NCBI RefSeq assembly: GCF_017744695.1
Contig: NZ_JAGIAS010000011.1
Location: 62,001-126,000 of the forward strand
Direction of reading: 5' to 3'
From: Dyadobacter sp.
GTDB lineage: Bacteria; Bacteroidota; Bacteroidia; Cytophagales; Spirosomataceae
Length of the DNA: 64,000 bases
Shown: piece by piece, positions 1 through 64,000 of the stretch
Layout of the letters: each line of letters begins with the position of its first letter
Numbering within the stretch: position 1 is the stretch's first letter
Made by a program: the position numbers and the translations under genes
The notes under the pieces: generated by a model
The model's database searches: none
What the model saw: the letters and a program-made list of their open reading frames with translations, nothing else
What the model was told of the DNA's origin: nothing

Positions 1-1318
1 CAAACAATTGCTTTCCTATGAATTTTAGTGCTTGCAGAGAATTGTTTATGGAATACCTGCGACTTGCCTGGCTCTGCAACACCCCGGTGGTGTCCAGTGA
101 CAGCTCACCAGCCGATCTGCGACGCGTGTGACCGAAATTGAAGAGGTTCTTTACAAACAAGTTTGAGGAATTCTTTTCAACGACCAAATTAGAAATAAAG
201 TCCCTGTCTTTAAATACATTAACCTTTTTCTCGGAGATTGAAACGATGTTGGTATCGGACAAAATTTTCGTAAAAGTACTGCCCGCCATTTTTTGCTTGT
301 CCCTTATATATCCGGCCTGCACCTTAACATGAAAATCAGGTCCAACCCGTCTGATGATGTTGCTCGAAACAAGTTGTGAAGCATTGTTCAGCCATCTGTC
401 AGAATCAAATGGTGGTGGGGCCATGGGTTGAATGGCAATTTGCCCTTTTTCAGAAACCGTGTCTAAGGCATCCGATTTCGTTAAGTTGGCTGTCTCCCGT
501 GTAAGATCGCGACCAATATTATTGGCCTGTACGCTGCTGACCACCTGAAAATCCTTATTGAACGTCATAGGGGACAGATTAAGATCGTATAGCAGGCTGG
601 GGACACCTATACTTCCATAAAACGAACCAGTCGTCGTAAATTTTTTGAGTTGAATATTAATGGACGCCTTTTCAGAAAAAGAACGTGACTTAAGAATTTT
701 GATCGGTTGATCGTTTTCGATTACTTGAATCCGCTTAACAGCGCTGATGGGCAAGTTGTTATTTACGAGATTGTACCTACCCTCCATCAAATCCAGTCCA
801 TTCACATAGTACTTCTGAATTGGATTTCCCTGATATAGAATCTCGCCATTCTTCTCTACCTGTATGCCAGGCAGCTTTCTAAGTACATCAGATATTGTCC
901 GGTCAGATTCGGCCTTAAACGCATCCGGACTGTAACTGATGGTGTCACCTTTAATAACGACCGGCGGCCCTTTTACGGTTACCTCCCTCAGCATTCGTGC
1001 CTTCCTGATGAGTGTAAAATCTGTCTTTGTCCTAAGGCTTTCCAGTCGGACAAGAACCGTTTCATAATCCAGATGAGTGATTTGAAGAAAGGACGCGCCC
1101 AGTGTATCACCGACCGGAATCTCATATCTTCCATCGCCCTTACTTGCAGAAAACGAGATAATATCCAGCGTGTCAGCGCCTAGCACCGAAATCTGGCAAT
1201 TTGCAACACCCCTGCCACCCTCGTCTCGTATTGTACCGGAAATCAGGCGCTGCGATTTCCCACTGTTTATCGTGATCAACCAGAGTATCGAGAACGCAAG
1301 TAGACCTCTCCCCATCAT
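1..1318 (-). CDS. TonB-dependent-receptor-like outer membrane protein (partial, runs off the window)
   Basis: Only the first 439 codons are present and the frame is open to base 1. After a signal peptide, residues about 20-100 form a carboxypeptidase-regulatory-like beta-sandwich (LISGTIRDEGGRGVANCQIS). A plug-like region follows with KGDTISYSPDAFK, SDVLRKLPGIQVEKNGEILY and YYVNGLDLMEGRYNLV, which is the usual pattern of the Bacteroidetes outer-membrane receptors that accompany GLPGLI proteins. The rest should be a beta-barrel. The start is ATG at 1318, inside an ATGA overlap with the stop codon of the upstream GLPGLI gene, so the two are almost certainly translationally coupled. Substrate is unknown. 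The family call is firm; whether it is energised by TonB cannot be judged from this part. Confidence 0.82.
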   Translation of the reverse strand, partial: MMGRGLLAFSILWLITINSGKSQRLISGTIRDEGGRGVANCQISVLGADTLDIISFSASKGDGRYEIPVGDTLGASFLQITHLDYETVLVRLESLRTKTDFTLIRKARMLREVTVKGPPVVIKGDTISYSPDAFKAESDRTISDVLRKLPGIQVEKNGEILYQGNPIQKYYVNGLDLMEGRYNLVNNNLPISAVKRIQVIENDQPIKILKSRSFSEKASINIQLKKFTTTGSFYGSIGVPSLLYDLNLSPMTFNKDFQVVSSVQANNIGRDLTRETANLTKSDALDTVSEKGQIAIQPMAPPPFDSDRWLNNASQLVSSNIIRRVGPDFHVKVQAGYIRDKQKMAGSTFTKILSDTNIVSISEKKVNVFKDRDFISNLVVEKNSSNLFVKNLFNFGHTRRRSAGELSLDTTGVLQSQASRRYSINNSLQALKFIGKQLF

Positions 1319-2136
1319 TTGAATCTTTCCAGGGTATTATTTTCCGCCTTGTTTTTCGCCGCAACACGATTAATGATGTCATTTTTCCCGGATGTAAATA
1401 CGACTCCCGATTGTTCCGCTATGCCAACGGGATTCTGTTTGTATTCTCTCAACTTCTGAAAATACTTCTCCTTCTCTATCTTAATTCCCTTTGTTGTATA
1501 GTTTATCGTCTCGTTCGCATTCTTTAATTGAGTGAGTTCGAAGCTGAAATGTTGCTGAATATCGGCGACCTGCACGATTAAACCGGGAAGGCCGCAGAAC
1601 TTATAAGGACCGTCGCTTATGGGTATCTCGCTTGTAAACCAAGCCTCCCAAGTTCGTCCGCCGAAGGCCGTTGTGGCCTTCTGACACTGGTAACCCGCGA
1701 TCATCTTTTTATCCCTGGACATTTTCCATTTAGGTGGAATAGCCGGTTCAAGATAGATGAAATCGTTATGGTAAATTTTATCAACGGTTTGAACTTGATC
1801 GCAACCTCGTTTGTGAATTATAAAATTAAAATCAGTCCTGTGGCTGGCAAGAAACTCCATTTTCTGCTGATTCTGTTCAAAGTTCCTGCTCGGGAACCTC
1901 ATAATCGAATCCTGTAAAAACTTATTGGCACTCATAAAAATAGATTCTCCATGACTGGCGAATAGGCGAAATACCTCGCTTTTTTTACTTGTACTTATCG
2001 AGTCGGGAAGAAAACTCAATTGATAGGTACAATATATTTTGTAATTCAAAGAGTCTATCCCACCAGACTGACCGAATGCGGCTAAACTGCCTAAAAAAAA
2101 CAAACCGGCAACGATTGATCTGTTTATATACAGCAT
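1315..2136 (-). CDS. GLPGLI family protein
   Basis: Secreted Bacteroidetes protein of unknown function, named after its motif, which is seen here as KFCGLPGLIVQVADIQ. The protein also has the typical central stretch KMIAGYQCQKATTAFGGRTWEAWFTSEIPIS. I start it at the ATG at 2136, giving 273 residues, because MLYINRSIVAGLFFLGSLAAF is then a clean signal peptide; the frame can be extended to an ATG at 2181, but those 15 residues are polar. The gene ends in a 4-nt overlap with the receptor-like gene downstream, and the pair is a recurring arrangement in this phylum. The likely role is in the periplasm together with that receptor, but no activity is known. Confidence 0.85.
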   Translation of the reverse strand: MLYINRSIVAGLFFLGSLAAFGQSGGIDSLNYKIYCTYQLSFLPDSISTSKKSEVFRLFASHGESIFMSANKFLQDSIMRFPSRNFEQNQQKMEFLASHRTDFNFIIHKRGCDQVQTVDKIYHNDFIYLEPAIPPKWKMSRDKKMIAGYQCQKATTAFGGRTWEAWFTSEIPISDGPYKFCGLPGLIVQVADIQQHFSFELTQLKNANETINYTTKGIKIEKEKYFQKLREYKQNPVGIAEQSGVVFTSGKNDIINRVAAKNKAENNTLERFK

Positions 2137-2199
2137 CCTGCTATTACGTACTTCAATACGTTGATTCGCCGTCTTTCTCATGCCATGGAAGTTTTGATA

Positions 2200-2530
2200 T
2201 TAACCAGCCATAACAATGTATAAATATTTTGAATATACTAGGAATAAATAGCAAGAAAACGACACGAGTCCAATCGTTTTCTCAGGAGATGCGATCATGA
2301 TATTCATAAACACCATGTCGAATTTCTCTCCGCTTTCGCTGGCCAGGCCGTCGTATACCTGTTGCCTGGCGACAATTAGCCGCCAGCTCTCCCAACCTCA
2401 CTTCGAGCATACCACCGTCTGCGGCAGAAAGTACAACGACCCTATCCGTCGAAACACTTTTGAAACGGTCCGAAAATGCCAGCAGAGCGGCCAGCAACAA
2501 GCAGACAACTATCGTTAGACTCGCTTTCAT
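2200..2530 (-). pseudogene. Decayed DUF4142 family gene (internal deletion plus frameshift)
   Basis: The first frame reads a signal-like N terminus (MKASLTIVVCLLLAALLAF) and then VVLSAADGGMLEVRLGELAAN, which matches the opening of DUF4142 domains (typically AAxGGMxEVxLGxLA). After that the frame becomes non-family sequence. In a neighbouring minus frame, however, RQQVYDGLASESGEKFDMVF and then MNIMIASPEKTIGLV align without gaps to the DUF4142 core around the conserved L-SG-FD-xYM segment. About 35-40 residues of the helical middle and the last helix are missing. I conclude that this is a remnant of a periplasmic DUF4142 protein and not a functional small ORF. Stop of the second frame is TAA at 2200-2202. 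Confidence 0.68.
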
Positions 2531-2736
2531 ATCGTCATTGGATCAGGTTGAAAAAAATCGGGCAGGCCACACCAAAATTATGCCAGGCGCTACTGCTGAT
2601 TTTTTTGCATTAACCAACGCTCCCAATCCCGCTACCAGGTAGGTCTTGACCCCAACAAGCAAGTCAGCAGTCGGTGCCACATTACAAATCGCATTCGGAA
2701 CGGGTTTTGTACAAGCCCGCAGACCAAATCCGTGAA

Positions 2737-2964
2737 ATGATGAAAAGCAAAGACGACAATGACACAGGCCCCACAACCTTCCCGCTGGACGAATCGGCGG
2801 TCGTTTTCACAGACTTACAGGGTATCCGTCGCCGTGGCGTTTACCGCAAAAGCCATGGTTTCGTGGAAATCAGTGAAATGGAAGTGCCGCGCAAAGAGGA
2901 GTCATTTTTCCCCGAAGAGGATATTGTAAAATGGGAGTATGAACCAGAAAGCCAATCCGAATAA
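2737..2964 (+). CDS. Hypothetical acidic protein
   Basis: A 75-residue protein that I do not recognise. It is strongly acidic, has no signal peptide or membrane segment, and shows a regular beta-rich pattern: SAVVFTDLQGIRRRGVYRK, then GFVEISEMEVPRKEESFFP, then EEDIVKWEYEP. The start at the double ATG at 2737 is preferred over an in-frame ATG at 2674, because the extra 21 residues are basic and unlike the rest. It stands alone on the plus strand between minus-strand genes, so it should have its own promoter. A competing minus-strand frame at 2543-2776 lacks protein-like composition. A small soluble cytoplasmic protein is likely. Confidence 0.55.
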   Translation: MMKSKDDNDTGPTTFPLDESAVVFTDLQGIRRRGVYRKSHGFVEISEMEVPRKEESFFPEEDIVKWEYEPESQSE

Positions 2965-3037
2965 GCCCCGATTGGCAAAACTTGCGCGTTGACCTTATAC
3001 CAATACTGATGCCTCTCCGGTACTGTTAAGAATTGTC

Positions 3038-3430
3038 TTACCGCTCCAGAATATTTGGCTTGGCCCCAAATGCAATAGGATCCACGTCTATAAGCTCCAG
3101 AGATTTTACCATTTTGAGTGTCCCTGCTTTATACTTCTGAAAATGAGGTGTTTTCAAATGGGCCTGGTAGGCATCTTTGCTCGCATAAATTTCCAGCACC
3201 GTAACGTGGGTTGGCCTGGCTTTGTCGTACATAGCATACAACGTAAGCACGCCCGGCTCGTTGGCAATTGCTGCCTGAGTATGTTCGCGGATAGCCGCTT
3301 TATAGGGTTCCAGATAAGCGCTATCGATCTCGATCTTCGCCATCCGAACCATCCATTCTTTACTTTGTCCCAATGCGGGTTGCAGACCTGCAACAGCTAC
3401 TATGAAAAGAACTGAAAGAAATGCCCTCAT
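3038..3430 (-). CDS. Secreted antibiotic biosynthesis monooxygenase (ABM) domain protein
   Basis: 130 residues. A signal peptide (MRAFLSVLFIVAVAGLQPAL, cleavage near GQS) precedes a ferredoxin-like ABM domain of about 95 residues: VRMAKIEIDSAYLEPYKAAI, then ANEPGVLTLYAMYDKARPTH and the characteristic VTVLEIYASKDAYQAHLKTP-HFQKYK. ABM proteins are small dimeric enzymes, often quinol monooxygenases or relatives of YgiN. Export of such a domain is common in Bacteroidetes but its substrate there is not established. The cupin gene lies 11 bp upstream on the same strand, so the two are probably cotranscribed. Confidence 0.85.
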   Translation of the reverse strand: MRAFLSVLFIVAVAGLQPALGQSKEWMVRMAKIEIDSAYLEPYKAAIREHTQAAIANEPGVLTLYAMYDKARPTHVTVLEIYASKDAYQAHLKTPHFQKYKAGTLKMVKSLELIDVDPIAFGAKPNILER

Positions 3431-3441
3431 CAGCTATTTGT

Positions 3442-3840
3442 TTAAGGTTGGGTATATTCCTCATCTGAAACCTGCTCCATCCATTCCACGACCTTCCCGT
3501 CCAGGCTTTCCTGAATGGCGATATGGCTCATGCCCGTGGTCGCGGTTGCTCCGTGCCAGTGTTTTTCGTTGGCTTCAAACCAGACGATGTCGCCCGGGAA
3601 AATCTTTTCAACCGGCCCTCCCTTCCGCTGCACCCAACCGGCGCCTACGGTCACGATCAGGGTTTGCCCGAGCGGGTGCGTGTGCCAGGCCGTTCTTGCG
3701 CCGGGCTCGAATGTGACCAATGCCGACGCGGCGCGACGCGCGCTGTTCGGCTCAAAAAGCGGGTCGATGCGCACCGCCCCGGTAAACCAATCCCCCGGTC
3801 CTTTGCCGGACGGCCTGCTGCCTGCTCTTGTGATCTCCAT
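3442..3840 (-). CDS. Cupin domain protein, carboxymuconolactone/mandelonitrile-lyase-like type
   Basis: 132 residues forming a single conserved beta-barrel. The two cupin motifs are visible: GARTAWHTHPLGQTLIVTVG (metal-binding His-His and a downstream acidic position replaced by Q) and GDIVWFEANEKHWHGATAT (second His). The opening ITRAGSRPSGKGPGDWFTGAVRI is typical of the small cupins often annotated as (R)-mandelonitrile lyase-like. The ATG at 3840 is chosen because similar proteins begin MEI; a longer ATG start exists at 3858. It probably forms a small operon with the ABM gene downstream. An AraC regulator is divergent to it, 208 bp away, and may control the pair. Confidence 0.85.
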   Translation of the reverse strand: MEITRAGSRPSGKGPGDWFTGAVRIDPLFEPNSARRAASALVTFEPGARTAWHTHPLGQTLIVTVGAGWVQRKGGPVEKIFPGDIVWFEANEKHWHGATATTGMSHIAIQESLDGKVVEWMEQVSDEEYTQP

Positions 3841-4048
3841 AATGCTCTGTTGTTTCACTCAATGAATATGCTTCTTCAATGTACAAATATCAGCGCAGTA
3901 CTTCCGGGCGGATAATGATTTTCAAACCATCTTTTAAGAAATTCAAACCAAACAGGCTCTTACAGGATGGTACCGATACAGCTTCAAGAATGCTTTGCTA
4001 TTTTTGTTATGCGGCAATCAGAACTCGTGTAATTCTTAATTTCGGGAA

Positions 4049-4927
4049 ATGGAAAATGTAAAGCAGCGGACGGTATCCGAATTCAACAATGAGTTGAAGT
4101 TAAAAGGATTCAATGTCTTCCAGATCGAAGAGGATGGCAATGCTACGCGCGTGTACAGCCGCAAAGATTTTTACAAGATCTGCCTCACCACCGGCAAGAG
4201 TAAGATCCATTATTCCGACCGGAGTTTTGAAACGGATGGTACCGTGCTGTTTTTCGGCAACCCGCATATTCCGTATTCCTGGGAGACGCTCTCTACCAGT
4301 TATGTGGGCTACACCTGCCTGTTTTCCGAGGCGTTCGTGAATGCGGCCGAGCGCACCGAAAGTCTGCAACAATCTCCGCTGTTTAAAATCGGTGGCACAC
4401 CCATTCTGAATATCTCAGAGCAGCAGCGGGATTTTCTTAATACATTGTTTCAAAAGATGATAGAGGAGCAAAAGACCGATTATGTATTCAAGGATGATCT
4501 GATGCGCAACTACATTAACCTGATTATCCACGAAGCGCTGAAATTGCAGCCCTCCGAGAATTACCACCAGCAGAAGAACGCCGCCGGGCGCATTACTTCA
4601 GTGTTTCTGGAACTACTCGAAAGACAGTTCCCCATCGAAAGCGCCGACCGGCCCCTGCAATTAAAGACGGCCCAGGATTACGCCACCAGCCTGAATATGC
4701 ACGTCAACTACCTGAACCGGGCCGTCAAACAGGTGACAGGGAAGCCTACAACTACCCACATTACCGAACGGATCATTACCGAAGCCAAAGCACTTTTGCA
4801 GCACACCGACTGGAATATTTCCGAAATCGCCTATTCCCTGGGTTTTGAATACCCTACCTATTTCAATAACTTCTTCAAGCGCCTGACCGGCACAAATCCG
4901 CGTGCGCTCCGCATGGAAACCGTTTGA
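4049..4927 (+). CDS. AraC family transcriptional regulator
   Basis: 292 residues. The N-terminal part (1-165) is an AraC-type cupin sensor; the segment DFYKICLTTGKSKIHYSDRS and FFGNPHIPYSWE is typical of the Bacteroidetes branch whose sensor ligand is mostly unknown. The C-terminal 100 residues hold two helix-turn-helix motifs: AQDYATSLNMHVNYLNRAVK and WNISEIAYSLGFEYPTYFNN-FFKRLTGTNPRALR, the latter being the AraC signature. It is divergent to the cupin/ABM pair and 85 bp upstream of an acetyltransferase on its own strand, so either may be a target. Regulators of this kind in the phylum commonly sit next to small redox enzymes. Confidence 0.92.
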   Translation: MENVKQRTVSEFNNELKLKGFNVFQIEEDGNATRVYSRKDFYKICLTTGKSKIHYSDRSFETDGTVLFFGNPHIPYSWETLSTSYVGYTCLFSEAFVNAAERTESLQQSPLFKIGGTPILNISEQQRDFLNTLFQKMIEEQKTDYVFKDDLMRNYINLIIHEALKLQPSENYHQQKNAAGRITSVFLELLERQFPIESADRPLQLKTAQDYATSLNMHVNYLNRAVKQVTGKPTTTHITERIITEAKALLQHTDWNISEIAYSLGFEYPTYFNNFFKRLTGTNPRALRMETV

Positions 4928-5012
4928 AATTCTTAATGATCGGTTTGATTGCCGTTAACCAATACGCATTTCGATTTTACTATTTTGTCATAGATTATAA
5001 GCACAAAAATCT

Positions 5013-5591
5013 ATGATAAAGAAAAACACGAACGATATCTTCGAACGAATGCGAGCCGGCGAAACGATCAGAAAGAACGATCCCGGCTATGACGACTTCG
5101 GCCAGGCTGTGGCGCGTACGATCCGGCTTTGCAACGAAATGAACACCGGCGCAACCGATACGGACCAGGTCCGCGAACGCCTGAGCGAGATCATTGGCAG
5201 CCCGATCGACAGCTCGACCACCATATTTCCGCCGTTTTACATCAATCTAGGCCATTTTACGACGCTGGGCAAAAATGTATTCATCAACCATGCCTGCTCT
5301 TTTCTGGACATTGGCGGTATCACTATCGAGGACGACGTGCTGGTCGGACCACGTGTTAATATCACTTCCGAAAGCCACCCGCTTGACCCAGCTGACCGTG
5401 CAGCATTGGTCTTAAAACCCGTGCACATCAAAAGAAATGCATGGATCGGTGCGGGAGCGACCATTTTGCCCGGCGTTACGGTCGGCGAGAATGCCGTGGT
5501 GGCAGCTGGCGCCGTCGTCAGCCGTGATGTTGCACCCAATACCGTAGTCGCTGGTATACCGGCAAAAGTTGTGAAAGAAAGACTGACCTAG
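5013..5591 (+). CDS. Hexapeptide-repeat sugar O-acetyltransferase (Maa/NodL-like)
   Basis: 192 residues. A helical N-terminal cap (NDIFERMRAGETIRKNDPGY and on) is followed by a left-handed beta-helix from about residue 75: FYINLGHFTTLGKNVFINHA, IGGITIEDDVLVGPRVNITS and RNAWIGAGATILPGVTVGEN. The acetyl-CoA-dependent catalytic histidine is expected in the segment SESHPLDPADR, which fits the conserved THPLD of maltose and galactoside acetyltransferases. It transfers an acetyl group from acetyl-CoA to a sugar hydroxyl in the cytoplasm. The start is close to the family norm. It follows the AraC gene by 85 bp; possible cotranscription. Confidence 0.9.
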   Translation: MIKKNTNDIFERMRAGETIRKNDPGYDDFGQAVARTIRLCNEMNTGATDTDQVRERLSEIIGSPIDSSTTIFPPFYINLGHFTTLGKNVFINHACSFLDIGGITIEDDVLVGPRVNITSESHPLDPADRAALVLKPVHIKRNAWIGAGATILPGVTVGENAVVAAGAVVSRDVAPNTVVAGIPAKVVKERLT

Positions 5592-5633
5592 TTAACATGG
5601 TGATAAGATGAATGCATTTACAGCAAAATAATA

Positions 5634-5933
5634 TCACGCAACCTTCAATATTTCCTTCTCCACCCTTGACAGGAATTTGGATCGCGATTTGAGCGTGTCC
5701 ATATCCTTGTGGGAGGAAAGATAAAACACCCCTTCCTTGCCGGGATTCTCAAGCAGATAGAATTTGTACCCATACTTCACCTCACCGGGCAACAACTCAT
5801 TGCCTTTCACAGTGGGCAGAAACTGGTAAAGTACTGCTCCGTATTCCCTGAAAAATTCAGGGGTAAACGGCGTAGTCAGCTGGTCGGGATTTACCGCTTT
5901 TGCAATATAGCGCTGCTCAAATTTCGCTTTCAT
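5634..5933 (-). CDS. Hypothetical protein
   Basis: 99 residues, soluble, with no signal peptide. The sequence has believable coding character (FEQRYIAKAVNPDQLTTPFT, GEVKYGYKFYLLENPGKEGV, SRSKFLSRVEKEILKVA), with a beta-rich centre and a basic C-terminal helix, but I do not recognise a family. It stands alone on the minus strand, convergent with the acetyltransferase, whose stop is 42 bp away. A plus-strand frame over the same bases (5709-6005) has poor composition and is rejected. Confidence 0.6.
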   Translation of the reverse strand: MKAKFEQRYIAKAVNPDQLTTPFTPEFFREYGAVLYQFLPTVKGNELLPGEVKYGYKFYLLENPGKEGVFYLSSHKDMDTLKSRSKFLSRVEKEILKVA

Positions 5934-6455
5934 AATGGTCAGAGTTTGTTGATGATGGTGTATTGCAAAAATAACAGCTCATTTGAGAATTACCTCAAGT
6001 TTTGATATTATTTTTATCAAAATATTGATACCATTAAAAACAATCCTGTTTCCTCTCGACCAGCCGTTGACCATCGCAAGCAAACGCGACGCACTAAACA
6101 GCCGCACGAAGGCCTCCTGTGCCTCCGGTCACACTTTTTTAGTGATCAGGTTCCTTCGAACGGCAAGGTTATGGGCACAGCATGGGCGGGGTAGTGGTCA
6201 CACACGTAGCGGAAAAGGTACCGTCCCAAATCGAGAGCTCGTTTATGTGAGCACGAGCCATTCCCCCTTCCTGTCTCAACCCAAATCGGTTGCCGATTTA
6301 TTGGCAAAGGTGGGTCAATGACTATGATTCCCGAAACCGGCTCCCCGTTCTGCAGGCGATCCGTGCAGGTAGTTCACACCTGCCAGATCGCCTTTTATTT
6401 CGCCCGTTTTTAGGGAGCCGGTCTTGCGGGAACTAAACGATTTCCGACAATCGAT
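5934..6455. other. Stretch without a convincing gene; possible gene remnants and an orphan terminator
   Basis: 522 bp between two minus-strand genes. It begins AT-rich (5934-6055), as expected for the promoter of the gene at 5933. From about 6060 to 6300 the composition is GC-rich and coding-like, yet all frames are short. On the minus strand ALDLGRYLFRYVCDHYPAHA and, in another frame, EAQEAFVRLFSASRLLAMVN look protein-like but are separated by stops and do not match a family I know. A strong plus-strand terminator follows at 6354. The simplest reading is a decayed gene; a structured RNA is possible, though no tmRNA, RNase P or 6S hallmark is visible. Confidence 0.4.
6354..6400 (+). terminator. 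Rho-independent terminator without an obvious upstream gene
   Basis: AGGCGATC (6354-6361) pairs with GATCGCCT (6386-6393), and inside it GCAGGT pairs with ACCTGC, giving a long two-part stem followed by TTTTATTT. The T-tract shows plus-strand polarity. The nearest plus-strand gene ends at 5591, so the transcript that it ends is not evident. Confidence 0.7.
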
Positions 6456-6839
6456 TTATCCCTGGTTGTTTTCTAACACCAGACTGGCCATTGTCGTTAA
6501 TTCGACACGCGCTTGTTTGGGCAGGCCCGCAACGGCTATACACGTACGGGTCGGATAGCGGTCAGCGAAGTAAGTCTGGTAAACCGCATTCAACTCGTCG
6601 AAATACCGCATATCCGTCAGATACACCGTAACGCTAACAATGTGGCTGAAAGTCAGCCCATGCTCATGAAGTATCGTCTCAATATTGGTAAACACCTGCC
6701 TTACCTCGTCCTGGAAGGAGGTAGTCACCAGCTGTCCACCGGCGGAGCCAATCTGACCTGAAATAAACAAGAACCCGTTGGACACCAAAGCTTTTGAAAT
6801 CGGCACTACCGGTGCAGCGCCCTTTTCCATTGTACTCAT
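6456..6839 (-). CDS. RidA family protein (enamine/imine deaminase-like)
   Basis: 127 residues, the usual length for the YjgF/YER057c/UK114 fold. The family pattern is visible: ISKALVSNGFLFISGQIG, then VRQVFTNIETILHEHGLTFS, then VSVTVYLTDMRYFDELNAVY and RYPTRTCIAVAGLPKQARVE. The arginine in PTRTCIAVAGLP corresponds to the conserved R of the active cleft, which suggests real imine deaminase activity toward 2-aminoacrylate-type intermediates in the cytoplasm. No operon partner. Start at the ATG at 6839; a second Met three codons later is possible. Confidence 0.92.
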   Translation of the reverse strand: MSTMEKGAAPVVPISKALVSNGFLFISGQIGSAGGQLVTTSFQDEVRQVFTNIETILHEHGLTFSHIVSVTVYLTDMRYFDELNAVYQTYFADRYPTRTCIAVAGLPKQARVELTTMASLVLENNQG

Positions 6840-7069
6840 ATATAGATTGTGATTGATATGTTTGTTTGTTTAATACTGGCGCAGCAATATCTTATAGCCA
6901 GCTCAATTTTTAGCAAAAATGCCGCTTTATATTTTTGATCACGATGTACGTAAGCGATTTGCTTATCATTCCCTATTTACTGTGTTCTCTCGACTTGTCC
7001 GGTTGGATGCTTCGGCTAAGCACCGCTGTTACATGCCTACGGCATTTCCGGACAGTCGTTATCTCACCG

Positions 7070-7170
7070 TTCTACCCATATTACATCGCTAACGCGATTG
7101 GACATTTTGTTAGTAAAGTGCCGTCAGGTAAGTAATATAGATAGTCTATCGGCGCCCAACATCCTTGAAA
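7070..7170 (+). repeat. Direct repeat, copy 1 (palindromic element)
   Basis: Begins TTCTACCCATATTACATCGC and ends CCCAACATCCTTGAAA. It contains the stem-loop ATCGCTAACGCGAT (7085-7098) and GTGCCGTCAGGTAAG, in which the right arm of the second stem has decayed. Copy 2 starts 108 bp later and is about 90 percent identical. Confidence 0.85.
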
Positions 7171-7177
7171 CCTATCA

Positions 7178-7281
7178 TTCTACCCATATTACATCGCTAA
7201 CGCGATTGCGCATTTTGTTCGTAAAGTGCCGTCAGGCACGTAATATCGGTAGTCCATCGGCGGCACCCAACATCCTTGAAA
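7178..7281 (+). repeat. Direct repeat, copy 2 (palindromic element)
   Basis: Same 5' and 3' ends as copy 1, but both internal stems are intact: ATCGCTAACGCGAT and GTGCCGTCAGGCAC. It has a small insertion in GGCGGCACCC compared with GGCGCCC of copy 1. The intact second stem suggests that this is the less degraded copy. Confidence 0.85.
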
Positions 7282-7506
7282 TCCCGGAGGGATGTAACGG
7301 TACAACAAACGAATGTCCTCCGCGCAAGCGTACGCGCAGAGAGCAACGCCCCGCACGGGCCCTCACGTATCGAACAACCTAACTCAGATTTTAACCAAAG
7401 TGAAAATCTTCCCGAGCAGGTTAGCCGAAATTTGTTATGTTTTGGCCGTCAATTTGGTTTTAGGATGACCAAACATTAGCTAATTACTCATTCAACCGCG
7501 GAAGTT

Positions 7507-8094
7507 ATGTCAGACAAAAACGAGATCGTCGCGCGACATCTAAGAAAATTCGACGCATTGACCGAAAAAGATATTGCCGAAAGTCAGCCCTACTGGAAAC
7601 CGAGGAAAATCAAAAAAGGCGATTTCTTCAATATGCAAAGCATGGTTTGCAACGACCTCGGCCTGGTGATCAAAGGCATTTTTAGAATATACTACCGTGA
7701 TCCGCAGACGGACAGGGACAAAAACCTTTTCTTCTTTTCGGAAAACCAGTTCGTGGTGTCATTCAGAAGCTTCATTTCGCGTAACCCTTGCTGGTACTTT
7801 ATCGAGGCGATGGAAGATTCGGAAATTGTCTTTATTTCTTACAAGGACCTCCACGGCCTCTATGAAACGAACCCCAACTGGGGCAAATTCGGGCGGTTAC
7901 TGGCGGAGCTCTTTTTTTCCTACGCGCAGACCCGGGCCGAAGAATTCATGTTTTTTTCCCATGAGGAACGTTACCTGAGACTCCTGGAAGAACATCCCAA
8001 CATTATCGAACGCATTCCGGCCTACCATATTTCGTCCTACCTCGGCATAACCAACCCGTCGTTAAGCCGGATCCGGAAACGCGTCCGGAAGTAA
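7507..8094 (+). CDS. Crp/Fnr family transcriptional regulator (cyclic-nucleotide-binding domain)
   Basis: 195 residues, a length usual for the Bacteroidetes Crp-like group. An N-terminal cNMP-binding-like barrel (about 20-125) includes PRKIKKGDFFNMQ, LGLVIKGIFRIYYRDPQTD and NLFFFSENQFVVSFRSFISR. A long helix links to a winged helix at the end: ERIPAYHISSYLGITNPSLS-RIRKRVRK is the recognition region. The canonical cAMP-contact RS pair of CRP is not present, so the ligand is uncertain. The gene converges with the DUF308 gene with a 6-bp gap. In this phylum such regulators often act on one adjacent gene, so a neighbour may be the target. Confidence 0.88.
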   Translation: MSDKNEIVARHLRKFDALTEKDIAESQPYWKPRKIKKGDFFNMQSMVCNDLGLVIKGIFRIYYRDPQTDRDKNLFFFSENQFVVSFRSFISRNPCWYFIEAMEDSEIVFISYKDLHGLYETNPNWGKFGRLLAELFFSYAQTRAEEFMFFSHEERYLRLLEEHPNIIERIPAYHISSYLGITNPSLSRIRKRVRK

Positions 8095-8100
8095 TGCTGA

Positions 8101-8688
8101 TCAGTTTTCAGCGATATGCGTGGACGTCCTCATCAGGCGAAATGCGGAAAGCAGGTAGTAAAACGCGCCAAAACCCGCATAACCTGCCAGGCTGGTAATG
8201 CCCATCGTGGGATCGTGGGCGAGCGCTATAAATGAAACGCCGGCCACAGCAGACTGCCCCCCGCTGATGATCATAGGCCATTGACCACCCAACGCCTGCC
8301 GGCGGCGCAACCCCAGGATCAGCTGGATCACACCCGTGAGGATTGCCCAAAAACCAAAGACGACCAACGCTTCGGGCACGCCGCGCTGTAAGGCGATGCC
8401 GACGGCGATCGTGGTGATGACGCTGATCGCAGCATTCAGGTATTGAGGAGTCTTTGAAGCACCGCTTCGGTTAGCGCGGATATCCAGTAACGTACCCACG
8501 ACGTCCCAGGCCGGGTAAACGACCAGCAGGAAGGTCGCAATACCGTCGGATGTTTTCGCAAAAAGGACGACCAGCGTCACCCAAACCACCGAAAAGGCTG
8601 CCCGAATGAAATAGAGATTGCGTAATGAAGTGGCAGTTTTTACAGTCTGACCGTCTGTTATTGCCTGGGAAAAAGATGGAGCTGACAT
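8101..8688 (-). CDS. DUF308 family integral membrane protein (HdeD-like)
   Basis: 195 residues with about six membrane spans: LYFIRAAFSVVWVTLVVLFA, IATFLLVVYPAWDVVGTLL, YLNAAISVITTIAVGIAL, ALVVFGFWAILTGVIQLIL, WPMIISGGQSAVAGVSFIAL and SLAGYAGFGAFYYLLSAFRL. The repeat of two short three-helix units is the DUF308/HdeD pattern. The function is not established; members are linked to acid stress in enterobacteria. The gene faces the Crp-like regulator tail to tail. An inverted repeat lies 50-95 bp upstream of its start. Confidence 0.8.
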   Translation of the reverse strand: MSAPSFSQAITDGQTVKTATSLRNLYFIRAAFSVVWVTLVVLFAKTSDGIATFLLVVYPAWDVVGTLLDIRANRSGASKTPQYLNAAISVITTIAVGIALQRGVPEALVVFGFWAILTGVIQLILGLRRRQALGGQWPMIISGGQSAVAGVSFIALAHDPTMGITSLAGYAGFGAFYYLLSAFRLMRTSTHIAEN

Positions 8689-8738
8689 AATTTAAATCTT
8701 TAAATGTTTTGTTGCTCCAAAATTGCGCAGTCGGGTTT

Positions 8739-8781
8739 GGTAGTTTTTTCACCTAAGTTAAAATGCAGGAAAAAACCTACC
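8739..8781. promoter_or_regulatory. Inverted repeat upstream of the DUF308 gene
   Basis: GGTAGTTTTTTC (8739-8750) and GAAAAAACCTACC (8769-8781) are inverted copies with a one-base bulge and an 18-bp spacer. It lies between the 3' end of the esterase (8840) and the DUF308 start (8688), both on the minus strand. It could end the esterase transcript, since a T-tract exists on the minus strand, or be an operator. Confidence 0.45.
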
Positions 8782-8839
8782 GACAGTACGGGTACTGCTA
8801 ATCTCCATCTCGCCTGGGCCATTCGCCGCACGAGCAACC

Positions 8840-10990
8840 TCACTTCACCCATGATGCAAAATTTTCCAAAAGCGCGTCTTGCTGTACTCCGCTCCGGATG
8901 CTTAACCCGCCGGCTTGTGCCTTGCCCGGCGCCTGCTTATAAATAGCATCTGCGCGTTTCTGGTCAACCGGTTTATCATTAGCCGTTACTGGATTGAGCA
9001 ACAGCAGCCCTTTGGAAGAGAGCACTTCCACCAGATCGGGCAGATCGTATTCGGCCAATGCGCCGGGTACTGCGGAAAGCGCGAACCGGGGTTTGTAGAG
9101 CCTTTCTTCGGCGATGGACTGATAGGACGTCAGCGGTTGGACTAAAACCAGCTTGTCGAATGGGTTGTCGATCGCCGCCGCGTGCAGCAGATCGGAAGTA
9201 AGCGTGCCCACAGCCACGCCCGACAGCTTCGTGTGCGGTGTACCCGACTTTTTGATAAAATCGGCCAGGATCATAATCTCCTCGGCACGGGTCGCTACCA
9301 GGCTTTTGTTCGTCAATATGCCAAAAAACCACAGGTTCAACGGAATATCGTCGATCACCGAATCGCCCCCGCGGATAAAGCCGCTGCCCAGTTCGCCGGT
9401 ACCGCTCAAATCGGGGACCACTACCTCATAACCTTTGCTGGCCAGCTGATCCGCCAGCTTGCCTTTCTGGACTGCCTCCCCTTTGCCTTGCTCATTCAGC
9501 AAAAGGATGGTAGCACCTGTGCTCCTGGCCGGTTTTAGCCACAACACAGGAAGATGGTAACTGCCGCTTCCCTTCACCAGATATTTTTCAATGGCATACT
9601 CCGGCCGGTGCAATCTCCCTGAAAACACCACGTCGGCTTTGCCCGCCGGTTTTGTAAATCCGGACAAGGCAATGATTTTCTTCCGAAGCGCTTCGGAAAA
9701 GTTCGCTCCCGGCTTCACATTCTTTCTCCTTTCCGCAAGCGCTTGGGTATATTTTTCATTCAGGGAAAACATGCTTTCCCCTTTCAAAGCAGCAATGGCC
9801 CGGCCGCCGGGTGTTGCATGAAGTTCCTCGTCGGTAAGCATCTGTACCTTCAAATCGACGGAACTGCCGGGATTGTTGAGGTGTTTTTGAAAAAATGTGT
9901 ACGAAGCCTCCCGGTTCTTGAGCGTGGATGCGTGACCGGCATCGTCTTCGGTCATTTGGATCTGCTCCGGTTTTCCAAATGCCTCATAAGCTTTCCGGGC
10001 TTCATGATAGCTGTCCCTGGCCCCCTGAATGGCAAAAATATCCCGGGTAGTGGCCACTATCAATGCCGGTTTCGGCGCGCGCACTTCCAGGAAGTCGGCC
10101 ATATCGATGCCCTCTGCCAGACCGTACATCAGGTTCTGCTCGGCATCCTGCGGCCCGTTCGAGTGGATTAGCTTATCAAAGGTGGTAATGTAGCATTCGG
10201 GCGCCGCCGCGGCAATGCGATCATCCATTGCGGCAATGTACGCGCTCTGCGTGCCCCCGCCCGAGCGGCCCGCAATGCCTATGCGGGCGGGGTCCACTTC
10301 TTTCCTGGTGAGCAAATAATCCACCGCGCGGATGCCGTCCCAAATGAAATAATTCGCAGGCGGAAGCCCGGCCACGAACGACTGTACACCCGCATAGGAA
10401 TGTTCGCCGGTCGCACCTTCCTTCAACTCATCCGGCTGGTATTGAATACGTTCGCCCTGCCCTATCGGGTCAAATGCCAATACGATGAAGCCTTTTTTCG
10501 TGTAGTTGAGGATCAGATGCTGATAGGCTTCGCTACGGAAACCGTTCTCGCTGTGCCCGCTGCAAAAGAGGATCGCCGGCGCTTTCGTCTGCCGCTTGTC
10601 CGGCAGAAACATGGCGGCCGTCACGTGGTAACCCGGGCGGGATTCGAAATACAATTTTTCGACCGTATAGTCTTCCTTTTTCAACGTCCCTGTAATGACC
10701 GGGTTCAACGGCGTTTTCTCCGGAAATGGCCCGACGGCCTTCGCCAGCTTCATCCGGACTTCTGCCTGCCGCTGCTGCCATTGCTGCCGGGTTGTAAGTC
10801 GCAAAACAACGGCTTCCCGATGACCCAGCTGCGAAAAGGCCCTCTCGCTAAGCGCATCGTAAAAGAGTTGTCCGGCCGTGTTCTGATGGTATTTCCAATA
10901 ACCATAGACCGAGAGATCTTCCTGTGCAAAAAGGCTGTTCGATGCCCCTAAAAAACTGCATGCAAAAACGATCCATTTAGGGTATTTCAT
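8840..10990 (-). CDS. Secreted alpha/beta-hydrolase (acetylxylan-esterase-like) with a second, degenerate hydrolase domain
   Basis: 716 residues with a signal peptide (MKYPKWIVFACSFLGASNSL, cut near FAQ). The first domain (about 100-370) has a nucleophile elbow GIAGRSGGGTQ with Ser243, an acid at about Asp317 (ATTRDIF) and a histidine at about His353 (DDAGHAS), which matches the acetyl-xylan-esterase-like group. A second alpha/beta domain (about 470-700) retains the fold pattern (TGATILLLNEQGKGEA, YEVVVPDLSGTGELG), but its elbow reads GVAVG, so the nucleophile is absent. The second half is probably structural or substrate-binding. It should act in the periplasm on acylated glycans. It is divergent to the first SusC gene. 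Confidence 0.82.
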   Translation of the reverse strand: MKYPKWIVFACSFLGASNSLFAQEDLSVYGYWKYHQNTAGQLFYDALSERAFSQLGHREAVVLRLTTRQQWQQRQAEVRMKLAKAVGPFPEKTPLNPVITGTLKKEDYTVEKLYFESRPGYHVTAAMFLPDKRQTKAPAILFCSGHSENGFRSEAYQHLILNYTKKGFIVLAFDPIGQGERIQYQPDELKEGATGEHSYAGVQSFVAGLPPANYFIWDGIRAVDYLLTRKEVDPARIGIAGRSGGGTQSAYIAAMDDRIAAAAPECYITTFDKLIHSNGPQDAEQNLMYGLAEGIDMADFLEVRAPKPALIVATTRDIFAIQGARDSYHEARKAYEAFGKPEQIQMTEDDAGHASTLKNREASYTFFQKHLNNPGSSVDLKVQMLTDEELHATPGGRAIAALKGESMFSLNEKYTQALAERRKNVKPGANFSEALRKKIIALSGFTKPAGKADVVFSGRLHRPEYAIEKYLVKGSGSYHLPVLWLKPARSTGATILLLNEQGKGEAVQKGKLADQLASKGYEVVVPDLSGTGELGSGFIRGGDSVIDDIPLNLWFFGILTNKSLVATRAEEIMILADFIKKSGTPHTKLSGVAVGTLTSDLLHAAAIDNPFDKLVLVQPLTSYQSIAEERLYKPRFALSAVPGALAEYDLPDLVEVLSSKGLLLLNPVTANDKPVDQKRADAIYKQAPGKAQAGGLSIRSGVQQDALLENFASWVK

Positions 10991-11435
10991 GATGTTCAGG
11001 TTTAGGTGAAAAACGCAATAGCCGCGTTTTTTTAGTGATTGGGCAAATTAACATATCATCGGTAGTAACCAATATGTTTTTAAAACTATGGTTAGATTTT
11101 TGTCCTGATCACCTTCTCGCAATATGTAACTGCTTTCATCCCTAACTAATAACTTGTTAAATCCATCCAACGACCGATCCCGGTCGGCATCTCCGAGGAT
11201 TTTCAAGCTCAACGTTAACGTTACCGTAAAAATATTGCCATACCTAATGGTGCGGCAGTTTTCCGATTGCCCGGGCATTTGCTTTCTGTAATTCATATTC
11301 AATTAACCAATCACTGCCTATGTAGGAATTTCTTCCCAAAAGCGGAAGGATTTCGGTGTATTTCCGACCGCATCCCGCTCATTGAATACGCTCACCTTTC
11401 TTAACTCAGTTTATCAATTCCAAAACTCAATTACC
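10991..11435. other. Divergent regulatory region, esterase and SusC
   Basis: 445 bp with no credible gene; the frame at 11048-11302 on the minus strand has random composition. It holds an AAAAACGC-GCGTTTTTT hairpin at about 11009-11033 near the esterase start, a GACCG-CGGTC hairpin (11171-11184), and a perfect LacI-like palindrome at 11211-11222. The 210 bp before SusC are AT-rich toward the start, as expected for a long SusC leader. Confidence 0.6.
11211..11222. promoter_or_regulatory. Perfect palindrome AACGTTAACGTT, LacI-type operator candidate
   Basis: A 12-bp perfect palindrome with the central TTAACG pattern typical of LacI-family operators, within AACGTTAACGTTACCG. It lies 213 bp upstream of the SusC start. 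No LacI-family gene is in the window, so the regulator would be encoded elsewhere. Confidence 0.5.
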
Positions 11436-14400
11436 ATGAAGAAAAAGATATCGCTGCTTCTCCTGTGGTGTATGCTCCTGGGTACCTGGGCGTACGCGCA
11501 AACCCAGGTTTCGGGCAAAGTAGCAGACACCAACGGCAATGAATTACCCGGTGTAAGCGTGGTCGTGAAAGGCACAACGACCGGCACCACCACCGACCAA
11601 AAAGGCAATTTCTCCGTATCCGGCACAAAGGGAACCGTGCTGGTCTTCTCATTTGTAGGTTTTGCCACCCAGGAGGTGCAGGTCGGCTCAAAAACCGTGC
11701 TGAACATTACCATGGCCCCCGACGATAAGCAGCTCAACGAAGTGGTCGTTATCGCCTATGGTACAGCCAAAAAGAAAGACCTCACCGGGGCCGTTACGGC
11801 CATTGACTCCAGGACCATCGCCGTACAATCCAATTCGACCGTCACCAGGGCGCTGGAAGGCGTGGTGCCGGGCTTACAGGTGTCATCGGTAGATGGCCAG
11901 CCGGGGCTCGACATGGGTATCAGGGTGCGCGGCGCGGGGTCTACCAGTCAGAACAGCTCCAATGCCCTCATCGTCATCGACGGGGTGCCGGCAGAGCACG
12001 AAAATGCCCTGTCGTCCATTAACCCGAAAGACATCGCCAGCATCAGCGTGCTGAAAGATGCCGCTTCTACCGCCGTTTACGGCTCACGGGGAGCGAATGG
12101 CGTGGTGCTCGTGACCACCAAAAGAGGTGCAACCGGAAAAACCCGGATTTCATTTGAGGGACGCTGGGGCGTGAACTATGCCGGTGCGCTCAAATTCGAT
12201 AAAATGACCGACGCCAAAGACATCTACGAATATGCCTGGCAGGCCATTTACAACTCTGTCAGGTACGGCGTTGCGGGCGGCCCTTCTACCAACGGCACTT
12301 CTACGACAAACCTTAAAAACCCGAATATGTCGCATGAACAGGCCGCCGAATTTGCCAGCGCGCATTTGTTCGACTATACCGGATCTACGACCAACTTTTC
12401 AGCTAATACACTGGGTAACTGGATGCTGTACGATGTTCCCGGCGCGGTGTACACGCCCACGGGAAGCGGTACACAAGCCAGCGCGACCATGTCGGGCGCC
12501 TACCTGGTGAATACAGACGGAAAGCTGAATCCAAATGCGCGGAAGCTCTACGATGCAGGCAGCTACGACAATTACTTTCTCGAAAGCAAGCTCCGCCAGG
12601 AATATAACCTTACGGCCAGCGGTGGTACCGAAAAGGTCGATTACTTTACTTCGGTGGGTTACCTGCAAGATCCGTCCTACATCCGCGGGTCCAAGTTCGG
12701 TCGCTACAATGTGCGTTCGAATGTAAATGCGCAGCTATTTGACTGGGTAAAAATCGGTGCAAACATCGGGTATACCAACCGCACCACGCAGTCTCCGGCA
12801 ACACGGTTCGGCCGGAACCCGGGTTCGGCCACGGCCAACGTATTTCGCTGGATCAATGGCCAAAGCCCGCTCATCTCGCTCTTCGCCCGCGATCAGAACG
12901 GCAATATCAAAAAGAACGCCGATGGCACGGATATGGTCCATGTGAAGCTGGGCGACACCTATTCGCCGCTCGGCCCCGCCAAAATCCCGACCTCGGAAGC
13001 CAACCTGATCAAACTGCTCGACGACGATATCGACAAACGCGTTTCCAACGACCTGAACCTGAAAGGTTATGCTACATTCAAATTCCTGAAAGATTTCAGC
13101 CTGACCACCAACATTTCATATGATCGCTTTTCCGAAACACGGACCCGCTACGGCAACAGCGGAACAGGGCCGTATGTGGGTGTAGGTGCATTCGGCAAAA
13201 CCTATCAGAACGTCGGGATCCTGGATGCTCAGCAGCTCCTCAACTGGGGGCACACCTACGGCCGTCACGAACTGACCGCCATGGCAGGCCACGAATACTA
13301 TCAATACAGCCTCGACAACCTCAACTACAACTCGGCCTACGGGCTCATCGACGGCTTCCCCGCTTACGCCAACTTTGTGGGCCGGTACACCGGAGGTACA
13401 TTCGCCGCTCCCGGCGGGAACGAGGTCAAAACGGCTATGGAAAGCTATTTCGGCCGTGTGAGCTACGTTTATGGCGACCGGTATTACCTCGAAGCCTCCA
13501 TTCGTCGTGACGGCTCTTCCAAGTTCAAGTATGCCAAAGACCGCTGGGGTACATTCTGGTCGGTAGGCGGTGGCTGGCGTTTGTCGACCGAGGAGTTTAT
13601 GAAGGGAACAAACTCCTGGCTTAACGACCTGAAAATCCGGTCCAGCTACGGGGTAATCGGCAATCAGAGCGGTATCGGGAATTATTCGGGATACCAGCTA
13701 TGGAGTTACGGGGCTATTTATACGTCAAGCACGTCGGGATCCGGCATACCCGCAAGCTATACGCTTACGCAAGGCGCATTTGTCAACGACGGTCTGACTT
13801 GGGAAAATACCCACACGCTGGACGCAGGCATCGATTTTACCGTATTCAAAAGGGTGCACGGGTCTTTTGACTGGTACAACAAGCATACCGTCAACTCGGT
13901 ATACAACCAGCCGATCGCCTTTTCACTGGGGCAAACCGCCCTGACTAAAAATTCGGCAGGCCTGCGCAACAGAGGGATCGAAGTGGATATCAATGTCGAC
14001 ATCATCCGTACCAAGGATATCAACTGGACCGTCGGCCTTAACGGAACCCATTACACCACCGTGCTCACCAAAGTTCCTCCCGGCGTCGGCTCGGCGCAGC
14101 TTAATGGCAACTGGACTGCGGGCGTGGACGGCTGGGCTGCCAACGGAGGCGGATCGACGGGCGAAACGGCCTACCTGCGCGGCGTGGGCAAGGATTTCTA
14201 TAATTTGTATTTCTTCAAATACGGAGGTGTAGATGCGAATACGGGCTTACCGCTATTCCACCACCGTGTGACGCAAGCCGATCACGCCGCCGACAAGTTC
14301 ACCGATACGCCCATCGGCTCCGATATAAAAACGACCGATTATGCACTGGCCAGCCGCTATGAGATGGGCAGTGCATTGCCTAAATGGATCGGAGGTTTCA

Positions 14401-14897
14401 ATACGACGTTCCGCTTCAAGCAATTTGATTTATCAGCAATCATCGCCTACCAGATCGGAGGCAAGTATCTAAGCGTCGAATATGCCAATGGCCTCTATTT
14501 AAACGGGAACATAGGCAGCGCGCTTTCCAAAGAGCTGGTAGGCAACACATGGACCCCGGAAAATACCGACGCGAAATTCCCGATGGCATTTTACGGAAAT
14601 ACCTATTATACCAACGGCGCCACCATCGGAAGCTGGATGTATTCGGACCTCGCCCTTTTCAACGCTTCTTACCTGAACGTGAAAAACCTGTCGCTCGGAT
14701 ACAATGTGCCGGCTTCCGTGCTGTCAAAATTCAAAGCCAGCAATTGCCGGATTTTCGCCTCGGCGGACAACGTGGCCATGCTGACCGGCCACTCGGGATT
14801 CGATCCCCGGATGTCGCTGGTAGGCGGCCTGGAAGTGGGCGGTTACTCCTACCCTTATATGAGCACGGTTTCATTGGGTCTTAATCTAACTTTCTGA
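11436..14897 (+). CDS. SusC/RagA family TonB-linked outer membrane protein
   Basis: 1153 residues from the ATG at 11436; a start 54 bp upstream would put polar residues before the signal peptide (MKKKISLLLLWCMLLGTWAY, cut near AQ). A carboxypeptidase-regulatory-like domain (about 25-105) shows GKVADTNGNELPGVSVVVKG, then comes the TonB-box-like NEVVVIAYGTAKKKDLTG, the plug (about 120-230, VIDGVPAEHEN and SVLKDAASTAVYGSRGANGV), and a beta-barrel ending in SLGLNLTF with a C-terminal Phe. There is no STN domain, so signalling through FecR is not expected. It imports oligosaccharides with the SusD 23 bp downstream. Confidence 0.95.
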   Translation: MKKKISLLLLWCMLLGTWAYAQTQVSGKVADTNGNELPGVSVVVKGTTTGTTTDQKGNFSVSGTKGTVLVFSFVGFATQEVQVGSKTVLNITMAPDDKQLNEVVVIAYGTAKKKDLTGAVTAIDSRTIAVQSNSTVTRALEGVVPGLQVSSVDGQPGLDMGIRVRGAGSTSQNSSNALIVIDGVPAEHENALSSINPKDIASISVLKDAASTAVYGSRGANGVVLVTTKRGATGKTRISFEGRWGVNYAGALKFDKMTDAKDIYEYAWQAIYNSVRYGVAGGPSTNGTSTTNLKNPNMSHEQAAEFASAHLFDYTGSTTNFSANTLGNWMLYDVPGAVYTPTGSGTQASATMSGAYLVNTDGKLNPNARKLYDAGSYDNYFLESKLRQEYNLTASGGTEKVDYFTSVGYLQDPSYIRGSKFGRYNVRSNVNAQLFDWVKIGANIGYTNRTTQSPATRFGRNPGSATANVFRWINGQSPLISLFARDQNGNIKKNADGTDMVHVKLGDTYSPLGPAKIPTSEANLIKLLDDDIDKRVSNDLNLKGYATFKFLKDFSLTTNISYDRFSETRTRYGNSGTGPYVGVGAFGKTYQNVGILDAQQLLNWGHTYGRHELTAMAGHEYYQYSLDNLNYNSAYGLIDGFPAYANFVGRYTGGTFAAPGGNEVKTAMESYFGRVSYVYGDRYYLEASIRRDGSSKFKYAKDRWGTFWSVGGGWRLSTEEFMKGTNSWLNDLKIRSSYGVIGNQSGIGNYSGYQLWSYGAIYTSSTSGSGIPASYTLTQGAFVNDGLTWENTHTLDAGIDFTVFKRVHGSFDWYNKHTVNSVYNQPIAFSLGQTALTKNSAGLRNRGIEVDINVDIIRTKDINWTVGLNGTHYTTVLTKVPPGVGSAQLNGNWTAGVDGWAANGGGSTGETAYLRGVGKDFYNLYFFKYGGVDANTGLPLFHHRVTQADHAADKFTDTPIGSDIKTTDYALASRYEMGSALPKWIGGFNTTFRFKQFDLSAIIAYQIGGKYLSVEYANGLYLNGNIGSALSKELVGNTWTPENTDAKFPMAFYGNTYYTNGATIGSWMYSDLALFNASYLNVKNLSLGYNVPASVLSKFKASNCRIFASADNVAMLTGHSGFDPRMSLVGGLEVGGYSYPYMSTVSLGLNLTF

Positions 14898-14920
14898 GGA
14901 CATTAAAAGTGAATACAGAT

Positions 14921-16522
14921 ATGAGAAAATATATTTTTATCCTGCTGGCGACCATGCTTTTCAGTTCCTGCTCAGACAAACTGGACATTACACCGCCCAA
15001 CAACATTACCGACGAGCAAATCCGGCAGCTCTTGCTGTCGGGCAATGCAGAATCCATCAAGCTTGTGATGGGCAGTATGGCCAATAATATGCCGTTGCTT
15101 TTCAATTTCGCGGGAATCAACGGCGTGGGAGGTGCCGATATGTATTACAGTAACCAGGGGCTCGATATCATGCGAAACCTGGAAGGCAACGACATGGTGC
15201 TTGGCGATGTAGCCGGTCTTTCCCCGCTGGTGGGCGCACCCGAGTATGGCCTGGACAATTTTATTTCCAGCACAGCCAACAAAAACCTCGTATACTGGTA
15301 TTACGCCTGGAACTGCATCAACCAGGCCAATAAAATGCTCAACTTCCTGACCGATGCGACCGTAGGCACCAACACCTTCCTGATGGATTGCAAAGCACGG
15401 GGACTGGCCGCCCGTGCGTACGGCTATAACTATCTCATGGAAAACTATCAGGATGCATTCGCGCTCACGGGTAAAGATAAGCTCGGTATCATGCTTTACG
15501 ATTCCTTCTCGCCCACCCAGGCCAACAAAGCCAGGGCAAGCGCACAGGAGACATATGCTTTTATCAAAGCAGATCTGAATGCCGCCAAAAAGCTCTTCAC
15601 CGATGCAGGTATCGGCTACACAAAAGATCTGGGCGATATCGACCTCGCGGTGGTCAACTTCCTGTTGGCGAGAGTTTCCGTGTGGACCGGCGACTGGAAT
15701 ACTGCCGTTACCGCCTGCGACGAAATCCTGGCTCAGTATCCCACTTTGATGAGTGAGGCGCAATATGGCGGAAAAAACACCGGAACGGCGGCAGATCCGG
15801 TATTCCTACCCGAAACTAACGGTTTTCTCAACAATGCATCCAACCCGGAAGTCATTTTAGGGTTTCCCGTCGGTCAGGCCAAAACTTACCATAATGCATA
15901 CACCAACCCATTCGGACTGGGTAACGGTGGCGTCACCCGCGCATACAAGCGCATCGACAACCGCCTTTATGAAAAAATGGCTGCCACGGATTATCGTAAA
16001 GCATGTTTCATGGCAACGGATTTTGGAAACTATACCTACCCCGGCAACAACACGGTAGCGTTTATTCCCAGCTACACCAACACCAAGTTTGCCGCGACTC
16101 ATGGGATTGCAAGTACCAACAAAATCGAAGTCGGTAATGTGACGTGCTACTATATGCGTACATCCGAAGTGCTGCTTATGAAAGCGGAAGCGCAGGCGCA
16201 GCTTGCCAACGAAGCAGGGGCGAAAACAACCCTGAACACGCTGCTCTCCGCCCGCACCAAAACCGGTTCGCCGGCATTGACCTGTGATACCTATCCCGCC
16301 ATGTCGGGGCTGACCGCATTGCAGATGGTATACCTGCAAACGCGCATGGAACTGTGGGGCGAAGGCGGCCGCGAATTTTACAATAACAAGCGGTGGAACA
16401 TCCCGGTCGATCGCACCAGCTCGGCCAACCACCTGTCCAAAGTCAATTACCCGGTTTCCAATATGACTTTGCAAATTCCCGAGGAAGAGATTCTGTACAA
16501 TCCGCTGGCTGTTCAGAACTAG
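14921..16522 (+). CDS. SusD/RagB family glycan-binding lipoprotein
   Basis: 533 residues from the ATG at 14921; an in-frame GTG lies 12 bp upstream. The lipobox is LLATMLFSSCSDKLDI, with acidic and lysine residues after Cys as in surface-export signals. The SusD N-terminal helix region (NITDEQIRQLLLSGNAESIK) and the TPR-like repeats (YWYYAWNCINQANKMLNFLT, AARAYGYNYLMENYQDAFAL) are clear. The C terminus RMELWGEGGREFYNNKRWNI is the family end motif. It is the surface lid of the SusC transporter upstream. No enzyme follows; a strong terminator ends the unit. Confidence 0.95.
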   Translation: MRKYIFILLATMLFSSCSDKLDITPPNNITDEQIRQLLLSGNAESIKLVMGSMANNMPLLFNFAGINGVGGADMYYSNQGLDIMRNLEGNDMVLGDVAGLSPLVGAPEYGLDNFISSTANKNLVYWYYAWNCINQANKMLNFLTDATVGTNTFLMDCKARGLAARAYGYNYLMENYQDAFALTGKDKLGIMLYDSFSPTQANKARASAQETYAFIKADLNAAKKLFTDAGIGYTKDLGDIDLAVVNFLLARVSVWTGDWNTAVTACDEILAQYPTLMSEAQYGGKNTGTAADPVFLPETNGFLNNASNPEVILGFPVGQAKTYHNAYTNPFGLGNGGVTRAYKRIDNRLYEKMAATDYRKACFMATDFGNYTYPGNNTVAFIPSYTNTKFAATHGIASTNKIEVGNVTCYYMRTSEVLLMKAEAQAQLANEAGAKTTLNTLLSARTKTGSPALTCDTYPAMSGLTALQMVYLQTRMELWGEGGREFYNNKRWNIPVDRTSSANHLSKVNYPVSNMTLQIPEEEILYNPLAVQN

Positions 16523-16545
16523 GCATAATTTCAATCAACTGAATA

Positions 16546-16583
16546 CCAAAAGGCCCCTTCCCGTTCAGAAAGGGGCTTTTTGG
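16546..16583. terminator. Bidirectional rho-independent terminator
   Basis: CCAAAAGGCCCCTT and AAGGGGCTTTTTGG form a 14-bp stem with one mismatch around a short loop, with T-runs on both strands. It lies between the convergent SusD (16522) and pyruvyl transferase (16629) genes and serves both. Confidence 0.9.
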
Positions 16584-16628
16584 ATTATTAAATTAACAGG
16601 CAACCGTAAGGTCAACTACCGGCAGCTT

Positions 16629-17897
16629 TCAAACTTTTTGTGCCATGATCCTGAAAGTGTCGTCATAACGCTCCCTGACCTTATCCATCGCGGATTTAAC
16701 CTGTGCCAGCGCGGCTTCGTAGTTCGCATTCACTTCCATCAGGCGACGGGTGATTTGCTCCGCGGTCGTTTGTTCGATCTCGAAAGTCCAGGAGGCAAGG
16801 CCGAGATCATAGTACATCTGCCCCTTGATCGTGTCCTCGGGCTGGCGCAGGTAAAAGCAGGGCGTGCCGTTGGTGGCCGCGATGATCGGAGAATGGCATT
16901 CGAAACTGAGTACGGCCTGGGCCTTTTGATAGAGCGACGCCGCCTCGTCCGGCAGCCAGTAGCCATGCTTCACGATATAAGGTTTCACGTCGTCCGGCAG
17001 CGGATTGATCAGCAATTCGTCCATGACATCCACCTCATAAGTCATTTCGGGGCACACCACCACCTTCCCCTTCGTTTTCCTCACCCAGGTGATCATTGCC
17101 TCGCGGAGCTTGGCATGGTCGTTCTCCTTCCATTTATTATTGAGCTCGTCCACCTCTTTGATGCGTTCGGCGCTCCATCCGGCATTGTTCGGCCTGATTT
17201 TGTAGTAAGGCGTACGCCGTAGCCTAGGGATCACGCAAATGAACCGGCGGTCGGTCAGTTTGTTTTCCCCGATAAATTTAGCGGCAGCGGGGTCGTCGTG
17301 AATATCCATCGCAAAAGTGGCGTCGGGGGCGAATGCGATATGTTTTCCTTCCAGACCGGCTTCCTTCAACTTCCCGATCGACGCGGTTTCGCGTGTGAAG
17401 ATGAACGACGCATTTTCGATAATGCGTTTGAGCTCCGGCGTAATGTCCTGAATGGTCACCCCGAAAATCCCGAAAGGTTTCTGTGTTTGCTTTTGCCAGC
17501 TATCCAGGTAATCCGCGGCCACTACCGACGGCCCGGAACCGTGCAGGAAAAAATCGGCTTCCGAAAATGCCTTTTTCACCTCGTCCGACTGCGGCTCCCC
17601 GTCCTTAGTAACCTGTCCGTGAATAATTTGCAGATCAGGATAATGCTTTTTGAGCATTCCTTCGGCAAAGTCACTTTTGCTTTTCTTCCAGAGAATGAGC
17701 TTTGCCCTGGGCATACGCTTTTTCAGGAGGGCGATCAGCCCCGGCGTGTGGGCGATATCGCCGATATTCACATCCTGCCATCCCGAAACGAACAGGATCG
17801 TAGGATCGGCTTTGGCTTGTGCCATCGTTCCAAACATGCAGAACCCTGCCAGCGCAGCCCCGCTTTTGATAAAATTTCTTCTGGTTTTCAATTGCAT
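16629..17897 (-). CDS. Tat-exported polysaccharide pyruvyl transferase-like protein
   Basis: 422 residues. The N terminus has a twin-arginine signal (KTRRNFIKSGAALAGFCMFG, cleavage near AQA). The mature part has the polysaccharide pyruvyl transferase fold: an early ILFVSGWQDVNIGDIAHTPG, AFSEADFFLHGSGPSVVAAD, SFIFTRETASIGKLKEAGLE, IAFAPDATFA and a late AQAVLSFECHSPIIAATNGT-PCFYLRQPED. Known members add pyruvate ketals to sugars in the cytoplasm, so an exported form is unusual; here it may be a carbohydrate-binding or modified activity in the periplasm. It is 94 bp downstream of SusD and probably the last gene of the sigma/FecR-controlled unit. Confidence 0.8.
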   Translation of the reverse strand: MQLKTRRNFIKSGAALAGFCMFGTMAQAKADPTILFVSGWQDVNIGDIAHTPGLIALLKKRMPRAKLILWKKSKSDFAEGMLKKHYPDLQIIHGQVTKDGEPQSDEVKKAFSEADFFLHGSGPSVVAADYLDSWQKQTQKPFGIFGVTIQDITPELKRIIENASFIFTRETASIGKLKEAGLEGKHIAFAPDATFAMDIHDDPAAAKFIGENKLTDRRFICVIPRLRRTPYYKIRPNNAGWSAERIKEVDELNNKWKENDHAKLREAMITWVRKTKGKVVVCPEMTYEVDVMDELLINPLPDDVKPYIVKHGYWLPDEAASLYQKAQAVLSFECHSPIIAATNGTPCFYLRQPEDTIKGQMYYDLGLASWTFEIEQTTAEQITRRLMEVNANYEAALAQVKSAMDKVRERYDDTFRIMAQKV

Positions 17898-17991
17898 GAT
17901 TTACAATATTTTAGACTATCAATGTAAAAATTAACTTATCTACTTTTCGCCGCAATTATGTTTTTGCTGGTGAGCATATGCGGTATGACGG

Positions 17992-19698
17992 TCACGGGTA
18001 CCCCGGGTTCTGCTCGAACTTCGTGCCGGTGTTGGCGTCAATCACTTTCTGCGGAATGGGCCAATACCGGTTGAAATCCTGAATCGTACTGCCCGAAGAA
18101 GGGCCGTTCGGTACCGACGGGACCGAATTGTACTTGCGAACGCGGTCCACGAGCCTACCCATGCGTATGAGCGTGCGGAGCCGCGGTTCTTCGACGATCA
18201 ACTCCCGCGAACGCTCGTCCAGGATGAAGTCTTCTGTTACGTCGGCAGCGGCAACCGGTTTGGCTTTCGCCCGTGCACGCACGACATTGAGATCCGCAGC
18301 GGCCGAGGTTTTATCCCCTTTCCGGAAATGCGCCTCTGCCCGCAGCAAATAGGTTTCCGCCACGCGCATCCGGCTGAAATCCTTCACCGAGTTGCCGCTC
18401 AGGTTGTTATTCCCCATGGGCGTTCCCTCGATTTTTCGGATGTAGGGATAGTATTGGCGCAAAGTGTCGAGCACAGTTTTGGTCAGGGTACCGTCGGCTT
18501 TGGTGGTGTACAGCTGCCCGTCCGCACCTCTTTTGGTCAGAATGGGTTTCCCGAAGTACTCCTTATCAGCCGCATTGTTGTAATAATAGGTCCTGCGGAT
18601 GTTATACACCGAATTGCGTATATCGTTCGGATCCAGCTTCCAGATGTCGTATTTAATGTAATTGGTGGGAGAATTTACGCCTATCCCGCGCCCAAGGCTG
18701 TCCGAGGGCAGGTTGGCGCTGCCATTCGGAGACTGGATCTTGTCATATTCCGGCCCCCAGTACCGGATGCTGATGTTCGCCAGCGAAGCGGTGGAGTAGC
18801 CGCCGGGGGTAAAGTTCTCGAACTGCCATGCCCACATCACTTCCTTGTTCCCCTGCGATTTGTTGATCTGCCCATCGGCGAAAACGTCGGAAAATACATC
18901 TCCCGGCCGGCCCGCCGCCTTGCCAAAGCGCTGGGTCATGAGCTGGTAGTCGCCGGCTTCCTTACTGATCACCATCGTGGCGGCAGCTATTGATTTGTCA
19001 AAATAGGAATCGTCCTTTTTCTCCATTCCCAACGAAATATAAACCTCGCTCAGCAAGTGAAATGCGGCTGCACGCGGAATGCGGCCATCGGGCACCTCCT
19101 TGTCCAGCAACGCCGACGCGGCTTCCAGGTCCTGCGCCACGAAGTCGAGCACCTCCATGCGCGATGCCCGGACGAAGTCGAACTTCGGCTCCACGATCCG
19201 CTCTTTCACAATCGGTACTCCACCGTACACGTTCGCGAGGAAATTGTAGGTATATGCCCTGAAAAACAATGCCTGCCCTTTGATGTTCGCCCGGGCGGCA
19301 TCGCCGATTTTGAGGCTCGGGTCGTCGATGTTATCCAGGATCAGGTTAGCGCGCACAATCATTTGCTTGAATGCCCAATCCCAGTAAATGGCGGTTGCTT
19401 CGAGGTTGGAGTTCAGCAAACTGTAATCCTTGTTTCCCCGGGAATCGTTGCGGCCCCATTGGCTTTGGTCGGTACCCACGGTCATGTATTCGAAATTGTT
19501 GGACGCGATGCTCTGCTCCTGCCGCGCGCCTTCATAGAGGGACACCACGGCCGCATCGTACCCCGCCTCATTCACGAGCAGGTTTTCCGGGCTGAAACGG
19601 TCCAGAGGGACTTCATCCAGGTAGGACTCTTTGCAGGCCGTCGTCAGGCCGAGCGCACACAGGGTGAGCAGGCAAGTAAGATATCTTTTCATGTTCAT
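17992..19698 (-). CDS. SusD/RagB family lipoprotein
   Basis: 568 residues. The lipobox is CALGLTTACKESYLDEVPL, with the K-E-S sequence after Cys that directs lipoproteins to the surface. The N-terminal SusD-like domain (EVPLDRFSPENLLVNEAGYD) and the family helical repeats (GQALFFRAYTYNFLANVYGG, RAAAFHLLSEVYISLGM) are followed by the end motif FILDERSRELIVEEPRLRTL, FNRYWPIPQKVIDANTGTKF and EQNPGYP. The gap to the SusC stop is 6 bp, so they form one operon. It binds the glycan that the STN-type SusC imports. Confidence 0.95.
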   Translation of the reverse strand: MNMKRYLTCLLTLCALGLTTACKESYLDEVPLDRFSPENLLVNEAGYDAAVVSLYEGARQEQSIASNNFEYMTVGTDQSQWGRNDSRGNKDYSLLNSNLEATAIYWDWAFKQMIVRANLILDNIDDPSLKIGDAARANIKGQALFFRAYTYNFLANVYGGVPIVKERIVEPKFDFVRASRMEVLDFVAQDLEAASALLDKEVPDGRIPRAAAFHLLSEVYISLGMEKKDDSYFDKSIAAATMVISKEAGDYQLMTQRFGKAAGRPGDVFSDVFADGQINKSQGNKEVMWAWQFENFTPGGYSTASLANISIRYWGPEYDKIQSPNGSANLPSDSLGRGIGVNSPTNYIKYDIWKLDPNDIRNSVYNIRRTYYYNNAADKEYFGKPILTKRGADGQLYTTKADGTLTKTVLDTLRQYYPYIRKIEGTPMGNNNLSGNSVKDFSRMRVAETYLLRAEAHFRKGDKTSAAADLNVVRARAKAKPVAAADVTEDFILDERSRELIVEEPRLRTLIRMGRLVDRVRKYNSVPSVPNGPSSGSTIQDFNRYWPIPQKVIDANTGTKFEQNPGYP

Positions 19699-19704
19699 TA
19701 AGGT

Positions 19705-22700
19705 TTAGAAGGAAATGTTAAGCCCGGCAATGAAGGTTTTCAATAAAGGCCCATTCTCCCCAGGGCTCCTTCCGCCTCCGCCGAACTCTGGGTCCCAGCC
19801 TTCCCATTTGGTCCAGGTACCGAGGTTTTTCGCGCTCACATAAACCTGCAATGCGCCTATTTTGACCGTCTTCAGCAGCTTCTCGGGAATATTGTACGAG
19901 AGCGAGACATCCTGAAAACGGACGAAACTGCGGCTTTCATAAAACCCGTATCCCAGCGGATTGCGGTAATTGATCCTCGGGTGGGTATTAATCGGATTGT
20001 CGGGCGTCCAGTAAGGTACATTCAGAAAATTGGCCTGGTCGTAGAAATTAGTGCCAGGGTTCATCATATCGAGCCTGCTGTACCCGCCCTGGCGGACATT
20101 GAAAGTTGTCGAAAGGCTTAGTCCCCTGTAACTCAAAATATTGGTTAGCCCCATATTGAAAGCGGGTTGCGCATGGCTGATTACCTTGCGGTCCTGCGGG
20201 GTAATCTTACCATCCGGCACGCCGTCGGGGCCGCTGATATCCTTGAAGCGGATATCGCCGGGTTTAGCGCCCGGAATCAGGCTCAGGTCGTCACCCTGCT
20301 GGAAAATACCGTCGAAAACATAGTCGTAGTTGCTCAGCAGCGGGTGGCCGATAAACCAGCCGCTCGCAATATCGTCGTCCTCCCGGCCATCGTTATTCAC
20401 ATCCCGGCCGGTCAGTTTCACGATTTTATTCCGGTTAAATGAAAATGCAATGCTGGTATTCCAGGCAAATCCGCCGCGCTGGATATTGGTCGTTTTCAGA
20501 TCGATTTCCAGTCCCTGGTTCATGGTTTGACCTACATTTCTGAGAAATTCCTCAAAACCGTTGGTATTGGGAATGGCCTGTTTCAAAAGCAGGTCGTACG
20601 TGCGGGTCCAGTAGTAATTGAGCGAGGCACTGATCCGGCTGTTTAAAAACTGCATGTCGGCTCCGATGTTCGTACTTTCGGAGGTCTCCCAGCCCAGGTT
20701 CGGGTTAGCGAGGCTGGAAGGGCTCAAACCGACCGACGTACCGGCTCCATCCCCGAATACGTAATTCTTTTGCTCCACCTGGCTCAGGGAAGAGTACTCG
20801 GCCACACCGCGGTTGCCGTTCCGGCCCCAGGAAGCTCTCAATTTCAAAAAGTTAATATCTTTCAAATCGTGCATGAATGCTTCTTCGGTGACGTTCCAGC
20901 TCAATGCAACCGCAGGAAACACGCCGAACTTGTTGCCCGCTCCGAAGGCCGAAAACCCGTCCCGGCGCACGCTCACCGTAGCGAGGTACTTGCCCGCCAC
21001 AGAATACCCCAGCCTGGCCATAGCCGACAACTGACGGTTCCTGGCCGCACCCGTATTGATATTGAACCCTTCCCCTATTTCCAGTGCATTATAACCCAGG
21101 GCATCATTGAAAATATTCTGGCTGGAAAGCAATGACGACTGCCGTTTCTGCTCATACGCTCCATAAAGCAGGGTAAGGTCCAGGCTTTGCGTCCGCGTGA
21201 TCTGCTGCTTATAGCTCACGATGTTCTCGATCGTGATGTTTTGTGTTTCGCCGTGGCGCTTCGAACCGGCACCCAGGCGGTTCAAAGGTTCATACGAAGG
21301 ACTGTAAATGAACAATGCGGAATCAGTGCGGGTATAAGCCGCATTCAGTTTGTACGACAGCCCCTTCCAAATGTGTACGTCGGCGAATGCGTTGGCAAAC
21401 AATGCCCGGGCATTCGACTTGCGGTCGTTCAAAAGCGTGCCGATCAAAGTGTTGGTCACCAGCCCTATATCCTGCGGCAGCGGACGAGGCGATGTGCCAT
21501 CCGCCAGAAAAAGGCTCGCATACGGGCTCAGGTACGTAGCGGGTACCAGGTCGGCACGCACGCCCGAGTCGTCGCGCGAGGAAAACCCTGAATTAATGCC
21601 CAGTTTAAGCCAGTCCGTCGCATCGACAGACAGGTTGAGCCGGCTGGAAATGCGGCTGAAATTATCGCCTTTCACCGGCGACTTCGCTTTAAGATAACCG
21701 CCTGAAAGGAAATAGCTCGTCCGGTCGGTTTTGCCCGATACGCTCAGTTCGTAATTCGACATCGGCGCTTTTTGTTTGATTTCTTCAAATGGACGAATGG
21801 AACGTCCCGCAGCGATATTTTCCAACTCAACGGGCTGAAAAGGTACCGCTCCGCCGTCGGCGATTTCGGCATCCTTACGCGCTGCCAGGTATTGCTCCGC
21901 ATTCAGGAATTTGGGTAAAAAGGCGTAATCCGACGCGCCTGCATAGGTATTGAACGAAAACACCGGCTTACCCGATTTGCCGCGCTTCGTGGTGATCTCG
22001 ATCACGCCGTTGGCCGCCAGCGATCCGTAAATGGCCGTCGAGCTGGCATCTTTCAGCACATCTATCGACTCAATATCACTGGGGTTAATATCCGACAGGC
22101 TGCCCCCGGCGTAAATAATACCGTCCAGCACGATCAACGGCGCGTTACTGGCCGAAATGGAGTTGGTACCGCGGATTTTGATCCCGCCTACCTGGCCCGG
22201 GCGACCATTGTCCGTCACCTGAACGCCCGCAATCGTTCCGCGGAGCATTTGCGAAGCATTGGTATTGGGTTGCAGCCGTGTTTGCTCCACATTGACGCTC
22301 GCAATGGCACCTGTCAGGTCGCGCTTCCTGGCTGTGCCGTATCCGACGACCACCACTTCCTCCAACGCTTTGGTATCCGGCTTCAGCACCACATCAATCC
22401 GGCTTTTCGAACCGATTTCTATCTCCTGCGGCAGGTAACCTACGAACGAAAACACCAGAACGGTAGCCTCCTGCGGAATTTCGAGCGCAAATTGGCCATC
22501 CACGTCGGTCACCGTCCCCGATTGCGTCCCCTTCACGACCACGCTCACACCGGGCAACCCTGCCCCTGCCTCGTCGTTAACGGTACCCTCTACCCTGCGG
22601 TCGGGCACAGGCGCAGGGGTGTTGCCGGCCGCAGGCGCGATACTGCCCGTTTTCGGCTCGGCCTCGGCCCTCGACAGGATGATCTGCCGCCCCGCTACCA

Positions 22701-23019
22701 CGTAACGGACCTGCAACGGTTTCAAAATAAGGTCGAGCACTTCCCCGAGGCTGCGATTGGCAGCATTTAAGGTAACCGGTTGCCGGACCGGCACCACCTG
22801 CGGGCTGTACGAGAACTTGATCTCCGCCTGTTTCTCGATGAGATGCAGGACTGATTTCAAGCTTTTTTCCTGAACGGTTATGGATATACTTCGATTGAGC
22901 AGTTCCTGACCGGCGGCACTTCGCGCCCAGGACAGCTGAATGAATCCGAGCACCAGCAACACCGGGGCGACGGTGTTCCTCATGCATCGGAATGCATTAT
23001 GTGCGGCGAGTTTCTTCAT
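19705..23019 (-). CDS. SusC/RagA family outer membrane transporter with STN signalling domain
   Basis: 1104 residues from the ATG at 23019; the frame extends to 23085, but those residues do not look like a signal peptide. After the signal, an STN (secretin/TonB N-terminal) domain occupies about 45-105 (ISITVQEKSLKSVLHLIEKQ-AEIKFSYSPQ), then a Pro-rich linker, a carboxypeptidase-regulatory-like domain (VEGTVNDEAGAGLPGVSVVV), the motif EEVVVVGYGTARKRDLTGAI, the plug with VLDGIIYAGGSL and STAIYGSLAANGV, and the barrel ending in FIAGLNISF. STN domains contact FecR-type anti-sigma factors, and both FecR and a sigma factor lie just upstream, so this is a transducing transporter. It forms an operon with the SusD downstream. 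Confidence 0.95.
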   Translation of the reverse strand: MKKLAAHNAFRCMRNTVAPVLLVLGFIQLSWARSAAGQELLNRSISITVQEKSLKSVLHLIEKQAEIKFSYSPQVVPVRQPVTLNAANRSLGEVLDLILKPLQVRYVVAGRQIILSRAEAEPKTGSIAPAAGNTPAPVPDRRVEGTVNDEAGAGLPGVSVVVKGTQSGTVTDVDGQFALEIPQEATVLVFSFVGYLPQEIEIGSKSRIDVVLKPDTKALEEVVVVGYGTARKRDLTGAIASVNVEQTRLQPNTNASQMLRGTIAGVQVTDNGRPGQVGGIKIRGTNSISASNAPLIVLDGIIYAGGSLSDINPSDIESIDVLKDASSTAIYGSLAANGVIEITTKRGKSGKPVFSFNTYAGASDYAFLPKFLNAEQYLAARKDAEIADGGAVPFQPVELENIAAGRSIRPFEEIKQKAPMSNYELSVSGKTDRTSYFLSGGYLKAKSPVKGDNFSRISSRLNLSVDATDWLKLGINSGFSSRDDSGVRADLVPATYLSPYASLFLADGTSPRPLPQDIGLVTNTLIGTLLNDRKSNARALFANAFADVHIWKGLSYKLNAAYTRTDSALFIYSPSYEPLNRLGAGSKRHGETQNITIENIVSYKQQITRTQSLDLTLLYGAYEQKRQSSLLSSQNIFNDALGYNALEIGEGFNINTGAARNRQLSAMARLGYSVAGKYLATVSVRRDGFSAFGAGNKFGVFPAVALSWNVTEEAFMHDLKDINFLKLRASWGRNGNRGVAEYSSLSQVEQKNYVFGDGAGTSVGLSPSSLANPNLGWETSESTNIGADMQFLNSRISASLNYYWTRTYDLLLKQAIPNTNGFEEFLRNVGQTMNQGLEIDLKTTNIQRGGFAWNTSIAFSFNRNKIVKLTGRDVNNDGREDDDIASGWFIGHPLLSNYDYVFDGIFQQGDDLSLIPGAKPGDIRFKDISGPDGVPDGKITPQDRKVISHAQPAFNMGLTNILSYRGLSLSTTFNVRQGGYSRLDMMNPGTNFYDQANFLNVPYWTPDNPINTHPRINYRNPLGYGFYESRSFVRFQDVSLSYNIPEKLLKTVKIGALQVYVSAKNLGTWTKWEGWDPEFGGGGRSPGENGPLLKTFIAGLNISF

Positions 23020-23117
23020 AATGATCGGATGAATAGGGTTAGTAAAAGCAATAGTTGAGCATCCCACGGCAATACCGGAGGTCAAAGGATTAAAAGTCTT
23101 TCACATCTTAAACCGGG

Positions 23118-24215
23118 TTACCGGCACTCACCGCCATGAATGACGACCTGGCCATCCAGTTTTTGGTAATCTGCATTGATAGTGGTGCAAATGACCCGAA
23201 GTTTCTCTTCAAAGGTCTCGGTTTTAAGCGACGCGCTGAGTTCGCAATTTTTCAACTGCTCTTTGTTGTACAAAATAGAAATGCCGTAAGCCTTTTCCAG
23301 ATCGCCGATTACCTCGCCCACAGGCACCGCATCGTACTCGAAATCAGGAATTTCCTTCGAAACATCGATCACCCGCGGTTCCGGCACGATCGATTTGCTG
23401 AATTCCGCGGATTGTCGTGAAAAGACCGCCTGCTGGTTCGGCAGCAACAGCAGGCCCGTCACCGGCCGTCGCTTGTCCTGACCGCGCGCATGCGCATCCC
23501 TCGAAACAGAAACCTGCCCCGAAGCCACGTTCACCAGCACCTTCGTCTCCTTGTCGAAAGCCCGCACTTTGAACTGCGTACCCAACACCCTGGTTACCAC
23601 CTCATTGGCATACACCAAAAATGGCTTCCGGACATTCCTTACCACTTTAAAATCAGCCTCTCCAGACAAAAACACTTCCCTCGCGGCCCCATCGAATACC
23701 GGCTTGAAACTGATCCTGCTTCCCGGCGCGAGCTGCACGACCGAGCTGTCGGAAAGCACGATCGTCTGCATTGTCGGACCGCCGTTGACACGTTCGGTAA
23801 AATGGTCGCGTCCGTTCGAAATGCGGCTTGCGTAGTAGCTCTCGGCATCCCGGCCTTTCAGCCACCAGTAGGCAAACAACCCGCTTAGCAAAACGACCAC
23901 CGCCACAGCCAGCCAGCGCGTGCCGCCGATCGTACGTACCGGTCGGGATGTTCGCTTGTTGGTTTCCCGGATCCGTACCAGCAGCGCCTCGATAGCTTCT
24001 TCGGAAATGATGTTCCCGGCGTACTTGTCCAGCCCGAGCCTGATCGATTCCAGCAAATGCACCGCCCGGTTCCATTCGCCCAGATTCGGCGGGTTACTTG
24101 CCAGCCATTGCTCCCAAAGCTGGGCCGTTTCCGGGCCCGGCTCCAAGTGATGGCTAACGAAGTCGTCAGATAACAGAAAATCAGCCGCCGAGAAGTGATC
24201 AAACGAATGGTCCAA
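23118..24215 (-). CDS. FecR family anti-sigma factor
   Basis: 366 residues from a TTG at 24215. The frame is open to a GTG at 24326, but that would overlap the sigma factor and give an unlikely N terminus; starting at 24215 gives a familiar DHFSAADFLLSDDFVSHHLE. A cytoplasmic sigma-binding region (1-95) leads to one membrane span (WLAVAVVVLLSGLFAYWWLK), then the periplasmic FecR domain (VLSDSSVVQLAPGSRISFKP, REVFLSGEADFKV, VVTRVLGTQFKVRAFDKET) and a DUF4974 C terminus (GEVIGDLEKAYGISILYNKE). It should hold the sigma factor until the SusC/STN senses its glycan. 58 bp separate it from the sigma gene. Confidence 0.92.
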   Translation of the reverse strand: MDHSFDHFSAADFLLSDDFVSHHLEPGPETAQLWEQWLASNPPNLGEWNRAVHLLESIRLGLDKYAGNIISEEAIEALLVRIRETNKRTSRPVRTIGGTRWLAVAVVVLLSGLFAYWWLKGRDAESYYASRISNGRDHFTERVNGGPTMQTIVLSDSSVVQLAPGSRISFKPVFDGAAREVFLSGEADFKVVRNVRKPFLVYANEVVTRVLGTQFKVRAFDKETKVLVNVASGQVSVSRDAHARGQDKRRPVTGLLLLPNQQAVFSRQSAEFSKSIVPEPRVIDVSKEIPDFEYDAVPVGEVIGDLEKAYGISILYNKEQLKNCELSASLKTETFEEKLRVICTTINADYQKLDGQVVIHGGECR

Positions 24216-24273
24216 AGTACAATGCGGGTTGTGGTTCGTACATAGATGACGGGAACCGCAAATAGTACTCAGT

Positions 24274-24855
24274 TTAACCCAAAAAAATATTAAAAAAGTG
24301 AAGAACCGGCAGAATGATCCAACCACGCAACTTTTCGATAGCCCTAAAAACGAGGTTTTTGGCCGATTGCGTGTTCATTTGCAGGATGTCACCGATCTGG
24401 CTGTAAGTCAGGTTCTCGATAAACCGCAGCTTGATCGCCTCCTGCTGCCGTTGCGGCAACCTGGAAATGAGGGCGACCAGTTTGTCCTGGCGGGAGGCAG
24501 CGATGTCGAGTTCTTCCAGGATTTCCAGGTCGTCGGCATCAAATATTTCCAGATCAATTTCCGACAAGGGTGTAAAAGGCCGCTCTTTTCTTTCCAGCAA
24601 ATGCATAATGCGGGTTTTCAGCGCCTTGATCAGGTAATACTTCACATGCGTTGGAACCGAAAGTCGTTCCCGCTTCACCCAGAGTTCTGTGAATACATCG
24701 TGAATGCAATCCATGACAAACGCGTCGGACGCGGCTACCAAACTGGACCCGTAGCGGTACATATCCTTAATATACAGCCGGTAAAGTTGGGTATAAGCTT
24801 CCTGATCCCCGTCCTGAAATGCTACCCAGAGCTCATGTTCGGTTTGTGCAGGCAA
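24274..24855 (-). CDS. RNA polymerase ECF sigma-70 factor (SusC-linked type)
   Basis: 193 residues. Region 2 (about 20-90) includes AYTQLYRLYIKDMYRYGSSL and DCIHDVFTELWVKRERLS; region 4 (about 130-180) includes LISRLPQRQQEAIKLRFIEN-LTYSQIGDILQMNTQSAKNL. It has no extra domains. The only in-frame start near the family start is a TTG at 24853-24855. It should recruit RNA polymerase to the SusC/SusD operon just downstream after release by FecR. Regulated in cis by the following FecR gene and the STN domain of the SusC. Confidence 0.93.
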   Translation of the reverse strand: MPAQTEHELWVAFQDGDQEAYTQLYRLYIKDMYRYGSSLVAASDAFVMDCIHDVFTELWVKRERLSVPTHVKYYLIKALKTRIMHLLERKERPFTPLSEIDLEIFDADDLEILEELDIAASRQDKLVALISRLPQRQQEAIKLRFIENLTYSQIGDILQMNTQSAKNLVFRAIEKLRGWIILPVLHFFNIFLG

Positions 24856-24962
24856 AGTAATATAGGATTGGTGACAGCGAAAAACCGGCTATGCAACCGG
24901 TAATCGGCATTAAGAGGCCGGATTTGAAGTGATATACTCGCTTTCTGCGGCGCCGGTACTGC

Positions 24963-25370
24963 CTATCGCGCCTTTTTGAAGCCGCAATCGATCCTGATGG
25001 CCTCGTTCAGAAGCTTCTTTATCGCGGTTTCGTCGATTTCCTCTACGGTCTGATAGATTTTATAAAAAATCTGTTTGTTCGTCCCATGCGATAAAAGACG
25101 GTCTTCGTCCACTAATCGGCAGCCATACCAAAAACCGAGAAGTACTCCCTTCCTAATGCCGCCTCGGGGAACCGTCGACGGCCATACGATACAGATGCCT
25201 TTGTTTCCGTAGTAAAACGGTACATTATATGATATTTTCTCCCGGCAATAATCAGGAAGCGTTTCACGGATTATGGCACGCAGCACATCCACGATCAACC
25301 GCTCATCTTCTGGTAAAAGATCATACAACTCTACGATATTTCTGATTTTCAACGGGTTTAACTGGCTCAT
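24963..25370 (-). CDS. DUF1801 domain protein
   Basis: 135 residues from the internal ATG at 25370; a longer frame begins at 25418 but overlaps the divergent regulatory region. The family core is visible: RAIIRETLPDYCREKISYNV-PFYYGNKGICIVWPS and the late EIDETAIKKLLNEAIRI. DUF1801 proteins (YdhG-like) have a frataxin-related fold and unknown function; some bind iron. It is divergent to the unknown protein at 25543, and the sigma-54-type elements lie in the gap. No operon partner on its strand. Confidence 0.8.
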   Translation of the reverse strand: MSQLNPLKIRNIVELYDLLPEDERLIVDVLRAIIRETLPDYCREKISYNVPFYYGNKGICIVWPSTVPRGGIRKGVLLGFWYGCRLVDEDRLLSHGTNKQIFYKIYQTVEEIDETAIKKLLNEAIRIDCGFKKAR

Positions 25371-25426
25371 ATACGTTTGACTGGAATTGTCGGCAATACA
25401 CTGTATTTCGTAGCCCATTAGGGAAT

Positions 25427-25459
25427 TGACGAAATATAGTGTCTTTTTTTAATATCGTC
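25427..25459. promoter_or_regulatory. Enhancer-like element (UAS), TGACGAAATAT and inverted ATATCGTC
   Basis: TGACGAAATAT (25427-25437) and ATATCGTC (25452-25459) are inverted half-sites of the same element found as a full palindrome at 34125 and as two copies at 28678-28725. It is 36-68 bp upstream of a sigma-54-type -24 box, which is a normal distance for a bacterial enhancer. Confidence 0.6.
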
Positions 25460-25494
25460 TCCAATTTCAGACTGACAATCATCGTGTTACATTT

Positions 25495-25509
25495 TGGCAT
25501 AGCTATTGA
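25495..25509 (+). promoter_or_regulatory. Sigma-54 (-24/-12) promoter candidate
   Basis: TGGCATAGCTATTGA fits TGGCAY-N5-TTGC, with GG and G at the exact -24/-12 spacing and one mismatch (A for C in the -12 GC). It is 33 bp before the ATG of the unknown protein. The same sequence pattern, TGGCACAGCGATTGA, recurs at 28780. Confidence 0.65.
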
Positions 25510-25542
25510 CTTTTCCAGGGTATCCTATCCAGAACACGCAAC

Positions 25543-26412
25543 ATGAAGAATCCTCAAATTCAATCGGATGTTACGCGCGGAATGCTGCGCCACGTCATCC
25601 GGGCCGTCGGGCAGCTGGTCGACGCCGACTTCGCCCAAGACTTTGCCTCCGAAGAAAACGCTCCCCTGAGACAATTACTGGGTATCAGGGCGGGAGCCGC
25701 AGAAACCGCTAGTACGGTTGCAACGCAACGGGTTTCAAAATGGCGCGATATTGTTTCCCAAACCGGCATTGAAAAGCTGCGAGGCCTTTTTTCCGAAAGT
25801 CGCATCATTCCTTTTTCCGATTGGGCGGAGGTAGATCAGGCCGCAGATGTCTGGTATGGCCTGCTGGCGGACGTTATCCGGCCGTTGGCGCGCAGCGACT
25901 GGGAATTCATTTTCTACCTGGGCAACCCGTCCAGCCGTCATTTCTTTGAAGTCGACGAAATTCTGGATATCATGGGCAGCTTCACCCGCAGCGGCAATGT
26001 CACCCTGGCGCTGGACGCCCGGGAAGCCTGGGCAGTGTGGTCGGTCCTGTTTGGCCGGAAAGAGGTGTCGGAATTCGATATGCAGGATCCGGAGGCCAAG
26101 GAACGTTACCGGGCGCTTTTCCAGATGCTGAACGTCCGGCGTCTCATCATTTATTCCGAAAGCCAGGCTGCGCTCGCCATGGAAGCCTCTTACGATGAGA
26201 TCGCCCGGCCGCCGGTACCTGCACGGTTTCATCACCGACACGAGCGCGACAATTTTATCTCCGGCTATGCATTAGGCCTGAAAATGGGCATTGAACCTGC
26301 GCAGTGCCTCATACTAGGTATCGCTACGGCGGGTTCTACCTCCGGAAACGAACCGACCAGGGTTGCCACGCAGGACTTTCTGTATCAATGGCTGGATGGC
26401 GTACAATCCTGA
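25543..26412 (+). CDS. Hypothetical protein of the sigma-54 island
   Basis: 289 residues, soluble, without a signal peptide or membrane span; I do not recognise a family. It has long amphipathic helices at the start ([20 protein letters not shown]), a conserved-looking centre ([53 protein letters not shown]) and an end rich in small residues ([20 protein letters not shown]). It lies behind a sigma-54 promoter and 70 bp before enhancer-binding protein 1 on the same strand, so the two are probably cotranscribed. A role as sensor or partner of the regulator is plausible but unproved. Confidence 0.8.
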
Positions 26413-26482
26413 TTTTATTAATTTCGTATTAAGCTACCGTCGGGCAAGCCATCAAACCGGTCGACCAGCGATCCTATCAATC

Positions 26483-28666
26483 ATGGAAGAAAATATTCAA
26501 AATGGGCGCAGCTTGCTGAAAACGCATTCCAAAGATGCCTGGAAAGAAGCGTTTCCGGAAAAACAGCGGCCGGATCCGAGCGACGACGCCCCGCAAATCC
26601 ACGACAAGAATGATCTGATCAGGGAAAAAGAATGGATCACCCAGGTACTGCTCGAATGCAGCATTAACCTGGCGACCGTTCGCAACCGGCACGAACTCGC
26701 CGGGACAGTGCGGGGCACACTGCTCCGTTTCAACCTGATTCGCGGGTTCGCCGTCCGGCGCATCAATCCTGACCAGCAGACCGTGACTACCTATGTATAT
26801 GACCTGGGGATTAACGTCATTTCCGATTCCGACAGGGTCGAGCTGACGCAGGGACAGTTTCCAATTTACGATGGCTTGCAGAACCGGGTGTTAGAGAGCT
26901 CCATACCATTGCAAATCAATGTCGATGCCGAAATCAGGCGGGGCATTAGCAGCCGGTACCTTTCCATATGGCAACGCATGGGCCTGAAAACATTGGTAGG
27001 AATCGCATTGCGGAGCGGCGATGTGACACTGGGCATACTGTGGCTGGGCATCGAGCAGGCCAACCTTCCCTTGCTGCAAGCGATCGGCTCGCAGATATCA
27101 GTAGCGATGTCGAACGTACTGGCCGCGGAGGAGATCCTGGAACGGGAGCAGGAGAAAAGCTTTCTGCTCGCGTTCAGCAACGAAATTTCCCGCGTGCGTA
27201 CGAAAGAAGATTTGAAAAATGCGGTTTTTAAAGTGTTCGGCCGCGTCCGGAACACCCGGCTTGCGCTCATCAACCTGATCGGCGACGATAATTTCACCTT
27301 AAAACCTTTCATGTACGGCCAGGCGCTTTTCGAAAACGCCGCCGGTCAACTGGACGCCCTCCTGAAAGCGTCCGGCAACATTCAGGAACCGCTTCCCGCA
27401 CGAATACTGGCGTCGGAAGACCGTGTGATCCTGAAACTTGAAGAAGAATTGAAAACCTGCCCCGACAATCCGTTCGTACTGCTCTGGGCGCAAACGAGGC
27501 TTCCATATATGTTTGCCGCGCCGCTAAGAAGCGCCCAGGCCGACCTGGGTACGCTATGGTTGCTCACCGACAACCTGAAAAGCGAGCTTTTACAAGGCAT
27601 TTGTTCGCAGATATCGACGGCCATCGCCAACATTCAGGCCAATGAAAAGATCCTGGCCTATAAAAGAATGCTCGAAATGGAGAACAGCCAGTTGAAAGAG
27701 CAGATCAAACGGACTTACAATTTCAATGAAATAGTTGGCAGCGGGCCGGAAATGCAGCAGGTATACGACCTGATCAGCCTCGTGTCTGAATCTAACTCGA
27801 CAGTACTCATTACCGGCGAGACAGGTACCGGCAAGGAGTTGATCGCCCGGGCGATCCATAACACCTCCAGGCGGAGCAACAAGTTGATGATCAAAGTCAA
27901 CTGCGCCGCATTGCCCGCTAACCTGATTGAAAGCGAATTGTTCGGACATGAAAAAGGGGCATTCACGGGTGCGCTCGAACGCCGGATAGGCAAGTTTGAA
28001 CTGGCCGATAACAGCACGCTCTTCCTCGACGAGATCGGTGAAATGCCGCTGGAAGCCCAGGTGAAGCTGCTGCGCGTTTTGCAGGAAAAGGAATTGGAAA
28101 GGATTGGCGGGAAAACAACCATCAAAGTGAATGTACGTATCATAGCCGCCACCAACCGGAACTTGGAGGAGGAAGTAAAGGCTGGGCGCTTCCGGTCGGA
28201 CCTTTATTACCGCCTCAATGTATTCCCGATCCACCTGCCTCCCCTGCGCGACCGCCGCGACGACATAGTGCCGCTCGCGCATTTGTTTGTGGACCGGTAC
28301 AGCAAAGCGACCGGCCGGAAAGTCACGAAGATTTCACCCAAAGTGCTGCATGAGCTCACAAGCTATCCCTGGCCCGGGAACGTACGCGAGCTCGAACACC
28401 TGATCGAGCGGTGCGTGCTGCTAGCTGCCGGGCCCGTGATAAAGGAAGTTTATCTGCCCGCCAGGAAAGCGACGGAACAGATGCCCAACATGGTCGGCAC
28501 GCTCGAAGACGTGGAGCGGATTCACATTATACAGACTATCAAACGGTGCGGCGGAAAGCTCGCAGGCCGCGGCGGGGCTGCCGAATACCTGGGTATGCCT
28601 GCGACCACACTGCATTCAAAAATCAAGAAACTGGGTATTACCAAACGTCAGTACCTGGTAGAATGA
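26483..28666 (+). CDS. Sigma-54-dependent enhancer-binding protein with GAF sensor domains (EBP1)
   Basis: 727 residues from the ATG at 26483. Two GAF-like domains fill about 45-210 and 225-395, then a short coiled coil ([20 protein letters not shown]) and the AAA+ domain (about 415-650). Walker A is GETGTGKE (about 444-451), the sigma-54 contact loop GAFTGA is intact (about 491-496), Walker B is TLFLDEIGE, and a Fis-type helix-turn-helix ends the protein ([20 protein letters not shown]). It hydrolyses ATP to open sigma-54 promoters. The GAF ligand is unknown. It should act on the three promoters with matching elements around it, including its own operon. Its paralogue is at 30796-32883. Confidence 0.93.
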
Positions 28667-28677
28667 TCCGTTCGGAT

Positions 28678-28725
28678 CACGCGATATTTAAAGTGGCTGC
28701 TTGCCATTAGACGAAATATCGCGTG
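28678..28725. promoter_or_regulatory. Enhancer-like inverted repeat (UAS) before the NmrA-like gene
   Basis: CACGCGATATTT (28678-28689) and AAATATCGCGTG (28714-28725) are perfect inverted copies 24 bp apart. The right copy extends to GACGAAATATCGCG, close to the palindrome TGACGATATTTCGTCA at 34125. The pair is 55-102 bp upstream of the sigma-54 -24 box. A TGATCCG-TT-CGGATCA hairpin at the stop codon of EBP1 (28664-28679) touches its left arm. Confidence 0.65.
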
Positions 28726-28779
28726 GTTTTTAGCACTCACAAACTCTAAATATTATTCATTATCAAACACTTAATAGTC

Positions 28780-28795
28780 TGGCACAGCGATTGAT
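28780..28795 (+). promoter_or_regulatory. Sigma-54 (-24/-12) promoter
   Basis: TGGCACAGCGATTGAT matches TGGCAC-N5-TTGC with one mismatch and correct spacing. The expected start of transcription is near 28806, 28 bp before the ATG at 28834. Confidence 0.75.
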
Positions 28796-28833
28796 TCTTA
28801 TAACGTGTTTTCAAACCAAAATTTTTAACACCT

Positions 28834-29583
28834 ATGAAAATCGTTGTAATCGGCGGAACCGGCCTTATCGGCTCCAAAGTTGTCAATAACCTTACAAGCC
28901 TTGGCCACCAGGTAATCGCAGGCGCTCCCGCGACGGGGATAAACACGATTACGGGCGAAGGGCTGGCGGAGGCCTTAAAGGATACCGACATTGTGATAGA
29001 CGTGGCCAACTCGCCTTCATTCGAAGACCAGGCGGTGCTCGACTTCTTCACTACCTCGGGTACCAACCTTTTAGCTGCGGAAAAGAATGCCGGTGTGAAA
29101 CACCACATTGCATTGTCGGTGGTGGGCACCCAACTACTGTCGGAGAGCGGCTATTTTCGTGGTAAAATCGCGCAGGAAAAACTCATTCGCGAATCGGGCA
29201 TACCTTATACGATTGTGCATTCCACGCAGTTTTTCGAGTTTCTGGCAGGCATTGCGCAATCGGCCACACAAGGGCAGATCGTGAGATTGTCAGCGGCTTA
29301 CGTGCAACCCATTTCATCGGATGATGTAGCTTCCGCAGTAACGGACGTAGCCCTGGATACGCCGCACAATGGCCTCGTCGAGATCGCCGGACCGGAGCGT
29401 TTCCGGCTTGCAGAACTGGTTCAAAAATTCCTGAATCTCAAAGGCGACACCCGCTCGGTTGTGACCGACAACCAGGCCCGCTATTACGGCGCACTACTTT
29501 CGGATGTAGTACTGCTGCCAGCCGGCGACGCACGCATTGGCTCGGTGAACTTCGCCGACTGGTTCAAAGCGACAAACGTATAA
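28834..29583 (+). CDS. NmrA-like/SDR-type NAD(P)-binding protein
   Basis: 249 residues. The N terminus MKIVVIGGTGLIGSKVVNNL carries the GGTGxxG dinucleotide loop of an atypical short-chain dehydrogenase. Later segments (VKHHIALSVVGTQLLSESGY, FRGKIAQEKLIRESGIPYTI-VHSTQFFEFL) match the NmrA/quinone-reductase-like (QorB) group, in which the catalytic YxxxK is often missing; here the region reads YFRGKIAQEK. It may sense or reduce through NAD(P)H in the cytoplasm. A sigma-54 promoter lies just upstream; a small peptide gene and pirin follow on the same strand. Confidence 0.88.
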   Translation: MKIVVIGGTGLIGSKVVNNLTSLGHQVIAGAPATGINTITGEGLAEALKDTDIVIDVANSPSFEDQAVLDFFTTSGTNLLAAEKNAGVKHHIALSVVGTQLLSESGYFRGKIAQEKLIRESGIPYTIVHSTQFFEFLAGIAQSATQGQIVRLSAAYVQPISSDDVASAVTDVALDTPHNGLVEIAGPERFRLAELVQKFLNLKGDTRSVVTDNQARYYGALLSDVVLLPAGDARIGSVNFADWFKATNV

Positions 29584-29638
29584 CACAGACAGGTAGCTTT
29601 TTCAAATTGATTTATAAACCTTAAAAACAACTACGGCT

Positions 29639-29809
29639 ATGAACCCGTTACTGCAAATGATGCACGAGAAAGGTAATGACGAGTACAAGCGCGAAGTCGA
29701 AATTCTCTCGACCGAGACTCACCACCACGAGGACCATACTTTTGAAGGAAGTGAGTTTATGGACGATGCGCTGCGAATGCACGAGCAACCTTTGGAGGAC
29801 AATGAATGA
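29639..29809 (+). CDS. Small acidic, histidine-containing protein (56 residues)
   Basis: A 56-residue frame (ATG at 29639, TGA at 29807-29809) with MNPLLQMMHEKGNDEYKREV, TETHHHEDHTFEGSEFMDDA and LRMHEQPLEDNE. It is rich in Glu, Asp and His, with a HHHEDH patch that could bind metal. It begins 55 bp after the NmrA-like gene, and its last eight bases overlap the pirin start (ATGAATGA), which suggests translational coupling. Upstream of the ATG the spacing is like that of real genes here. I know no family for it. Confidence 0.6.
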   Translation: MNPLLQMMHEKGNDEYKREVEILSTETHHHEDHTFEGSEFMDDALRMHEQPLEDNE

Positions 29810-30710
29810 CTCCACCGGTCCTAAGCCTGATTCAGCCATGAAGCATTTAGAGGTATCGAGGGTGTTCCAAACAGTCAGCTCGGGCGACGGGCAGTTCGCG
29901 GCCAGAAAAGTACGGTCGATCCATTTCAACGGACTGCTCGACCCGTTGATCGGTTTCGATCATTTCGAATTGACGAGCGACGTTTTCGGCCCTCACCCAC
30001 ACGCGGGCATGTCGGCGATCACCTATCTTTTTGAAGATTCCGGACATTACCACAACCTCGACTCGTCCGGTACCGACGTCGTCATCACACCCGGCAGCCT
30101 GATGTGGACCTGGGCCGGACGCGGCATTGTACATACCGAATTTCCGGTACCCGAAGGCACCCGCGTGCACGGTATGCAGGTATTCGTGAACACGGCCGCG
30201 CTCAGAAAGCAGCATCTGCCGCAAGCGTTATTTATCGACAGCCGCGACATTCCGGTGGTCGATTACAATGGTGTGACCGTGAAAGTGATTGCCGGACGTA
30301 CAAACATAGCGGGTAACCGCATCAAAACACCCGAGGCGCTGACATTCCTGGACATTACCATCGGGCGGGGTCGGACGTTTCAGCATGACCTCCCGGCAGG
30401 ATGGACCGCGACCATTTACGTCTTGTCCGGCGAGGTTGCCGATGACCGCAAATCCTGGGTGATCACCGCTGGCCAGGTCCTGGCTATGGGCCGCTCCGAC
30501 CAACTGGAAACGCTGTCGTTAACCGCTGTTTCCGACACACGCCTCATCCTGCTCGGTGGACAACCCCTGTCGGAACCGATTTTCTCCGCAGGTGCCATGG
30601 CGATGAGCTCTGAAGAGGAGCTCGGCAAAGCCATATCAGATTTTGAAGAAGGCCGGATGGGTTTTATCCGCATTGAAGGGGACAAGCGAACCATTGTTTT
30701 AGCTACCTGA
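29802..30710 (+). CDS. Pirin family protein
   Basis: 302 residues from the ATG at 29802; the frame can be extended to 29676 but would then run through the small upstream gene. The pirin signature is complete: LDPLIGFDHFELTSDVFGPH-PHAGMSAITYLFEDSGHYHN supplies the metal-binding His residues of the N-terminal cupin, followed by GSLMWTWAGRGIVHTEFPV and GMQVFVNTAALRKQHLP. A second cupin fills about 180-300. Pirins bind iron and some oxidise quercetin-like flavonoids. The gene is the last of the sigma-54 unit that begins with the NmrA-like gene, and a strong terminator follows. Confidence 0.92.
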   Translation: MNDSTGPKPDSAMKHLEVSRVFQTVSSGDGQFAARKVRSIHFNGLLDPLIGFDHFELTSDVFGPHPHAGMSAITYLFEDSGHYHNLDSSGTDVVITPGSLMWTWAGRGIVHTEFPVPEGTRVHGMQVFVNTAALRKQHLPQALFIDSRDIPVVDYNGVTVKVIAGRTNIAGNRIKTPEALTFLDITIGRGRTFQHDLPAGWTATIYVLSGEVADDRKSWVITAGQVLAMGRSDQLETLSLTAVSDTRLILLGGQPLSEPIFSAGAMAMSSEEELGKAISDFEEGRMGFIRIEGDKRTIVLAT

Positions 30711-30728
30711 ATACTAGTTGCCTGACAC

Positions 30729-30765
30729 GACGAACGCTCCACGGTATGCGGAGCGTTCGTCTTTT
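30729..30765 (+). terminator. Rho-independent terminator after pirin
   Basis: GACGAACGCTCC and GGAGCGTTCGTC form a perfect 12-bp stem around a 9-nt loop, followed by TTTT. It lies between the convergent pirin and EBP2 genes. Confidence 0.92.
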
Positions 30766-30795
30766 ACTCGGAAAGCTCTATTTGCCTTGCATGTT

Positions 30796-32883
30796 TCAGA
30801 AGTAATCGGCCTTGCTGATTTTCAGTTTCTTAATTTTGGAATGAAGCGTAGTGGCCGGAATCTGGAGAAACGCCGCTGCGCCGTCGAGCCCCGAAATCTT
30901 GCCGCTAAATTGCTTTAATACTTCAATAATATAGGAACGCTCTACGTCGGAGAGTGTCTGGGTTACCAATGCCGATGCCGCCTTCCCTTCCGGCTGTTGC
31001 CTGGGCAAATGCACTTCGCGGATAACGCCGTCGCCGGCTAACAGCACGCTTCGTTCCATGAGGTGTTCCAGCTCCCGCACGTTCCCGGGCCACGGGTACG
31101 CTTGCAATTCCTGCATCACGCCGGGCGAGAGGCCGGTAACTTTCCTGCCCGAATTCCTGCGATAACGGTCCACAAAAAAATGCGCCAGGGGGATGATGTC
31201 GTCAGGCCTGTTTCGGAGCGGCGGCAGTGTGATCGGGAAAACATTCAGACGGTAATAAAGGTCGGCGCGGAAACGGCCCAGCCTCACTTCCTCTTCCAGG
31301 TTACGATTCGTAGCGGCTATGATACGCACATTCACTTTGATGGTTACCTTTCCGCCAATCCTTTCCAGCTCCTTTTCCTGCAAAACGCGCAGCAGTTTCA
31401 CCTGCGCTTCGAGCGGCATCTCGCCAATCTCGTCGAGGAACAAAGTGCTGTTGTCTGCCAGCTCAAACTTGCCGATACGTCGCTCTACCGCACCAGTGAA
31501 TGCGCCCCGCTCGTGTCCGAACAACTCGCTTTCTATCAGATTGGCCGGCAATGCGGCGCAGTTGAGCTTGATCATCACCTTGTTTTTCCGCGGCGACGCA
31601 TTATGAATTGCGCGGGCGATGAGCTCCTTGCCCGTTCCCGTTTCGCCGAGCAGCAATACCGTCGAAGCGGAATCTGCCACAAGCGACATCAAGTGGTACA
31701 CTTCCTGCATTTCGGGGCCGCTGCCAACAATCTCCGAAAAGTTATAGATCGTACGGATCTGCTCTTTCAGCTGGTCATTCTCAATTTCGAGCAATTGCTT
31801 GTAGGCCAATATCTTTTCATTGGCGCGGATATTGGAAATGGCGATGGAAATCTGCGCACAAAGCCCTTTGAGCAAATTCAGGTTGAGGTTGTCGGACAGG
31901 AAAAACATCGTCCCGACATTTTCCTGCCCAACGCGCAAGGCTGATGCGTATACCTTCTTCATACCCAGCCGCTTCCAAAAAAGGATATATGCCGGACTAT
32001 TACCTTTTGCCTCTTCCTCTGCGATATCAATAACAATCGGCTCCCGGCTCCCGAGTACTTGCGCAAAGAAGTATTCATCTACCGTAGCCGTGCGGTTAGC
32101 CAGCTGATCGAAAAGGTCGGCTACCTGGGTGAAAAGCGAATCATCCCACAAATATGGGGTCAATGTGTGGCCGTCGTCTTCGATAACGCGGATCATCGCC
32201 AGCCGCGTGCCAAGCAAATATTGCAAGGCTTCGGAAATGGCCGTTTCAAGGTCTGCCTTCGTTCGCACCGCGGCGATATTCTGGCTGAATTTAAGCAGGA
32301 ACGACTTTTCACTTTCCCGGTTCAGAATTTCCTCGTTAGCGGTAATATTCCTCGCCGCTGTCGATAACTGATTGGAAATGCGTTCGATAATATGCATCGC
32401 GCATGCATCGAAAGTCCCGGTTTCATCGGAAAAAAGGATGAGACTATGCCTCGGCACATCTTCACCGGGCAGCATTTTGACCATCATCTCGCGCGCACCC
32501 GCCGCATAGTGCAGCTTACACCACAGAGGCGCCTGCCCGACGTCAAAACTTCTCAGGTCGAACAACACAGGCTCGTCCGACTTGGCAGCAACATCATAAA
32601 TGCCGTCCGCCACCGGGTAGGACGTGCTGATCGCCTCGTAATAGGCGTCGCCATCGCCAAATTTCGGTTTGGGGTCTGTCAGAAACGCATTGTACGTTTG
32701 ATGCGCCTCGTCGAGGATCGTCATGACGCACGCCGTAAAATTGATTACCTCTCGCAAACCCGAATTGATGACATGCAGCAAGTCCGCCCTGTCGCGGACT
32801 TTCACCATTCTGTTGCTCAGTTCGAGCAGGACCTCGTTGATCCGCTCCCTATCCGCAAGTTGTTCTTTTCCGGGCGCGCTCAC
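30796..32883 (-). CDS. Sigma-54-dependent enhancer-binding protein with GAF sensor domains (EBP2)
   Basis: 695 residues, a paralogue of EBP1 with the same order: GAF-like domains at about 20-180 and 195-350, a short coiled coil ([20 protein letters not shown]), AAA+ with GETGTGKE (about 413-420), GAFTGA (about 459-464) and TLFLDEIGE, and a Fis-type HTH at the end ([20 protein letters not shown]). The AAA+ domains of the two are nearly the same over long stretches, while the GAF parts differ, so they probably read different signals but can act on the same kind of promoter. It is 94 bp downstream of the bestrophin gene and probably cotranscribed with it. Confidence 0.93.
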
Positions 32884-32977
32884 CTATCTGTTGTTTTAAA
32901 ATTTTTGGATGAATGAGATCGATGGTGAGCGGTAAATATACATCAAAGAGCGCGTCGTTTACGCCATTGGCCGGCAT

Positions 32978-33985
32978 TTAAAGGATAATATTGTGATGAG
33001 GCTGCAACGCTTCCGGCAGGTTATCTTCGCCGAGCATTTCGCGGAGCTCTATATTGAGCTGCTGGCACATTTGCGAGATCGGAACGTCGTTTGCACTTCC
33101 TTCAAAGGGGTTTTCGGTACTCTCTCCCACCTGTTCAAGTGAAATGTACATCCACGAAATGAGCATACTGAAAGGGATCGTCGTCCAGGCCATGTACCCG
33201 CGCAACGGTGCATCCACGACCTCGTTGAGCAAATCAAAATCATGGACGATTCCAAACGGCAGCATAAAACAGAACGTCCACACGAAGATATGGTTGATCA
33301 CCGCATGCTGCCGGGGATACGGCGAATCTTTAAGCTGCTCGCATTTGCCCTGCAAAACGAAAAAATCCTTCATCGACTGCTGCATTGTGGCATATTGGGG
33401 TGCTATCAGCTCCGCATTCTCCATCAGCGACTTGATGATCTTGCTCTGCAACGCCAGTATTTTCCCCGCCTTGTTTCCCGACCGCTGCACCAGTTCCAGC
33501 TCGTCGGCAGGCAGGAATTCTTTCAGCTCGGCCTCCATTCCCCGCAGCCGTTCCGGAATGCGAAAAAACTGCTGGTACTCCTTATTGTGGCTTTTTTCAT
33601 TGTTTTCCCACACACGGTCCTCGCGCAGGTAATAGCGCAGGGCGGTAAGCCACGCCAAATGACGGTAAATCAATTCCTTGCTTTGCCCGGGATTGTTCAG
33701 GAAATCGATACTGATAGTCCCCCAAAAGCGGCTCAGGCTCAGAATATCGGTCCAGAGCCGTGCCCCTTCGGTAGCCCGACTGTACGTCTGTGCGTTTTTG
33801 AAACCGACTGTAAATGCCGTAGCGGTTCCTAAAAGTCCCACCACAGGCCACGGCACATTCAACCATTTCAGCCCCCATACTTCATGAATGACCACCGGGA
33901 AAAGTCCCAGAAAGAAAAGAATATAGATATTCCGTCGTGTCCAAACCAGAAACTCGCCCAATCGATAAGATTTGCCTATATGCAT
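32978..33985 (-). CDS. Bestrophin family ion channel (UPF0187)
   Basis: 335 residues. The family pattern is clear: an N-terminal span preceded by YRLGEFLVWTRRNIYILFFL, a second span (VPWPVVGLLGTATAFTVGFK-NAQTYSRATEGARLWTDILS, the bestrophin signature with N-x-Y-x-R-x-E-x-R), long helices, and C-terminal spans HIFVWTFCFMLPFGIVHDF and GYMAWTTIPFSMLISWMYIS-LEQVGESTENPFEG. Bacterial bestrophins are pentameric channels, sodium- or chloride-selective, in the inner membrane. It has its own sigma-54-type promoter and an upstream enhancer palindrome, and EBP2 follows it, so its expression seems to be conditional. Confidence 0.92.
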   Translation of the reverse strand: MHIGKSYRLGEFLVWTRRNIYILFFLGLFPVVIHEVWGLKWLNVPWPVVGLLGTATAFTVGFKNAQTYSRATEGARLWTDILSLSRFWGTISIDFLNNPGQSKELIYRHLAWLTALRYYLREDRVWENNEKSHNKEYQQFFRIPERLRGMEAELKEFLPADELELVQRSGNKAGKILALQSKIIKSLMENAELIAPQYATMQQSMKDFFVLQGKCEQLKDSPYPRQHAVINHIFVWTFCFMLPFGIVHDFDLLNEVVDAPLRGYMAWTTIPFSMLISWMYISLEQVGESTENPFEGSANDVPISQMCQQLNIELREMLGEDNLPEALQPHHNIIL

Positions 33986-34053
33986 CGCACTTTGCAGTTG
34001 GTATTATTATGAAGAAAAATGATCCGTGAAACCTGTCCGGACGAAACGGGATA

Positions 34054-34070
34054 TTGCAAGTGCTATACCA
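34054..34070 (-). promoter_or_regulatory. Sigma-54 (-24/-12) promoter candidate for bestrophin
   Basis: Read on the minus strand, TGGTATAGCACTTGCAA has GG and GC separated by exactly 10 bp, as needed for -24/-12. The -24 flank deviates (TGGTAT for TGGCAC). It is 68 bp upstream of the ATG at 33985. Confidence 0.6.
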
Positions 34071-34124
34071 CCAAATCAACAGACTAACAACCAATCATTT
34101 AACCAAATAAACCCGCAAATTCCG

Positions 34125-34140
34125 TGACGATATTTCGTCA
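34125..34140. promoter_or_regulatory. Enhancer-like palindrome TGACGATATTTCGTCA
   Basis: Perfect arms TGACGA and TCGTCA around TATT, 54 bp upstream of the -24 box of the bestrophin promoter. The same element appears as half-sites at 25427 and as two copies at 28678-28725, each time at an enhancer-like distance from a sigma-54-type promoter. Confidence 0.65.
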
Positions 34141-34189
34141 AATTACTTGTTATGGCACTAAATACAGTTGGAGCAAGTACCTGGCCCCC

Positions 34190-35176
34190 TCATTTCAACA
34201 AGCTCACAACAGCGTCCAGCTCCGTCCGCTCCGGCACCGTGTAATCCGGCTGAATGCCCGTGGATTCCCAATTCTCGGTCGTGCCAGGCCACGCAGGGGC
34301 GCCAGTGGAAACAGACATGTAGAGGTGTTCGTTGACGGGATACCATGAATTCATGAACGCCGCTCCGGCCGACCGCTGTCCGACGATTTTTGCCCGACGG
34401 TGCTTTTGCAACGCATACGCAAATGCTTCCGCGGCAGAAGCTGTTCCCTTGCTGACCAGGATGAATAGCGGTTTTTCATATTTTGGTTCCAGCAACCAGC
34501 CGACGGTCTTTTCCGTCTGCATGCTACCATTCCTGGTCCTAAATTCCAGTAAAGATCTGTTTGGGGGCAGAAAAAAACTTTCCAGAACGCTGCCGACATT
34601 GCTGCCCCCTCCCCCGTTGTTCCGCAGATCGACCACCAATGCACGCGTGTTCGCTACAAAGCGCATCGCAGCAAAAAGCACCGGCAGGCTATTGGCCGAG
34701 ATATTGATTTCCGAGATTTCGAGATACCCTATGTTCCCCTTCAGAACTTGTACGTTGCGAAAACCGTAATTTCGTTCTGCTGCATCCTTTCCATCGAAAA
34801 ACGGTTCGGGCGCCTGGCTGGCAGTGTCGGGCCCGGACTCTGCTGCGCTTTGCAATTCTTTAACAGTTTTAGGGTCAAATCTGACGTACAAATGCCCATC
34901 CTGGCTGAATTCCTTCAAATTTTTGGAAATAGTTTCGGCCAGTTCCTGCCAGTTTTTGGCGGCCGAGAATTTCCCCTGCCGGTATTCCGATCGGAGATGT
35001 TGGGCGATTTTTTGTCCCTTTTCAGGAAAAACATAGGCGGTGTCGATTTGCTGCACCATGGTAGCGATCGCCGCATCGGTCTCCCCGACAGAGAGCACCT
35101 GGGCGAATGCACAGCGGCAGCAAAATAGTGAGAAAACGGCGCTCAGATAGAAATAAGCAGGTTTGGCGACTAACAT
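34190..35176 (-). CDS. Secreted S41 family peptidase (C-terminal-processing/tricorn-like)
   Basis: 328 residues from the ATG at 35176, where a signal peptide begins (MLVAKPAYFYLSAVFSLFCC, cut near AFA-Q). The frame extends to 35344 but the added residues are not signal-like. An N-terminal helical domain (IATMVQQIDTAYVFPEKGQK, the IRBP-like cap) is followed by the S41 core: GNIGYLEISEINI, ALVVDLRNNGGGGSNVGSVL and FILVSKGTASAAEAFAYALQ, in which the Ser of GTASAAE is the expected nucleophile. No PDZ domain is visible. It should act in the periplasm. It is alone; an AraC gene lies 73 bp upstream on the same strand. Confidence 0.88.
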   Translation of the reverse strand: MLVAKPAYFYLSAVFSLFCCRCAFAQVLSVGETDAAIATMVQQIDTAYVFPEKGQKIAQHLRSEYRQGKFSAAKNWQELAETISKNLKEFSQDGHLYVRFDPKTVKELQSAAESGPDTASQAPEPFFDGKDAAERNYGFRNVQVLKGNIGYLEISEINISANSLPVLFAAMRFVANTRALVVDLRNNGGGGSNVGSVLESFFLPPNRSLLEFRTRNGSMQTEKTVGWLLEPKYEKPLFILVSKGTASAAEAFAYALQKHRRAKIVGQRSAGAAFMNSWYPVNEHLYMSVSTGAPAWPGTTENWESTGIQPDYTVPERTELDAVVSLLK

Positions 35177-35249
35177 ATACTGGATTGGTTTTAGTTTAGC
35201 AGCAAAGTTCCCGCTTCCTGATCGCTCAAAATTGTATGAGATTAGCGCA

Positions 35250-36044
35250 CTAAATCGCCCGGTATTCTTTGGGCAAAAACCCGGTGACCTGTTTGAAAGC
35301 CCTGGTAAAATGCGCCTGATCGGTAAACCCCGATTCATAAGCAATGCGCGTGAGGGGATAACGGGTGTTTTTAATCAGCGCAATAGCATTCATAACCCTA
35401 AGCCTGCGCATGTACTCACTCAATGTGCAGCCAAAGTAACGCGTAAAATACTTCGAGATCGTTACGGGATGCGTACCGGTTTCACCTGAAAGCGCATCCA
35501 GACTAACGGGCTCGTTCCAGCGGTCATGCAGCAGCTCGGTGACTCGTCCTACCCAGGCCGGCGGTCTGTTCCCGCAGTTCTCCCTCGTGCGGACGAGCCC
35601 GAGAATGGCCATCGTAATCGAATCGCCGGTATCGTATTCATCCCATAATGATTCGCGGCAGGCCCGCAGCAATGCACTGGAAGCGAGCGGATTGGCATAA
35701 TTAACCGTTCCGATCTGAGACTCTGCCAGCTGGTACGCTTTGAAAAAATCCGGCGTAAACTCCAAATTAAAATTCCGTGAACCCGGCACCGTTTTGCTGT
35801 TTTGGTGCGGTTCTCCCGCGTGAAAGAATACCGCCTCACCTGCCTGCCGGTAACTTTCTCCCCGCTGCCGTTTTTCAATGGTTGCTCCTGCCAGTAGCAT
35901 TGTAATGTGTGCATTTTCGTGTGCGTGCAGCGATACGTCGGGCAGATTTTCCCGTGAATACGTTGTTACGCTTGTCCAGATACCGTTCGCAAGGCGGGTG
36001 GTCAGGTTCGTTCCTAAATAGGTGGCTGTCGGAAGTAGCTGCAT
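35250..36044 (-). CDS. AraC family transcriptional regulator
   Basis: 264 residues. The N-terminal 160 residues form a cupin-like sensor with a histidine-rich start (VSLHAHENAHITMLLAGATI) and YRQAGEAVFFHAGEPHQNSK. The C-terminal two HTH motifs read VSLDALSGETGTHPVTISKY-FTRYFGCTLSEYMR and YPLTRIAYESGFTDQAHFTR-AFKQVTGFLPKEYR. It lies 73 bp before the S41 peptidase gene and divergent to the MFS transporter, so it could regulate either. Ligand unknown. Confidence 0.92.
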   Translation of the reverse strand: MQLLPTATYLGTNLTTRLANGIWTSVTTYSRENLPDVSLHAHENAHITMLLAGATIEKRQRGESYRQAGEAVFFHAGEPHQNSKTVPGSRNFNLEFTPDFFKAYQLAESQIGTVNYANPLASSALLRACRESLWDEYDTGDSITMAILGLVRTRENCGNRPPAWVGRVTELLHDRWNEPVSLDALSGETGTHPVTISKYFTRYFGCTLSEYMRRLRVMNAIALIKNTRYPLTRIAYESGFTDQAHFTRAFKQVTGFLPKEYRAI

Positions 36045-36284
36045 AATCGATTCAAAGTGTCAGGGAAAAGCGAACGACGCTCATCTGTACCTAACGTCGG
36101 TTGCCTACATGTTCGCGTTGCAAAATCGAATTTATTCCCCCTATTACTAACCCAATGTGCCGCCATTAATGAGCCCGAAAGGTCCCCTCCCCCTCCTGGG
36201 CCCACGTTCTGAAAAAATTCCGATATTTTTTTCGCAACACATTGCATTTTGTACTTTCCTATTTTATTTTTGACACAAATTAAG

Positions 36285-36297
36285 TTAGTGCGTTAAG
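36285..36297 (+). promoter_or_regulatory. Operator candidate TTAGTGCGTTAAG, site 1
   Basis: One of three identical 13-bp elements in the window, 5 bp before the ATG of the MFS transporter. Together with the preceding AAG it has CTTA/TAAG-like symmetry. So close to the start codon, it would block transcription or initiation when occupied. The GntR protein at 52043 is the likely reader. Confidence 0.65.
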
Positions 36298-36302
36298 TTA
36301 TC

Positions 36303-37562
36303 ATGAAGAAAAACTACGTTCGCTGGTGGGTTGTTTTCCTGGTCTTCGTCGCGACCGGCCTGAGCTTTCTCGACAGGCAGGTGTTATCGATCGCCGTGAT
36401 CCGCATTCAGGAGGAATTCGGTTTCAGCGACGTGGAATACGGCTGGGTGAATACCAGTTTCCTGCTCAGTTATGCATTGATGTTCACCGTAGGCGGCTGG
36501 CTTATCGACCGCATCGGCGCGCGAAAAGGGCTGGGCATCGCAGTGGGCGTATGGTCGGTAGCGAATGCATTGCATGGGGTAATGACGAACCTTCCGCAGC
36601 TACTTACCTTCCGTTTTTTCCTCGGTATGGGCGAAGGCGCCTGCTTTCCCGGCGCGGCCAGGACGGTTCATGAATGGTTTGATGAAAAAGAAAGGGCCTT
36701 CGCAAACGGCATCGCCATCGGCGGCTCGGCCATTGGGGCCGTTATCGCCCCGCCGCTCACCATCTGGCTGTCCAACAGCTACGGATGGCGTTCGGGATTT
36801 GTGATACCCGGCGTGGCAGGAGCCATTTGGGTGATCGTATGGCTGCTTTTGCCGTGGAAACGGAAGGATGCGAACACGGAAACAGCCGTCTTCCAGACCC
36901 AGCAAATCTTTAAAATACCCTTTTCAACCATATTAAAACAACGGGAAACCTGGGTATTCGTCCTGATACGGTTTCTCCTCGATCCGGTCATGTATTTCAT
37001 GATGTTCTGGATACCCAAATACCTGAGCGACGTACGCGCCGTACCTTTTGGTCAGATCGGGCGGTTGTTCTGGATACCCTTTCTGTCGCTGGGTATTTCC
37101 AATATCCTCGGCGGCTTCTTCTCCGATCAACTGGCCCGGAAAGAGGTCAGTACCGGTCGCGCGCGGAAGATCGTAATGGGCTGCGCGGCGGCTCTGACAC
37201 TCGCGGTCCCGCTCACGGAATTTACATCGTCGGTGGGTATTGCGGTGGCTTGCATGGCGTTATATATGTTTGCGCATGGCTGCTGGATTACCAATTATAT
37301 CACCGCCATTTCGGACGTTTTCGGGCCGGGGGCGACGTCTACGGTGGTGGGGTTGTCGGGCACGGCAGGTGCATTATCCAGCCTGATCCTGAACCCGATG
37401 ATCGGGAAAATCGTGCAGGAATATTCGTATAAGCCGCTCTGGATCGCTTCAGGCTTGCTGTATCCCGTTGCATTCATCGCATTCATTGTGCTCATACCCA
37501 GGCTGCGGCCACTTTTTGAACGCCCTGCCGCCATCGTCACGCCAGCGGAGGTTACCGACTAG
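36303..37562 (+). CDS. MFS transporter (anion:cation symporter, hexuronate-like)
   Basis: 419 residues with 12 predicted spans. The N terminus WVVFLVFVATGLSFLDRQVL is typical of the ACS family that includes ExuT and glucarate carriers, and the loop DRIGARKGLGIAVGVWS is the MFS A-motif region. Spans continue with LTFRFFLGMGEGACFPGAAR-TVHEWF and, in the second half, YLSDVRAVPFGQIGRLFWIP. It imports a monovalent sugar acid or sugar in the inner membrane. An operator candidate precedes it, and another precedes the isomerase gene 98 bp downstream, so both are likely under the same repressor. Confidence 0.9.
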   Translation: MKKNYVRWWVVFLVFVATGLSFLDRQVLSIAVIRIQEEFGFSDVEYGWVNTSFLLSYALMFTVGGWLIDRIGARKGLGIAVGVWSVANALHGVMTNLPQLLTFRFFLGMGEGACFPGAARTVHEWFDEKERAFANGIAIGGSAIGAVIAPPLTIWLSNSYGWRSGFVIPGVAGAIWVIVWLLLPWKRKDANTETAVFQTQQIFKIPFSTILKQRETWVFVLIRFLLDPVMYFMMFWIPKYLSDVRAVPFGQIGRLFWIPFLSLGISNILGGFFSDQLARKEVSTGRARKIVMGCAAALTLAVPLTEFTSSVGIAVACMALYMFAHGCWITNYITAISDVFGPGATSTVVGLSGTAGALSSLILNPMIGKIVQEYSYKPLWIASGLLYPVAFIAFIVLIPRLRPLFERPAAIVTPAEVTD

Positions 37563-37614
37563 CATTTTCTATTTTTAGTAAAACCCGAACAGGAAAAACT
37601 ATTGCTCAAAGAAC

Positions 37615-37627
37615 TTAGTGCGTTAAG
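37615..37627 (+). promoter_or_regulatory. Operator candidate TTAGTGCGTTAAG, site 2
   Basis: Identical to sites 1 and 3; with the preceding C the sequence reads CTTAGTGCGTTAAG, with CTTA and TAAG as inverted ends. It lies 33 bp before the isomerase gene, which begins the long SusCD operon. Confidence 0.7.
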
Positions 37628-37660
37628 AATTAAACTTTAAAAACAATATTTCACTCACTC

Positions 37661-39157
37661 ATGGGAAATCCATTACCGAACGAAAATCACGCCGTAGAAG
37701 AAGCCATTATCCGGAAACGCCAGCCTACCAAACCGCGCATCGGCGTGTTTGGGGTCGGGTATTTCAAATATTGGGGCCAGTTCGATGGTCTGCTCGACGA
37801 TATGCTGCGTAAACAGGCTGTTTTCATCGAAAAGATCGATCGCCTGGGCGATGTCGAACGCGTCGATTTCGGGTTGATCGATACGGTGCAGAAGGCTTAC
37901 GAGCTCGTTCCGAAGCTGCATGCGGCCAATCTCGACCTGATTTTCTGCGATATGCTCACCTACGCCACTTCCAATACGTTCGGTACCATTATCCGCAACC
38001 TGAACGTGCCCATCGTGCTCGTAGCATTGCAGCCCGACCAGGCGATGGATTACAGCCGCGCCTCCACCTACATGCAGTTGTATAACGACGACATCTGTTC
38101 CCTGCCCGAGTTCGCGGGCGTGGCCGCACGGATGGGCAAGCGCGTGCCGGAAATGATCATCGGTACGCTCCACGACGATCCGCAGGCCGACGCGGAGATT
38201 GAAGAATATTGCCGCATTGCCGCCGTGCTGCACGATTTGCGTACTTCCCGCATCGGTCACATCGGCCACCCCATCGAGGCAATGCTCGATATGCATTCGG
38301 ACTCCACGATGTTTACCGCGCATTTCGGTGCGCACATTGTGCAATGCGAGGCCCACGAGATCGTGACGCAGTACCAGCAAACGCAACGGGCCGATATTGA
38401 AAACATGAAGGAACGTATCCTTGACTTTTTCGACACGCCCGACCCGGTCTCCGACCCTATTTCCGAAAAACTCCGCGATACCGACCTCGAAACCGCCGCC
38501 CGCGTGACGGTAGCACTGGAAAAGTTTGTGGAAGCCAAACAGCTCGACGGCCTCGCCTACTATTACGAAGGTCCCGAAAACAGTGAAACGCGGCTCGTCA
38601 TGTCCAACCTCATCGTCGGCAACTCGCTGCTCACCGGCGCGGGCTTCCCCATGTGCGGGGAGTCGGATTTGAAGACGTGCTTTGCGATGCTGATCATGGA
38701 ACGTTTAGGCATAGGCGGTAGCTTTGCCGAGTTTCATCCGGTGGACTTCAAAGAAGGTTTCGTGCTAGTGGGCCACGATGGGCCGCACAATGTCGCTATT
38801 GCCAATGGGAAACCCGTTTTGCGCAGCCTCACGAAGTACCACGGCAAACCCGGTTTCGGTGCAGGCGTGGAATTCAAAATCAAGGAAGGGCCTATTACCA
38901 TGCTAAGCATCAATTCCACGTTCGATGGCAAATTTAAATTCATTATTGCCGAAGGACAGTCAGTAGAAGGCCCTATTCCACCAACCGGTAATACCAATAC
39001 GCGTGGATTTTTCAAGCCGGATGTGCGCACGTTTTTAAAAAAATGGATGAAAGAAGGGCCCACGCACCACTTCGCGCTCGGCGTAGGGCACCATGCAGCC
39101 ACCATTGCCAAAATAGCCGGTTATCTCGGCCTCGAAGCCGTGGTGATCGACCAGTAG
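37661..39157 (+). CDS. L-fucose/L-arabinose isomerase family protein
   Basis: 498 residues, soluble. The opening KPRIGVFGVGYFKYWGQFDG and later DLIFCDMLTYATSNTFGTII belong to the first Rossmann-like domain; the C-terminal part has SNLIVGNSLLTGAGFPMCGE-SDLKTCFAMLIMERLGIGGS and THHFALGVGHHAATIAKIAG. Metal ligands are expected at the Glu of CGESD, at an Asp/Glu of the middle region and at the His-His near the end. Members interconvert aldoses and ketoses in the cytoplasm; the family also includes sulfoquinovose isomerase, so the substrate is open. No sugar kinase or aldolase is near. It starts the operon that continues to 52005. Confidence 0.85.
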   Translation: MGNPLPNENHAVEEAIIRKRQPTKPRIGVFGVGYFKYWGQFDGLLDDMLRKQAVFIEKIDRLGDVERVDFGLIDTVQKAYELVPKLHAANLDLIFCDMLTYATSNTFGTIIRNLNVPIVLVALQPDQAMDYSRASTYMQLYNDDICSLPEFAGVAARMGKRVPEMIIGTLHDDPQADAEIEEYCRIAAVLHDLRTSRIGHIGHPIEAMLDMHSDSTMFTAHFGAHIVQCEAHEIVTQYQQTQRADIENMKERILDFFDTPDPVSDPISEKLRDTDLETAARVTVALEKFVEAKQLDGLAYYYEGPENSETRLVMSNLIVGNSLLTGAGFPMCGESDLKTCFAMLIMERLGIGGSFAEFHPVDFKEGFVLVGHDGPHNVAIANGKPVLRSLTKYHGKPGFGAGVEFKIKEGPITMLSINSTFDGKFKFIIAEGQSVEGPIPPTGNTNTRGFFKPDVRTFLKKWMKEGPTHHFALGVGHHAATIAKIAGYLGLEAVVIDQ

Positions 39158-39207
39158 GACCTTTTGCATTTCCTGTACCGCTTTAATCAAAGTAAATCCG
39201 AATCTTT

Positions 39208-42200
39208 ATGAAACACTTTTTATGCAAAAAGCTGCCGCCTTATGCGCGGTGGGCTGTGCTGTGTTTGCTCTTTTTGCCCTGCCGCCACCTGCTCGCGCAG
39301 TCGGGCCCGCGGGTGACGGTCACCGGCACGGTCCTTTCCGGGACAGATAACACGCCTCTGATCGGCGCCACCATTGCCGAAAAAGGCACCACCAATGGCA
39401 CCACCACGGATGGCAACGGCCAGTACAAGATCACCCTCGCAAGCACGGGTACGCTGGTGATCAGCTTCATCGGCTACACCGCGGAGGAAGTAAAACCGGA
39501 TAACCGTTCGGTAATCGATGTCACGCTGAAAGCGGATATGCAACAGTTGCAGGACGTGGTCGTGGTGGGTTATGGTACCCAAAAGAAGTCCACACTGACA
39601 GGCTCGGTGGCTTCGGTGAAGTCGGACGAAATCTTAAAAGCGCCTACCTCCAATGCCACCAACAGCCTCACCGGCCGGATGCCGGGGGTATTTGTGGTGC
39701 AGCGGAGCGGTAAACCAGGTGACAATCAGGCCGATATATTCATCCGCGGCCGCGCTACCACCGGCGACAGTTCCCCGCTCATCATCGTGGACGGCGCCGA
39801 GCGGCAGAGTTTCGGAGATATTGACCCGAACGAGATCGAAACCGTGTCGGTACTGAAAGACGCTTCCGCCACGGCGCTTTTCGGGATCAAGGGCGGGAAT
39901 GGCGTTATCCTGGTGACAACCAAAGTGGGCAAGGAAGGCAAGCCGCGTATCAGCTATTCGGGCAACGTGGCTTTGCAGACTTACACCAGTTTGCCCAAAA
40001 CCCTGAATGCATTCAATGCGGCCAGCCTGCTCAACGAAGCCAATGCGAATGTGGGCAAGGCTCCGGCATTCACCGACATCGAGTTGCAGAAGTTCAAAGA
40101 CCATTCCGACCCGTACAAGTACCTGGATTTCAACTGGTTCGACTACATTACCCGCAAATATTATCCGCAGACACAGCATAACCTGAACGTATCGGGCGGC
40201 ACCAAAGTGGCACGGTATTTCGTGTCGGCGGGCTATTTGTTCGAGGATGGTTTTCTCAAAAAATTCGACAATCCCTACGGCTACTCCACCTCACCCAAAT
40301 ACAGCCGCTACAACTTCCGCTCCAACCTGGACCTGACTTTGAGCAAAGACCTGAGCGTGTCGGTAAAGCTCGGCGGCCGTCTCGAAGAGCGTTATGCGCC
40401 CGCCGGCGATCCGTTTTATGCCAATGCGGAAATTGAATACCTGCTGTCGCGTGTGAACGGGATACCGGCATATGCCTACCAGCCCTTTTTGCCCGATGGC
40501 CGTTTCATGGAAAACCCCAATGCGGGCGTAAACCTCACCAACCCGCTCGGCTGGATTTCGCGCCGCGGCTACTACATCCAGCAAAACAATTCCATCGAAA
40601 GCACGCTCGCATTGAATTATGACTTACACAAGCTGCTGAAAGGGCTTTCGTTCCGCACCCAGTATGCCTACGATGCCTACTTTATCGCCACACGCCGCCA
40701 ACAGGGCACTTTTACCTCCTACTACATCAACAAACAGACCGACGCGATCGTGAAGGGTAACGCCTCTTTCAGCGACTCGGATACCCCGCTGGGCGCGGTG
40801 GTAGCTGCTTACGACGGCACCATCGCCTACAACCTGCAATCGAGCCTGAACTATAACAACACCTTCGGTAACCACACCGTGACGGGCCTGGCATTGTTCC
40901 AGCGGCAGGCGCGGCGTGTGGTCGGTGCGCAGCCCGCGTACGCGTCGCAGGGGCTTGTGGCGCGGGTGACTTACAGTTTTATGGACAAGTATTTCGCCGA
41001 GTTCAACGGGGCTTACAATGGTTCGGAAAACTTCGCTTCGGGCAAACGCTACGGCTTTTTCCCGGCGGTGTCGGCGGGATGGACGGTGAGTAAGGAGGAT
41101 TTTATGAAAAATGTTTCCTGGCTGAGCTACCTCAAAATCAGGGGCAGCGCGGGTAAGATCGGCTTTGATAAAATCGGCGGGAACCGCTTTTTGTACCTGG
41201 ACGAATATACCCGCAACTCCACCGTTTACGGCGGGGGCGCCAACCTTGGGTTGACAGTAAAACCCAACACCGCGGCGCAATTCGGATTGCCCACAGCCAT
41301 CAACACCTACCCGGTAATTACGCATTCACGCATTGGCAACCCGAATATTACCTGGGAAACCTCCACGAAGCGTAACATCGGTTTTGAGAGTAGCTTCTTC
41401 AATGATATGTTCTCGCTGAACTTCGATATTTTTAATGAAACCAGAAAAAACATCCTGCTCAACCGGCAATCGGGCCTCACTACTTACGGGGAGGCGTATC
41501 CAAGCCTGAATTATGGCGAGGTGCGCAACCACGGCTACGAGATCGAATTGCGGCATTTGCGGCGGATCGGCGAGATCGGGTACGGCATTACGGCCCAGGC
41601 GAGTTTTGCCAGAAACAAGGTGATCAACCTCGATGAGCCATCGGGCCGTCCGGCTTACCAAAAGGCCGCAGGCTACCAGATCGGCCAGTACCGGGGCTAC
41701 GTGACCGACGGCTTTTACCAGTCGCAGGACGATATCAACAGCTACCTGCCCAACCTGCTCGGCAAGCCCATTCCCGGAGATTTGAAATTCAGGGACATCA
41801 ACGGCGACGGCGTGATTTCCACCGACGACATTACACCCATCGGCTACTCCAACGTACCCGAGTACACTTACAGCGTCGAACCGACATTCAGTTTCAAGGG
41901 CTTCTCGTTTTCGGTGATGTTCCAGGGCGTGGCGCACGTGAGCTCCGACATTCAGTTTGACCAGCGGAACCTGAGCAGCAACCAGATGTACGAAAATATG
42001 CTCGGCCGCTGGACACCCGCTACCGCCCAAACCGCGACCTGGCCCGCTTTGCAGCCGGCAGTAGGCGGTAACTTCATGAGCTATGCGACCAACGATTTTC
42101 TGCTCACCAATGCCCGTTTTCTCAAAATCCGCAATGCACAACTCGCTTATCAGCTGCCTTCCACACTGGTAAAGAAAGTGGGTGTGAAAGGCATCCGCGT

Positions 42201-42345
42201 ATCGCTTTCGGGCCAAAACCTGTACACCTGGACCAAAGTGCTCTACCGCGATCCGGAAAACTTCCAGCGCCGCGCGCCGCAGGGGGCTTACAACGTGTAC
42301 CCTACTTCCCGGCTTTACAACCTGGGCCTCAACATCGAGTTCTGA
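39208..42345 (+). CDS. SusC/RagA family TonB-linked outer membrane protein (first of tandem pair)
   Basis: 1045 residues. After the signal peptide (ARWAVLCLLFLPCRHLLAQ) comes the carboxypeptidase-regulatory-like domain (VTGTVLSGTDNTPLIGATIA), the motif QDVVVVGYGTQKKSTLTGSV, the plug (IIVDGAERQSFGDIDPNEIE and SATALFGIKGGNGVILVTTK) and a barrel that ends in SRLYNLGLNIEF. There is no STN domain. The gene follows the isomerase by 50 bp and SusD by only 15 bp, so they share a transcript. It imports the glycan of this locus. Confidence 0.95.
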   Translation: MKHFLCKKLPPYARWAVLCLLFLPCRHLLAQSGPRVTVTGTVLSGTDNTPLIGATIAEKGTTNGTTTDGNGQYKITLASTGTLVISFIGYTAEEVKPDNRSVIDVTLKADMQQLQDVVVVGYGTQKKSTLTGSVASVKSDEILKAPTSNATNSLTGRMPGVFVVQRSGKPGDNQADIFIRGRATTGDSSPLIIVDGAERQSFGDIDPNEIETVSVLKDASATALFGIKGGNGVILVTTKVGKEGKPRISYSGNVALQTYTSLPKTLNAFNAASLLNEANANVGKAPAFTDIELQKFKDHSDPYKYLDFNWFDYITRKYYPQTQHNLNVSGGTKVARYFVSAGYLFEDGFLKKFDNPYGYSTSPKYSRYNFRSNLDLTLSKDLSVSVKLGGRLEERYAPAGDPFYANAEIEYLLSRVNGIPAYAYQPFLPDGRFMENPNAGVNLTNPLGWISRRGYYIQQNNSIESTLALNYDLHKLLKGLSFRTQYAYDAYFIATRRQQGTFTSYYINKQTDAIVKGNASFSDSDTPLGAVVAAYDGTIAYNLQSSLNYNNTFGNHTVTGLALFQRQARRVVGAQPAYASQGLVARVTYSFMDKYFAEFNGAYNGSENFASGKRYGFFPAVSAGWTVSKEDFMKNVSWLSYLKIRGSAGKIGFDKIGGNRFLYLDEYTRNSTVYGGGANLGLTVKPNTAAQFGLPTAINTYPVITHSRIGNPNITWETSTKRNIGFESSFFNDMFSLNFDIFNETRKNILLNRQSGLTTYGEAYPSLNYGEVRNHGYEIELRHLRRIGEIGYGITAQASFARNKVINLDEPSGRPAYQKAAGYQIGQYRGYVTDGFYQSQDDINSYLPNLLGKPIPGDLKFRDINGDGVISTDDITPIGYSNVPEYTYSVEPTFSFKGFSFSVMFQGVAHVSSDIQFDQRNLSSNQMYENMLGRWTPATAQTATWPALQPAVGGNFMSYATNDFLLTNARFLKIRNAQLAYQLPSTLVKKVGVKGIRVSLSGQNLYTWTKVLYRDPENFQRRAPQGAYNVYPTSRLYNLGLNIEF

Positions 42346-42360
42346 ACCATCTTTTTTACG

Positions 42361-44013
42361 ATGATGAAAAAACATTTCCTTTCCCTCTTTGTCGCTTCGC
42401 TGGCCGTGCTGTCGGGCTGTGACGACAAGTTTCTGAACGTAGCGCCCGATGTAGCGCTCGATGAAACGAAAGTATTCGGTGACCCGGTGATGGCCGCGCA
42501 ATACGCCGACAATGCGTACAGCTTCCTCCCCGACGATTACCTGCGTTTCAATGAAGGCAACGGCGTGGCCCAGGCTTCCGACGAGGCGGTCGGCATTGAC
42601 GTTACCAACCCGATGCTTTATACTCTTTCCAAAGGCCTCTACCACGATCACACCGCCTTTACCACATTGGCGATCAACGACATCGGCGGACAATACGACC
42701 GTCTGTATGCCGGTATCCGCATTGTGAATAAAATGCTCTCCAAAATGGACGAGGTGAAATGGACCGCCGACCAGAACCCGCAGCGCATCAAAGGCGAAAT
42801 GTACTACCTGCGTGCATTCATGTATTTCGAACTCATCAAACGCTTCGGCGGCGTGGTGCTCATCGACAAGGCCTATGCGGCCACGGACGATATCGACCTT
42901 CCCCGCAACAGTTACGACGAATGTGTAAAATTCATCCAGGCTGACATCGCGCAGGCTGTGTCCCTCCTGCCCACCGACCACGACGAGGCGAATTACGGTC
43001 GCCCGACGATTGGGGCTGCCCGGGCGCTCAAAAGCCGGCTGCTCCTGTATGCGGCCAGCCCATTACATAATAGCTCCAATGATCCGGCCAAATGGCAAGC
43101 CGCTGCCGATGCGGCCAAAGAGGTAATGGATATGAATAAATACAAGCTGCACCCGCGCTACGAAGAATTGCTTTCACCCGCCGGGAACGGCACCACCGAC
43201 GAGTACATTCTCATCAAGATCAAAAAACCACGAACCTGGGATTGGGCCATTCTCTCGGTAGTATCGCCGGGTTCCGGCGGGCGCATTGGGACCTATAATC
43301 CTACCCAAAACCACGTGGATCTGTATGAAATGAAGAACGGGCTGCCCATTACCGATCCACAGTCGGGTTATGACCCGGCGAATCCTTATGCCAACCGCGA
43401 CCCGCGTTTTTATGCCAACATTCTCTACAACGACGCGCCCTGGCAGGACCGGAAAATGCAAATGTGGGACGGCGGTGCCGATTACAGTTCGAGCAGCTCG
43501 TCGTATACAGCTACCCGGTACTACTCCCGTAAAATGTGGCCCGAAGTCTACAAAACGCCCGGCACACAAACGGCTTTCCTCAACTTCATCTTCTTCCGCT
43601 ACGGCGAGATTTTACTCAACTATGCCGAGGCGAAAAACGAAGCCTCCGGCCCGGATGCGAGCGTGTACAGCGCCATTAACCAGCTCCGCAAGCGCGCCGG
43701 CATGCCCGATTTGCCCACCGGTTTGAGTAAAGACCAGATGCGCGCCCGGATCTACAACGAACGGGCCGTGGAACTGGCTTTCGAGGATAACCGCTGGTAC
43801 GACATCATGCGGTGGAAAAAGGGCAAGGAACTGGTGGCGCAGAAGATGTATGGAATGAACGTAGTGAAGAACGCCGACGGCACATTTACCTACACCAAAG
43901 TGGAGCTGCCGACTTCATTCCAGCGGGTGTATGAAGACCATATGCACCTCTACCCCATCCCGCGCAACGAAGTGCAGAAGAGCAAAAAGCTGGAACAAAA
44001 CCCAGGCTGGTAG
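42361..44013 (+). CDS. SusD/RagB family lipoprotein (first of tandem pair)
   Basis: 550 residues; starts at a double ATG. The lipobox is FVASLAVLSGCDDKFLNV, with D-D-K after Cys. Family features: IRIVNKMLSKMDEVKWTADQ, RIKGEMYYLRAFMYFELIKR-FGGVVLIDKA, ALKSRLLLYAASPLHN, FFRYGEILLNYAEAKNEASG and the C-terminal RIYNERAVELAFEDNRWYDI-MRWKKG. It is the surface glycan-binding partner of the SusC upstream. The next SusC begins 24 bp downstream. Confidence 0.95.
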   Translation: MMKKHFLSLFVASLAVLSGCDDKFLNVAPDVALDETKVFGDPVMAAQYADNAYSFLPDDYLRFNEGNGVAQASDEAVGIDVTNPMLYTLSKGLYHDHTAFTTLAINDIGGQYDRLYAGIRIVNKMLSKMDEVKWTADQNPQRIKGEMYYLRAFMYFELIKRFGGVVLIDKAYAATDDIDLPRNSYDECVKFIQADIAQAVSLLPTDHDEANYGRPTIGAARALKSRLLLYAASPLHNSSNDPAKWQAAADAAKEVMDMNKYKLHPRYEELLSPAGNGTTDEYILIKIKKPRTWDWAILSVVSPGSGGRIGTYNPTQNHVDLYEMKNGLPITDPQSGYDPANPYANRDPRFYANILYNDAPWQDRKMQMWDGGADYSSSSSSYTATRYYSRKMWPEVYKTPGTQTAFLNFIFFRYGEILLNYAEAKNEASGPDASVYSAINQLRKRAGMPDLPTGLSKDQMRARIYNERAVELAFEDNRWYDIMRWKKGKELVAQKMYGMNVVKNADGTFTYTKVELPTSFQRVYEDHMHLYPIPRNEVQKSKKLEQNPGW

Positions 44014-44037
44014 TCCCACCTCAACCTTACGATATCT

Positions 44038-47000
44038 ATGAAAATAACCAATATGATCCGCGGGCTGATGTTGACGCTCGCGGTGCTGTCGGGCCGGGCA
44101 ATGGCCCAGGATGCTGTGCCGGCGGCTGTTTCGGGAACGGTGGAAGACGCCGGCCGCATGCCCGTGGCAGGTGTGAATGTGAGCGTCCAGGAAGGGAAAA
44201 TGCAAACCATTTCAGACGAGAATGGCGCGTTTTCCATTAAAGTGGCGAAGGGGGAAGTGCTGGTTTTTGAAAAAAATGGCTACCTCACCTTTTACCAGAA
44301 TATCACCGAAACGAAACATCCCCTGAAAATCCAGTTGCCGAAAGCCCTGCCATATGCCGGTATGGACGACGATGTGTACATTCCCTTTGGGGTGCGTAAA
44401 AACCGCGAGATCAACGGGTCGGTATCGACGCTGAAAGCCAATGCATTGCCGCAGATCCCGGCCAGCTCGCTCACCAACCTCTTTGCAGGCCAATTACCGG
44501 GGTTGAATGTTTGGCAAACCGGCACCTTGCCCGGACGCGACGAAACGACTATCGTGATCCGCAACCGCGCATCCTTCGCAGGCGCAAACGTGCCGCTCGT
44601 GCTCGTGGACGGGGTCGCGCGCGATTTTTCGGACATGGACCTGAGCGAGATCGAATCCATTACCACATTGAAAGACGCGGCTTCGCTGGCCTGGTACGGC
44701 AACCGCGCGGCAAACGGCGTGCTGCTCATCACGACACGCCGGGGCAATGCGGACAAAACGCGGTTTACCTACGATATGCAGATGGGCGCCCAGCAACCGA
44801 CCAGACTCATGAAGCCGCTCGATTCCTACAATTTTGCCAACCTGTACAATCAGGCCCTGAAAAACGACGGCTTCGCGCCACTTTACACCCAGGAGCAGCT
44901 CGACGGCTACCGCAGCGGCGCCGACGCGTACAGATATCCCAATAACAATTTCGTGAACGAGTTCCTGAAATCCAGCGCATTCGTGCAGCGGCACGTGCTC
45001 ACAGCCTCCGGCGGCTCCAGAGCGGTGCGCTACTTCACCAACCTCAGCTTTTTCGACCAGCGCGGGCTGTACGACCATGCCGATGCCCCCATGTTCAATT
45101 CCAATGTGGGCTACCGCCGTTACAACCTGCGTACCAACCTCGACATTCAGGTGACACCCATGCTCAGCGTGCAGCTGGATATGGGCGGGCGCATCGAAGA
45201 CCGTCGTGAACCGGGCGGCACCAGTGCTGCATTCCTGAGCACCATCTTCACCACGCCGGCCAATGCATTTCCTCTGCTGAATGAAAATGGCTCCTACGGC
45301 GGCAGCAACCTCTTCCGTGCCAACCCGCTCGCGCAGTTGCGGGCGCAAGGCAACCGCAGCGAGGTGACCCGCGTGCTGCTCGGCACATTGAATGCGACCC
45401 ACAAGCTGGATTTCTGGCTGCCGGGACTGAGCGCGAATGTGTTCTATACTTTCGACATTTCGGGCCGGTACGTGAGCGGTCGCAGCCAGGAATACGAGGT
45501 GTACGAACGGGCGGCCAATGGCGCACTCACGCGCTTCGGCACATCCACCCCGCTGGGCTACCTCGCCGCCACTTTCGCCGACAACATCCGCACCAACGAG
45601 CTGTGGACCGGCTTCGACTACGACCGTGCATTCGGCAGGCACCAGCTCAAAGCGACAGCGCGCTACCAGCAGGCCGTGACCTTCAATCCTGCCCGTCTGC
45701 AAGACAAGCGCCAGGGCTTTTCGGGCCGTGTTTCCTACGGCTTCAACAACCGCTACTATGCCGACCTGGTAGCCAGCTACACAGGCGCGGACAACTACAT
45801 GCCGGGCAAGCAATTCGGTTTCTTTCCGGCGGTGGCTGCGGGCTGGGTGATTTCCGAAGAGTCGTTTCTAAGGAGTGTAAAAGCCATTGATTACCTCAAA
45901 TTGCGGGCCTCCTACGGCAAGGCCGGCAACAATGCGACGGGCGAAACGGGCAAGTTTCCCTATGCCTACCTGTTCAGTCCGGCAAATGGCAGCTATGCGT
46001 TTGGCACCAGTTTCGCGGCGCAGGCCGGGGCTTCGGAAAACACCTTGCCGAACCCGGATATTACCTGGGAATCGGCTTACAAAACGGATGTCGGTTTGGA
46101 CGCAAAGCTGTTTAAAAACACCGTCACGTTGTATGCCAATTATTTCAATGAGCTGAGAAAGAACATCCTGACAGCACCTATTAACCCGTCGATCCTTGGC
46201 CTGGCGACTTACCGCATTAACGACGGCGAAACGCGTCTCAGAGGCTTTGAAGGTTCCATTGATTTTACCAGAACATTCGGACAGCTGACATTATCATTAG
46301 GAGGCAATTATACTTTTGCCAAAAACAAAATCCTGCGCATTAACGAATCGGCGGGCTTGCTCGATTACCAGAAACAAGCTGGCCACAACATCGCCGGCGT
46401 GACCGATTATGGCAAGCTGATGCTCATTTCGGACGGTATTTTCCAGTCGCAAGCCGAGATCGACCAAAGCCCCGCACAGCGTTTCGCAGGCAAGCTCCAA
46501 CCCGGTGACATCAAATACAAGGACGTGAACGGCGATAAGGTGATCGACAATTACGACCGCGTGATGACGGATTTCAACGACACGCCGAATGCCTACTACG
46601 GCTTCCACATCGGCGCGCGCTACCGGGCATTGGACATCTCGGTGGTAGGCCAGGGCGTGACCGGCCGCACAATCCAGATCCGTTCGCTGGTCATGGCAGG
46701 GTCGAACAACACGGGGTATATCAACCAGTTCAGCCCGCAGGCGTGGACGCAGGACAATCCTAATGCGCCATATCCCAGATTAGGCATTTCGGACCGGGGC
46801 AACAACACGGCCGATTCGGATTTCTGGCTGCGATCGGGCGATTACCTGCGCGTCAAGTCGGTGGAGCTGGGGTATACCATCCCGCAAAGTATGGCCGACA
46901 AGCTGCGGATCAGGAGTTTGAGGGTATATGCCAATGGTTTTAACCTATTTAATTTGAATAAAACCCACCTGGACATCGATCCCGAAATACCTTTCGCAGG

Positions 47001-47058
47001 CTATAACGCCTATCCCTACCTGCGCACGGTTACGGCGGGCATTAACCTCAAATTCTGA
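44038..47058 (+). CDS. SusC/RagA family outer membrane protein, divergent (second of tandem pair)
   Basis: 1006 residues. The signal peptide (MIRGLMLTLAVLSGRAMAQ) and a carboxypeptidase-regulatory-like domain (VSGTVEDAGRMPVAGVNVSV) are normal, but the usual VVVVGYG segment is replaced by DDDVYIPFGVRKNREINGSV. The plug reads LVLVDGVARDFSDMDLSEIE and SLAWYGNRAANGVLLITTRR. It ends RTVTAGINLKF. The changes suggest a second, more distant transporter lineage in the same operon, perhaps for another part of the substrate. The SusD partner is 21 bp downstream. Confidence 0.93.
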   Translation: MKITNMIRGLMLTLAVLSGRAMAQDAVPAAVSGTVEDAGRMPVAGVNVSVQEGKMQTISDENGAFSIKVAKGEVLVFEKNGYLTFYQNITETKHPLKIQLPKALPYAGMDDDVYIPFGVRKNREINGSVSTLKANALPQIPASSLTNLFAGQLPGLNVWQTGTLPGRDETTIVIRNRASFAGANVPLVLVDGVARDFSDMDLSEIESITTLKDAASLAWYGNRAANGVLLITTRRGNADKTRFTYDMQMGAQQPTRLMKPLDSYNFANLYNQALKNDGFAPLYTQEQLDGYRSGADAYRYPNNNFVNEFLKSSAFVQRHVLTASGGSRAVRYFTNLSFFDQRGLYDHADAPMFNSNVGYRRYNLRTNLDIQVTPMLSVQLDMGGRIEDRREPGGTSAAFLSTIFTTPANAFPLLNENGSYGGSNLFRANPLAQLRAQGNRSEVTRVLLGTLNATHKLDFWLPGLSANVFYTFDISGRYVSGRSQEYEVYERAANGALTRFGTSTPLGYLAATFADNIRTNELWTGFDYDRAFGRHQLKATARYQQAVTFNPARLQDKRQGFSGRVSYGFNNRYYADLVASYTGADNYMPGKQFGFFPAVAAGWVISEESFLRSVKAIDYLKLRASYGKAGNNATGETGKFPYAYLFSPANGSYAFGTSFAAQAGASENTLPNPDITWESAYKTDVGLDAKLFKNTVTLYANYFNELRKNILTAPINPSILGLATYRINDGETRLRGFEGSIDFTRTFGQLTLSLGGNYTFAKNKILRINESAGLLDYQKQAGHNIAGVTDYGKLMLISDGIFQSQAEIDQSPAQRFAGKLQPGDIKYKDVNGDKVIDNYDRVMTDFNDTPNAYYGFHIGARYRALDISVVGQGVTGRTIQIRSLVMAGSNNTGYINQFSPQAWTQDNPNAPYPRLGISDRGNNTADSDFWLRSGDYLRVKSVELGYTIPQSMADKLRIRSLRVYANGFNLFNLNKTHLDIDPEIPFAGYNAYPYLRTVTAGINLKF

Positions 47059-47079
47059 CCATTCATCTTTTTGATAATT

Positions 47080-48702
47080 ATGAAAAGGTACCAAGTCATT
47101 ATCCCATTGATCCTCGCGGTGCTCGTGAGCGCGTGCAAGGAATCGCGGTTCCTGGAATTTCCCTACTACGACGGTCCGGTGACCGAAGAGCAGTTCTGGA
47201 ACCTGAACGCCTCCGCCCGCGGCCAGCTCAACCGCGGCTATAACTTCCTGCAAGAAGGTTATAACCGGTATGGCGGCGCCATGCTCGCGGCCGGGTCCGA
47301 CGAAGCCGTGAATTCGAACCTCAATTCGGACATCAATGTATTTAACAACGGAACGTGGAGCTCGCTGCGGACACTGGACGACAGCTACGCTATCAACTAC
47401 AACGGCCTCAGGCAAGTGAACCTCTTCCTCGAAAATGCCCGCCGCGCCAATATCATCCCGCTCACCGACATTCCCAGGCTCCGCGCAGAGGCCTTTTTCC
47501 TCCGCGCATTCTTCCATTTCGAGCTCTGGAAACGCTACGGCGGTGTGATCATCGCCGATCACGTTTTCAGCCAAACCGACAATCTCGACCTGCCCCGCAA
47601 CACGCCGGAGGAAACTTTGGCACAAATCCTGAAAGACTGCGATTCGGCCGCTGTGACACTACCGCTCTCGCCTGTACAATACGGCGCGGGCGACAAAGGG
47701 CGCGCCACCAAGGCCGCCGCGATGGCATTGAAATCGAGGGCATTGCTTTACGCCGCCAGCCCGCTCAACAATGCGAACGGGGATATTACCCTTTGGCAAA
47801 AAGCCGCCGCCGCTTCCAAAGAGCTGATCGACACCAAAGCCCATAGCCTGCTGGCCAACTATGCCGACATTTTCAATTTCTCCACCGCCGCCTACAATGC
47901 GGAGGTGATCTTCGCCACGGCTGCCAACCTGCGCAACGACATTGAAACCAATAATGCGCCGATCAGCTACAATGGCGCGTTGGGTCTTACCAATCCTACG
48001 CAGGAACTGGTGGATGCCTATGAAATGAAAAACGGCCTGCCGATCACCGATCCGCTGTCGGGATACAACCCGGCGGACCCCTACAAAGACCGCGACCCGC
48101 GCTTCGCATTGTCGGTGATTTACAATGGCTCGAATTTCAAAGGTACGCCCGTGAATACCGCGACTGGCGGCAAGGACGGCCTGGGTGTGAGCGTGAATGC
48201 GACCCAAACGGGCTACTACATGCGTAAATTCCTCAGCGAAGCTGCCAGCTGGAACCAGACCACCAATGCAACCGTGCGCCGGCCATGGGTGATTTTCAGG
48301 TATGCGGAAATCCTGCTCAACTACGCCGAAGCGCAGAACGAAGCTGCCGGCCCCGACGCCAGCGTGTACGACGCGGTGAACCAGGTACGCCAGCGCGCAG
48401 GCATGCCGGTGCTCCCGCAAGGGCTTTCGAAAGACCAGATGCGCACCCGGATCCGCAACGAACGGCGGGTGGAGCTGGCCTTCGAGGAACACCGTTTTTT
48501 TGATGTAAGAAGATGGAAAACGGGGGAAAAAGACTTCGCTGCGCCGGTATCGGGGATGCGGATATCCATGAATGGCACCAACACGGTCTACGAGCGCTTC
48601 ATAGTGGCCCGGCGGGTGTTCAGTGAAAGGATGTACCGCTACCCGATACCGCAAGGCGAGATCAATAACACTACGAAACTGGTACAGAACCCGGGATATT
48701 GA
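47080..48702 (+). CDS. SusD/RagB family lipoprotein (second of tandem pair)
   Basis: 540 residues from the ATG at 47080 (a TTG lies 9 bp upstream). The lipobox is LILAVLVSACKESRFLEF, with K-E-S after Cys. SusD features: GQLNRGYNFLQEGYNRYGGA, RLRAEAFFLRAFFHFELWKR-YGGVIIAD, ALKSRALLYAASPLNN, WVIFRYAEILLNYAEAQNEA and RIRNERRVELAFEEHRFFDV. The two SusD proteins of the locus share the end motifs, but their middle parts differ. It pairs with the divergent SusC upstream. Confidence 0.94.
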   Translation: MKRYQVIIPLILAVLVSACKESRFLEFPYYDGPVTEEQFWNLNASARGQLNRGYNFLQEGYNRYGGAMLAAGSDEAVNSNLNSDINVFNNGTWSSLRTLDDSYAINYNGLRQVNLFLENARRANIIPLTDIPRLRAEAFFLRAFFHFELWKRYGGVIIADHVFSQTDNLDLPRNTPEETLAQILKDCDSAAVTLPLSPVQYGAGDKGRATKAAAMALKSRALLYAASPLNNANGDITLWQKAAAASKELIDTKAHSLLANYADIFNFSTAAYNAEVIFATAANLRNDIETNNAPISYNGALGLTNPTQELVDAYEMKNGLPITDPLSGYNPADPYKDRDPRFALSVIYNGSNFKGTPVNTATGGKDGLGVSVNATQTGYYMRKFLSEAASWNQTTNATVRRPWVIFRYAEILLNYAEAQNEAAGPDASVYDAVNQVRQRAGMPVLPQGLSKDQMRTRIRNERRVELAFEEHRFFDVRRWKTGEKDFAAPVSGMRISMNGTNTVYERFIVARRVFSERMYRYPIPQGEINNTTKLVQNPGY

Positions 48703-48753
48703 GTTCAAAAATTGCTTTTAGTCACAATTGGCTTGCCGACCTGACCTTTTACC

Positions 48754-51270
48754 ATGAAAATAAAACTCGCATTAACTTGCCTGAGCCTGCTCACCGGCCT
48801 TTCGCTTTCCGCTCAAAACAAGCTGGGAACGCTGAAGGGGAAGAATTTCAACAACATCACCCTGGAAGTTTCGCTGAAACCATTTAAAAAGAATGACAAG
48901 GTCTACATCCGCGAGGTGGCCAGGGAAATGTTCGTGCAATGGTCGTCGATGCTGCGGCATGCGGACACGGTATCGGTGATGCTCTGGACGAGCGATGGCT
49001 CCGAAATCCTGGATTACAAGGGCACGCCCGCGCAGCCGCTGGAATGGGCCAGGTACATGGGCAACCCCAACACCGAACACGCGGTAAACTCCGGGCCGAA
49101 GGAATTGTCCATTCACGAGCGGGCATATCTTTACCTCGATAACCCACCCGCATTCACCTATGGCGACCTGAAATTCATCGTACAAACATTGAAGGAAGAA
49201 GGCCGCAAAGCAACCGGTAAGCCAGTGCTCATCGGCGAAACTTTCGATCCGGGGCCGGAGTTCGCTCGGTCGGATTTTAAGTACAAAAAACACCGGGAAA
49301 TCCTGGGCGGGAGCGCCATGGGGCATAATACGATGGTGAGCTGCTATTCGGTACTCAATGCCGACAGCGAGGCCTATGCGGGTTTTCCCAAAGGCATTCC
49401 GGCCAATACGCCGTTCGGAACGTTCCTGGGCAGGCAAAGCAAGCATTTTTTGAAGGATATGGGGTTTGATTTCCTGTGGCTGAGCAACGGGTTTGGGTAC
49501 GGGATGGAAGGCTGGTCGTCTACCGGCGCGATTTTCGACGGCAAGGGTTTCGACCAGGCCAAACTGGCGGATACGAAGGACAAGATCGCCGGTTTCTGGA
49601 AGTACTTCCGGGCCGAAAACCCCGATGTGCAGATCCAGACCCGCGGTACCAACCTCTCCGCCGGCACCGACCTCGCCCGCGACGGCGTGAACCTGCAAGC
49701 CATTTACCGCGACAAAAACATGCTGCCGCCGCCCAACTCGCCATGGGCCGCATTGGACGGCGATTTCGGGCTGGAAATGGTGGGATACATGTCCAGAATG
49801 GCCGAGCTGCCCGACGAACGCTTCCTTTTCCGCTTCTACACCCACGACCCGTGGTGGCTCAACAGCCCCTGGCTCGACCGCTATGGTCGCGAGGCGCACG
49901 ATATTTACCTTCCGCTCTCCGTCAGCCGCATTAATGCCAAAGGCGAGGTAAGAATCCCGTCGCACCTGAGCTTCCTCAGCATCGACGATACCCACGGCGA
50001 CATGCCCACGCAGGTACCCGACGAGGTTACCCCGCACATCCTGAAAGCCCGCTATGACGCCCCTACCGCGCCGGGGCCGTTGGTGTGGCTGTACCCGTTC
50101 GAAGAATACCACCGGTGGGCATTCGCCTACCCGGACCGCCTCCCCGAGATTTACTACGGCGATTGGCTCATCCGGCAGGCGATCAACAATGGTTTCCCGC
50201 TGAACACCGTGGTTTCTACCGGTTCATTTCAAAGCGTAATCAAAAGCAAACCCGGCTTTTTCAAAGAATCCATCCTCGTAACCGTGGTGCCTGACGCGGA
50301 TTCCCCGATGGAAAAGGCGCTCATTGGTTTTGTTAAAAATGGGGGTAAATTGATGGTGTACGGCCCTGCTGACCACGCGGGAAAGGCTTTTCGGGAATTA
50401 CTGAACCTGAAAAACGAGGTACCGTTGGAAGGAGAATTCAAAGTATCGGGACAGTACGAGGGCGACAGGCTGGCAACGGCTTACCCGGATGTGGTGCGGC
50501 ATGAAGCATTGTTTTCAGGTGGTGGTATGGCCACGAACCTTGCCAATCCCAATGACCCCGATACCCGCCTCCTCGCACGAATGTCGCAGGCGGGCCAGTC
50601 GCGCGACGTAGCGTGGGTACGCGCGGGCGACGACTGGCATGGCGGAAAAGTGGTCTACATCCGCGGCACCAATTCCAGCAAGTTCAATGGCGGCAAGCTG
50701 CTTAACCCGGACGATCCTTCGAAATTCTTCACCGGCCCGCTGCTGATGCGATACGCGTTGGCCGCATTCGATATGCATTGTGTGATTGAAAAGGAAAACG
50801 CCGCTGTGAAAAATCCGGTACTTACCATTGCGAGGAGCAACAATGCATTCGTTTTCTCGGGTTACCATCCCAACAGCACCATCACCGACCGGTTCAAATT
50901 CCCGCAAGGCGCGCCTTTGCTGCTCGGACTGGAAACGAAACTGGACGCCGGGCATTCGGTGTACAATCTGCCGACTTCCTGGAACCGTGAATGCCGCATT
51001 TTCGTGACGCAAAACAATGGTATTGTATCCTATAAAGAGCTGCATTCCGGGGTGAAGGATATCGACAAACGCTTCCAGATAAGCGGGTTGCAGAACGCTA
51101 CCGTACGCGTCTACGCACCGGAGCACATTAGTTTGGAGCGATTCGAGGCTTATATCAATGCGTCCTATCCCTGGAAAACCGGCAGGATCAAGGTCGGCGA
51201 AGGCGACCCGAAGTTCGGCAGGCATTTCGTGGCCGAGCATGTGACAGGTACGCTCACCGTCGCGTGGTAA
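48754..51270 (+). CDS. Large secreted protein of unknown family, glycosidase-like layout
   Basis: 838 residues with a signal peptide (MKIKLALTCLSLLTGLSLSA). I cannot assign a family. About residues 30-440 read like a TIM barrel with many aromatic and acidic residues (GFDFLWLSNGFGYGMEGWSS, VQIQTRGTNLSAGTDLARDG, DGDFGLEMVGYMSRMAELP and FRFYTHDPWWLNSPWLDRYG). About 480-560 look like a class-I amidotransferase-like Rossmann domain (SILVTVVPDADSPMEKALIG, GGKLMVYGPADHAGKAFREL), as in GH42-type enzymes, and the end (650-838) is beta-rich (NPVLTIARSNNAFVFSGYHP). Its place behind two SusCD pairs and before an esterase suggests that it is the main glycan-cleaving enzyme of the locus. Function is inference. 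Confidence 0.8.
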   Translation: MKIKLALTCLSLLTGLSLSAQNKLGTLKGKNFNNITLEVSLKPFKKNDKVYIREVAREMFVQWSSMLRHADTVSVMLWTSDGSEILDYKGTPAQPLEWARYMGNPNTEHAVNSGPKELSIHERAYLYLDNPPAFTYGDLKFIVQTLKEEGRKATGKPVLIGETFDPGPEFARSDFKYKKHREILGGSAMGHNTMVSCYSVLNADSEAYAGFPKGIPANTPFGTFLGRQSKHFLKDMGFDFLWLSNGFGYGMEGWSSTGAIFDGKGFDQAKLADTKDKIAGFWKYFRAENPDVQIQTRGTNLSAGTDLARDGVNLQAIYRDKNMLPPPNSPWAALDGDFGLEMVGYMSRMAELPDERFLFRFYTHDPWWLNSPWLDRYGREAHDIYLPLSVSRINAKGEVRIPSHLSFLSIDDTHGDMPTQVPDEVTPHILKARYDAPTAPGPLVWLYPFEEYHRWAFAYPDRLPEIYYGDWLIRQAINNGFPLNTVVSTGSFQSVIKSKPGFFKESILVTVVPDADSPMEKALIGFVKNGGKLMVYGPADHAGKAFRELLNLKNEVPLEGEFKVSGQYEGDRLATAYPDVVRHEALFSGGGMATNLANPNDPDTRLLARMSQAGQSRDVAWVRAGDDWHGGKVVYIRGTNSSKFNGGKLLNPDDPSKFFTGPLLMRYALAAFDMHCVIEKENAAVKNPVLTIARSNNAFVFSGYHPNSTITDRFKFPQGAPLLLGLETKLDAGHSVYNLPTSWNRECRIFVTQNNGIVSYKELHSGVKDIDKRFQISGLQNATVRVYAPEHISLERFEAYINASYPWKTGRIKVGEGDPKFGRHFVAEHVTGTLTVAW

Positions 51271-51297
51271 TGCATTTATTTTGAAATAATACTGACT

Positions 51298-52005
51298 ATG
51301 AAATACCTGAAACTTTACGGCATCGCACTGCTTGCAATTTTTACGGGCATCAAAACCCGTGCGCAAGTCGCAGACAGCAGCCAGTACCTGCAAAAATTAA
51401 AACAGGAATTACAAACCGAATGGCCTAAAAGCCGGACGATCAACGTCGTTTTTCATGGCCATTCCGTGCCGGCGGGTTATTGGGAAAACCACGAGGTGCA
51501 TACCCTCGAATCGTATCCCAATCTATTCCTGAAAGCATTGAAAGCGAAATATTCCTATGCCGTTGTGAATGTGATCGTTACGGCAATCGGCGGCGAGAAT
51601 GCGATCAGCGGACAGGCGCGTTTCGAAAAAGACGTGCTGACGCACCGGCCCGATATCCTTTTTATCGATTATGCATTGAATGACCGGTTTTCACCGCTCG
51701 ACAAGGTGAAAAGTTCCTGGGCGCAAATGATTGAAGCGGCGCAGGCCAAAGGCATTCCCGTAATCCTGCTCACCCCGTCCCCCGACCAGCGCATCAACAT
51801 CGCCGACCCTGCCAACCCGCTCGATCCTTATGTGGTGCAGATCCGTGAACTGGCCAAACAGTACAAAACCGGCCTGGCCGATCCGTACGTGGTATTTCAG
51901 CAATTGGTGAAGGATGGCAAACTCAAAGAAGTGATGGCCTCGGTGAACCACCCGAACGAAACGGGGCATATGGTGATCGTGAACCGCATTCTTCCCTATT
52001 TCTGA
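51298..52005 (+). CDS. SGNH/GDSL-type esterase, secreted
   Basis: 235 residues with a signal peptide (KLYGIALLAIFTGIKTRAQ). SGNH blocks are visible: block I NVVFHGHSVPAGYWENHE with Ser56 in GHS in place of GDS, block II Gly in TAIGGENAI, block III in IDYALNDRF (Asn) and block V in VNHPNETGH (His). The Asp usually three residues before that His is replaced by Ser. It should remove acetyl or other acyl groups from the glycan in the periplasm. It is 27 bp after the unknown 838-residue protein and ends the plus-strand operon. Confidence 0.85.
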   Translation: MKYLKLYGIALLAIFTGIKTRAQVADSSQYLQKLKQELQTEWPKSRTINVVFHGHSVPAGYWENHEVHTLESYPNLFLKALKAKYSYAVVNVIVTAIGGENAISGQARFEKDVLTHRPDILFIDYALNDRFSPLDKVKSSWAQMIEAAQAKGIPVILLTPSPDQRINIADPANPLDPYVVQIRELAKQYKTGLADPYVVFQQLVKDGKLKEVMASVNHPNETGHMVIVNRILPYF

Positions 52006-52014
52006 ATGCATACC

Positions 52015-52044
52015 AAAGGCCGAAATAGTCCCGGAACGGCCTTT
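52015..52044. terminator. Bidirectional rho-independent terminator
   Basis: AAAGGCCG and CGGCCTTT form an 8-bp stem around a 14-nt loop, with adjoining A and T residues on both strands. It ends the long operon from 37661 and the GntR gene, whose stop codon (52043-52045) is part of the right arm. Confidence 0.8.
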
Positions 52045-52792
52045 AAGCGTCCTGATAGTCTGGATTCGCGCTGATGGCGAACTTGTATTTATCGCCCCGG
52101 TAAAACGACCGTTCTATCTCCACCACCTGGCCGTCTTTGCAGATCACCGCGCTGTCGAGGATGAACATGGGCGTGGCATTGGCAAGCTCGAAATTATCCA
52201 TTTCCGATCCGGGCTGGACGATTTCGGTGCTTAAAGTCTGCTTCACTTCGTCAATGCGAAGGTTATAGGTAGTTTCATAAATTTTGAAATAGGAAATTTC
52301 CGTGGGCATGCGGTTGATCTTCGGGCACAGGGCGAGGGAAATGTACTTGATCTCGTCCTTGATGATCTCGTTGTCGGCGTAGCGCAGCTGGTGCACTTTG
52401 AGCACGGGGCCGCCGATGATGAAATGCTTCCCGCCTATTTCCGACGAAATGCCGTCGTCGAGTACCGTTTTTTCCAGCACCACATTATGCGGCTCGAAAC
52501 CCTCGGCGATGAGGCTTTCGTGAAACCCGCGCCGGGTGGCATTAATGGAGCCCAATGTACGGATAAGGTGATGGCCTACCGTACGGTTCAAGACGAATGT
52601 CCCCTTTCCCTTGATGCGCCGGGCCCAGCCCTGGTTTTCGATTTCCAGCAGGCTTTTGCGCGCCGTCGTATTGCTGATCCGGTAAGTTTTGATCAAATCA
52701 TTCTCCGACGGAATCTTGTCTCCGGGCTGTAATTCCCCGGTTTTGATCCTTTCGATAATTTCCTCACTGATACTGACAAACTTCGGTTTCAT
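52043..52792 (-). CDS. GntR family transcriptional regulator, HutC/UTRA type
   Basis: 249 residues from the ATG at 52792; the frame can reach 52894, but the added residues are not GntR-like. A winged helix fills the first 70 residues (SISEEIIERIKTGELQPGDK-IPSENDLIKTYRISNTTARK and RRIKGKGTFVL). A UTRA ligand domain (90-240) has FELANATPMFILDSAVICKD and VVEIERSFYRGDKYKF. UTRA domains bind small sugars or sugar phosphates and release the operator. It is divergent to the tannase gene, and one of three identical operator candidates lies in between, so self-regulation and control of the locus are likely. Confidence 0.93.
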   Translation of the reverse strand: MKPKFVSISEEIIERIKTGELQPGDKIPSENDLIKTYRISNTTARKSLLEIENQGWARRIKGKGTFVLNRTVGHHLIRTLGSINATRRGFHESLIAEGFEPHNVVLEKTVLDDGISSEIGGKHFIIGGPVLKVHQLRYADNEIIKDEIKYISLALCPKINRMPTEISYFKIYETTYNLRIDEVKQTLSTEIVQPGSEMDNFELANATPMFILDSAVICKDGQVVEIERSFYRGDKYKFAISANPDYQDA

Positions 52793-52918
52793 TGGTGCAC
52801 TGGACAATACGTAAAAGGGCAAATTTACCAGAAGCAAATTCCTGTGCAATAGGAAAACCGCATATTCCGGCCGATGCCCGCATCGGGAGCTCAATTACGG
52901 CATTTTCGGCGAGTATGG

Positions 52919-52931
52919 TTAGTGCGTTAAG
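52919..52931 (+). promoter_or_regulatory. Operator candidate TTAGTGCGTTAAG, site 3
   Basis: Identical to sites 1 and 2, in the same orientation, 50 bp before the tannase gene and 127 bp before the GntR start. It could control both divergent genes. Confidence 0.7.
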
Positions 52932-52981
52932 AGACTTTTTATCCTGTTGGCGGCCAAATCAGTCCGTTTATTGTTTTAAAC

Positions 52982-54613
52982 ATGAAAAAGATCCCTGCAT
53001 TATTACTGATGGCCGCGTTCGGTTTGCTGTCCGCAAGGTCCGTGGCCCAGTCCAAATCCCCTCGTGCGGACACCTGCGCGTGCGCACAGCTCGCAAGGAT
53101 GCACATCCCGCAGGCTACCATCACAACTACCGAATGCGTACCCGCGGGCACGTTCAAGCCTCCCGGTAACGGGCCTGCGATAAGCGACCTGCCGGCATTC
53201 TGCCGGGTCGCCGCCGTGTTGCAGCCTTCGCCGGACTCCCATATCCGCATTGAATTGTGGCTACCCGAAACGGGCTGGAACGAGCGGTTTCTCGGCACCG
53301 GCACGGGTGGCGGGGCCGGGTACATCAACTACGGTTCGCTGGCGACGGGCCTGCGGAAGGGCTTTGCCACCACGAATACCGACATGGGTACCTTCCCCGG
53401 CGCAAACGAGCTGGCCGGGCATCCCGAAAAATGGACCGACTTCGGGCACCGCGCCACACACGAAATGACAGTGGCGGGCAAGGCCATTACCGAAGCATAC
53501 TACCACAAATCCGCCCGCAAAGCCTATTTCTCGGGATGCTCCACCGGCGGCCAGCAAGCGCTGATGGAGTCGCAGCGGTATCCAAACGACTACGATGGCA
53601 TTCTTGCAGGCGCACCTGCCAACAACCGCACGCATTTGCACACCGGCTTCATATGGATTCTTCGGGCCACCAACGACCTACCCGGCAGCACCTTCCCCAA
53701 GCAAAAGCTCGACCTGATCACCCGCGCCGTGCTCAACGCCTGTGCCGGCAAGGACGGTGGCGCCCCCGGCGACAATTTCCTGACCAACCCCGCCGCCTGC
53801 CGGTTTGATCCCGAAACACTACCGGTATGCCCCGATGGCACCGACGACAGCACTTGCCTGACCCGGTCTCAGATAACCGCATTGAAAAAGATCTGGGAAG
53901 GCCCCGTCAACCCGCGCACCGGCGAAAGGATTTACACACCCATCCCGCTGGGCAGCGAAAATGTGGCCGCGGGCATCGACATACAGCAAAATCCGGCCCT
54001 GGCACCCAATGCCTTATTTTACCAATACAAATGGGCCTTCGGTAAAGATTTCGACTACAAAACTTTCGATTTTGATCACGACCAGGACGAGCTCGATGCG
54101 CTCCTCGGCCCCGTTCTGAATGCCAATGATTCCGACCTTTCCGCATTCAAACAGAACAGCTCCAAACTCCTCCTGTACACCGGCACCGCCGATCCGCTTG
54201 TGCCCTACCAGGACGCATTGAGCTACTACGAGCGCGTGATGGGCGTACAAGGCGGGCTTTCGCAAACCCGGGATTTCTTCCGTTTTTACCTGATCCCCGG
54301 CATGGGGCATTGCAACGGCGGGCCCGGCCTCAACGACGGCGGCGATATGCTGACTGCGTTGATCAAATGGAGAGAAGAGGGCATCGCGCCGCAGCAGTTG
54401 ACAGGTACAGCTTATGAGGGCGGTGATGCAAAAAAAGGCGTACGGTTCCGGCGACCGGTGTATCCCTATCCACTACTGCCCGCATACAAGGCGGGCGACG
54501 AATCAAGCCCTGAAAGCTACGAGGGGGTCGCGCAGCCCAAGGCGAAAGTGAAGGAGCCGGCAGCGCGGTATTTGAAGAGCATCAAACAAGCACGCACATC
54601 AGGGACCAAGTAG
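52982..54613 (+). CDS. Tannase/feruloyl esterase family protein
   Basis: 543 residues with a signal peptide (MKKIPALLLMAAFGLLSARS, cut near VAQ). The catalytic CS-D-HC set of the fungal tannase family is visible: Ser187 in YFSGCSTGGQQALMESQRYP, Asp near 401 in YTGTADPLVPYQDA, and His-Cys near 442 in PGMGHCNGGPG. The Cys next to Ser and the Cys next to His form a disulfide in known members. A lid-like insert with acidic residues (DFDHDQDELDALLG) may bind calcium. It should hydrolyse ester bonds of gallate or hydroxycinnamate in the periplasm. It is divergent to the GntR gene with an operator candidate between. Confidence 0.9.
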   Translation: MKKIPALLLMAAFGLLSARSVAQSKSPRADTCACAQLARMHIPQATITTTECVPAGTFKPPGNGPAISDLPAFCRVAAVLQPSPDSHIRIELWLPETGWNERFLGTGTGGGAGYINYGSLATGLRKGFATTNTDMGTFPGANELAGHPEKWTDFGHRATHEMTVAGKAITEAYYHKSARKAYFSGCSTGGQQALMESQRYPNDYDGILAGAPANNRTHLHTGFIWILRATNDLPGSTFPKQKLDLITRAVLNACAGKDGGAPGDNFLTNPAACRFDPETLPVCPDGTDDSTCLTRSQITALKKIWEGPVNPRTGERIYTPIPLGSENVAAGIDIQQNPALAPNALFYQYKWAFGKDFDYKTFDFDHDQDELDALLGPVLNANDSDLSAFKQNSSKLLLYTGTADPLVPYQDALSYYERVMGVQGGLSQTRDFFRFYLIPGMGHCNGGPGLNDGGDMLTALIKWREEGIAPQQLTGTAYEGGDAKKGVRFRRPVYPYPLLPAYKAGDESSPESYEGVAQPKAKVKEPAARYLKSIKQARTSGTK

Positions 54614-54708
54614 CCGAAATCCGGCATAAGAGAGTAATATTAATAAGGCAGCGCATACAAAATTACTATTGCGCCGACCGAACGCTATAACCCATGGACA
54701 ATATCAGC

Positions 54709-57700
54709 ATGAAACGCTTTCTGGTTGCTATGACGCTCTGCGGCGGGATTTTTGCAGGGGCCGTCGGGCGAAAAGAGGAATTTCCCCGGGAGGTAAAGCC
54801 CGAGGATGCTATCGCCACATTCGAGATCCCGGCAGGTTTTCAAATTGAAATGGTGGCCAGCGAGCCGGCCATTTCAGATCCAGTTGCGATGGAAATCGAC
54901 GAAAACGGCGTGATGTACGTCGTTGAAATGCACGGCTATCCCCTCGATAAAAGTGGTACGGGAAAAGTGAGAACACTGCACGACACCGACGGCGACGGCC
55001 AAATGGATCGTTCGGTAATTTTTGCCGAAAACCTGGTATTACCGACCGGTATCCTACGCTGGAAAAAAGGCGTGCTGGTAACCGATCCGCCCAATGTCCT
55101 TTACCTCGAAGACACCGACAATGACGGCAAGGCAGACAAGCGGGACACGCTCCTGACGGGTTTCGCGATGTCCAATCCGCAACATAATTTCAACAACCCG
55201 ATCCTGGGTATCGACAACTGGATTTACCTCGGGCACGAGCCGGCCGTAACGACCAAAACTTTTCAGAAGGAATTTGGCGATCGCGGTGGGGAAATACTCT
55301 ATCCACATTTGCCCGACAGCCCGCGTTTGCCCGAAAATGGTTTAGGAAGAGGCGTGCGGTTCCGGCCCGACGCCAAGGGATTGGAGGTGTTGAGCAGCTA
55401 CACGCAATTTGGCCATACGTTCGATCAATGGGGGCATTACCTGCTTGTCAGCAATGCAAACCCGGGTTATCACGAAGTAATTGCCAACCGCTATCTGCTC
55501 CGCAATCCCGACCTGCTGGTTTCGAAGGTGACTCAAACATTGTCGGATCATTCCTCGGAAGTTTTTCCCATTACCAAAAACCCGCAGCACCAATTGCTTA
55601 CCGACCTCGGCGTGTTTACGTCGGCCTGTGGCCTGACCAGCTATCAGGGCGGATTGTTCCCTGCCCCTTACGATAGCGTCGCATTTGTGGCGGAACCTGT
55701 AAGCAACCTTGTCCATGCCGATCTGATCCGCGACAGCGGTGCGAGTTTTACGGCAAGCCGCATACAGGACAAAAAAGAGTTCCTGGCTTCCACCGACTCC
55801 TGGTTCAGACCGGTGAATATGTACATCGGGCCCGACGGTGCATTGTACGTGATGGACTATTACCGGCAGATCATCGAACACCCGGAATGGATGGCCGACG
55901 AGGTCGTTAAATCCGGGGCATTGTACAATGGCCGCGACATGGGGCGCATTTACCGGATTTCGCCCAAAGGTACGCCCCGGATTTCCTGGCCGGGTAAACT
56001 GGACCTGAACGCAATGACGGATGCCGATCTGGTCCAAAAGCTCGCAGACCGGAACATCTGGTGGCGCCGTCATGCGCAGCGCTTGCTGCTGGATCGCCAT
56101 CATGATGCCGCCATCCCGCTGCTCAAAAGCATGGCCACGGGCGACAACCCGCATGGCCGGCTGCATGCGTTATGGACATTGGAAGGCCTGGATGCACTCC
56201 GCGCAGGCGATCTGCAACGCGCACTCAGAGACCCGCATGCAGGCGTGACGGAGAATGCCATCAAAATCGCCGAACTTCACCTGGCGCAGTTTCCGGAGTT
56301 GATACCTTCACTGACTGCCCTGGCCCATCACGCCAATGCGAAAGTCCGCTTTCAGGCGCTGCTGACCCTGGGCGAGATACGGTCCGCAGACGCGCAGTCG
56401 GAAGACGCGCAGTCCGCAGACGTGCTCAAAGCGCGCGAAGCCATTTTGTTCAGGGACCTTCGGGACCCGTGGGTGCAAACCGCTGCCCTCACCTCAGCAT
56501 ACGGAAACGATATGCTGTTTGCCGAAACTTTGAAACGTTACAAACCGCATGACGAAGCATATGCGTCGCTTGTGCAGCGATTGAGCACATTGACCGGTGC
56601 ACGCGGGGACGCTGCCGCAATCAGTTCCATCATTCGTAAAGCGCTGGCACCTGGCGGTACCCAAGGCTGGCAGGCACCCGTATTGCGCGGATTAGCCGAA
56701 AGCCTCAGCAAGCGAACGGATCTTGGTCAATTAGAAGCCGAAAAGACGCTGCTGTTAAATGCATCATTCAAAAACGCGAATCCGGAAATCAGGCAAGCCG
56801 GCATGCAGCTCCTGCGGAAAACCGGACTCCCCGCCGGACCGGAAACGCAGGCCGCCACCAAAAACGCGGTACTGACAGCCTCCAACAAGGGCGCAACGGC
56901 AGAAAAACGGGCAGAAGCGATTCAGTTTCTTTCCTTCAAAAACCCGGCGGCGTATTCGGATGTGCTCCAAAAACTCGTCGTTCCGAGTGAACCTCGTCCG
57001 GTGCAGATAGCCGCATTGAAAACGCTCAATGCCATCCCCGATGAAACGGTATGCCGCTTGCTGCTGGAAAGGTGGGCGTCGCTAACGCCCGACGTGCGTG
57101 AATCGGCCATAGGGTTCTTTCTTTCCGACCCGAAGCGGATCACACTCCTGCTTGACGGCCTGGAACAAGGCAAAATCGACCAGGCGACCCTTGGATGGCC
57201 GCGCAGCGTATCGCTAATGGCCCATCACAACGAAACCCTGCGCAACCGTGCGAGGCAGCTCCTGACACAGAAAGACAGCCAGCGGCAGGTTGTAATACAA
57301 TCTTACAAGCCCGTAATGACCCTTGCGGGAAATCCGCAAGCCGGTAAACTGGTGTTCGAACAGCAATGTGCCGTATGCCACCAGATCGCCGGCGCCGGCG
57401 GCGTGGCATTCGGTCCCGACCTTGGGACGGTCCGCAACCGACGCCCCGAATCGATTATGGGCGACATTCTGGATCCCAATTTTTCCATTGCCGACGGATA
57501 TGATCTCTTGCAAATCGAGCTCGGCTCGGGTGAATCGGCGCAGGGACTGATCGCCAGCGAAACGCCTTCCGCGCTCACGCTGTCCAATTATGGCGGCCAA
57601 AAAAGAGTCATCGCGCGCAAGGATATCAAATCATTGAAAACACTGGGCATGTCAAGCATGCCGGTGGGACTCGAAGCGTCGATTAACCAACAACAAATGG

Positions 57701-57735
57701 CAGACTTGCTTGCCTTCATCAAAAACGCCAAATAA
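54709..57735 (+). CDS. PVC-type membrane-bound dehydrogenase-like protein with HEAT repeats and cytochrome c domain
   Basis: 1008 residues from the ATG at 54709 (an ATG five codons upstream also exists). A signal peptide (MKRFLVAMTLCGGIFAGAVG) precedes a beta-propeller (about 30-400) with FEIPAGFQIEMVASEPAISD and calcium-type loops DTDGDGQMD (about 91) and DTDNDGKADKRD. HEAT-like repeats follow (about 430-860, LHALWTLEGLDALRAGDLQR), then a cytochrome c domain with the heme motif CAVCH at about 887-891 and a likely distal Met in GMSSMPVGLE. These proteins are abundant in Planctomycetes and related groups; they are thought to oxidise sugars or polyols in the periplasm. The next gene is 34 bp downstream. 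Confidence 0.88.
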   Translation: MKRFLVAMTLCGGIFAGAVGRKEEFPREVKPEDAIATFEIPAGFQIEMVASEPAISDPVAMEIDENGVMYVVEMHGYPLDKSGTGKVRTLHDTDGDGQMDRSVIFAENLVLPTGILRWKKGVLVTDPPNVLYLEDTDNDGKADKRDTLLTGFAMSNPQHNFNNPILGIDNWIYLGHEPAVTTKTFQKEFGDRGGEILYPHLPDSPRLPENGLGRGVRFRPDAKGLEVLSSYTQFGHTFDQWGHYLLVSNANPGYHEVIANRYLLRNPDLLVSKVTQTLSDHSSEVFPITKNPQHQLLTDLGVFTSACGLTSYQGGLFPAPYDSVAFVAEPVSNLVHADLIRDSGASFTASRIQDKKEFLASTDSWFRPVNMYIGPDGALYVMDYYRQIIEHPEWMADEVVKSGALYNGRDMGRIYRISPKGTPRISWPGKLDLNAMTDADLVQKLADRNIWWRRHAQRLLLDRHHDAAIPLLKSMATGDNPHGRLHALWTLEGLDALRAGDLQRALRDPHAGVTENAIKIAELHLAQFPELIPSLTALAHHANAKVRFQALLTLGEIRSADAQSEDAQSADVLKAREAILFRDLRDPWVQTAALTSAYGNDMLFAETLKRYKPHDEAYASLVQRLSTLTGARGDAAAISSIIRKALAPGGTQGWQAPVLRGLAESLSKRTDLGQLEAEKTLLLNASFKNANPEIRQAGMQLLRKTGLPAGPETQAATKNAVLTASNKGATAEKRAEAIQFLSFKNPAAYSDVLQKLVVPSEPRPVQIAALKTLNAIPDETVCRLLLERWASLTPDVRESAIGFFLSDPKRITLLLDGLEQGKIDQATLGWPRSVSLMAHHNETLRNRARQLLTQKDSQRQVVIQSYKPVMTLAGNPQAGKLVFEQQCAVCHQIAGAGGVAFGPDLGTVRNRRPESIMGDILDPNFSIADGYDLLQIELGSGESAQGLIASETPSALTLSNYGGQKRVIARKDIKSLKTLGMSSMPVGLEASINQQQMADLLAFIKNAK

Positions 57736-57769
57736 CTACCTCTCTATTTAAGACTAACTTTTCACCTTT

Positions 57770-59002
57770 ATGGCATATCAACATCTGTTTCGTAACCTCA
57801 GTATTTTCTGCCTGGCCGTTGCCGGCCTTACCACCCCACCCGCTGTTTCGCAATCCTTCCAATGGCCCGAAGGGAAAAAAATGGCGATCAGCCTCACCTT
57901 CGACGACGCGCGCGGCAGTCAGGCAACCGCAGGCGTGCCGCTACTCAATGAATACGGCGTTAAGGGGACCTTTTACCTCGTTCCCTCAGCGGTTCAAAAG
58001 CAATTGGAAGGCTGGAAAAAAGCAGTTGCAAGCGGTCACGAAATGGGTAACCACTCATTGCACCACCCGTGCAGCGGCAATTTTGTATGGTCGAGGGAAA
58101 AGGCGCTCGAAACCTACACCCTCGACCAGATGCGATCCGAACTGACGGAAACCAACCGCCAGATCCAGGCCATGCTGGGGGTTACGCCCGTCTCATATGC
58201 CTACCCGTGCGGACACACCTTCGTAGGCCGCGGACGCGGGACGCGGAGCTTTATACCACTCATTTCGGAGCTGTTCGTAACGGGCCGCGGCTGGCTCGAC
58301 GAAGCTCCAGTAGACCCGGCTTATTGTGATTTCGCGCAGTTAACAGGCATGGAAACCGACGGCAAAGACTTTGAACAGATTCTTCCGATCATCGAAGCGG
58401 CCAGAAAATCGGGACAATGGCTTGTACTCGCCGGACACGAAATGGCCGATTCCGGACCGCAAACTACCCGCCTGGCGATGCTGCGCAAACTCTGCGAATA
58501 CGCCAGGAACCCCGACAATGGCATCTGGATTGCGCCTGTGAGCGAAATCGCCGGGTATGTAAAGGCCGTGCGCGATACGATCAACATTCCTGAACTCGTT
58601 GCAGCCGACGCAAAAGGCGTCCTTCATCTGACCGCCGAAAAGGGCAAGGGCACGGGCCCTAAAATTCAATACATGCCTAAATGGAAAGCATTTGGCTGGT
58701 TTGGTGCTACGGATGCCGTAGAATGGGAGATTGAGGTACCCCGGGCAGGCCTGTTTGACGTAAATATGGAGTGGTCTGTCGATGATAAAGAAGCCGGGAA
58801 GACATTCGTGCTCGAAACAAGTAAGACCTCGCTGTCAGGGAAAGTTCCGCCGAGCGGAAGCTGGGAAAATTTCCAAAACAAATCGGTGGGCACCTTGCGA
58901 CTCGCTGCCGGTGTGCAAAAAATAAAATTCCGGTCCAGCAAACCTTTCGCCGACGGCGGACTGCTGGACCTGCGCAAAGTGGTGCTCACTCCTGCCCAAT
59001 AG
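57770..59002 (+). CDS. Secreted polysaccharide deacetylase (NodB domain) with a C-terminal carbohydrate-binding-like module
   Basis: 410 residues. After a signal peptide (cleaved around residue 28, AVSQS) the NodB fold starts with ISLTFDDARGS, where Asp45 and Asp46 are the catalytic base and metal ligand, and His95 and His99 in HEMGNHSLHHP complete the zinc site. VSYAYPCGHTFVGRGRG and GQWLVLAGHEMADSG are the later motifs. A beta-sandwich of about 130 residues (VEWEIEVPRAGLFDVNMEWS, GSWENFQNKSVGTLRLAAGV) ends the protein and looks like a CBM6/35-type module. It removes acetyl groups from a polysaccharide outside the cytoplasm. It shares a unit with the PVC-type gene. Confidence 0.88.
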   Translation: MAYQHLFRNLSIFCLAVAGLTTPPAVSQSFQWPEGKKMAISLTFDDARGSQATAGVPLLNEYGVKGTFYLVPSAVQKQLEGWKKAVASGHEMGNHSLHHPCSGNFVWSREKALETYTLDQMRSELTETNRQIQAMLGVTPVSYAYPCGHTFVGRGRGTRSFIPLISELFVTGRGWLDEAPVDPAYCDFAQLTGMETDGKDFEQILPIIEAARKSGQWLVLAGHEMADSGPQTTRLAMLRKLCEYARNPDNGIWIAPVSEIAGYVKAVRDTINIPELVAADAKGVLHLTAEKGKGTGPKIQYMPKWKAFGWFGATDAVEWEIEVPRAGLFDVNMEWSVDDKEAGKTFVLETSKTSLSGKVPPSGSWENFQNKSVGTLRLAAGVQKIKFRSSKPFADGGLLDLRKVVLTPAQ

Positions 59003-59065
59003 GACATCCGCTGAACCCGTTTGCCCAAATTATTGGTCGCTTTAATTGGAAATTCAAATCCCGGC

Positions 59066-59085
59066 TGTAAATTTACAACTGTAAA
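59066..59085. promoter_or_regulatory. Palindromic half-site array before the DUF932-like gene
   Basis: TGTAAATTTACA (59066-59077) is a perfect 12-bp palindrome and is followed, after AC, by a third half-site TGTAAA (59080-59085). The last base is 12 bp before the ATG at 59098, so a bound repressor would cover the start region. No regulator is identified. Confidence 0.55.
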
Positions 59086-59097
59086 AACACAATTGGA

Positions 59098-60063
59098 ATG
59101 ACTTACCTGAGCGCAATGCCGCAAGCGGCTACATCCTGGGAGGAAATTTGTTATCCGGTAGATTCGGTGTTACTGGCCGATATGCTGCCCGAGTATGACA
59201 TTATTGCCACCGACCGGCAACAGCTGATTGTAGGCACGCCGCCGGGCCACAGGAAAACAATCTTTGGAATACAAAGCTCCGGCTACACCATTATTCCTAA
59301 CGAGATGATCAGACAGGCCGTCGACAGCCTGTTCAGTCAATACGAACTCCAGATCAAGCATACCATTACCGGAGAGTTCAGTATCAGCATTATCCTTCCC
59401 GAAGAACTCGCTATCGGAGGAGAGCGCCTGAAAAGGAGCATTATTGTTACCAATGGCTACAATGGCAAAACGCCTTTCAGCATACAAGGCCGCACACTTA
59501 CCGCAGACAACGGCCTGCCGGGCGGAAGTATGTACAGGGCAGTGTGCCAGAACGGTTTGATGGGCTGGGCCGACTCTTTCACGGAGCTCAGCCATTACCG
59601 GGATTGGCTACGAGGACAGCTGCCCGGCGCTTTCAAGGGACAGCAAAGAAAAAGCGACGCGTCCATGAAGCCGGAAGCACTCCCGCAATTGCGCAGACCG
59701 AAGGGAAATCGCAAAATCGATTTGGAAGCACTTCAGCAGCAGCTGACCGACTTGCTGAGTTCTGTCACACAGCAGGACCTTACGCTGACGGCGCTGGTAT
59801 ATGAATACTTTCAAAATAAATCCATGACCCGCAAAGAGGAAAATGTACTGAGCAGCTTGCCCATCCCCGTGCAGCTGGCCAGGCAGGCCCGCGAGCGCTT
59901 ACGGCTTGAGCAGAGCTTGCTGGGAGTAACCCCCTCCTATTGGTTGATGTACAATGCGGTGAATTATGCCCTTTTCAACGCCCGCAGCAGCCTTACCTTA
60001 AATGATCGCTACAAGCTCGATGAAAAGGTCTTTCACCAGTTTGCCGCGCTTGCATTTAATTAA
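59098..60063 (+). CDS. DUF932 (phage/plasmid-like) family protein
   Basis: 321 residues, soluble. The layout is that of DUF932 proteins: an early GTPPGHRKTIFGIQSSGYTI-IPNEMIRQAVDSLFS, the central IIVTNGYNGKTPFSIQGRTL and GGSMYRAVCQNGLMGWADSF, and near the end SYWLMYNAVNYALFNARSSL and DRYKLDEKVFHQFAALAF. Homologues occur on phages, plasmids and mobile islands; function is unknown. The gene opens a three-gene plus-strand group with a small unknown protein and a Rnk-like protein. An operator-like array lies just before the start. Confidence 0.7.
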   Translation: MTYLSAMPQAATSWEEICYPVDSVLLADMLPEYDIIATDRQQLIVGTPPGHRKTIFGIQSSGYTIIPNEMIRQAVDSLFSQYELQIKHTITGEFSISIILPEELAIGGERLKRSIIVTNGYNGKTPFSIQGRTLTADNGLPGGSMYRAVCQNGLMGWADSFTELSHYRDWLRGQLPGAFKGQQRKSDASMKPEALPQLRRPKGNRKIDLEALQQQLTDLLSSVTQQDLTLTALVYEYFQNKSMTRKEENVLSSLPIPVQLARQARERLRLEQSLLGVTPSYWLMYNAVNYALFNARSSLTLNDRYKLDEKVFHQFAALAFN

Positions 60064-60115
60064 CCCATAGAAGTATAGCAATCATAAGCATTGATCATCA
60101 ACCGATTAGGAATGT

Positions 60116-60460
60116 ATGGATAAAGTGGGAATTTCACCGGCATTGGAAAAAATCCAGCAGCTTTTCAGCACTCATGGCCCATCCCGCCAGCGGGAAGCCG
60201 GCTCGGCGCATCATCGGCCCGACCTGTCCATTATCACAAATTTTATCCGCGAGAATGCCCTCGCACTTGACGAAACAGCTGTGTTGCAGCCGCAAAATCA
60301 AGCAGGCAACCGGACGGCAAACTCCTATAAAATCGCTACCGAACGATTCCTTAAAATCTTAGGCCGGCTTACCCAGGCCAACGAGGGACTGTCGCGGCAG
60401 GAAAGGATTTTTGTTAACCAATACTGGTCCGACCTGCAACATACTGCTTCCGGAAAATAG
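60116..60460 (+). CDS. Hypothetical protein
   Basis: 114 residues, soluble, mostly helical and rich in Gln and Asn (LSIITNFIRENALALDETAV, SYKIATERFLKILGRLTQAN, LSRQERIFVNQYWSDLQHTA). No family recognised. It starts 52 bp after the DUF932-like gene and is followed by an imperfect hairpin and the Rnk-like gene, so it is likely part of the same unit. Confidence 0.65.
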   Translation: MDKVGISPALEKIQQLFSTHGPSRQREAGSAHHRPDLSIITNFIRENALALDETAVLQPQNQAGNRTANSYKIATERFLKILGRLTQANEGLSRQERIFVNQYWSDLQHTASGK

Positions 60461-60505
60461 CCTCGGGGCATTTCCAGTCAATACCAAACACATAACGCTA
60501 TCAAT

Positions 60506-60553
60506 GATTGCAGCGCCACCGCATCCTGTCAGGGGCTGCGGCGGGCTGCAATC
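60506..60553 (+). other. Long imperfect RNA hairpin before the Rnk-like gene
   Basis: GATTGCAGC (60506-60514) and GCTGCAATC (60545-60553) pair perfectly, and CCACCGC in the loop can pair with GCGGCGG, giving a stem of about 15 bp. No T-tract follows, so it is not a simple terminator. It is 59 bp before the ATG at 60613 and may affect the stability or translation of that message. Confidence 0.5.
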
Positions 60554-60612
60554 GACTATTCCTTAACCCATTAACCTTGCCCCCTGTGAACAACCAACAA
60601 ACCAAACCTGTT

Positions 60613-60999
60613 ATGAGCACCAATACAAGCCCTGTCATACTTGGAAAAAATGATTTTCGCCTTCTTAAACAGTTTGCGAGCAATTTCTCGGACAGCCCTG
60701 CGGCGAGCGAAATGTCACTTGCTTACGAGCTGAACCGGGCCATAGTCGTTGAAGACGATCAACTTCCGGAAGATAGTATCCGCCTGAATTCACAAGTAAA
60801 GGTGCTGGAATTGACGACCAACAGGGAAATGGAATTCAGCATTGTTATGCCCCATCTGGCGGACATTGCGGAACAGAAGATATCCATTCTCACGCCGATG
60901 GGCGCCGCGTTGATAGGACTTTGCAAAGGTGAAACCGTAGAGTGGAAAATGCCCGCCGGGATCAGGAAATTGAAGATCCTAGATGTACGTTCGGCTTAA
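60613..60999 (+). CDS. Rnk/GreA C-terminal domain protein (nucleoside diphosphate kinase regulator-like)
   Basis: 128 residues from the ATG at 60613; the frame extends upstream to 60508 but would run through the hairpin and has no coding character there. The N-terminal part (PVILGKNDFRLLKQFASNFS) resembles the helical region of Rnk, and the C-terminal FKBP-like GreA/GreB domain shows DSIRLNSQVKVLELTTNREM-EFSIVMPHLADIAEQKISIL and TPMGAALIGLCKGETVEWKM. It lacks the GreA coiled-coil finger, so it would bind RNA polymerase without cleaving transcripts. In the group with a DUF932-like gene, its role is not known. Confidence 0.85.
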   Translation: MSTNTSPVILGKNDFRLLKQFASNFSDSPAASEMSLAYELNRAIVVEDDQLPEDSIRLNSQVKVLELTTNREMEFSIVMPHLADIAEQKISILTPMGAALIGLCKGETVEWKMPAGIRKLKILDVRSA

Positions 61000-61034
61000 A
61001 TGCCGGCGGGAAGTTACCAACCGGCTTTGCGGAC

Positions 61035-61697
61035 TTAATACATCGCATACCAGGAGTCGTATCCCTGAAATCCTGCTTGCGGAACATATCTAAACAACTG
61101 TTTCAGCCTGAGCTTGTAGGTTACCTGGCCAAGTTTGGGATCTTCATCATGATAAATGAAGGTGATAAACGATTTCCCCCCGGCCTTATCCACCTGCCTG
61201 GCACTGGTAAGGCTGTGAAGTATCCTCGAACTGGCGGGATCGATATACGCGGATTTTCCGGGAATGATCATGCGGACTAAATTCGGGGTAAACTGCGAGC
61301 TGACAACCAGGGTCCCTTTCGCTTCATCCCATTCACATTTCAGTCCGGACGGATAGGAAACCCTCGTGAACAATGCGAAAGTTCTTGCGGGGCCCTCTAT
61401 TTCGGTGTTAAGAAATTCATCCCCGAAATACAACCAAACAGAGCCCTCTCCCTCGTAAGGAAATGCCAGAAAAACTCTTTTTTGATACACCTTATATATC
61501 GTATCTATTTCAAAGAGGCTCACCGAATCCTTTCCAATATGCCGATAGGCCTGATCGACGTACAAAACCCCCAGATTGAGCGAATCCCTGTTCAATCGGG
61601 CCGATATTTCGACCGCCTGAACTTCCTTTTTCGAGCAGGATCCGGCAATTAATGCAACAACCGCAACGACAACAACAAAACAGAATAGCTTTTTCAT
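61035..61697 (-). CDS. Hypothetical lipoprotein
   Basis: 220 residues from the ATG at 61697 (an upstream Met at 61739 would precede the signal). The signal peptide ends in a lipobox (VVVVAVVALIAGSCSKKE). The mature part is beta-rich with conserved-looking aromatic segments (FLAFPYEGEGSVWLYFGDEF, ARTFALFTRVSYPSGLKCEW, MIIPGKSAYIDPASSRIL). I do not recognise a family. It converges with the Rnk-like gene (35-bp gap). Confidence 0.75.
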   Translation of the reverse strand: MKKLFCFVVVVAVVALIAGSCSKKEVQAVEISARLNRDSLNLGVLYVDQAYRHIGKDSVSLFEIDTIYKVYQKRVFLAFPYEGEGSVWLYFGDEFLNTEIEGPARTFALFTRVSYPSGLKCEWDEAKGTLVVSSQFTPNLVRMIIPGKSAYIDPASSRILHSLTSARQVDKAGGKSFITFIYHDEDPKLGQVTYKLRLKQLFRYVPQAGFQGYDSWYAMY

Positions 61698-61962
61698 GGC
61701 TTGTGTCTGCAAATTTGGTCTAATATAGCTCGTAGACACCTGTTTCGATCGTCACCGTTGCGGTTCCCAGGGAGGAAATACTACATTCACCCGTCTGGGG
61801 TTTTGCCGAAATGGGTATGAACCGTTGTGAATATGAAAAAAGTAGCCTGCTAACAGCAACGATAAAACAAGACCGCCGGCTATTGTCCCGCCTATATCGT
61901 GCCGGCGAAATTGGTCGTCTATGACGGCGTAAGCGCAACTGAATGCCCTTAAAGCCGGATAA

Positions 61963-63174
61963 TCACGCGTTTTTGAGTTTGGGTAAAAGACCGGTGATAA
62001 TGCCGATCAGCGGTAAAAATGCACAAAGCTGAAACACATATTCGATGCTGGTATGATCGGCCAGGTTGCCCAGCAACGCGGAACCAAGCCCTCCCATACC
62101 GAAAGACAATCCAAAGAACAGTCCGCCTATCAGCCCGACTTTCCCTGGCACCAATTCCTGAGCGTAAACAACAATCGCGGAAAAGGCTGAGGAAATGATC
62201 AGTCCGATACAAACCGACAGGATGGTCGTCCAAAACAGATTGGCGTAGGGTAACAGCATGGTGAACGGTGCGGCTCCGAGGATCGAAATCCAGATGACAT
62301 ATTTGCGCCCGAACCTGTCCCCTATCGGCCCACCGGCGACGGTTCCAATGGCAACGGCCGACGAGAATATAAACAATTGGATTTGAGACTCCTGGATCGT
62401 CAGACCAAATTTATTCATGAGAAAAAATGTATAGTAACTGGTCATCCCGGCCAGATATACATACTTGGAAAAGATCAGGATCAGCAGAATCACGAGCGAG
62501 AAAACGACTTTGTTTTGACTCAGTGAAGCGTGGACAGCGGATACTTTTTTAGCCGATTTAGGCAAAATACCCCCTCTGTACCATTGCCCTATATAAATGG
62601 CAAGTACGCCGCCCAGCAGCGCGGCCACCGAAAACCACATGATGCCGTGCTGGCCAAAAGGTGCGACAATCAATGCGGCTAACAACGGGCCCAGCGCACT
62701 GCCGCTGTTACCACCGAGCTGGAAAAAAGACTGGGCGAACCCGCGTTTGCCTCCCGATGCCAAATGCGCAATGCGCGAGGACTCCGGATGAAAGATCGAC
62801 GATCCGATACCGATCAGGCTCACCGCGATTAATACGAACCCGAAGGAGTTTGCCCAGGCCAGTGAAAGAACCCCAATCAGGGAGAAGCCCATACCTATTG
62901 CAATCGAGAAAGGTTTGGGATTTTTGTCTGTATAAAGGCCTACAAACGGCTGCAATAGCGAAGCGGTGATCTGGTAGCACAGCGTCACCAGGCCGATCTG
63001 CGCGAAACTCAGGTGAAAATCAACTTTGAGCAAGGGGTAAATCGACGCAATGACTGCCTGCATCGTGTCATTCAACAAATGTGCGAAACTGATCGCAAAG
63101 AGAATCGGATAAACCGTTCTCTGAGGTTGCAGAACGGAGGCGGATGGTTCCTGAACGGCTGAACTATTCATCAT
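61963..63174 (-). CDS. MFS exporter, fosmidomycin-resistance (Fsr) type
   Basis: 403 residues with 12 spans. The N-terminal YPILFAISFAHLLNDTMQAV-IASIYPLLK and SFAQIGLVTLCYQITASLLQ-PFVGLYTDK are the Fsr signature, with the usual G-x-G-S-S-x-F-H-P in LIGIGSSIFHPESSRIA and then FAQSFFQLGGNSGSALGPLL. Members export small hydrophilic drugs, including fosmidomycin, across the inner membrane. It lies 28 bp after a GntR/FCD regulator on the same strand. Its start codon is inside a 21-bp element that also covers the regulator start. Confidence 0.9.
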   Translation of the reverse strand: MMNSSAVQEPSASVLQPQRTVYPILFAISFAHLLNDTMQAVIASIYPLLKVDFHLSFAQIGLVTLCYQITASLLQPFVGLYTDKNPKPFSIAIGMGFSLIGVLSLAWANSFGFVLIAVSLIGIGSSIFHPESSRIAHLASGGKRGFAQSFFQLGGNSGSALGPLLAALIVAPFGQHGIMWFSVAALLGGVLAIYIGQWYRGGILPKSAKKVSAVHASLSQNKVVFSLVILLILIFSKYVYLAGMTSYYTFFLMNKFGLTIQESQIQLFIFSSAVAIGTVAGGPIGDRFGRKYVIWISILGAAPFTMLLPYANLFWTTILSVCIGLIISSAFSAIVVYAQELVPGKVGLIGGLFFGLSFGMGGLGSALLGNLADHTSIEYVFQLCAFLPLIGIITGLLPKLKNA

Positions 63175-63185
63175 ATCATCTGATG
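63165..63185. promoter_or_regulatory. Operator-like 21-bp repeat at the MFS start, copy 2
   Basis: Identical to the element at 63853-63873 over 21 bp, and it includes ATCATATCATCTGATG. It overlaps the start codons of the exporter at 63172-63174 and 63169-63171. The palindrome core TCATC-T-GATGA is intact up to its last base. Confidence 0.7.
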
Positions 63186-63202
63186 TTTGATGGTAAAAAA
63201 AT

Positions 63203-63862
63203 TTAGTGTTTCAATATTTGCCTGGCGTAACGCAATGCCTGCTCTTCGTTACCATCTCTGATACTTTCGAACAGGGATTTATGCAGGTCGTTGGTTTGGA
63301 TGAACGTAGTGGTGTCGGGGTAAATTTGTAGAAACCAGCTTTTCAACCGGGATGAAAATGCGTGATACATATCGGCCAGGATTTCATTCCCTGAGGCCAT
63401 GGCAATGCTCACGTGAAAATTGATGTCGGCCTGAATGCATTCCTCGATCTTTTCCTGCTGAGAAGCCTGGATCCGCTCGTTCAGAAAACCTTCTATTACA
63501 TCGAGTTGCTGTTGGGTACGATTGAGCGCCGCTTTTTGCGCGATTTTAATTTCCAGAAGCTGCCTTACTTCATCGATATCTTTTGCCGCAGCGCGGTTCA
63601 GGCGCTGGTGTAAAGTTTCATTGTCTTCTACAAACTCATTGATGAACGTCCCCAGCCCCTGCTGCACGCGCAACAAACCGGAGTTCGCCAGCATTCTGAC
63701 CGCCTCCCGAATGGACGAACGCCCTACCCCGTATTGCTTCATCAATTCGGGTTCAGTCGGCAATTGCTGCCCAGCCACGTACCGCCCCGAACGAATATAG
63801 TCTTTGATCTGGCCCGCCACTTCATCCGCCAAAGATCTTTTCTGTATGCGCATATTCATCAT
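63203..63862 (-). CDS. GntR family regulator, FadR/FCD type
   Basis: 219 residues from the ATG at 63862; the frame extends upstream to a TTG at 63877. The N-terminal winged helix is IKDYIRSGRYVAGQQLPTEP-ELMKQYGVGRSSIREAVRML-ANSGLLRVQQGLGTFI. The all-helical FCD domain (about 85-215) supplies the metal/ligand residues seen in DEVRQLLEIKIAQKAAL, ECIQADINFHVSIAMASGNE and TNDLHKSLFESIRDGNEEQA. It probably represses itself and the exporter through the repeated element at both starts, and releases in the presence of an organic-acid-type ligand. Confidence 0.92.
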   Translation of the reverse strand: MMNMRIQKRSLADEVAGQIKDYIRSGRYVAGQQLPTEPELMKQYGVGRSSIREAVRMLANSGLLRVQQGLGTFINEFVEDNETLHQRLNRAAAKDIDEVRQLLEIKIAQKAALNRTQQQLDVIEGFLNERIQASQQEKIEECIQADINFHVSIAMASGNEILADMYHAFSSRLKSWFLQIYPDTTTFIQTNDLHKSLFESIRDGNEEQALRYARQILKH

Positions 63863-63873
63863 ATCATCTGATG
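63853..63873. promoter_or_regulatory. Operator-like 21-bp repeat at the regulator start, copy 1
   Basis: Contains ATTCATCATATCATCTGATG and the exact palindrome TCATC-T-GATGA. It covers the start codon of the GntR/FCD gene at 63860-63862. The same 21 bp recur at 63165-63185 at the start of the next gene, which points to a shared regulator binding site. Confidence 0.72.
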
Positions 63874-64000
63874 ACAAAGATATATGGGTTCAGGAGAAAT
63901 CCATACTTCCAAAAGAAAAAACGGACCGAATGTCGCTCCGGTCAACTTATCAGACTAAATTTTATAAAAATTGTAATAGTTTTGTCTCAAAACTATTTTT

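Follow-up and report, generated by a model that had tools for sequence, protein, structure and literature searches.

A 14-bp dyad that recurs three times at one locus of Dyadobacter sp. is very probably the operator of the GntR/HutC regulator encoded beside it. Judging from sequence and conservation, this regulator would block an MFS transporter gene, an isomerase-SusCD-esterase operon, and a tannase gene, and a small molecule would relieve the block. The window, which is the whole stretch of DNA analysed, spans 64,000 nucleotides. The original prediction of a UTRA-type GntR regulon is supported by the genome-wide specificity of the element and by its co-occurrence with gntR in two genome samples, the operator itself being predicted.

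The repeated element and its locus

The element TTAGTGCGTTAAG occurs exactly at positions 36285-36297, 37615-37627, and 52919-52931, each time on the + strand, and it is the sole 13-mer with at least three occurrences in the window. These are the positions that had been predicted; each copy does lie upstream of a gene of the locus, and the regulator gene does adjoin one copy, operator 3 (Table 1). The expectation that no further copy exists also held. An exact and one-mismatch scan of the whole 7,826,826-bp genome, as proposed with the prediction, returned three exact copies, all intergenic, on the same strand, and within this locus, and one additional copy with one mismatch; about 0.2 exact copies are expected per genome from base composition. 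At up to two mismatches there are 50 places in the genome, including the three exact ones. The 13-mer was not found in the literature searched, and no description of this regulon was recognised among the matches listed.

Repeat count is a weaker argument than had been claimed. Chance repetition was called very unlikely, but 32% of order-4 Markov imitations of the window (n = 60) contain some 13-mer at least three times, so the count alone is indecisive. The element is nevertheless real, and its firmness rests on genome-wide uniqueness, position, and conservation. At up to three mismatches the window holds 15 places (12.9 expected; 37 of 100 shuffles reach as many), and the two-mismatch places at 35241, 46208, and 60562 are taken as chance because this count is near expectation. 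Counts in the dyad's own genome were larger for reversed patterns (100 and 118 vs. 23 and 27); we do not read this as depletion, because stop codons are not balanced in the reversed-pattern control, TAG and TAA both being part of the motif.

Table 1. Features of the gntR locus (positions in the window).
Feature	Position	Strand	Remark
TTG, putative -33 element of MFS promoter	36242-36244	+	20 bp before -7 box
TATTTTTG, putative -7 box (TAnnTTTG) of MFS promoter	36265-36272	+	10-11 bp ahead of operator
Putative operator 1, GTTAGTGCGTTAAG	36284-36297	+	5 bp ahead of MFS ATG
MFS transporter	36303-37562	+	Nearest to D-galactonate transporter family, under its cut-off
Putative operator 2, CTTAGTGCGTTAAG	37614-37627	+	33 bp ahead of isomerase ATG
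Sugar isomerase-like protein, arabinose/fucose isomerase superfamily	37661-39157	+	First gene of probable operon
Two SusC/SusD-like pairs	39208-48702	+	39208-42345, 42361-44013, 44038-47058, 47071-48702; gaps 15-50 bp
838-aa secreted-type protein	48754-51270	+	Conserved in clusters
GDSL-type esterase	51298-52005	+	Family match
gntR, GntR/HutC regulator (GntR DNA-binding domain and UTRA domain)	52043-52792	-
Putative operator 3, GTTAGTGCGTTAAG	52918-52931	+	Between divergent gntR and tannase gene, 50 bp before ATG
Tannase/feruloyl esterase family protein	52982-54613	+	Family match
PVC-type haem protein	54694-57735	+	80-bp gap; possibly tannase operon
Polysaccharide deacetylase	57770-59002	+	34-bp gap; possibly tannase operon

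Operon limits in the locus are our reading of gene order and spacing, and the short gaps behind the tannase gene suggest that the PVC-type haem protein and the polysaccharide deacetylase are possibly co-transcribed with it. The SusC/SusD label of four genes comes from the original prediction and the sequence, not from family models. The 838-aa protein has no Pfam or NCBIfam match, and its predicted structure was set aside (mean pLDDT 52.7).

Conservation of the site and its dyad

Conserved across relatives is a 14-mer, the imperfect dyad [C/G]TTAGTGCGTTAAG, in which C or G stands ahead of the 13-mer. Its half-sites are CTTARYG (RY = GT or AC), and the full dyad in degenerate form is CTTARYG-CRYTAAG. 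The three identical 13-bp elements of the original prediction are thus present, but their dyad and its departure from the HutC consensus had been missed. In 29 relatives, seven isomerase sites have a half-site swapped, which restores the palindrome, and one Bacteroidales site also shows half-site exchange. Intact dyad forms are the 14-mer, CTTAGTGCACTAAG, and CTTAACGCGTTAAG.

The site follows the regulator gene closely. Among 149 relatives, the 13-mer is present in all 30 genomes with a UTRA-GntR orthologue vs. 3 of the 119 without one, and in genomes around a Pedobacter it is present in 4/4 GntR-positive vs. 9/194 GntR-negative genomes; Fisher values for this co-occurrence ignore kinship. It precedes both the MFS gene and the isomerase gene in 29/29 other GntR-positive relatives (L079, a truncated match, was left out). 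Exact copies inside the clusters lie outside reading frames in 53 of 60 cases, and the remaining seven fall ahead of the aligned start, where the mechanical MFS frame is extended at its 5' end; away from the clusters, 14 of 16 exact copies are within reading frames. Sites are kept in Dyadobacter and its family, and in other genera and families (Pedobacter, Parapedobacter, a Bacteroidales genome). D. fermentans and D. beijingensis are among the Dyadobacter species with the locus. A phylum sample of 395 genomes, scanned for the 14-mer and not for gntR, contains it in only two, the window's genome and a second one (G443) in which the site is intergenic and no cluster gene was recognised nearby.

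The tannase site is more variable. Where a tannase orthologue exists, a site precedes it in 5/10 GntR-positive vs. 0/3 GntR-negative genomes, and the other five GntR-positive genomes have no site ahead of that gene. In one genome the tannase gene is 176 kb from gntR and the site is still present; in a genome that lacks gntR, an 84% identical tannase has no site before its gene. The MFS and isomerase sites are old, and the tannase site is a lineage-specific addition.

Promoter placement was scored at 31 MFS sites, L077 falling outside the peptide filter. At 31/31 the dyad begins 10-11 bp past a TAnnTTTG box, and at 31/31 the spacing from TTG to the -7 box is 20-21 bp. This placement fits repression, and we infer repression rather than activation.

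The regulator and alternative readings

The regulator is a GntR-family protein of the HutC type. It has an N-terminal GntR-type winged helix-turn-helix (PF00392, 58.7 bits vs. cut-off 27) and a C-terminal UTRA effector domain (PF07702, 55.4 bits vs. cut-off 23.8), and its structural model matches DasR, YvoA/NagR, and PhnF. For the named NCBIfam groups LSA1692, TreR (TIGR02404), HutC (TIGR02018), PhnF, and PhnR, none of 22 matches was above cut-off, and the best NCBIfam match is NF041547 (88.3 bits vs. cut-off 275). At the recognition-helix position where Arg reads G in NagR, FadR, and AraR (PMC4494728, PMC4333415), a feature that is common but not defining, Asn is found in 34/34 alignment rows covering the position. 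The usual HutC operator is given as GT-N4-AC, likewise not defining, with FarR, NagQ, and SdhR as exceptions (PMC4494728). This form is absent from the paired element: in both half-sites of CTTAGTGCGTTAAG, position -4 is A and position -3 is R, a mismatch that presupposes the pairing of element and regulator.

In the proposed mechanism, a GntR dimer would bind the 14-bp dyad through its two CTTARYG half-sites. The dyad would lie just downstream of the transcription start, so that bound regulator would block transcription of the MFS gene, of the isomerase-SusCD-esterase operon and, as an extra target in this lineage, of the tannase gene. Repression would be relieved when the UTRA domain binds a small molecule that stems from the imported glycan and may be a product of oligosaccharides containing rhamnose. 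Many of the clusters contain rhamnosidase genes, and in the one genome examined for it (G554) an L-rhamnose operon lies beside the operator; together these suggest a rhamnoside-derived inducer.

Another regulator, of LacI or AraC type or encoded elsewhere, could own the element, with gntR as a fellow traveller, and we regard this as improbable. The departure of the dyad from GT-N4-AC (PMC4494728) would favor it, as would the fact that, among the 149 genomes, the 30 with gntR are precisely those with the isomerase gene, so that co-occurrence cannot separate the regulator from other cluster genes. An AraC-type gene also lies directly behind one site in G554 and G581. However, the window's AraC-type gene, a neighbour of the MFS gene, lacks a conserved counterpart among the annotated reading frames of the relatives' clusters (four of the loci compared gave matches of only 26-28% identity), and it was rejected as the regulator. 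The unusual operator is accompanied by altered DNA-reading residues in the GntR protein itself. In four loci of other genera the site is directly upstream of gntR (L137 and L140, and shared with the MFS gene in L077 and L078). Most gntR genes have no site of their own; general autoregulation was therefore rejected and does not back the pairing.

Action at the RNA level, with a protein or small RNA recognising the element in the leader, is very unlikely. The element does lie in the probable 5' leader, and its orientation to the gene is mostly constant, but reversed sites exist (isomerase of G070; SusC of G554 and G581), both kinds of half-site exchange preserve the DNA dyad, and the spacing between site and ATG ranges from 3 to about 60 bp. 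A chance repeat, for which the Markov imitations could speak, or remnants of a recently duplicated promoter are scarcely credible, since the sequences flanking the three sites differ, leaving the element as their only likeness, and the sites are unique in the genome and conserved across genera and families.

Significance and comparison with known systems

With repression by the GntR/HutC protein as the preferred reading, a broader proposal has about an even chance of being correct. A Bacteroidota branch of GntR/HutC regulators would have replaced both guanine-reading Arg residues with Asn and acquired a new operator, CTTARYG-CRYTAAG, almost unchanged from Dyadobacter and its family to Pedobacter, Parapedobacter, and a Bacteroidales genome. 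It would repress single polysaccharide-utilization clusters for an undescribed rhamnoside pathway with an arabinose/fucose-superfamily isomerase and an orphan 838-residue enzyme. The locus offers a candidate pair of regulator and operator from a phylum with very little coverage in the HutC family, as one of 389 HutC regulators came from Bacteroidetes (PMC4494728). It makes the protein-DNA code of GntR regulators testable: two Arg-to-Asn changes at known base-reading positions accompany an operator that has lost G at the corresponding places. A signal shared by the transporter, the isomerase, the orphan enzyme, and, in certain lineages, the tannase would also narrow the substrate search.

Among characterized regulators, NagR (YvoA) of Bacillus subtilis and DasR of Streptomyces are the same two-domain GntR/HutC protein with the same fold. 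They regulate amino-sugar use and, as in the system predicted here, have a local set of short dyad operators beside genes for uptake and degradation. Sugar phosphates relieve repression by NagR, in which Arg38 reads G-5 and Arg48 reads G-4 (PMC4333415); the 249-aa protein here has Asn in both places, as residues 31 and 41, and T-5 and A-4 stand in the predicted operator. FarR, NagQ, and SdhR are likewise HutC proteins with sites off the family consensus (PMC4494728); compared by motif alone, their sites (direct repeats TGTATTAWTT and TGGTATT; TCTTATGTCTTATATAAGACATAAGA) differ from the dyad here. FucR (BT1272) and ManR (BT2103) of Bacteroides thetaiotaomicron, in the same phylum, belong to the GntR family and control the use of fucose and mannose; they are likened here by description (PMC3878776). 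The rhamnose regulators RhaR/RhaS may respond to a related signal, but they belong to different protein families; AraC, LacI, and DeoR types are named in the comparative study of rhamnose regulation, and "GntR" is absent from its available text (PMC3870299). The kind of system is thus well known, and its site and predicted base-reading amino acids depart from the usual form of the family.

The element in the window and in related genomes

The 13-mer, read with a preceding C or G as a 14-mer, appears to mark a genuine, conserved set of putative operators in a local GntR/HutC regulon. The three copies reported in the original prediction were all recovered as exact matches on the plus strand. A scan of the whole 7,826,826-bp genome gave no further exact copy, one more place with one mismatch, and 50 places in all with up to two mismatches. 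Base composition predicts about 0.2 exact copies in the genome, compared to three found. The prediction went too far in calling chance repetition very unlikely: 32% of 60 Markov imitations of the window hold some 13-mer three times. This 13-mer is the only one with three occurrences in the window.

Elements, genes of the locus, and other features of the window
Feature	Position (strand)	Remarks
Two similar large proteins	26363-28666 (+), 30796-32883 (-)	flank two small genes; resemble sigma-54-dependent regulators when read by eye
13-mer, copy 1	36285-36297 (+)	upstream of MFS gene
MFS transporter	ATG 36303	nearest D-galactonate family, score under cut-off
13-mer, copy 2	37615-37627 (+)	upstream of isomerase gene
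Isomerase-like protein	ATG 37661	arabinose/fucose superfamily; closest to L-arabinose isomerase
Two SusC/SusD-like pairs		label from reading the sequence
838-aa protein	48754-51270 (+)	
GDSL esterase		precedes gntR
gntR	52043-52792 (-), ATG 52790-52792	249 aa; divergent from tannase gene
13-mer, copy 3	52919-52931 (+)	between divergent gntR and tannase gene
Tannase-family protein	ATG 52982	
Polysaccharide deacetylase		same locus
PVC-type haem protein	54694-57735 (+)	3' of tannase gene; DUF7133, HEAT repeats, cytochrome c domain
Second GntR regulator	61963-63877 (-)	FadR/NanR-like; beside another transporter-like gene; recognition-position Arg retained

Regulator matches in named genomes comprise 13 Dyadobacter loci, two Pedobacter, one Parapedobacter, one Chitinophagaceae, and two other Bacteroidota assemblies (one a truncated match). 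Among 149 genomes around the window, GntR (E <= 1e-20) was found in 30 and the exact 13-mer in 33. All 30 GntR-positive genomes carry the 13-mer, compared to 3 of 119 GntR-negative genomes (G012, G031, and G100; G031 is 81% complete; Fisher p = 2e-28, kinship ignored). Of the 57 copies counted in these genomes with the 13-mer, 52 belong to the cluster and one precedes the tannase gene of genome G017; the remaining four (G012, G031, G100, and contig 19 of G010) all fall within reading frames. The reversed pattern, used as a control, matched 19 times in the same genomes. An isomerase at least 79% identical occurs in exactly the 30 GntR-positive genomes; five others (G005, G008, G020, G052, and G133) have only relatives about 40% identical, with neither gntR nor the 13-mer. 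Because the linkage of gntR and isomerase is perfect, this sample does not distinguish gntR from other cluster genes.

In a second sample, 198 genomes around Pedobacter G534, GntR was found in 4 and the 13-mer in 13 (4/4 GntR-positive vs. 9/194 GntR-negative genomes, p 1e-5). Eight of the 20 copies are in or near clusters; the other 12 are within reading frames (10), overlapping a frame end (G554 contig 8), or intergenic (G564). The reversed pattern matched 21 times in those genomes, which marks isolated single copies as background. Outside clusters, 14 of 16 copies from both samples lie within frames, and inside clusters 53 of 60 lie outside frames by the same mechanical rule; the other seven fall where the MFS frame extends upstream, ahead of the start aligned with that of the window. 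With a symmetric degenerate 14-mer, the five genomes that carry loci L074-L078 yielded 2, 0, 2, 2, and 1 distinct sites, each matched on both strands; the L075 genome, with none, has a one-mismatch site near gntR. In the Bacteroidales genome, one of the two sites is in a region of its own, close to a contig end, that includes a GH106 gene but no clear target. An exact 14-mer also lies between genes in G443, a distant member of the phylum (locus L144, position 8179); no cluster gene was recognized nearby, and chance or another regulon may account for it.

The tannase site is less widespread. Tannase orthologues (E <= 1e-180) occur in 13 of the 149 genomes, and five of these, all GntR-positive, have the exact 13-mer upstream (G000, G010, G034, G002, and G017); in G017 this gene is 176 kb away from gntR. 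Five other GntR-positive genomes (G027, G033, G021, G018, and G009) have tannase without the 13-mer (best 3-6 mismatches to the 14-mer). None of three GntR-negative genomes with tannase has it, including G042, whose tannase is 84% identical.

Form of the putative operator and its place in the predicted promoter

Sites upstream of the MFS gene (up to two mismatches to the 14-mer) and of the isomerase gene are present in 29/29 other GntR-positive relatives. The putative operator is a 14-bp imperfect dyad with half-sites CTTARYG (RY being GT or AC). Among the 29 isomerase sites, 21 have at most one mismatch, seven read CTTAGTGCACTAA followed by C or G, and one (G070) is reversed with two mismatches. 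One site of the Bacteroidales genome, CTTAACGCGTTAAG, has the same kind of arm exchange as those seven: two adjacent bases of one arm are altered to match the other, and the inner 12 bp become a perfect palindrome. This exchange suggests that either CTTAGTG or CTTAACG can serve as a half-site, which is what binding by a dimer would predict. Orientation is mostly uniform; besides the G070 isomerase site, it is reversed at SusC of G554 and G581. In the two Pedobacter loci, neither an MFS nor an isomerase gene has an upstream site. The two sites there, at 5947 and 6629 in locus L186 (G534), lie on either side of an ECF-sigma-like gene that follows SusD, and the regulon may be wired via a sigma factor in Pedobacter.

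Promoter elements were scored at 31 MFS sites (the window, 29 relatives, and Parapedobacter). At 31/31, TAnnTTTG lies 10 or 11 bp upstream of the operator, and TTG lies 20 or 21 bp upstream of that box; TAnnTTTG appeared in 1% of shuffled flanks. The promoter form of the phylum, in the excerpt of PMC7366714 consulted, has TAnnTTTG at -7 and TTTG near -33. Together, these spacings would place the MFS operator just downstream of a probable transcription start, a position compatible with repression.

Cluster genes and the possible inducer

GH106-rhamnosidase-like genes occur in the fetched cluster stretches of 13/29 relatives (14 loci, two in one genome), and Pfam confirmed GH106 for all five scanned (loci L134, L122, and L137). 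Bac_rhamnosid domains mark the rhamnosidase at the Pedobacter locus as a different type. In G554 (locus L181), site 9539 has an AraC-type gene on one side and a divergent rhamnose-type catabolic operon on the other. This operon encodes a sodium symporter, a GH130-type protein, a RhaD-type aldolase/dehydrogenase (above cut-off), a relative of L-rhamnose isomerase (496 bits, cut-off 647), a sugar kinase, and a lactate dehydrogenase relative (the last two under cut-off). Frame lengths around site 10817 of G581 (locus L183) are identical to this arrangement. In both genomes, GntR may thus control a second, AraC regulator and rhamnose catabolism. That the inducer derives from rhamnose is a guess that these genes support, but no rhamnosidase was found among ten proteins scanned in the cluster of the window, and the guess is weakened by the kinship of the isomerase to L-arabinose isomerase.

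The 838-aa protein has no matches in Pfam, NCBIfam, or PDB sequences, and it is strongly kept across clusters (63-94% in 13 relatives). It may represent a new enzyme family. Its AlphaFold model (pLDDT 52.7) was too poor for structure search.

The regulator and its predicted reading residues

Both the GntR and UTRA domains of the regulator score above cut-offs, and its closest solved relatives are DasR and NagR. Its model (pLDDT 78.9; four other models 52-58) matched DasR, NagR, and PhnF structurally. Within the genome, 15 of 17 GntR-type domains could be aligned, and only this regulator has Asn at both reading places; none of the other aligned domains has Asn at the second, and the sole other UTRA protein retains Arg at that position.

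According to the portion of PMC4333415 consulted, the base-reading residues of NagR are Arg38 for G-5 and Arg48 for G-4, with Gly69 in contact with the pair at -7. The aligned residues here are Asn31, Asn41, and Gly, and the bases of the operator at -5, -4, and -7 are T, A, and C or G, respectively. Asn41 is present in 34/34 rows covering the position and Asn31 in 33/34. At the first position, the consulted part of PMC4494728 reports an association of Arg with G/C and a weak one of Asn with A/T (non-significant in HutC). The Asn residues may be linked to the changed operator bases. No description of this regulon was found in the literature searched; the kind of system is known, and it is the form of the operator and the reading residues that are unusual.
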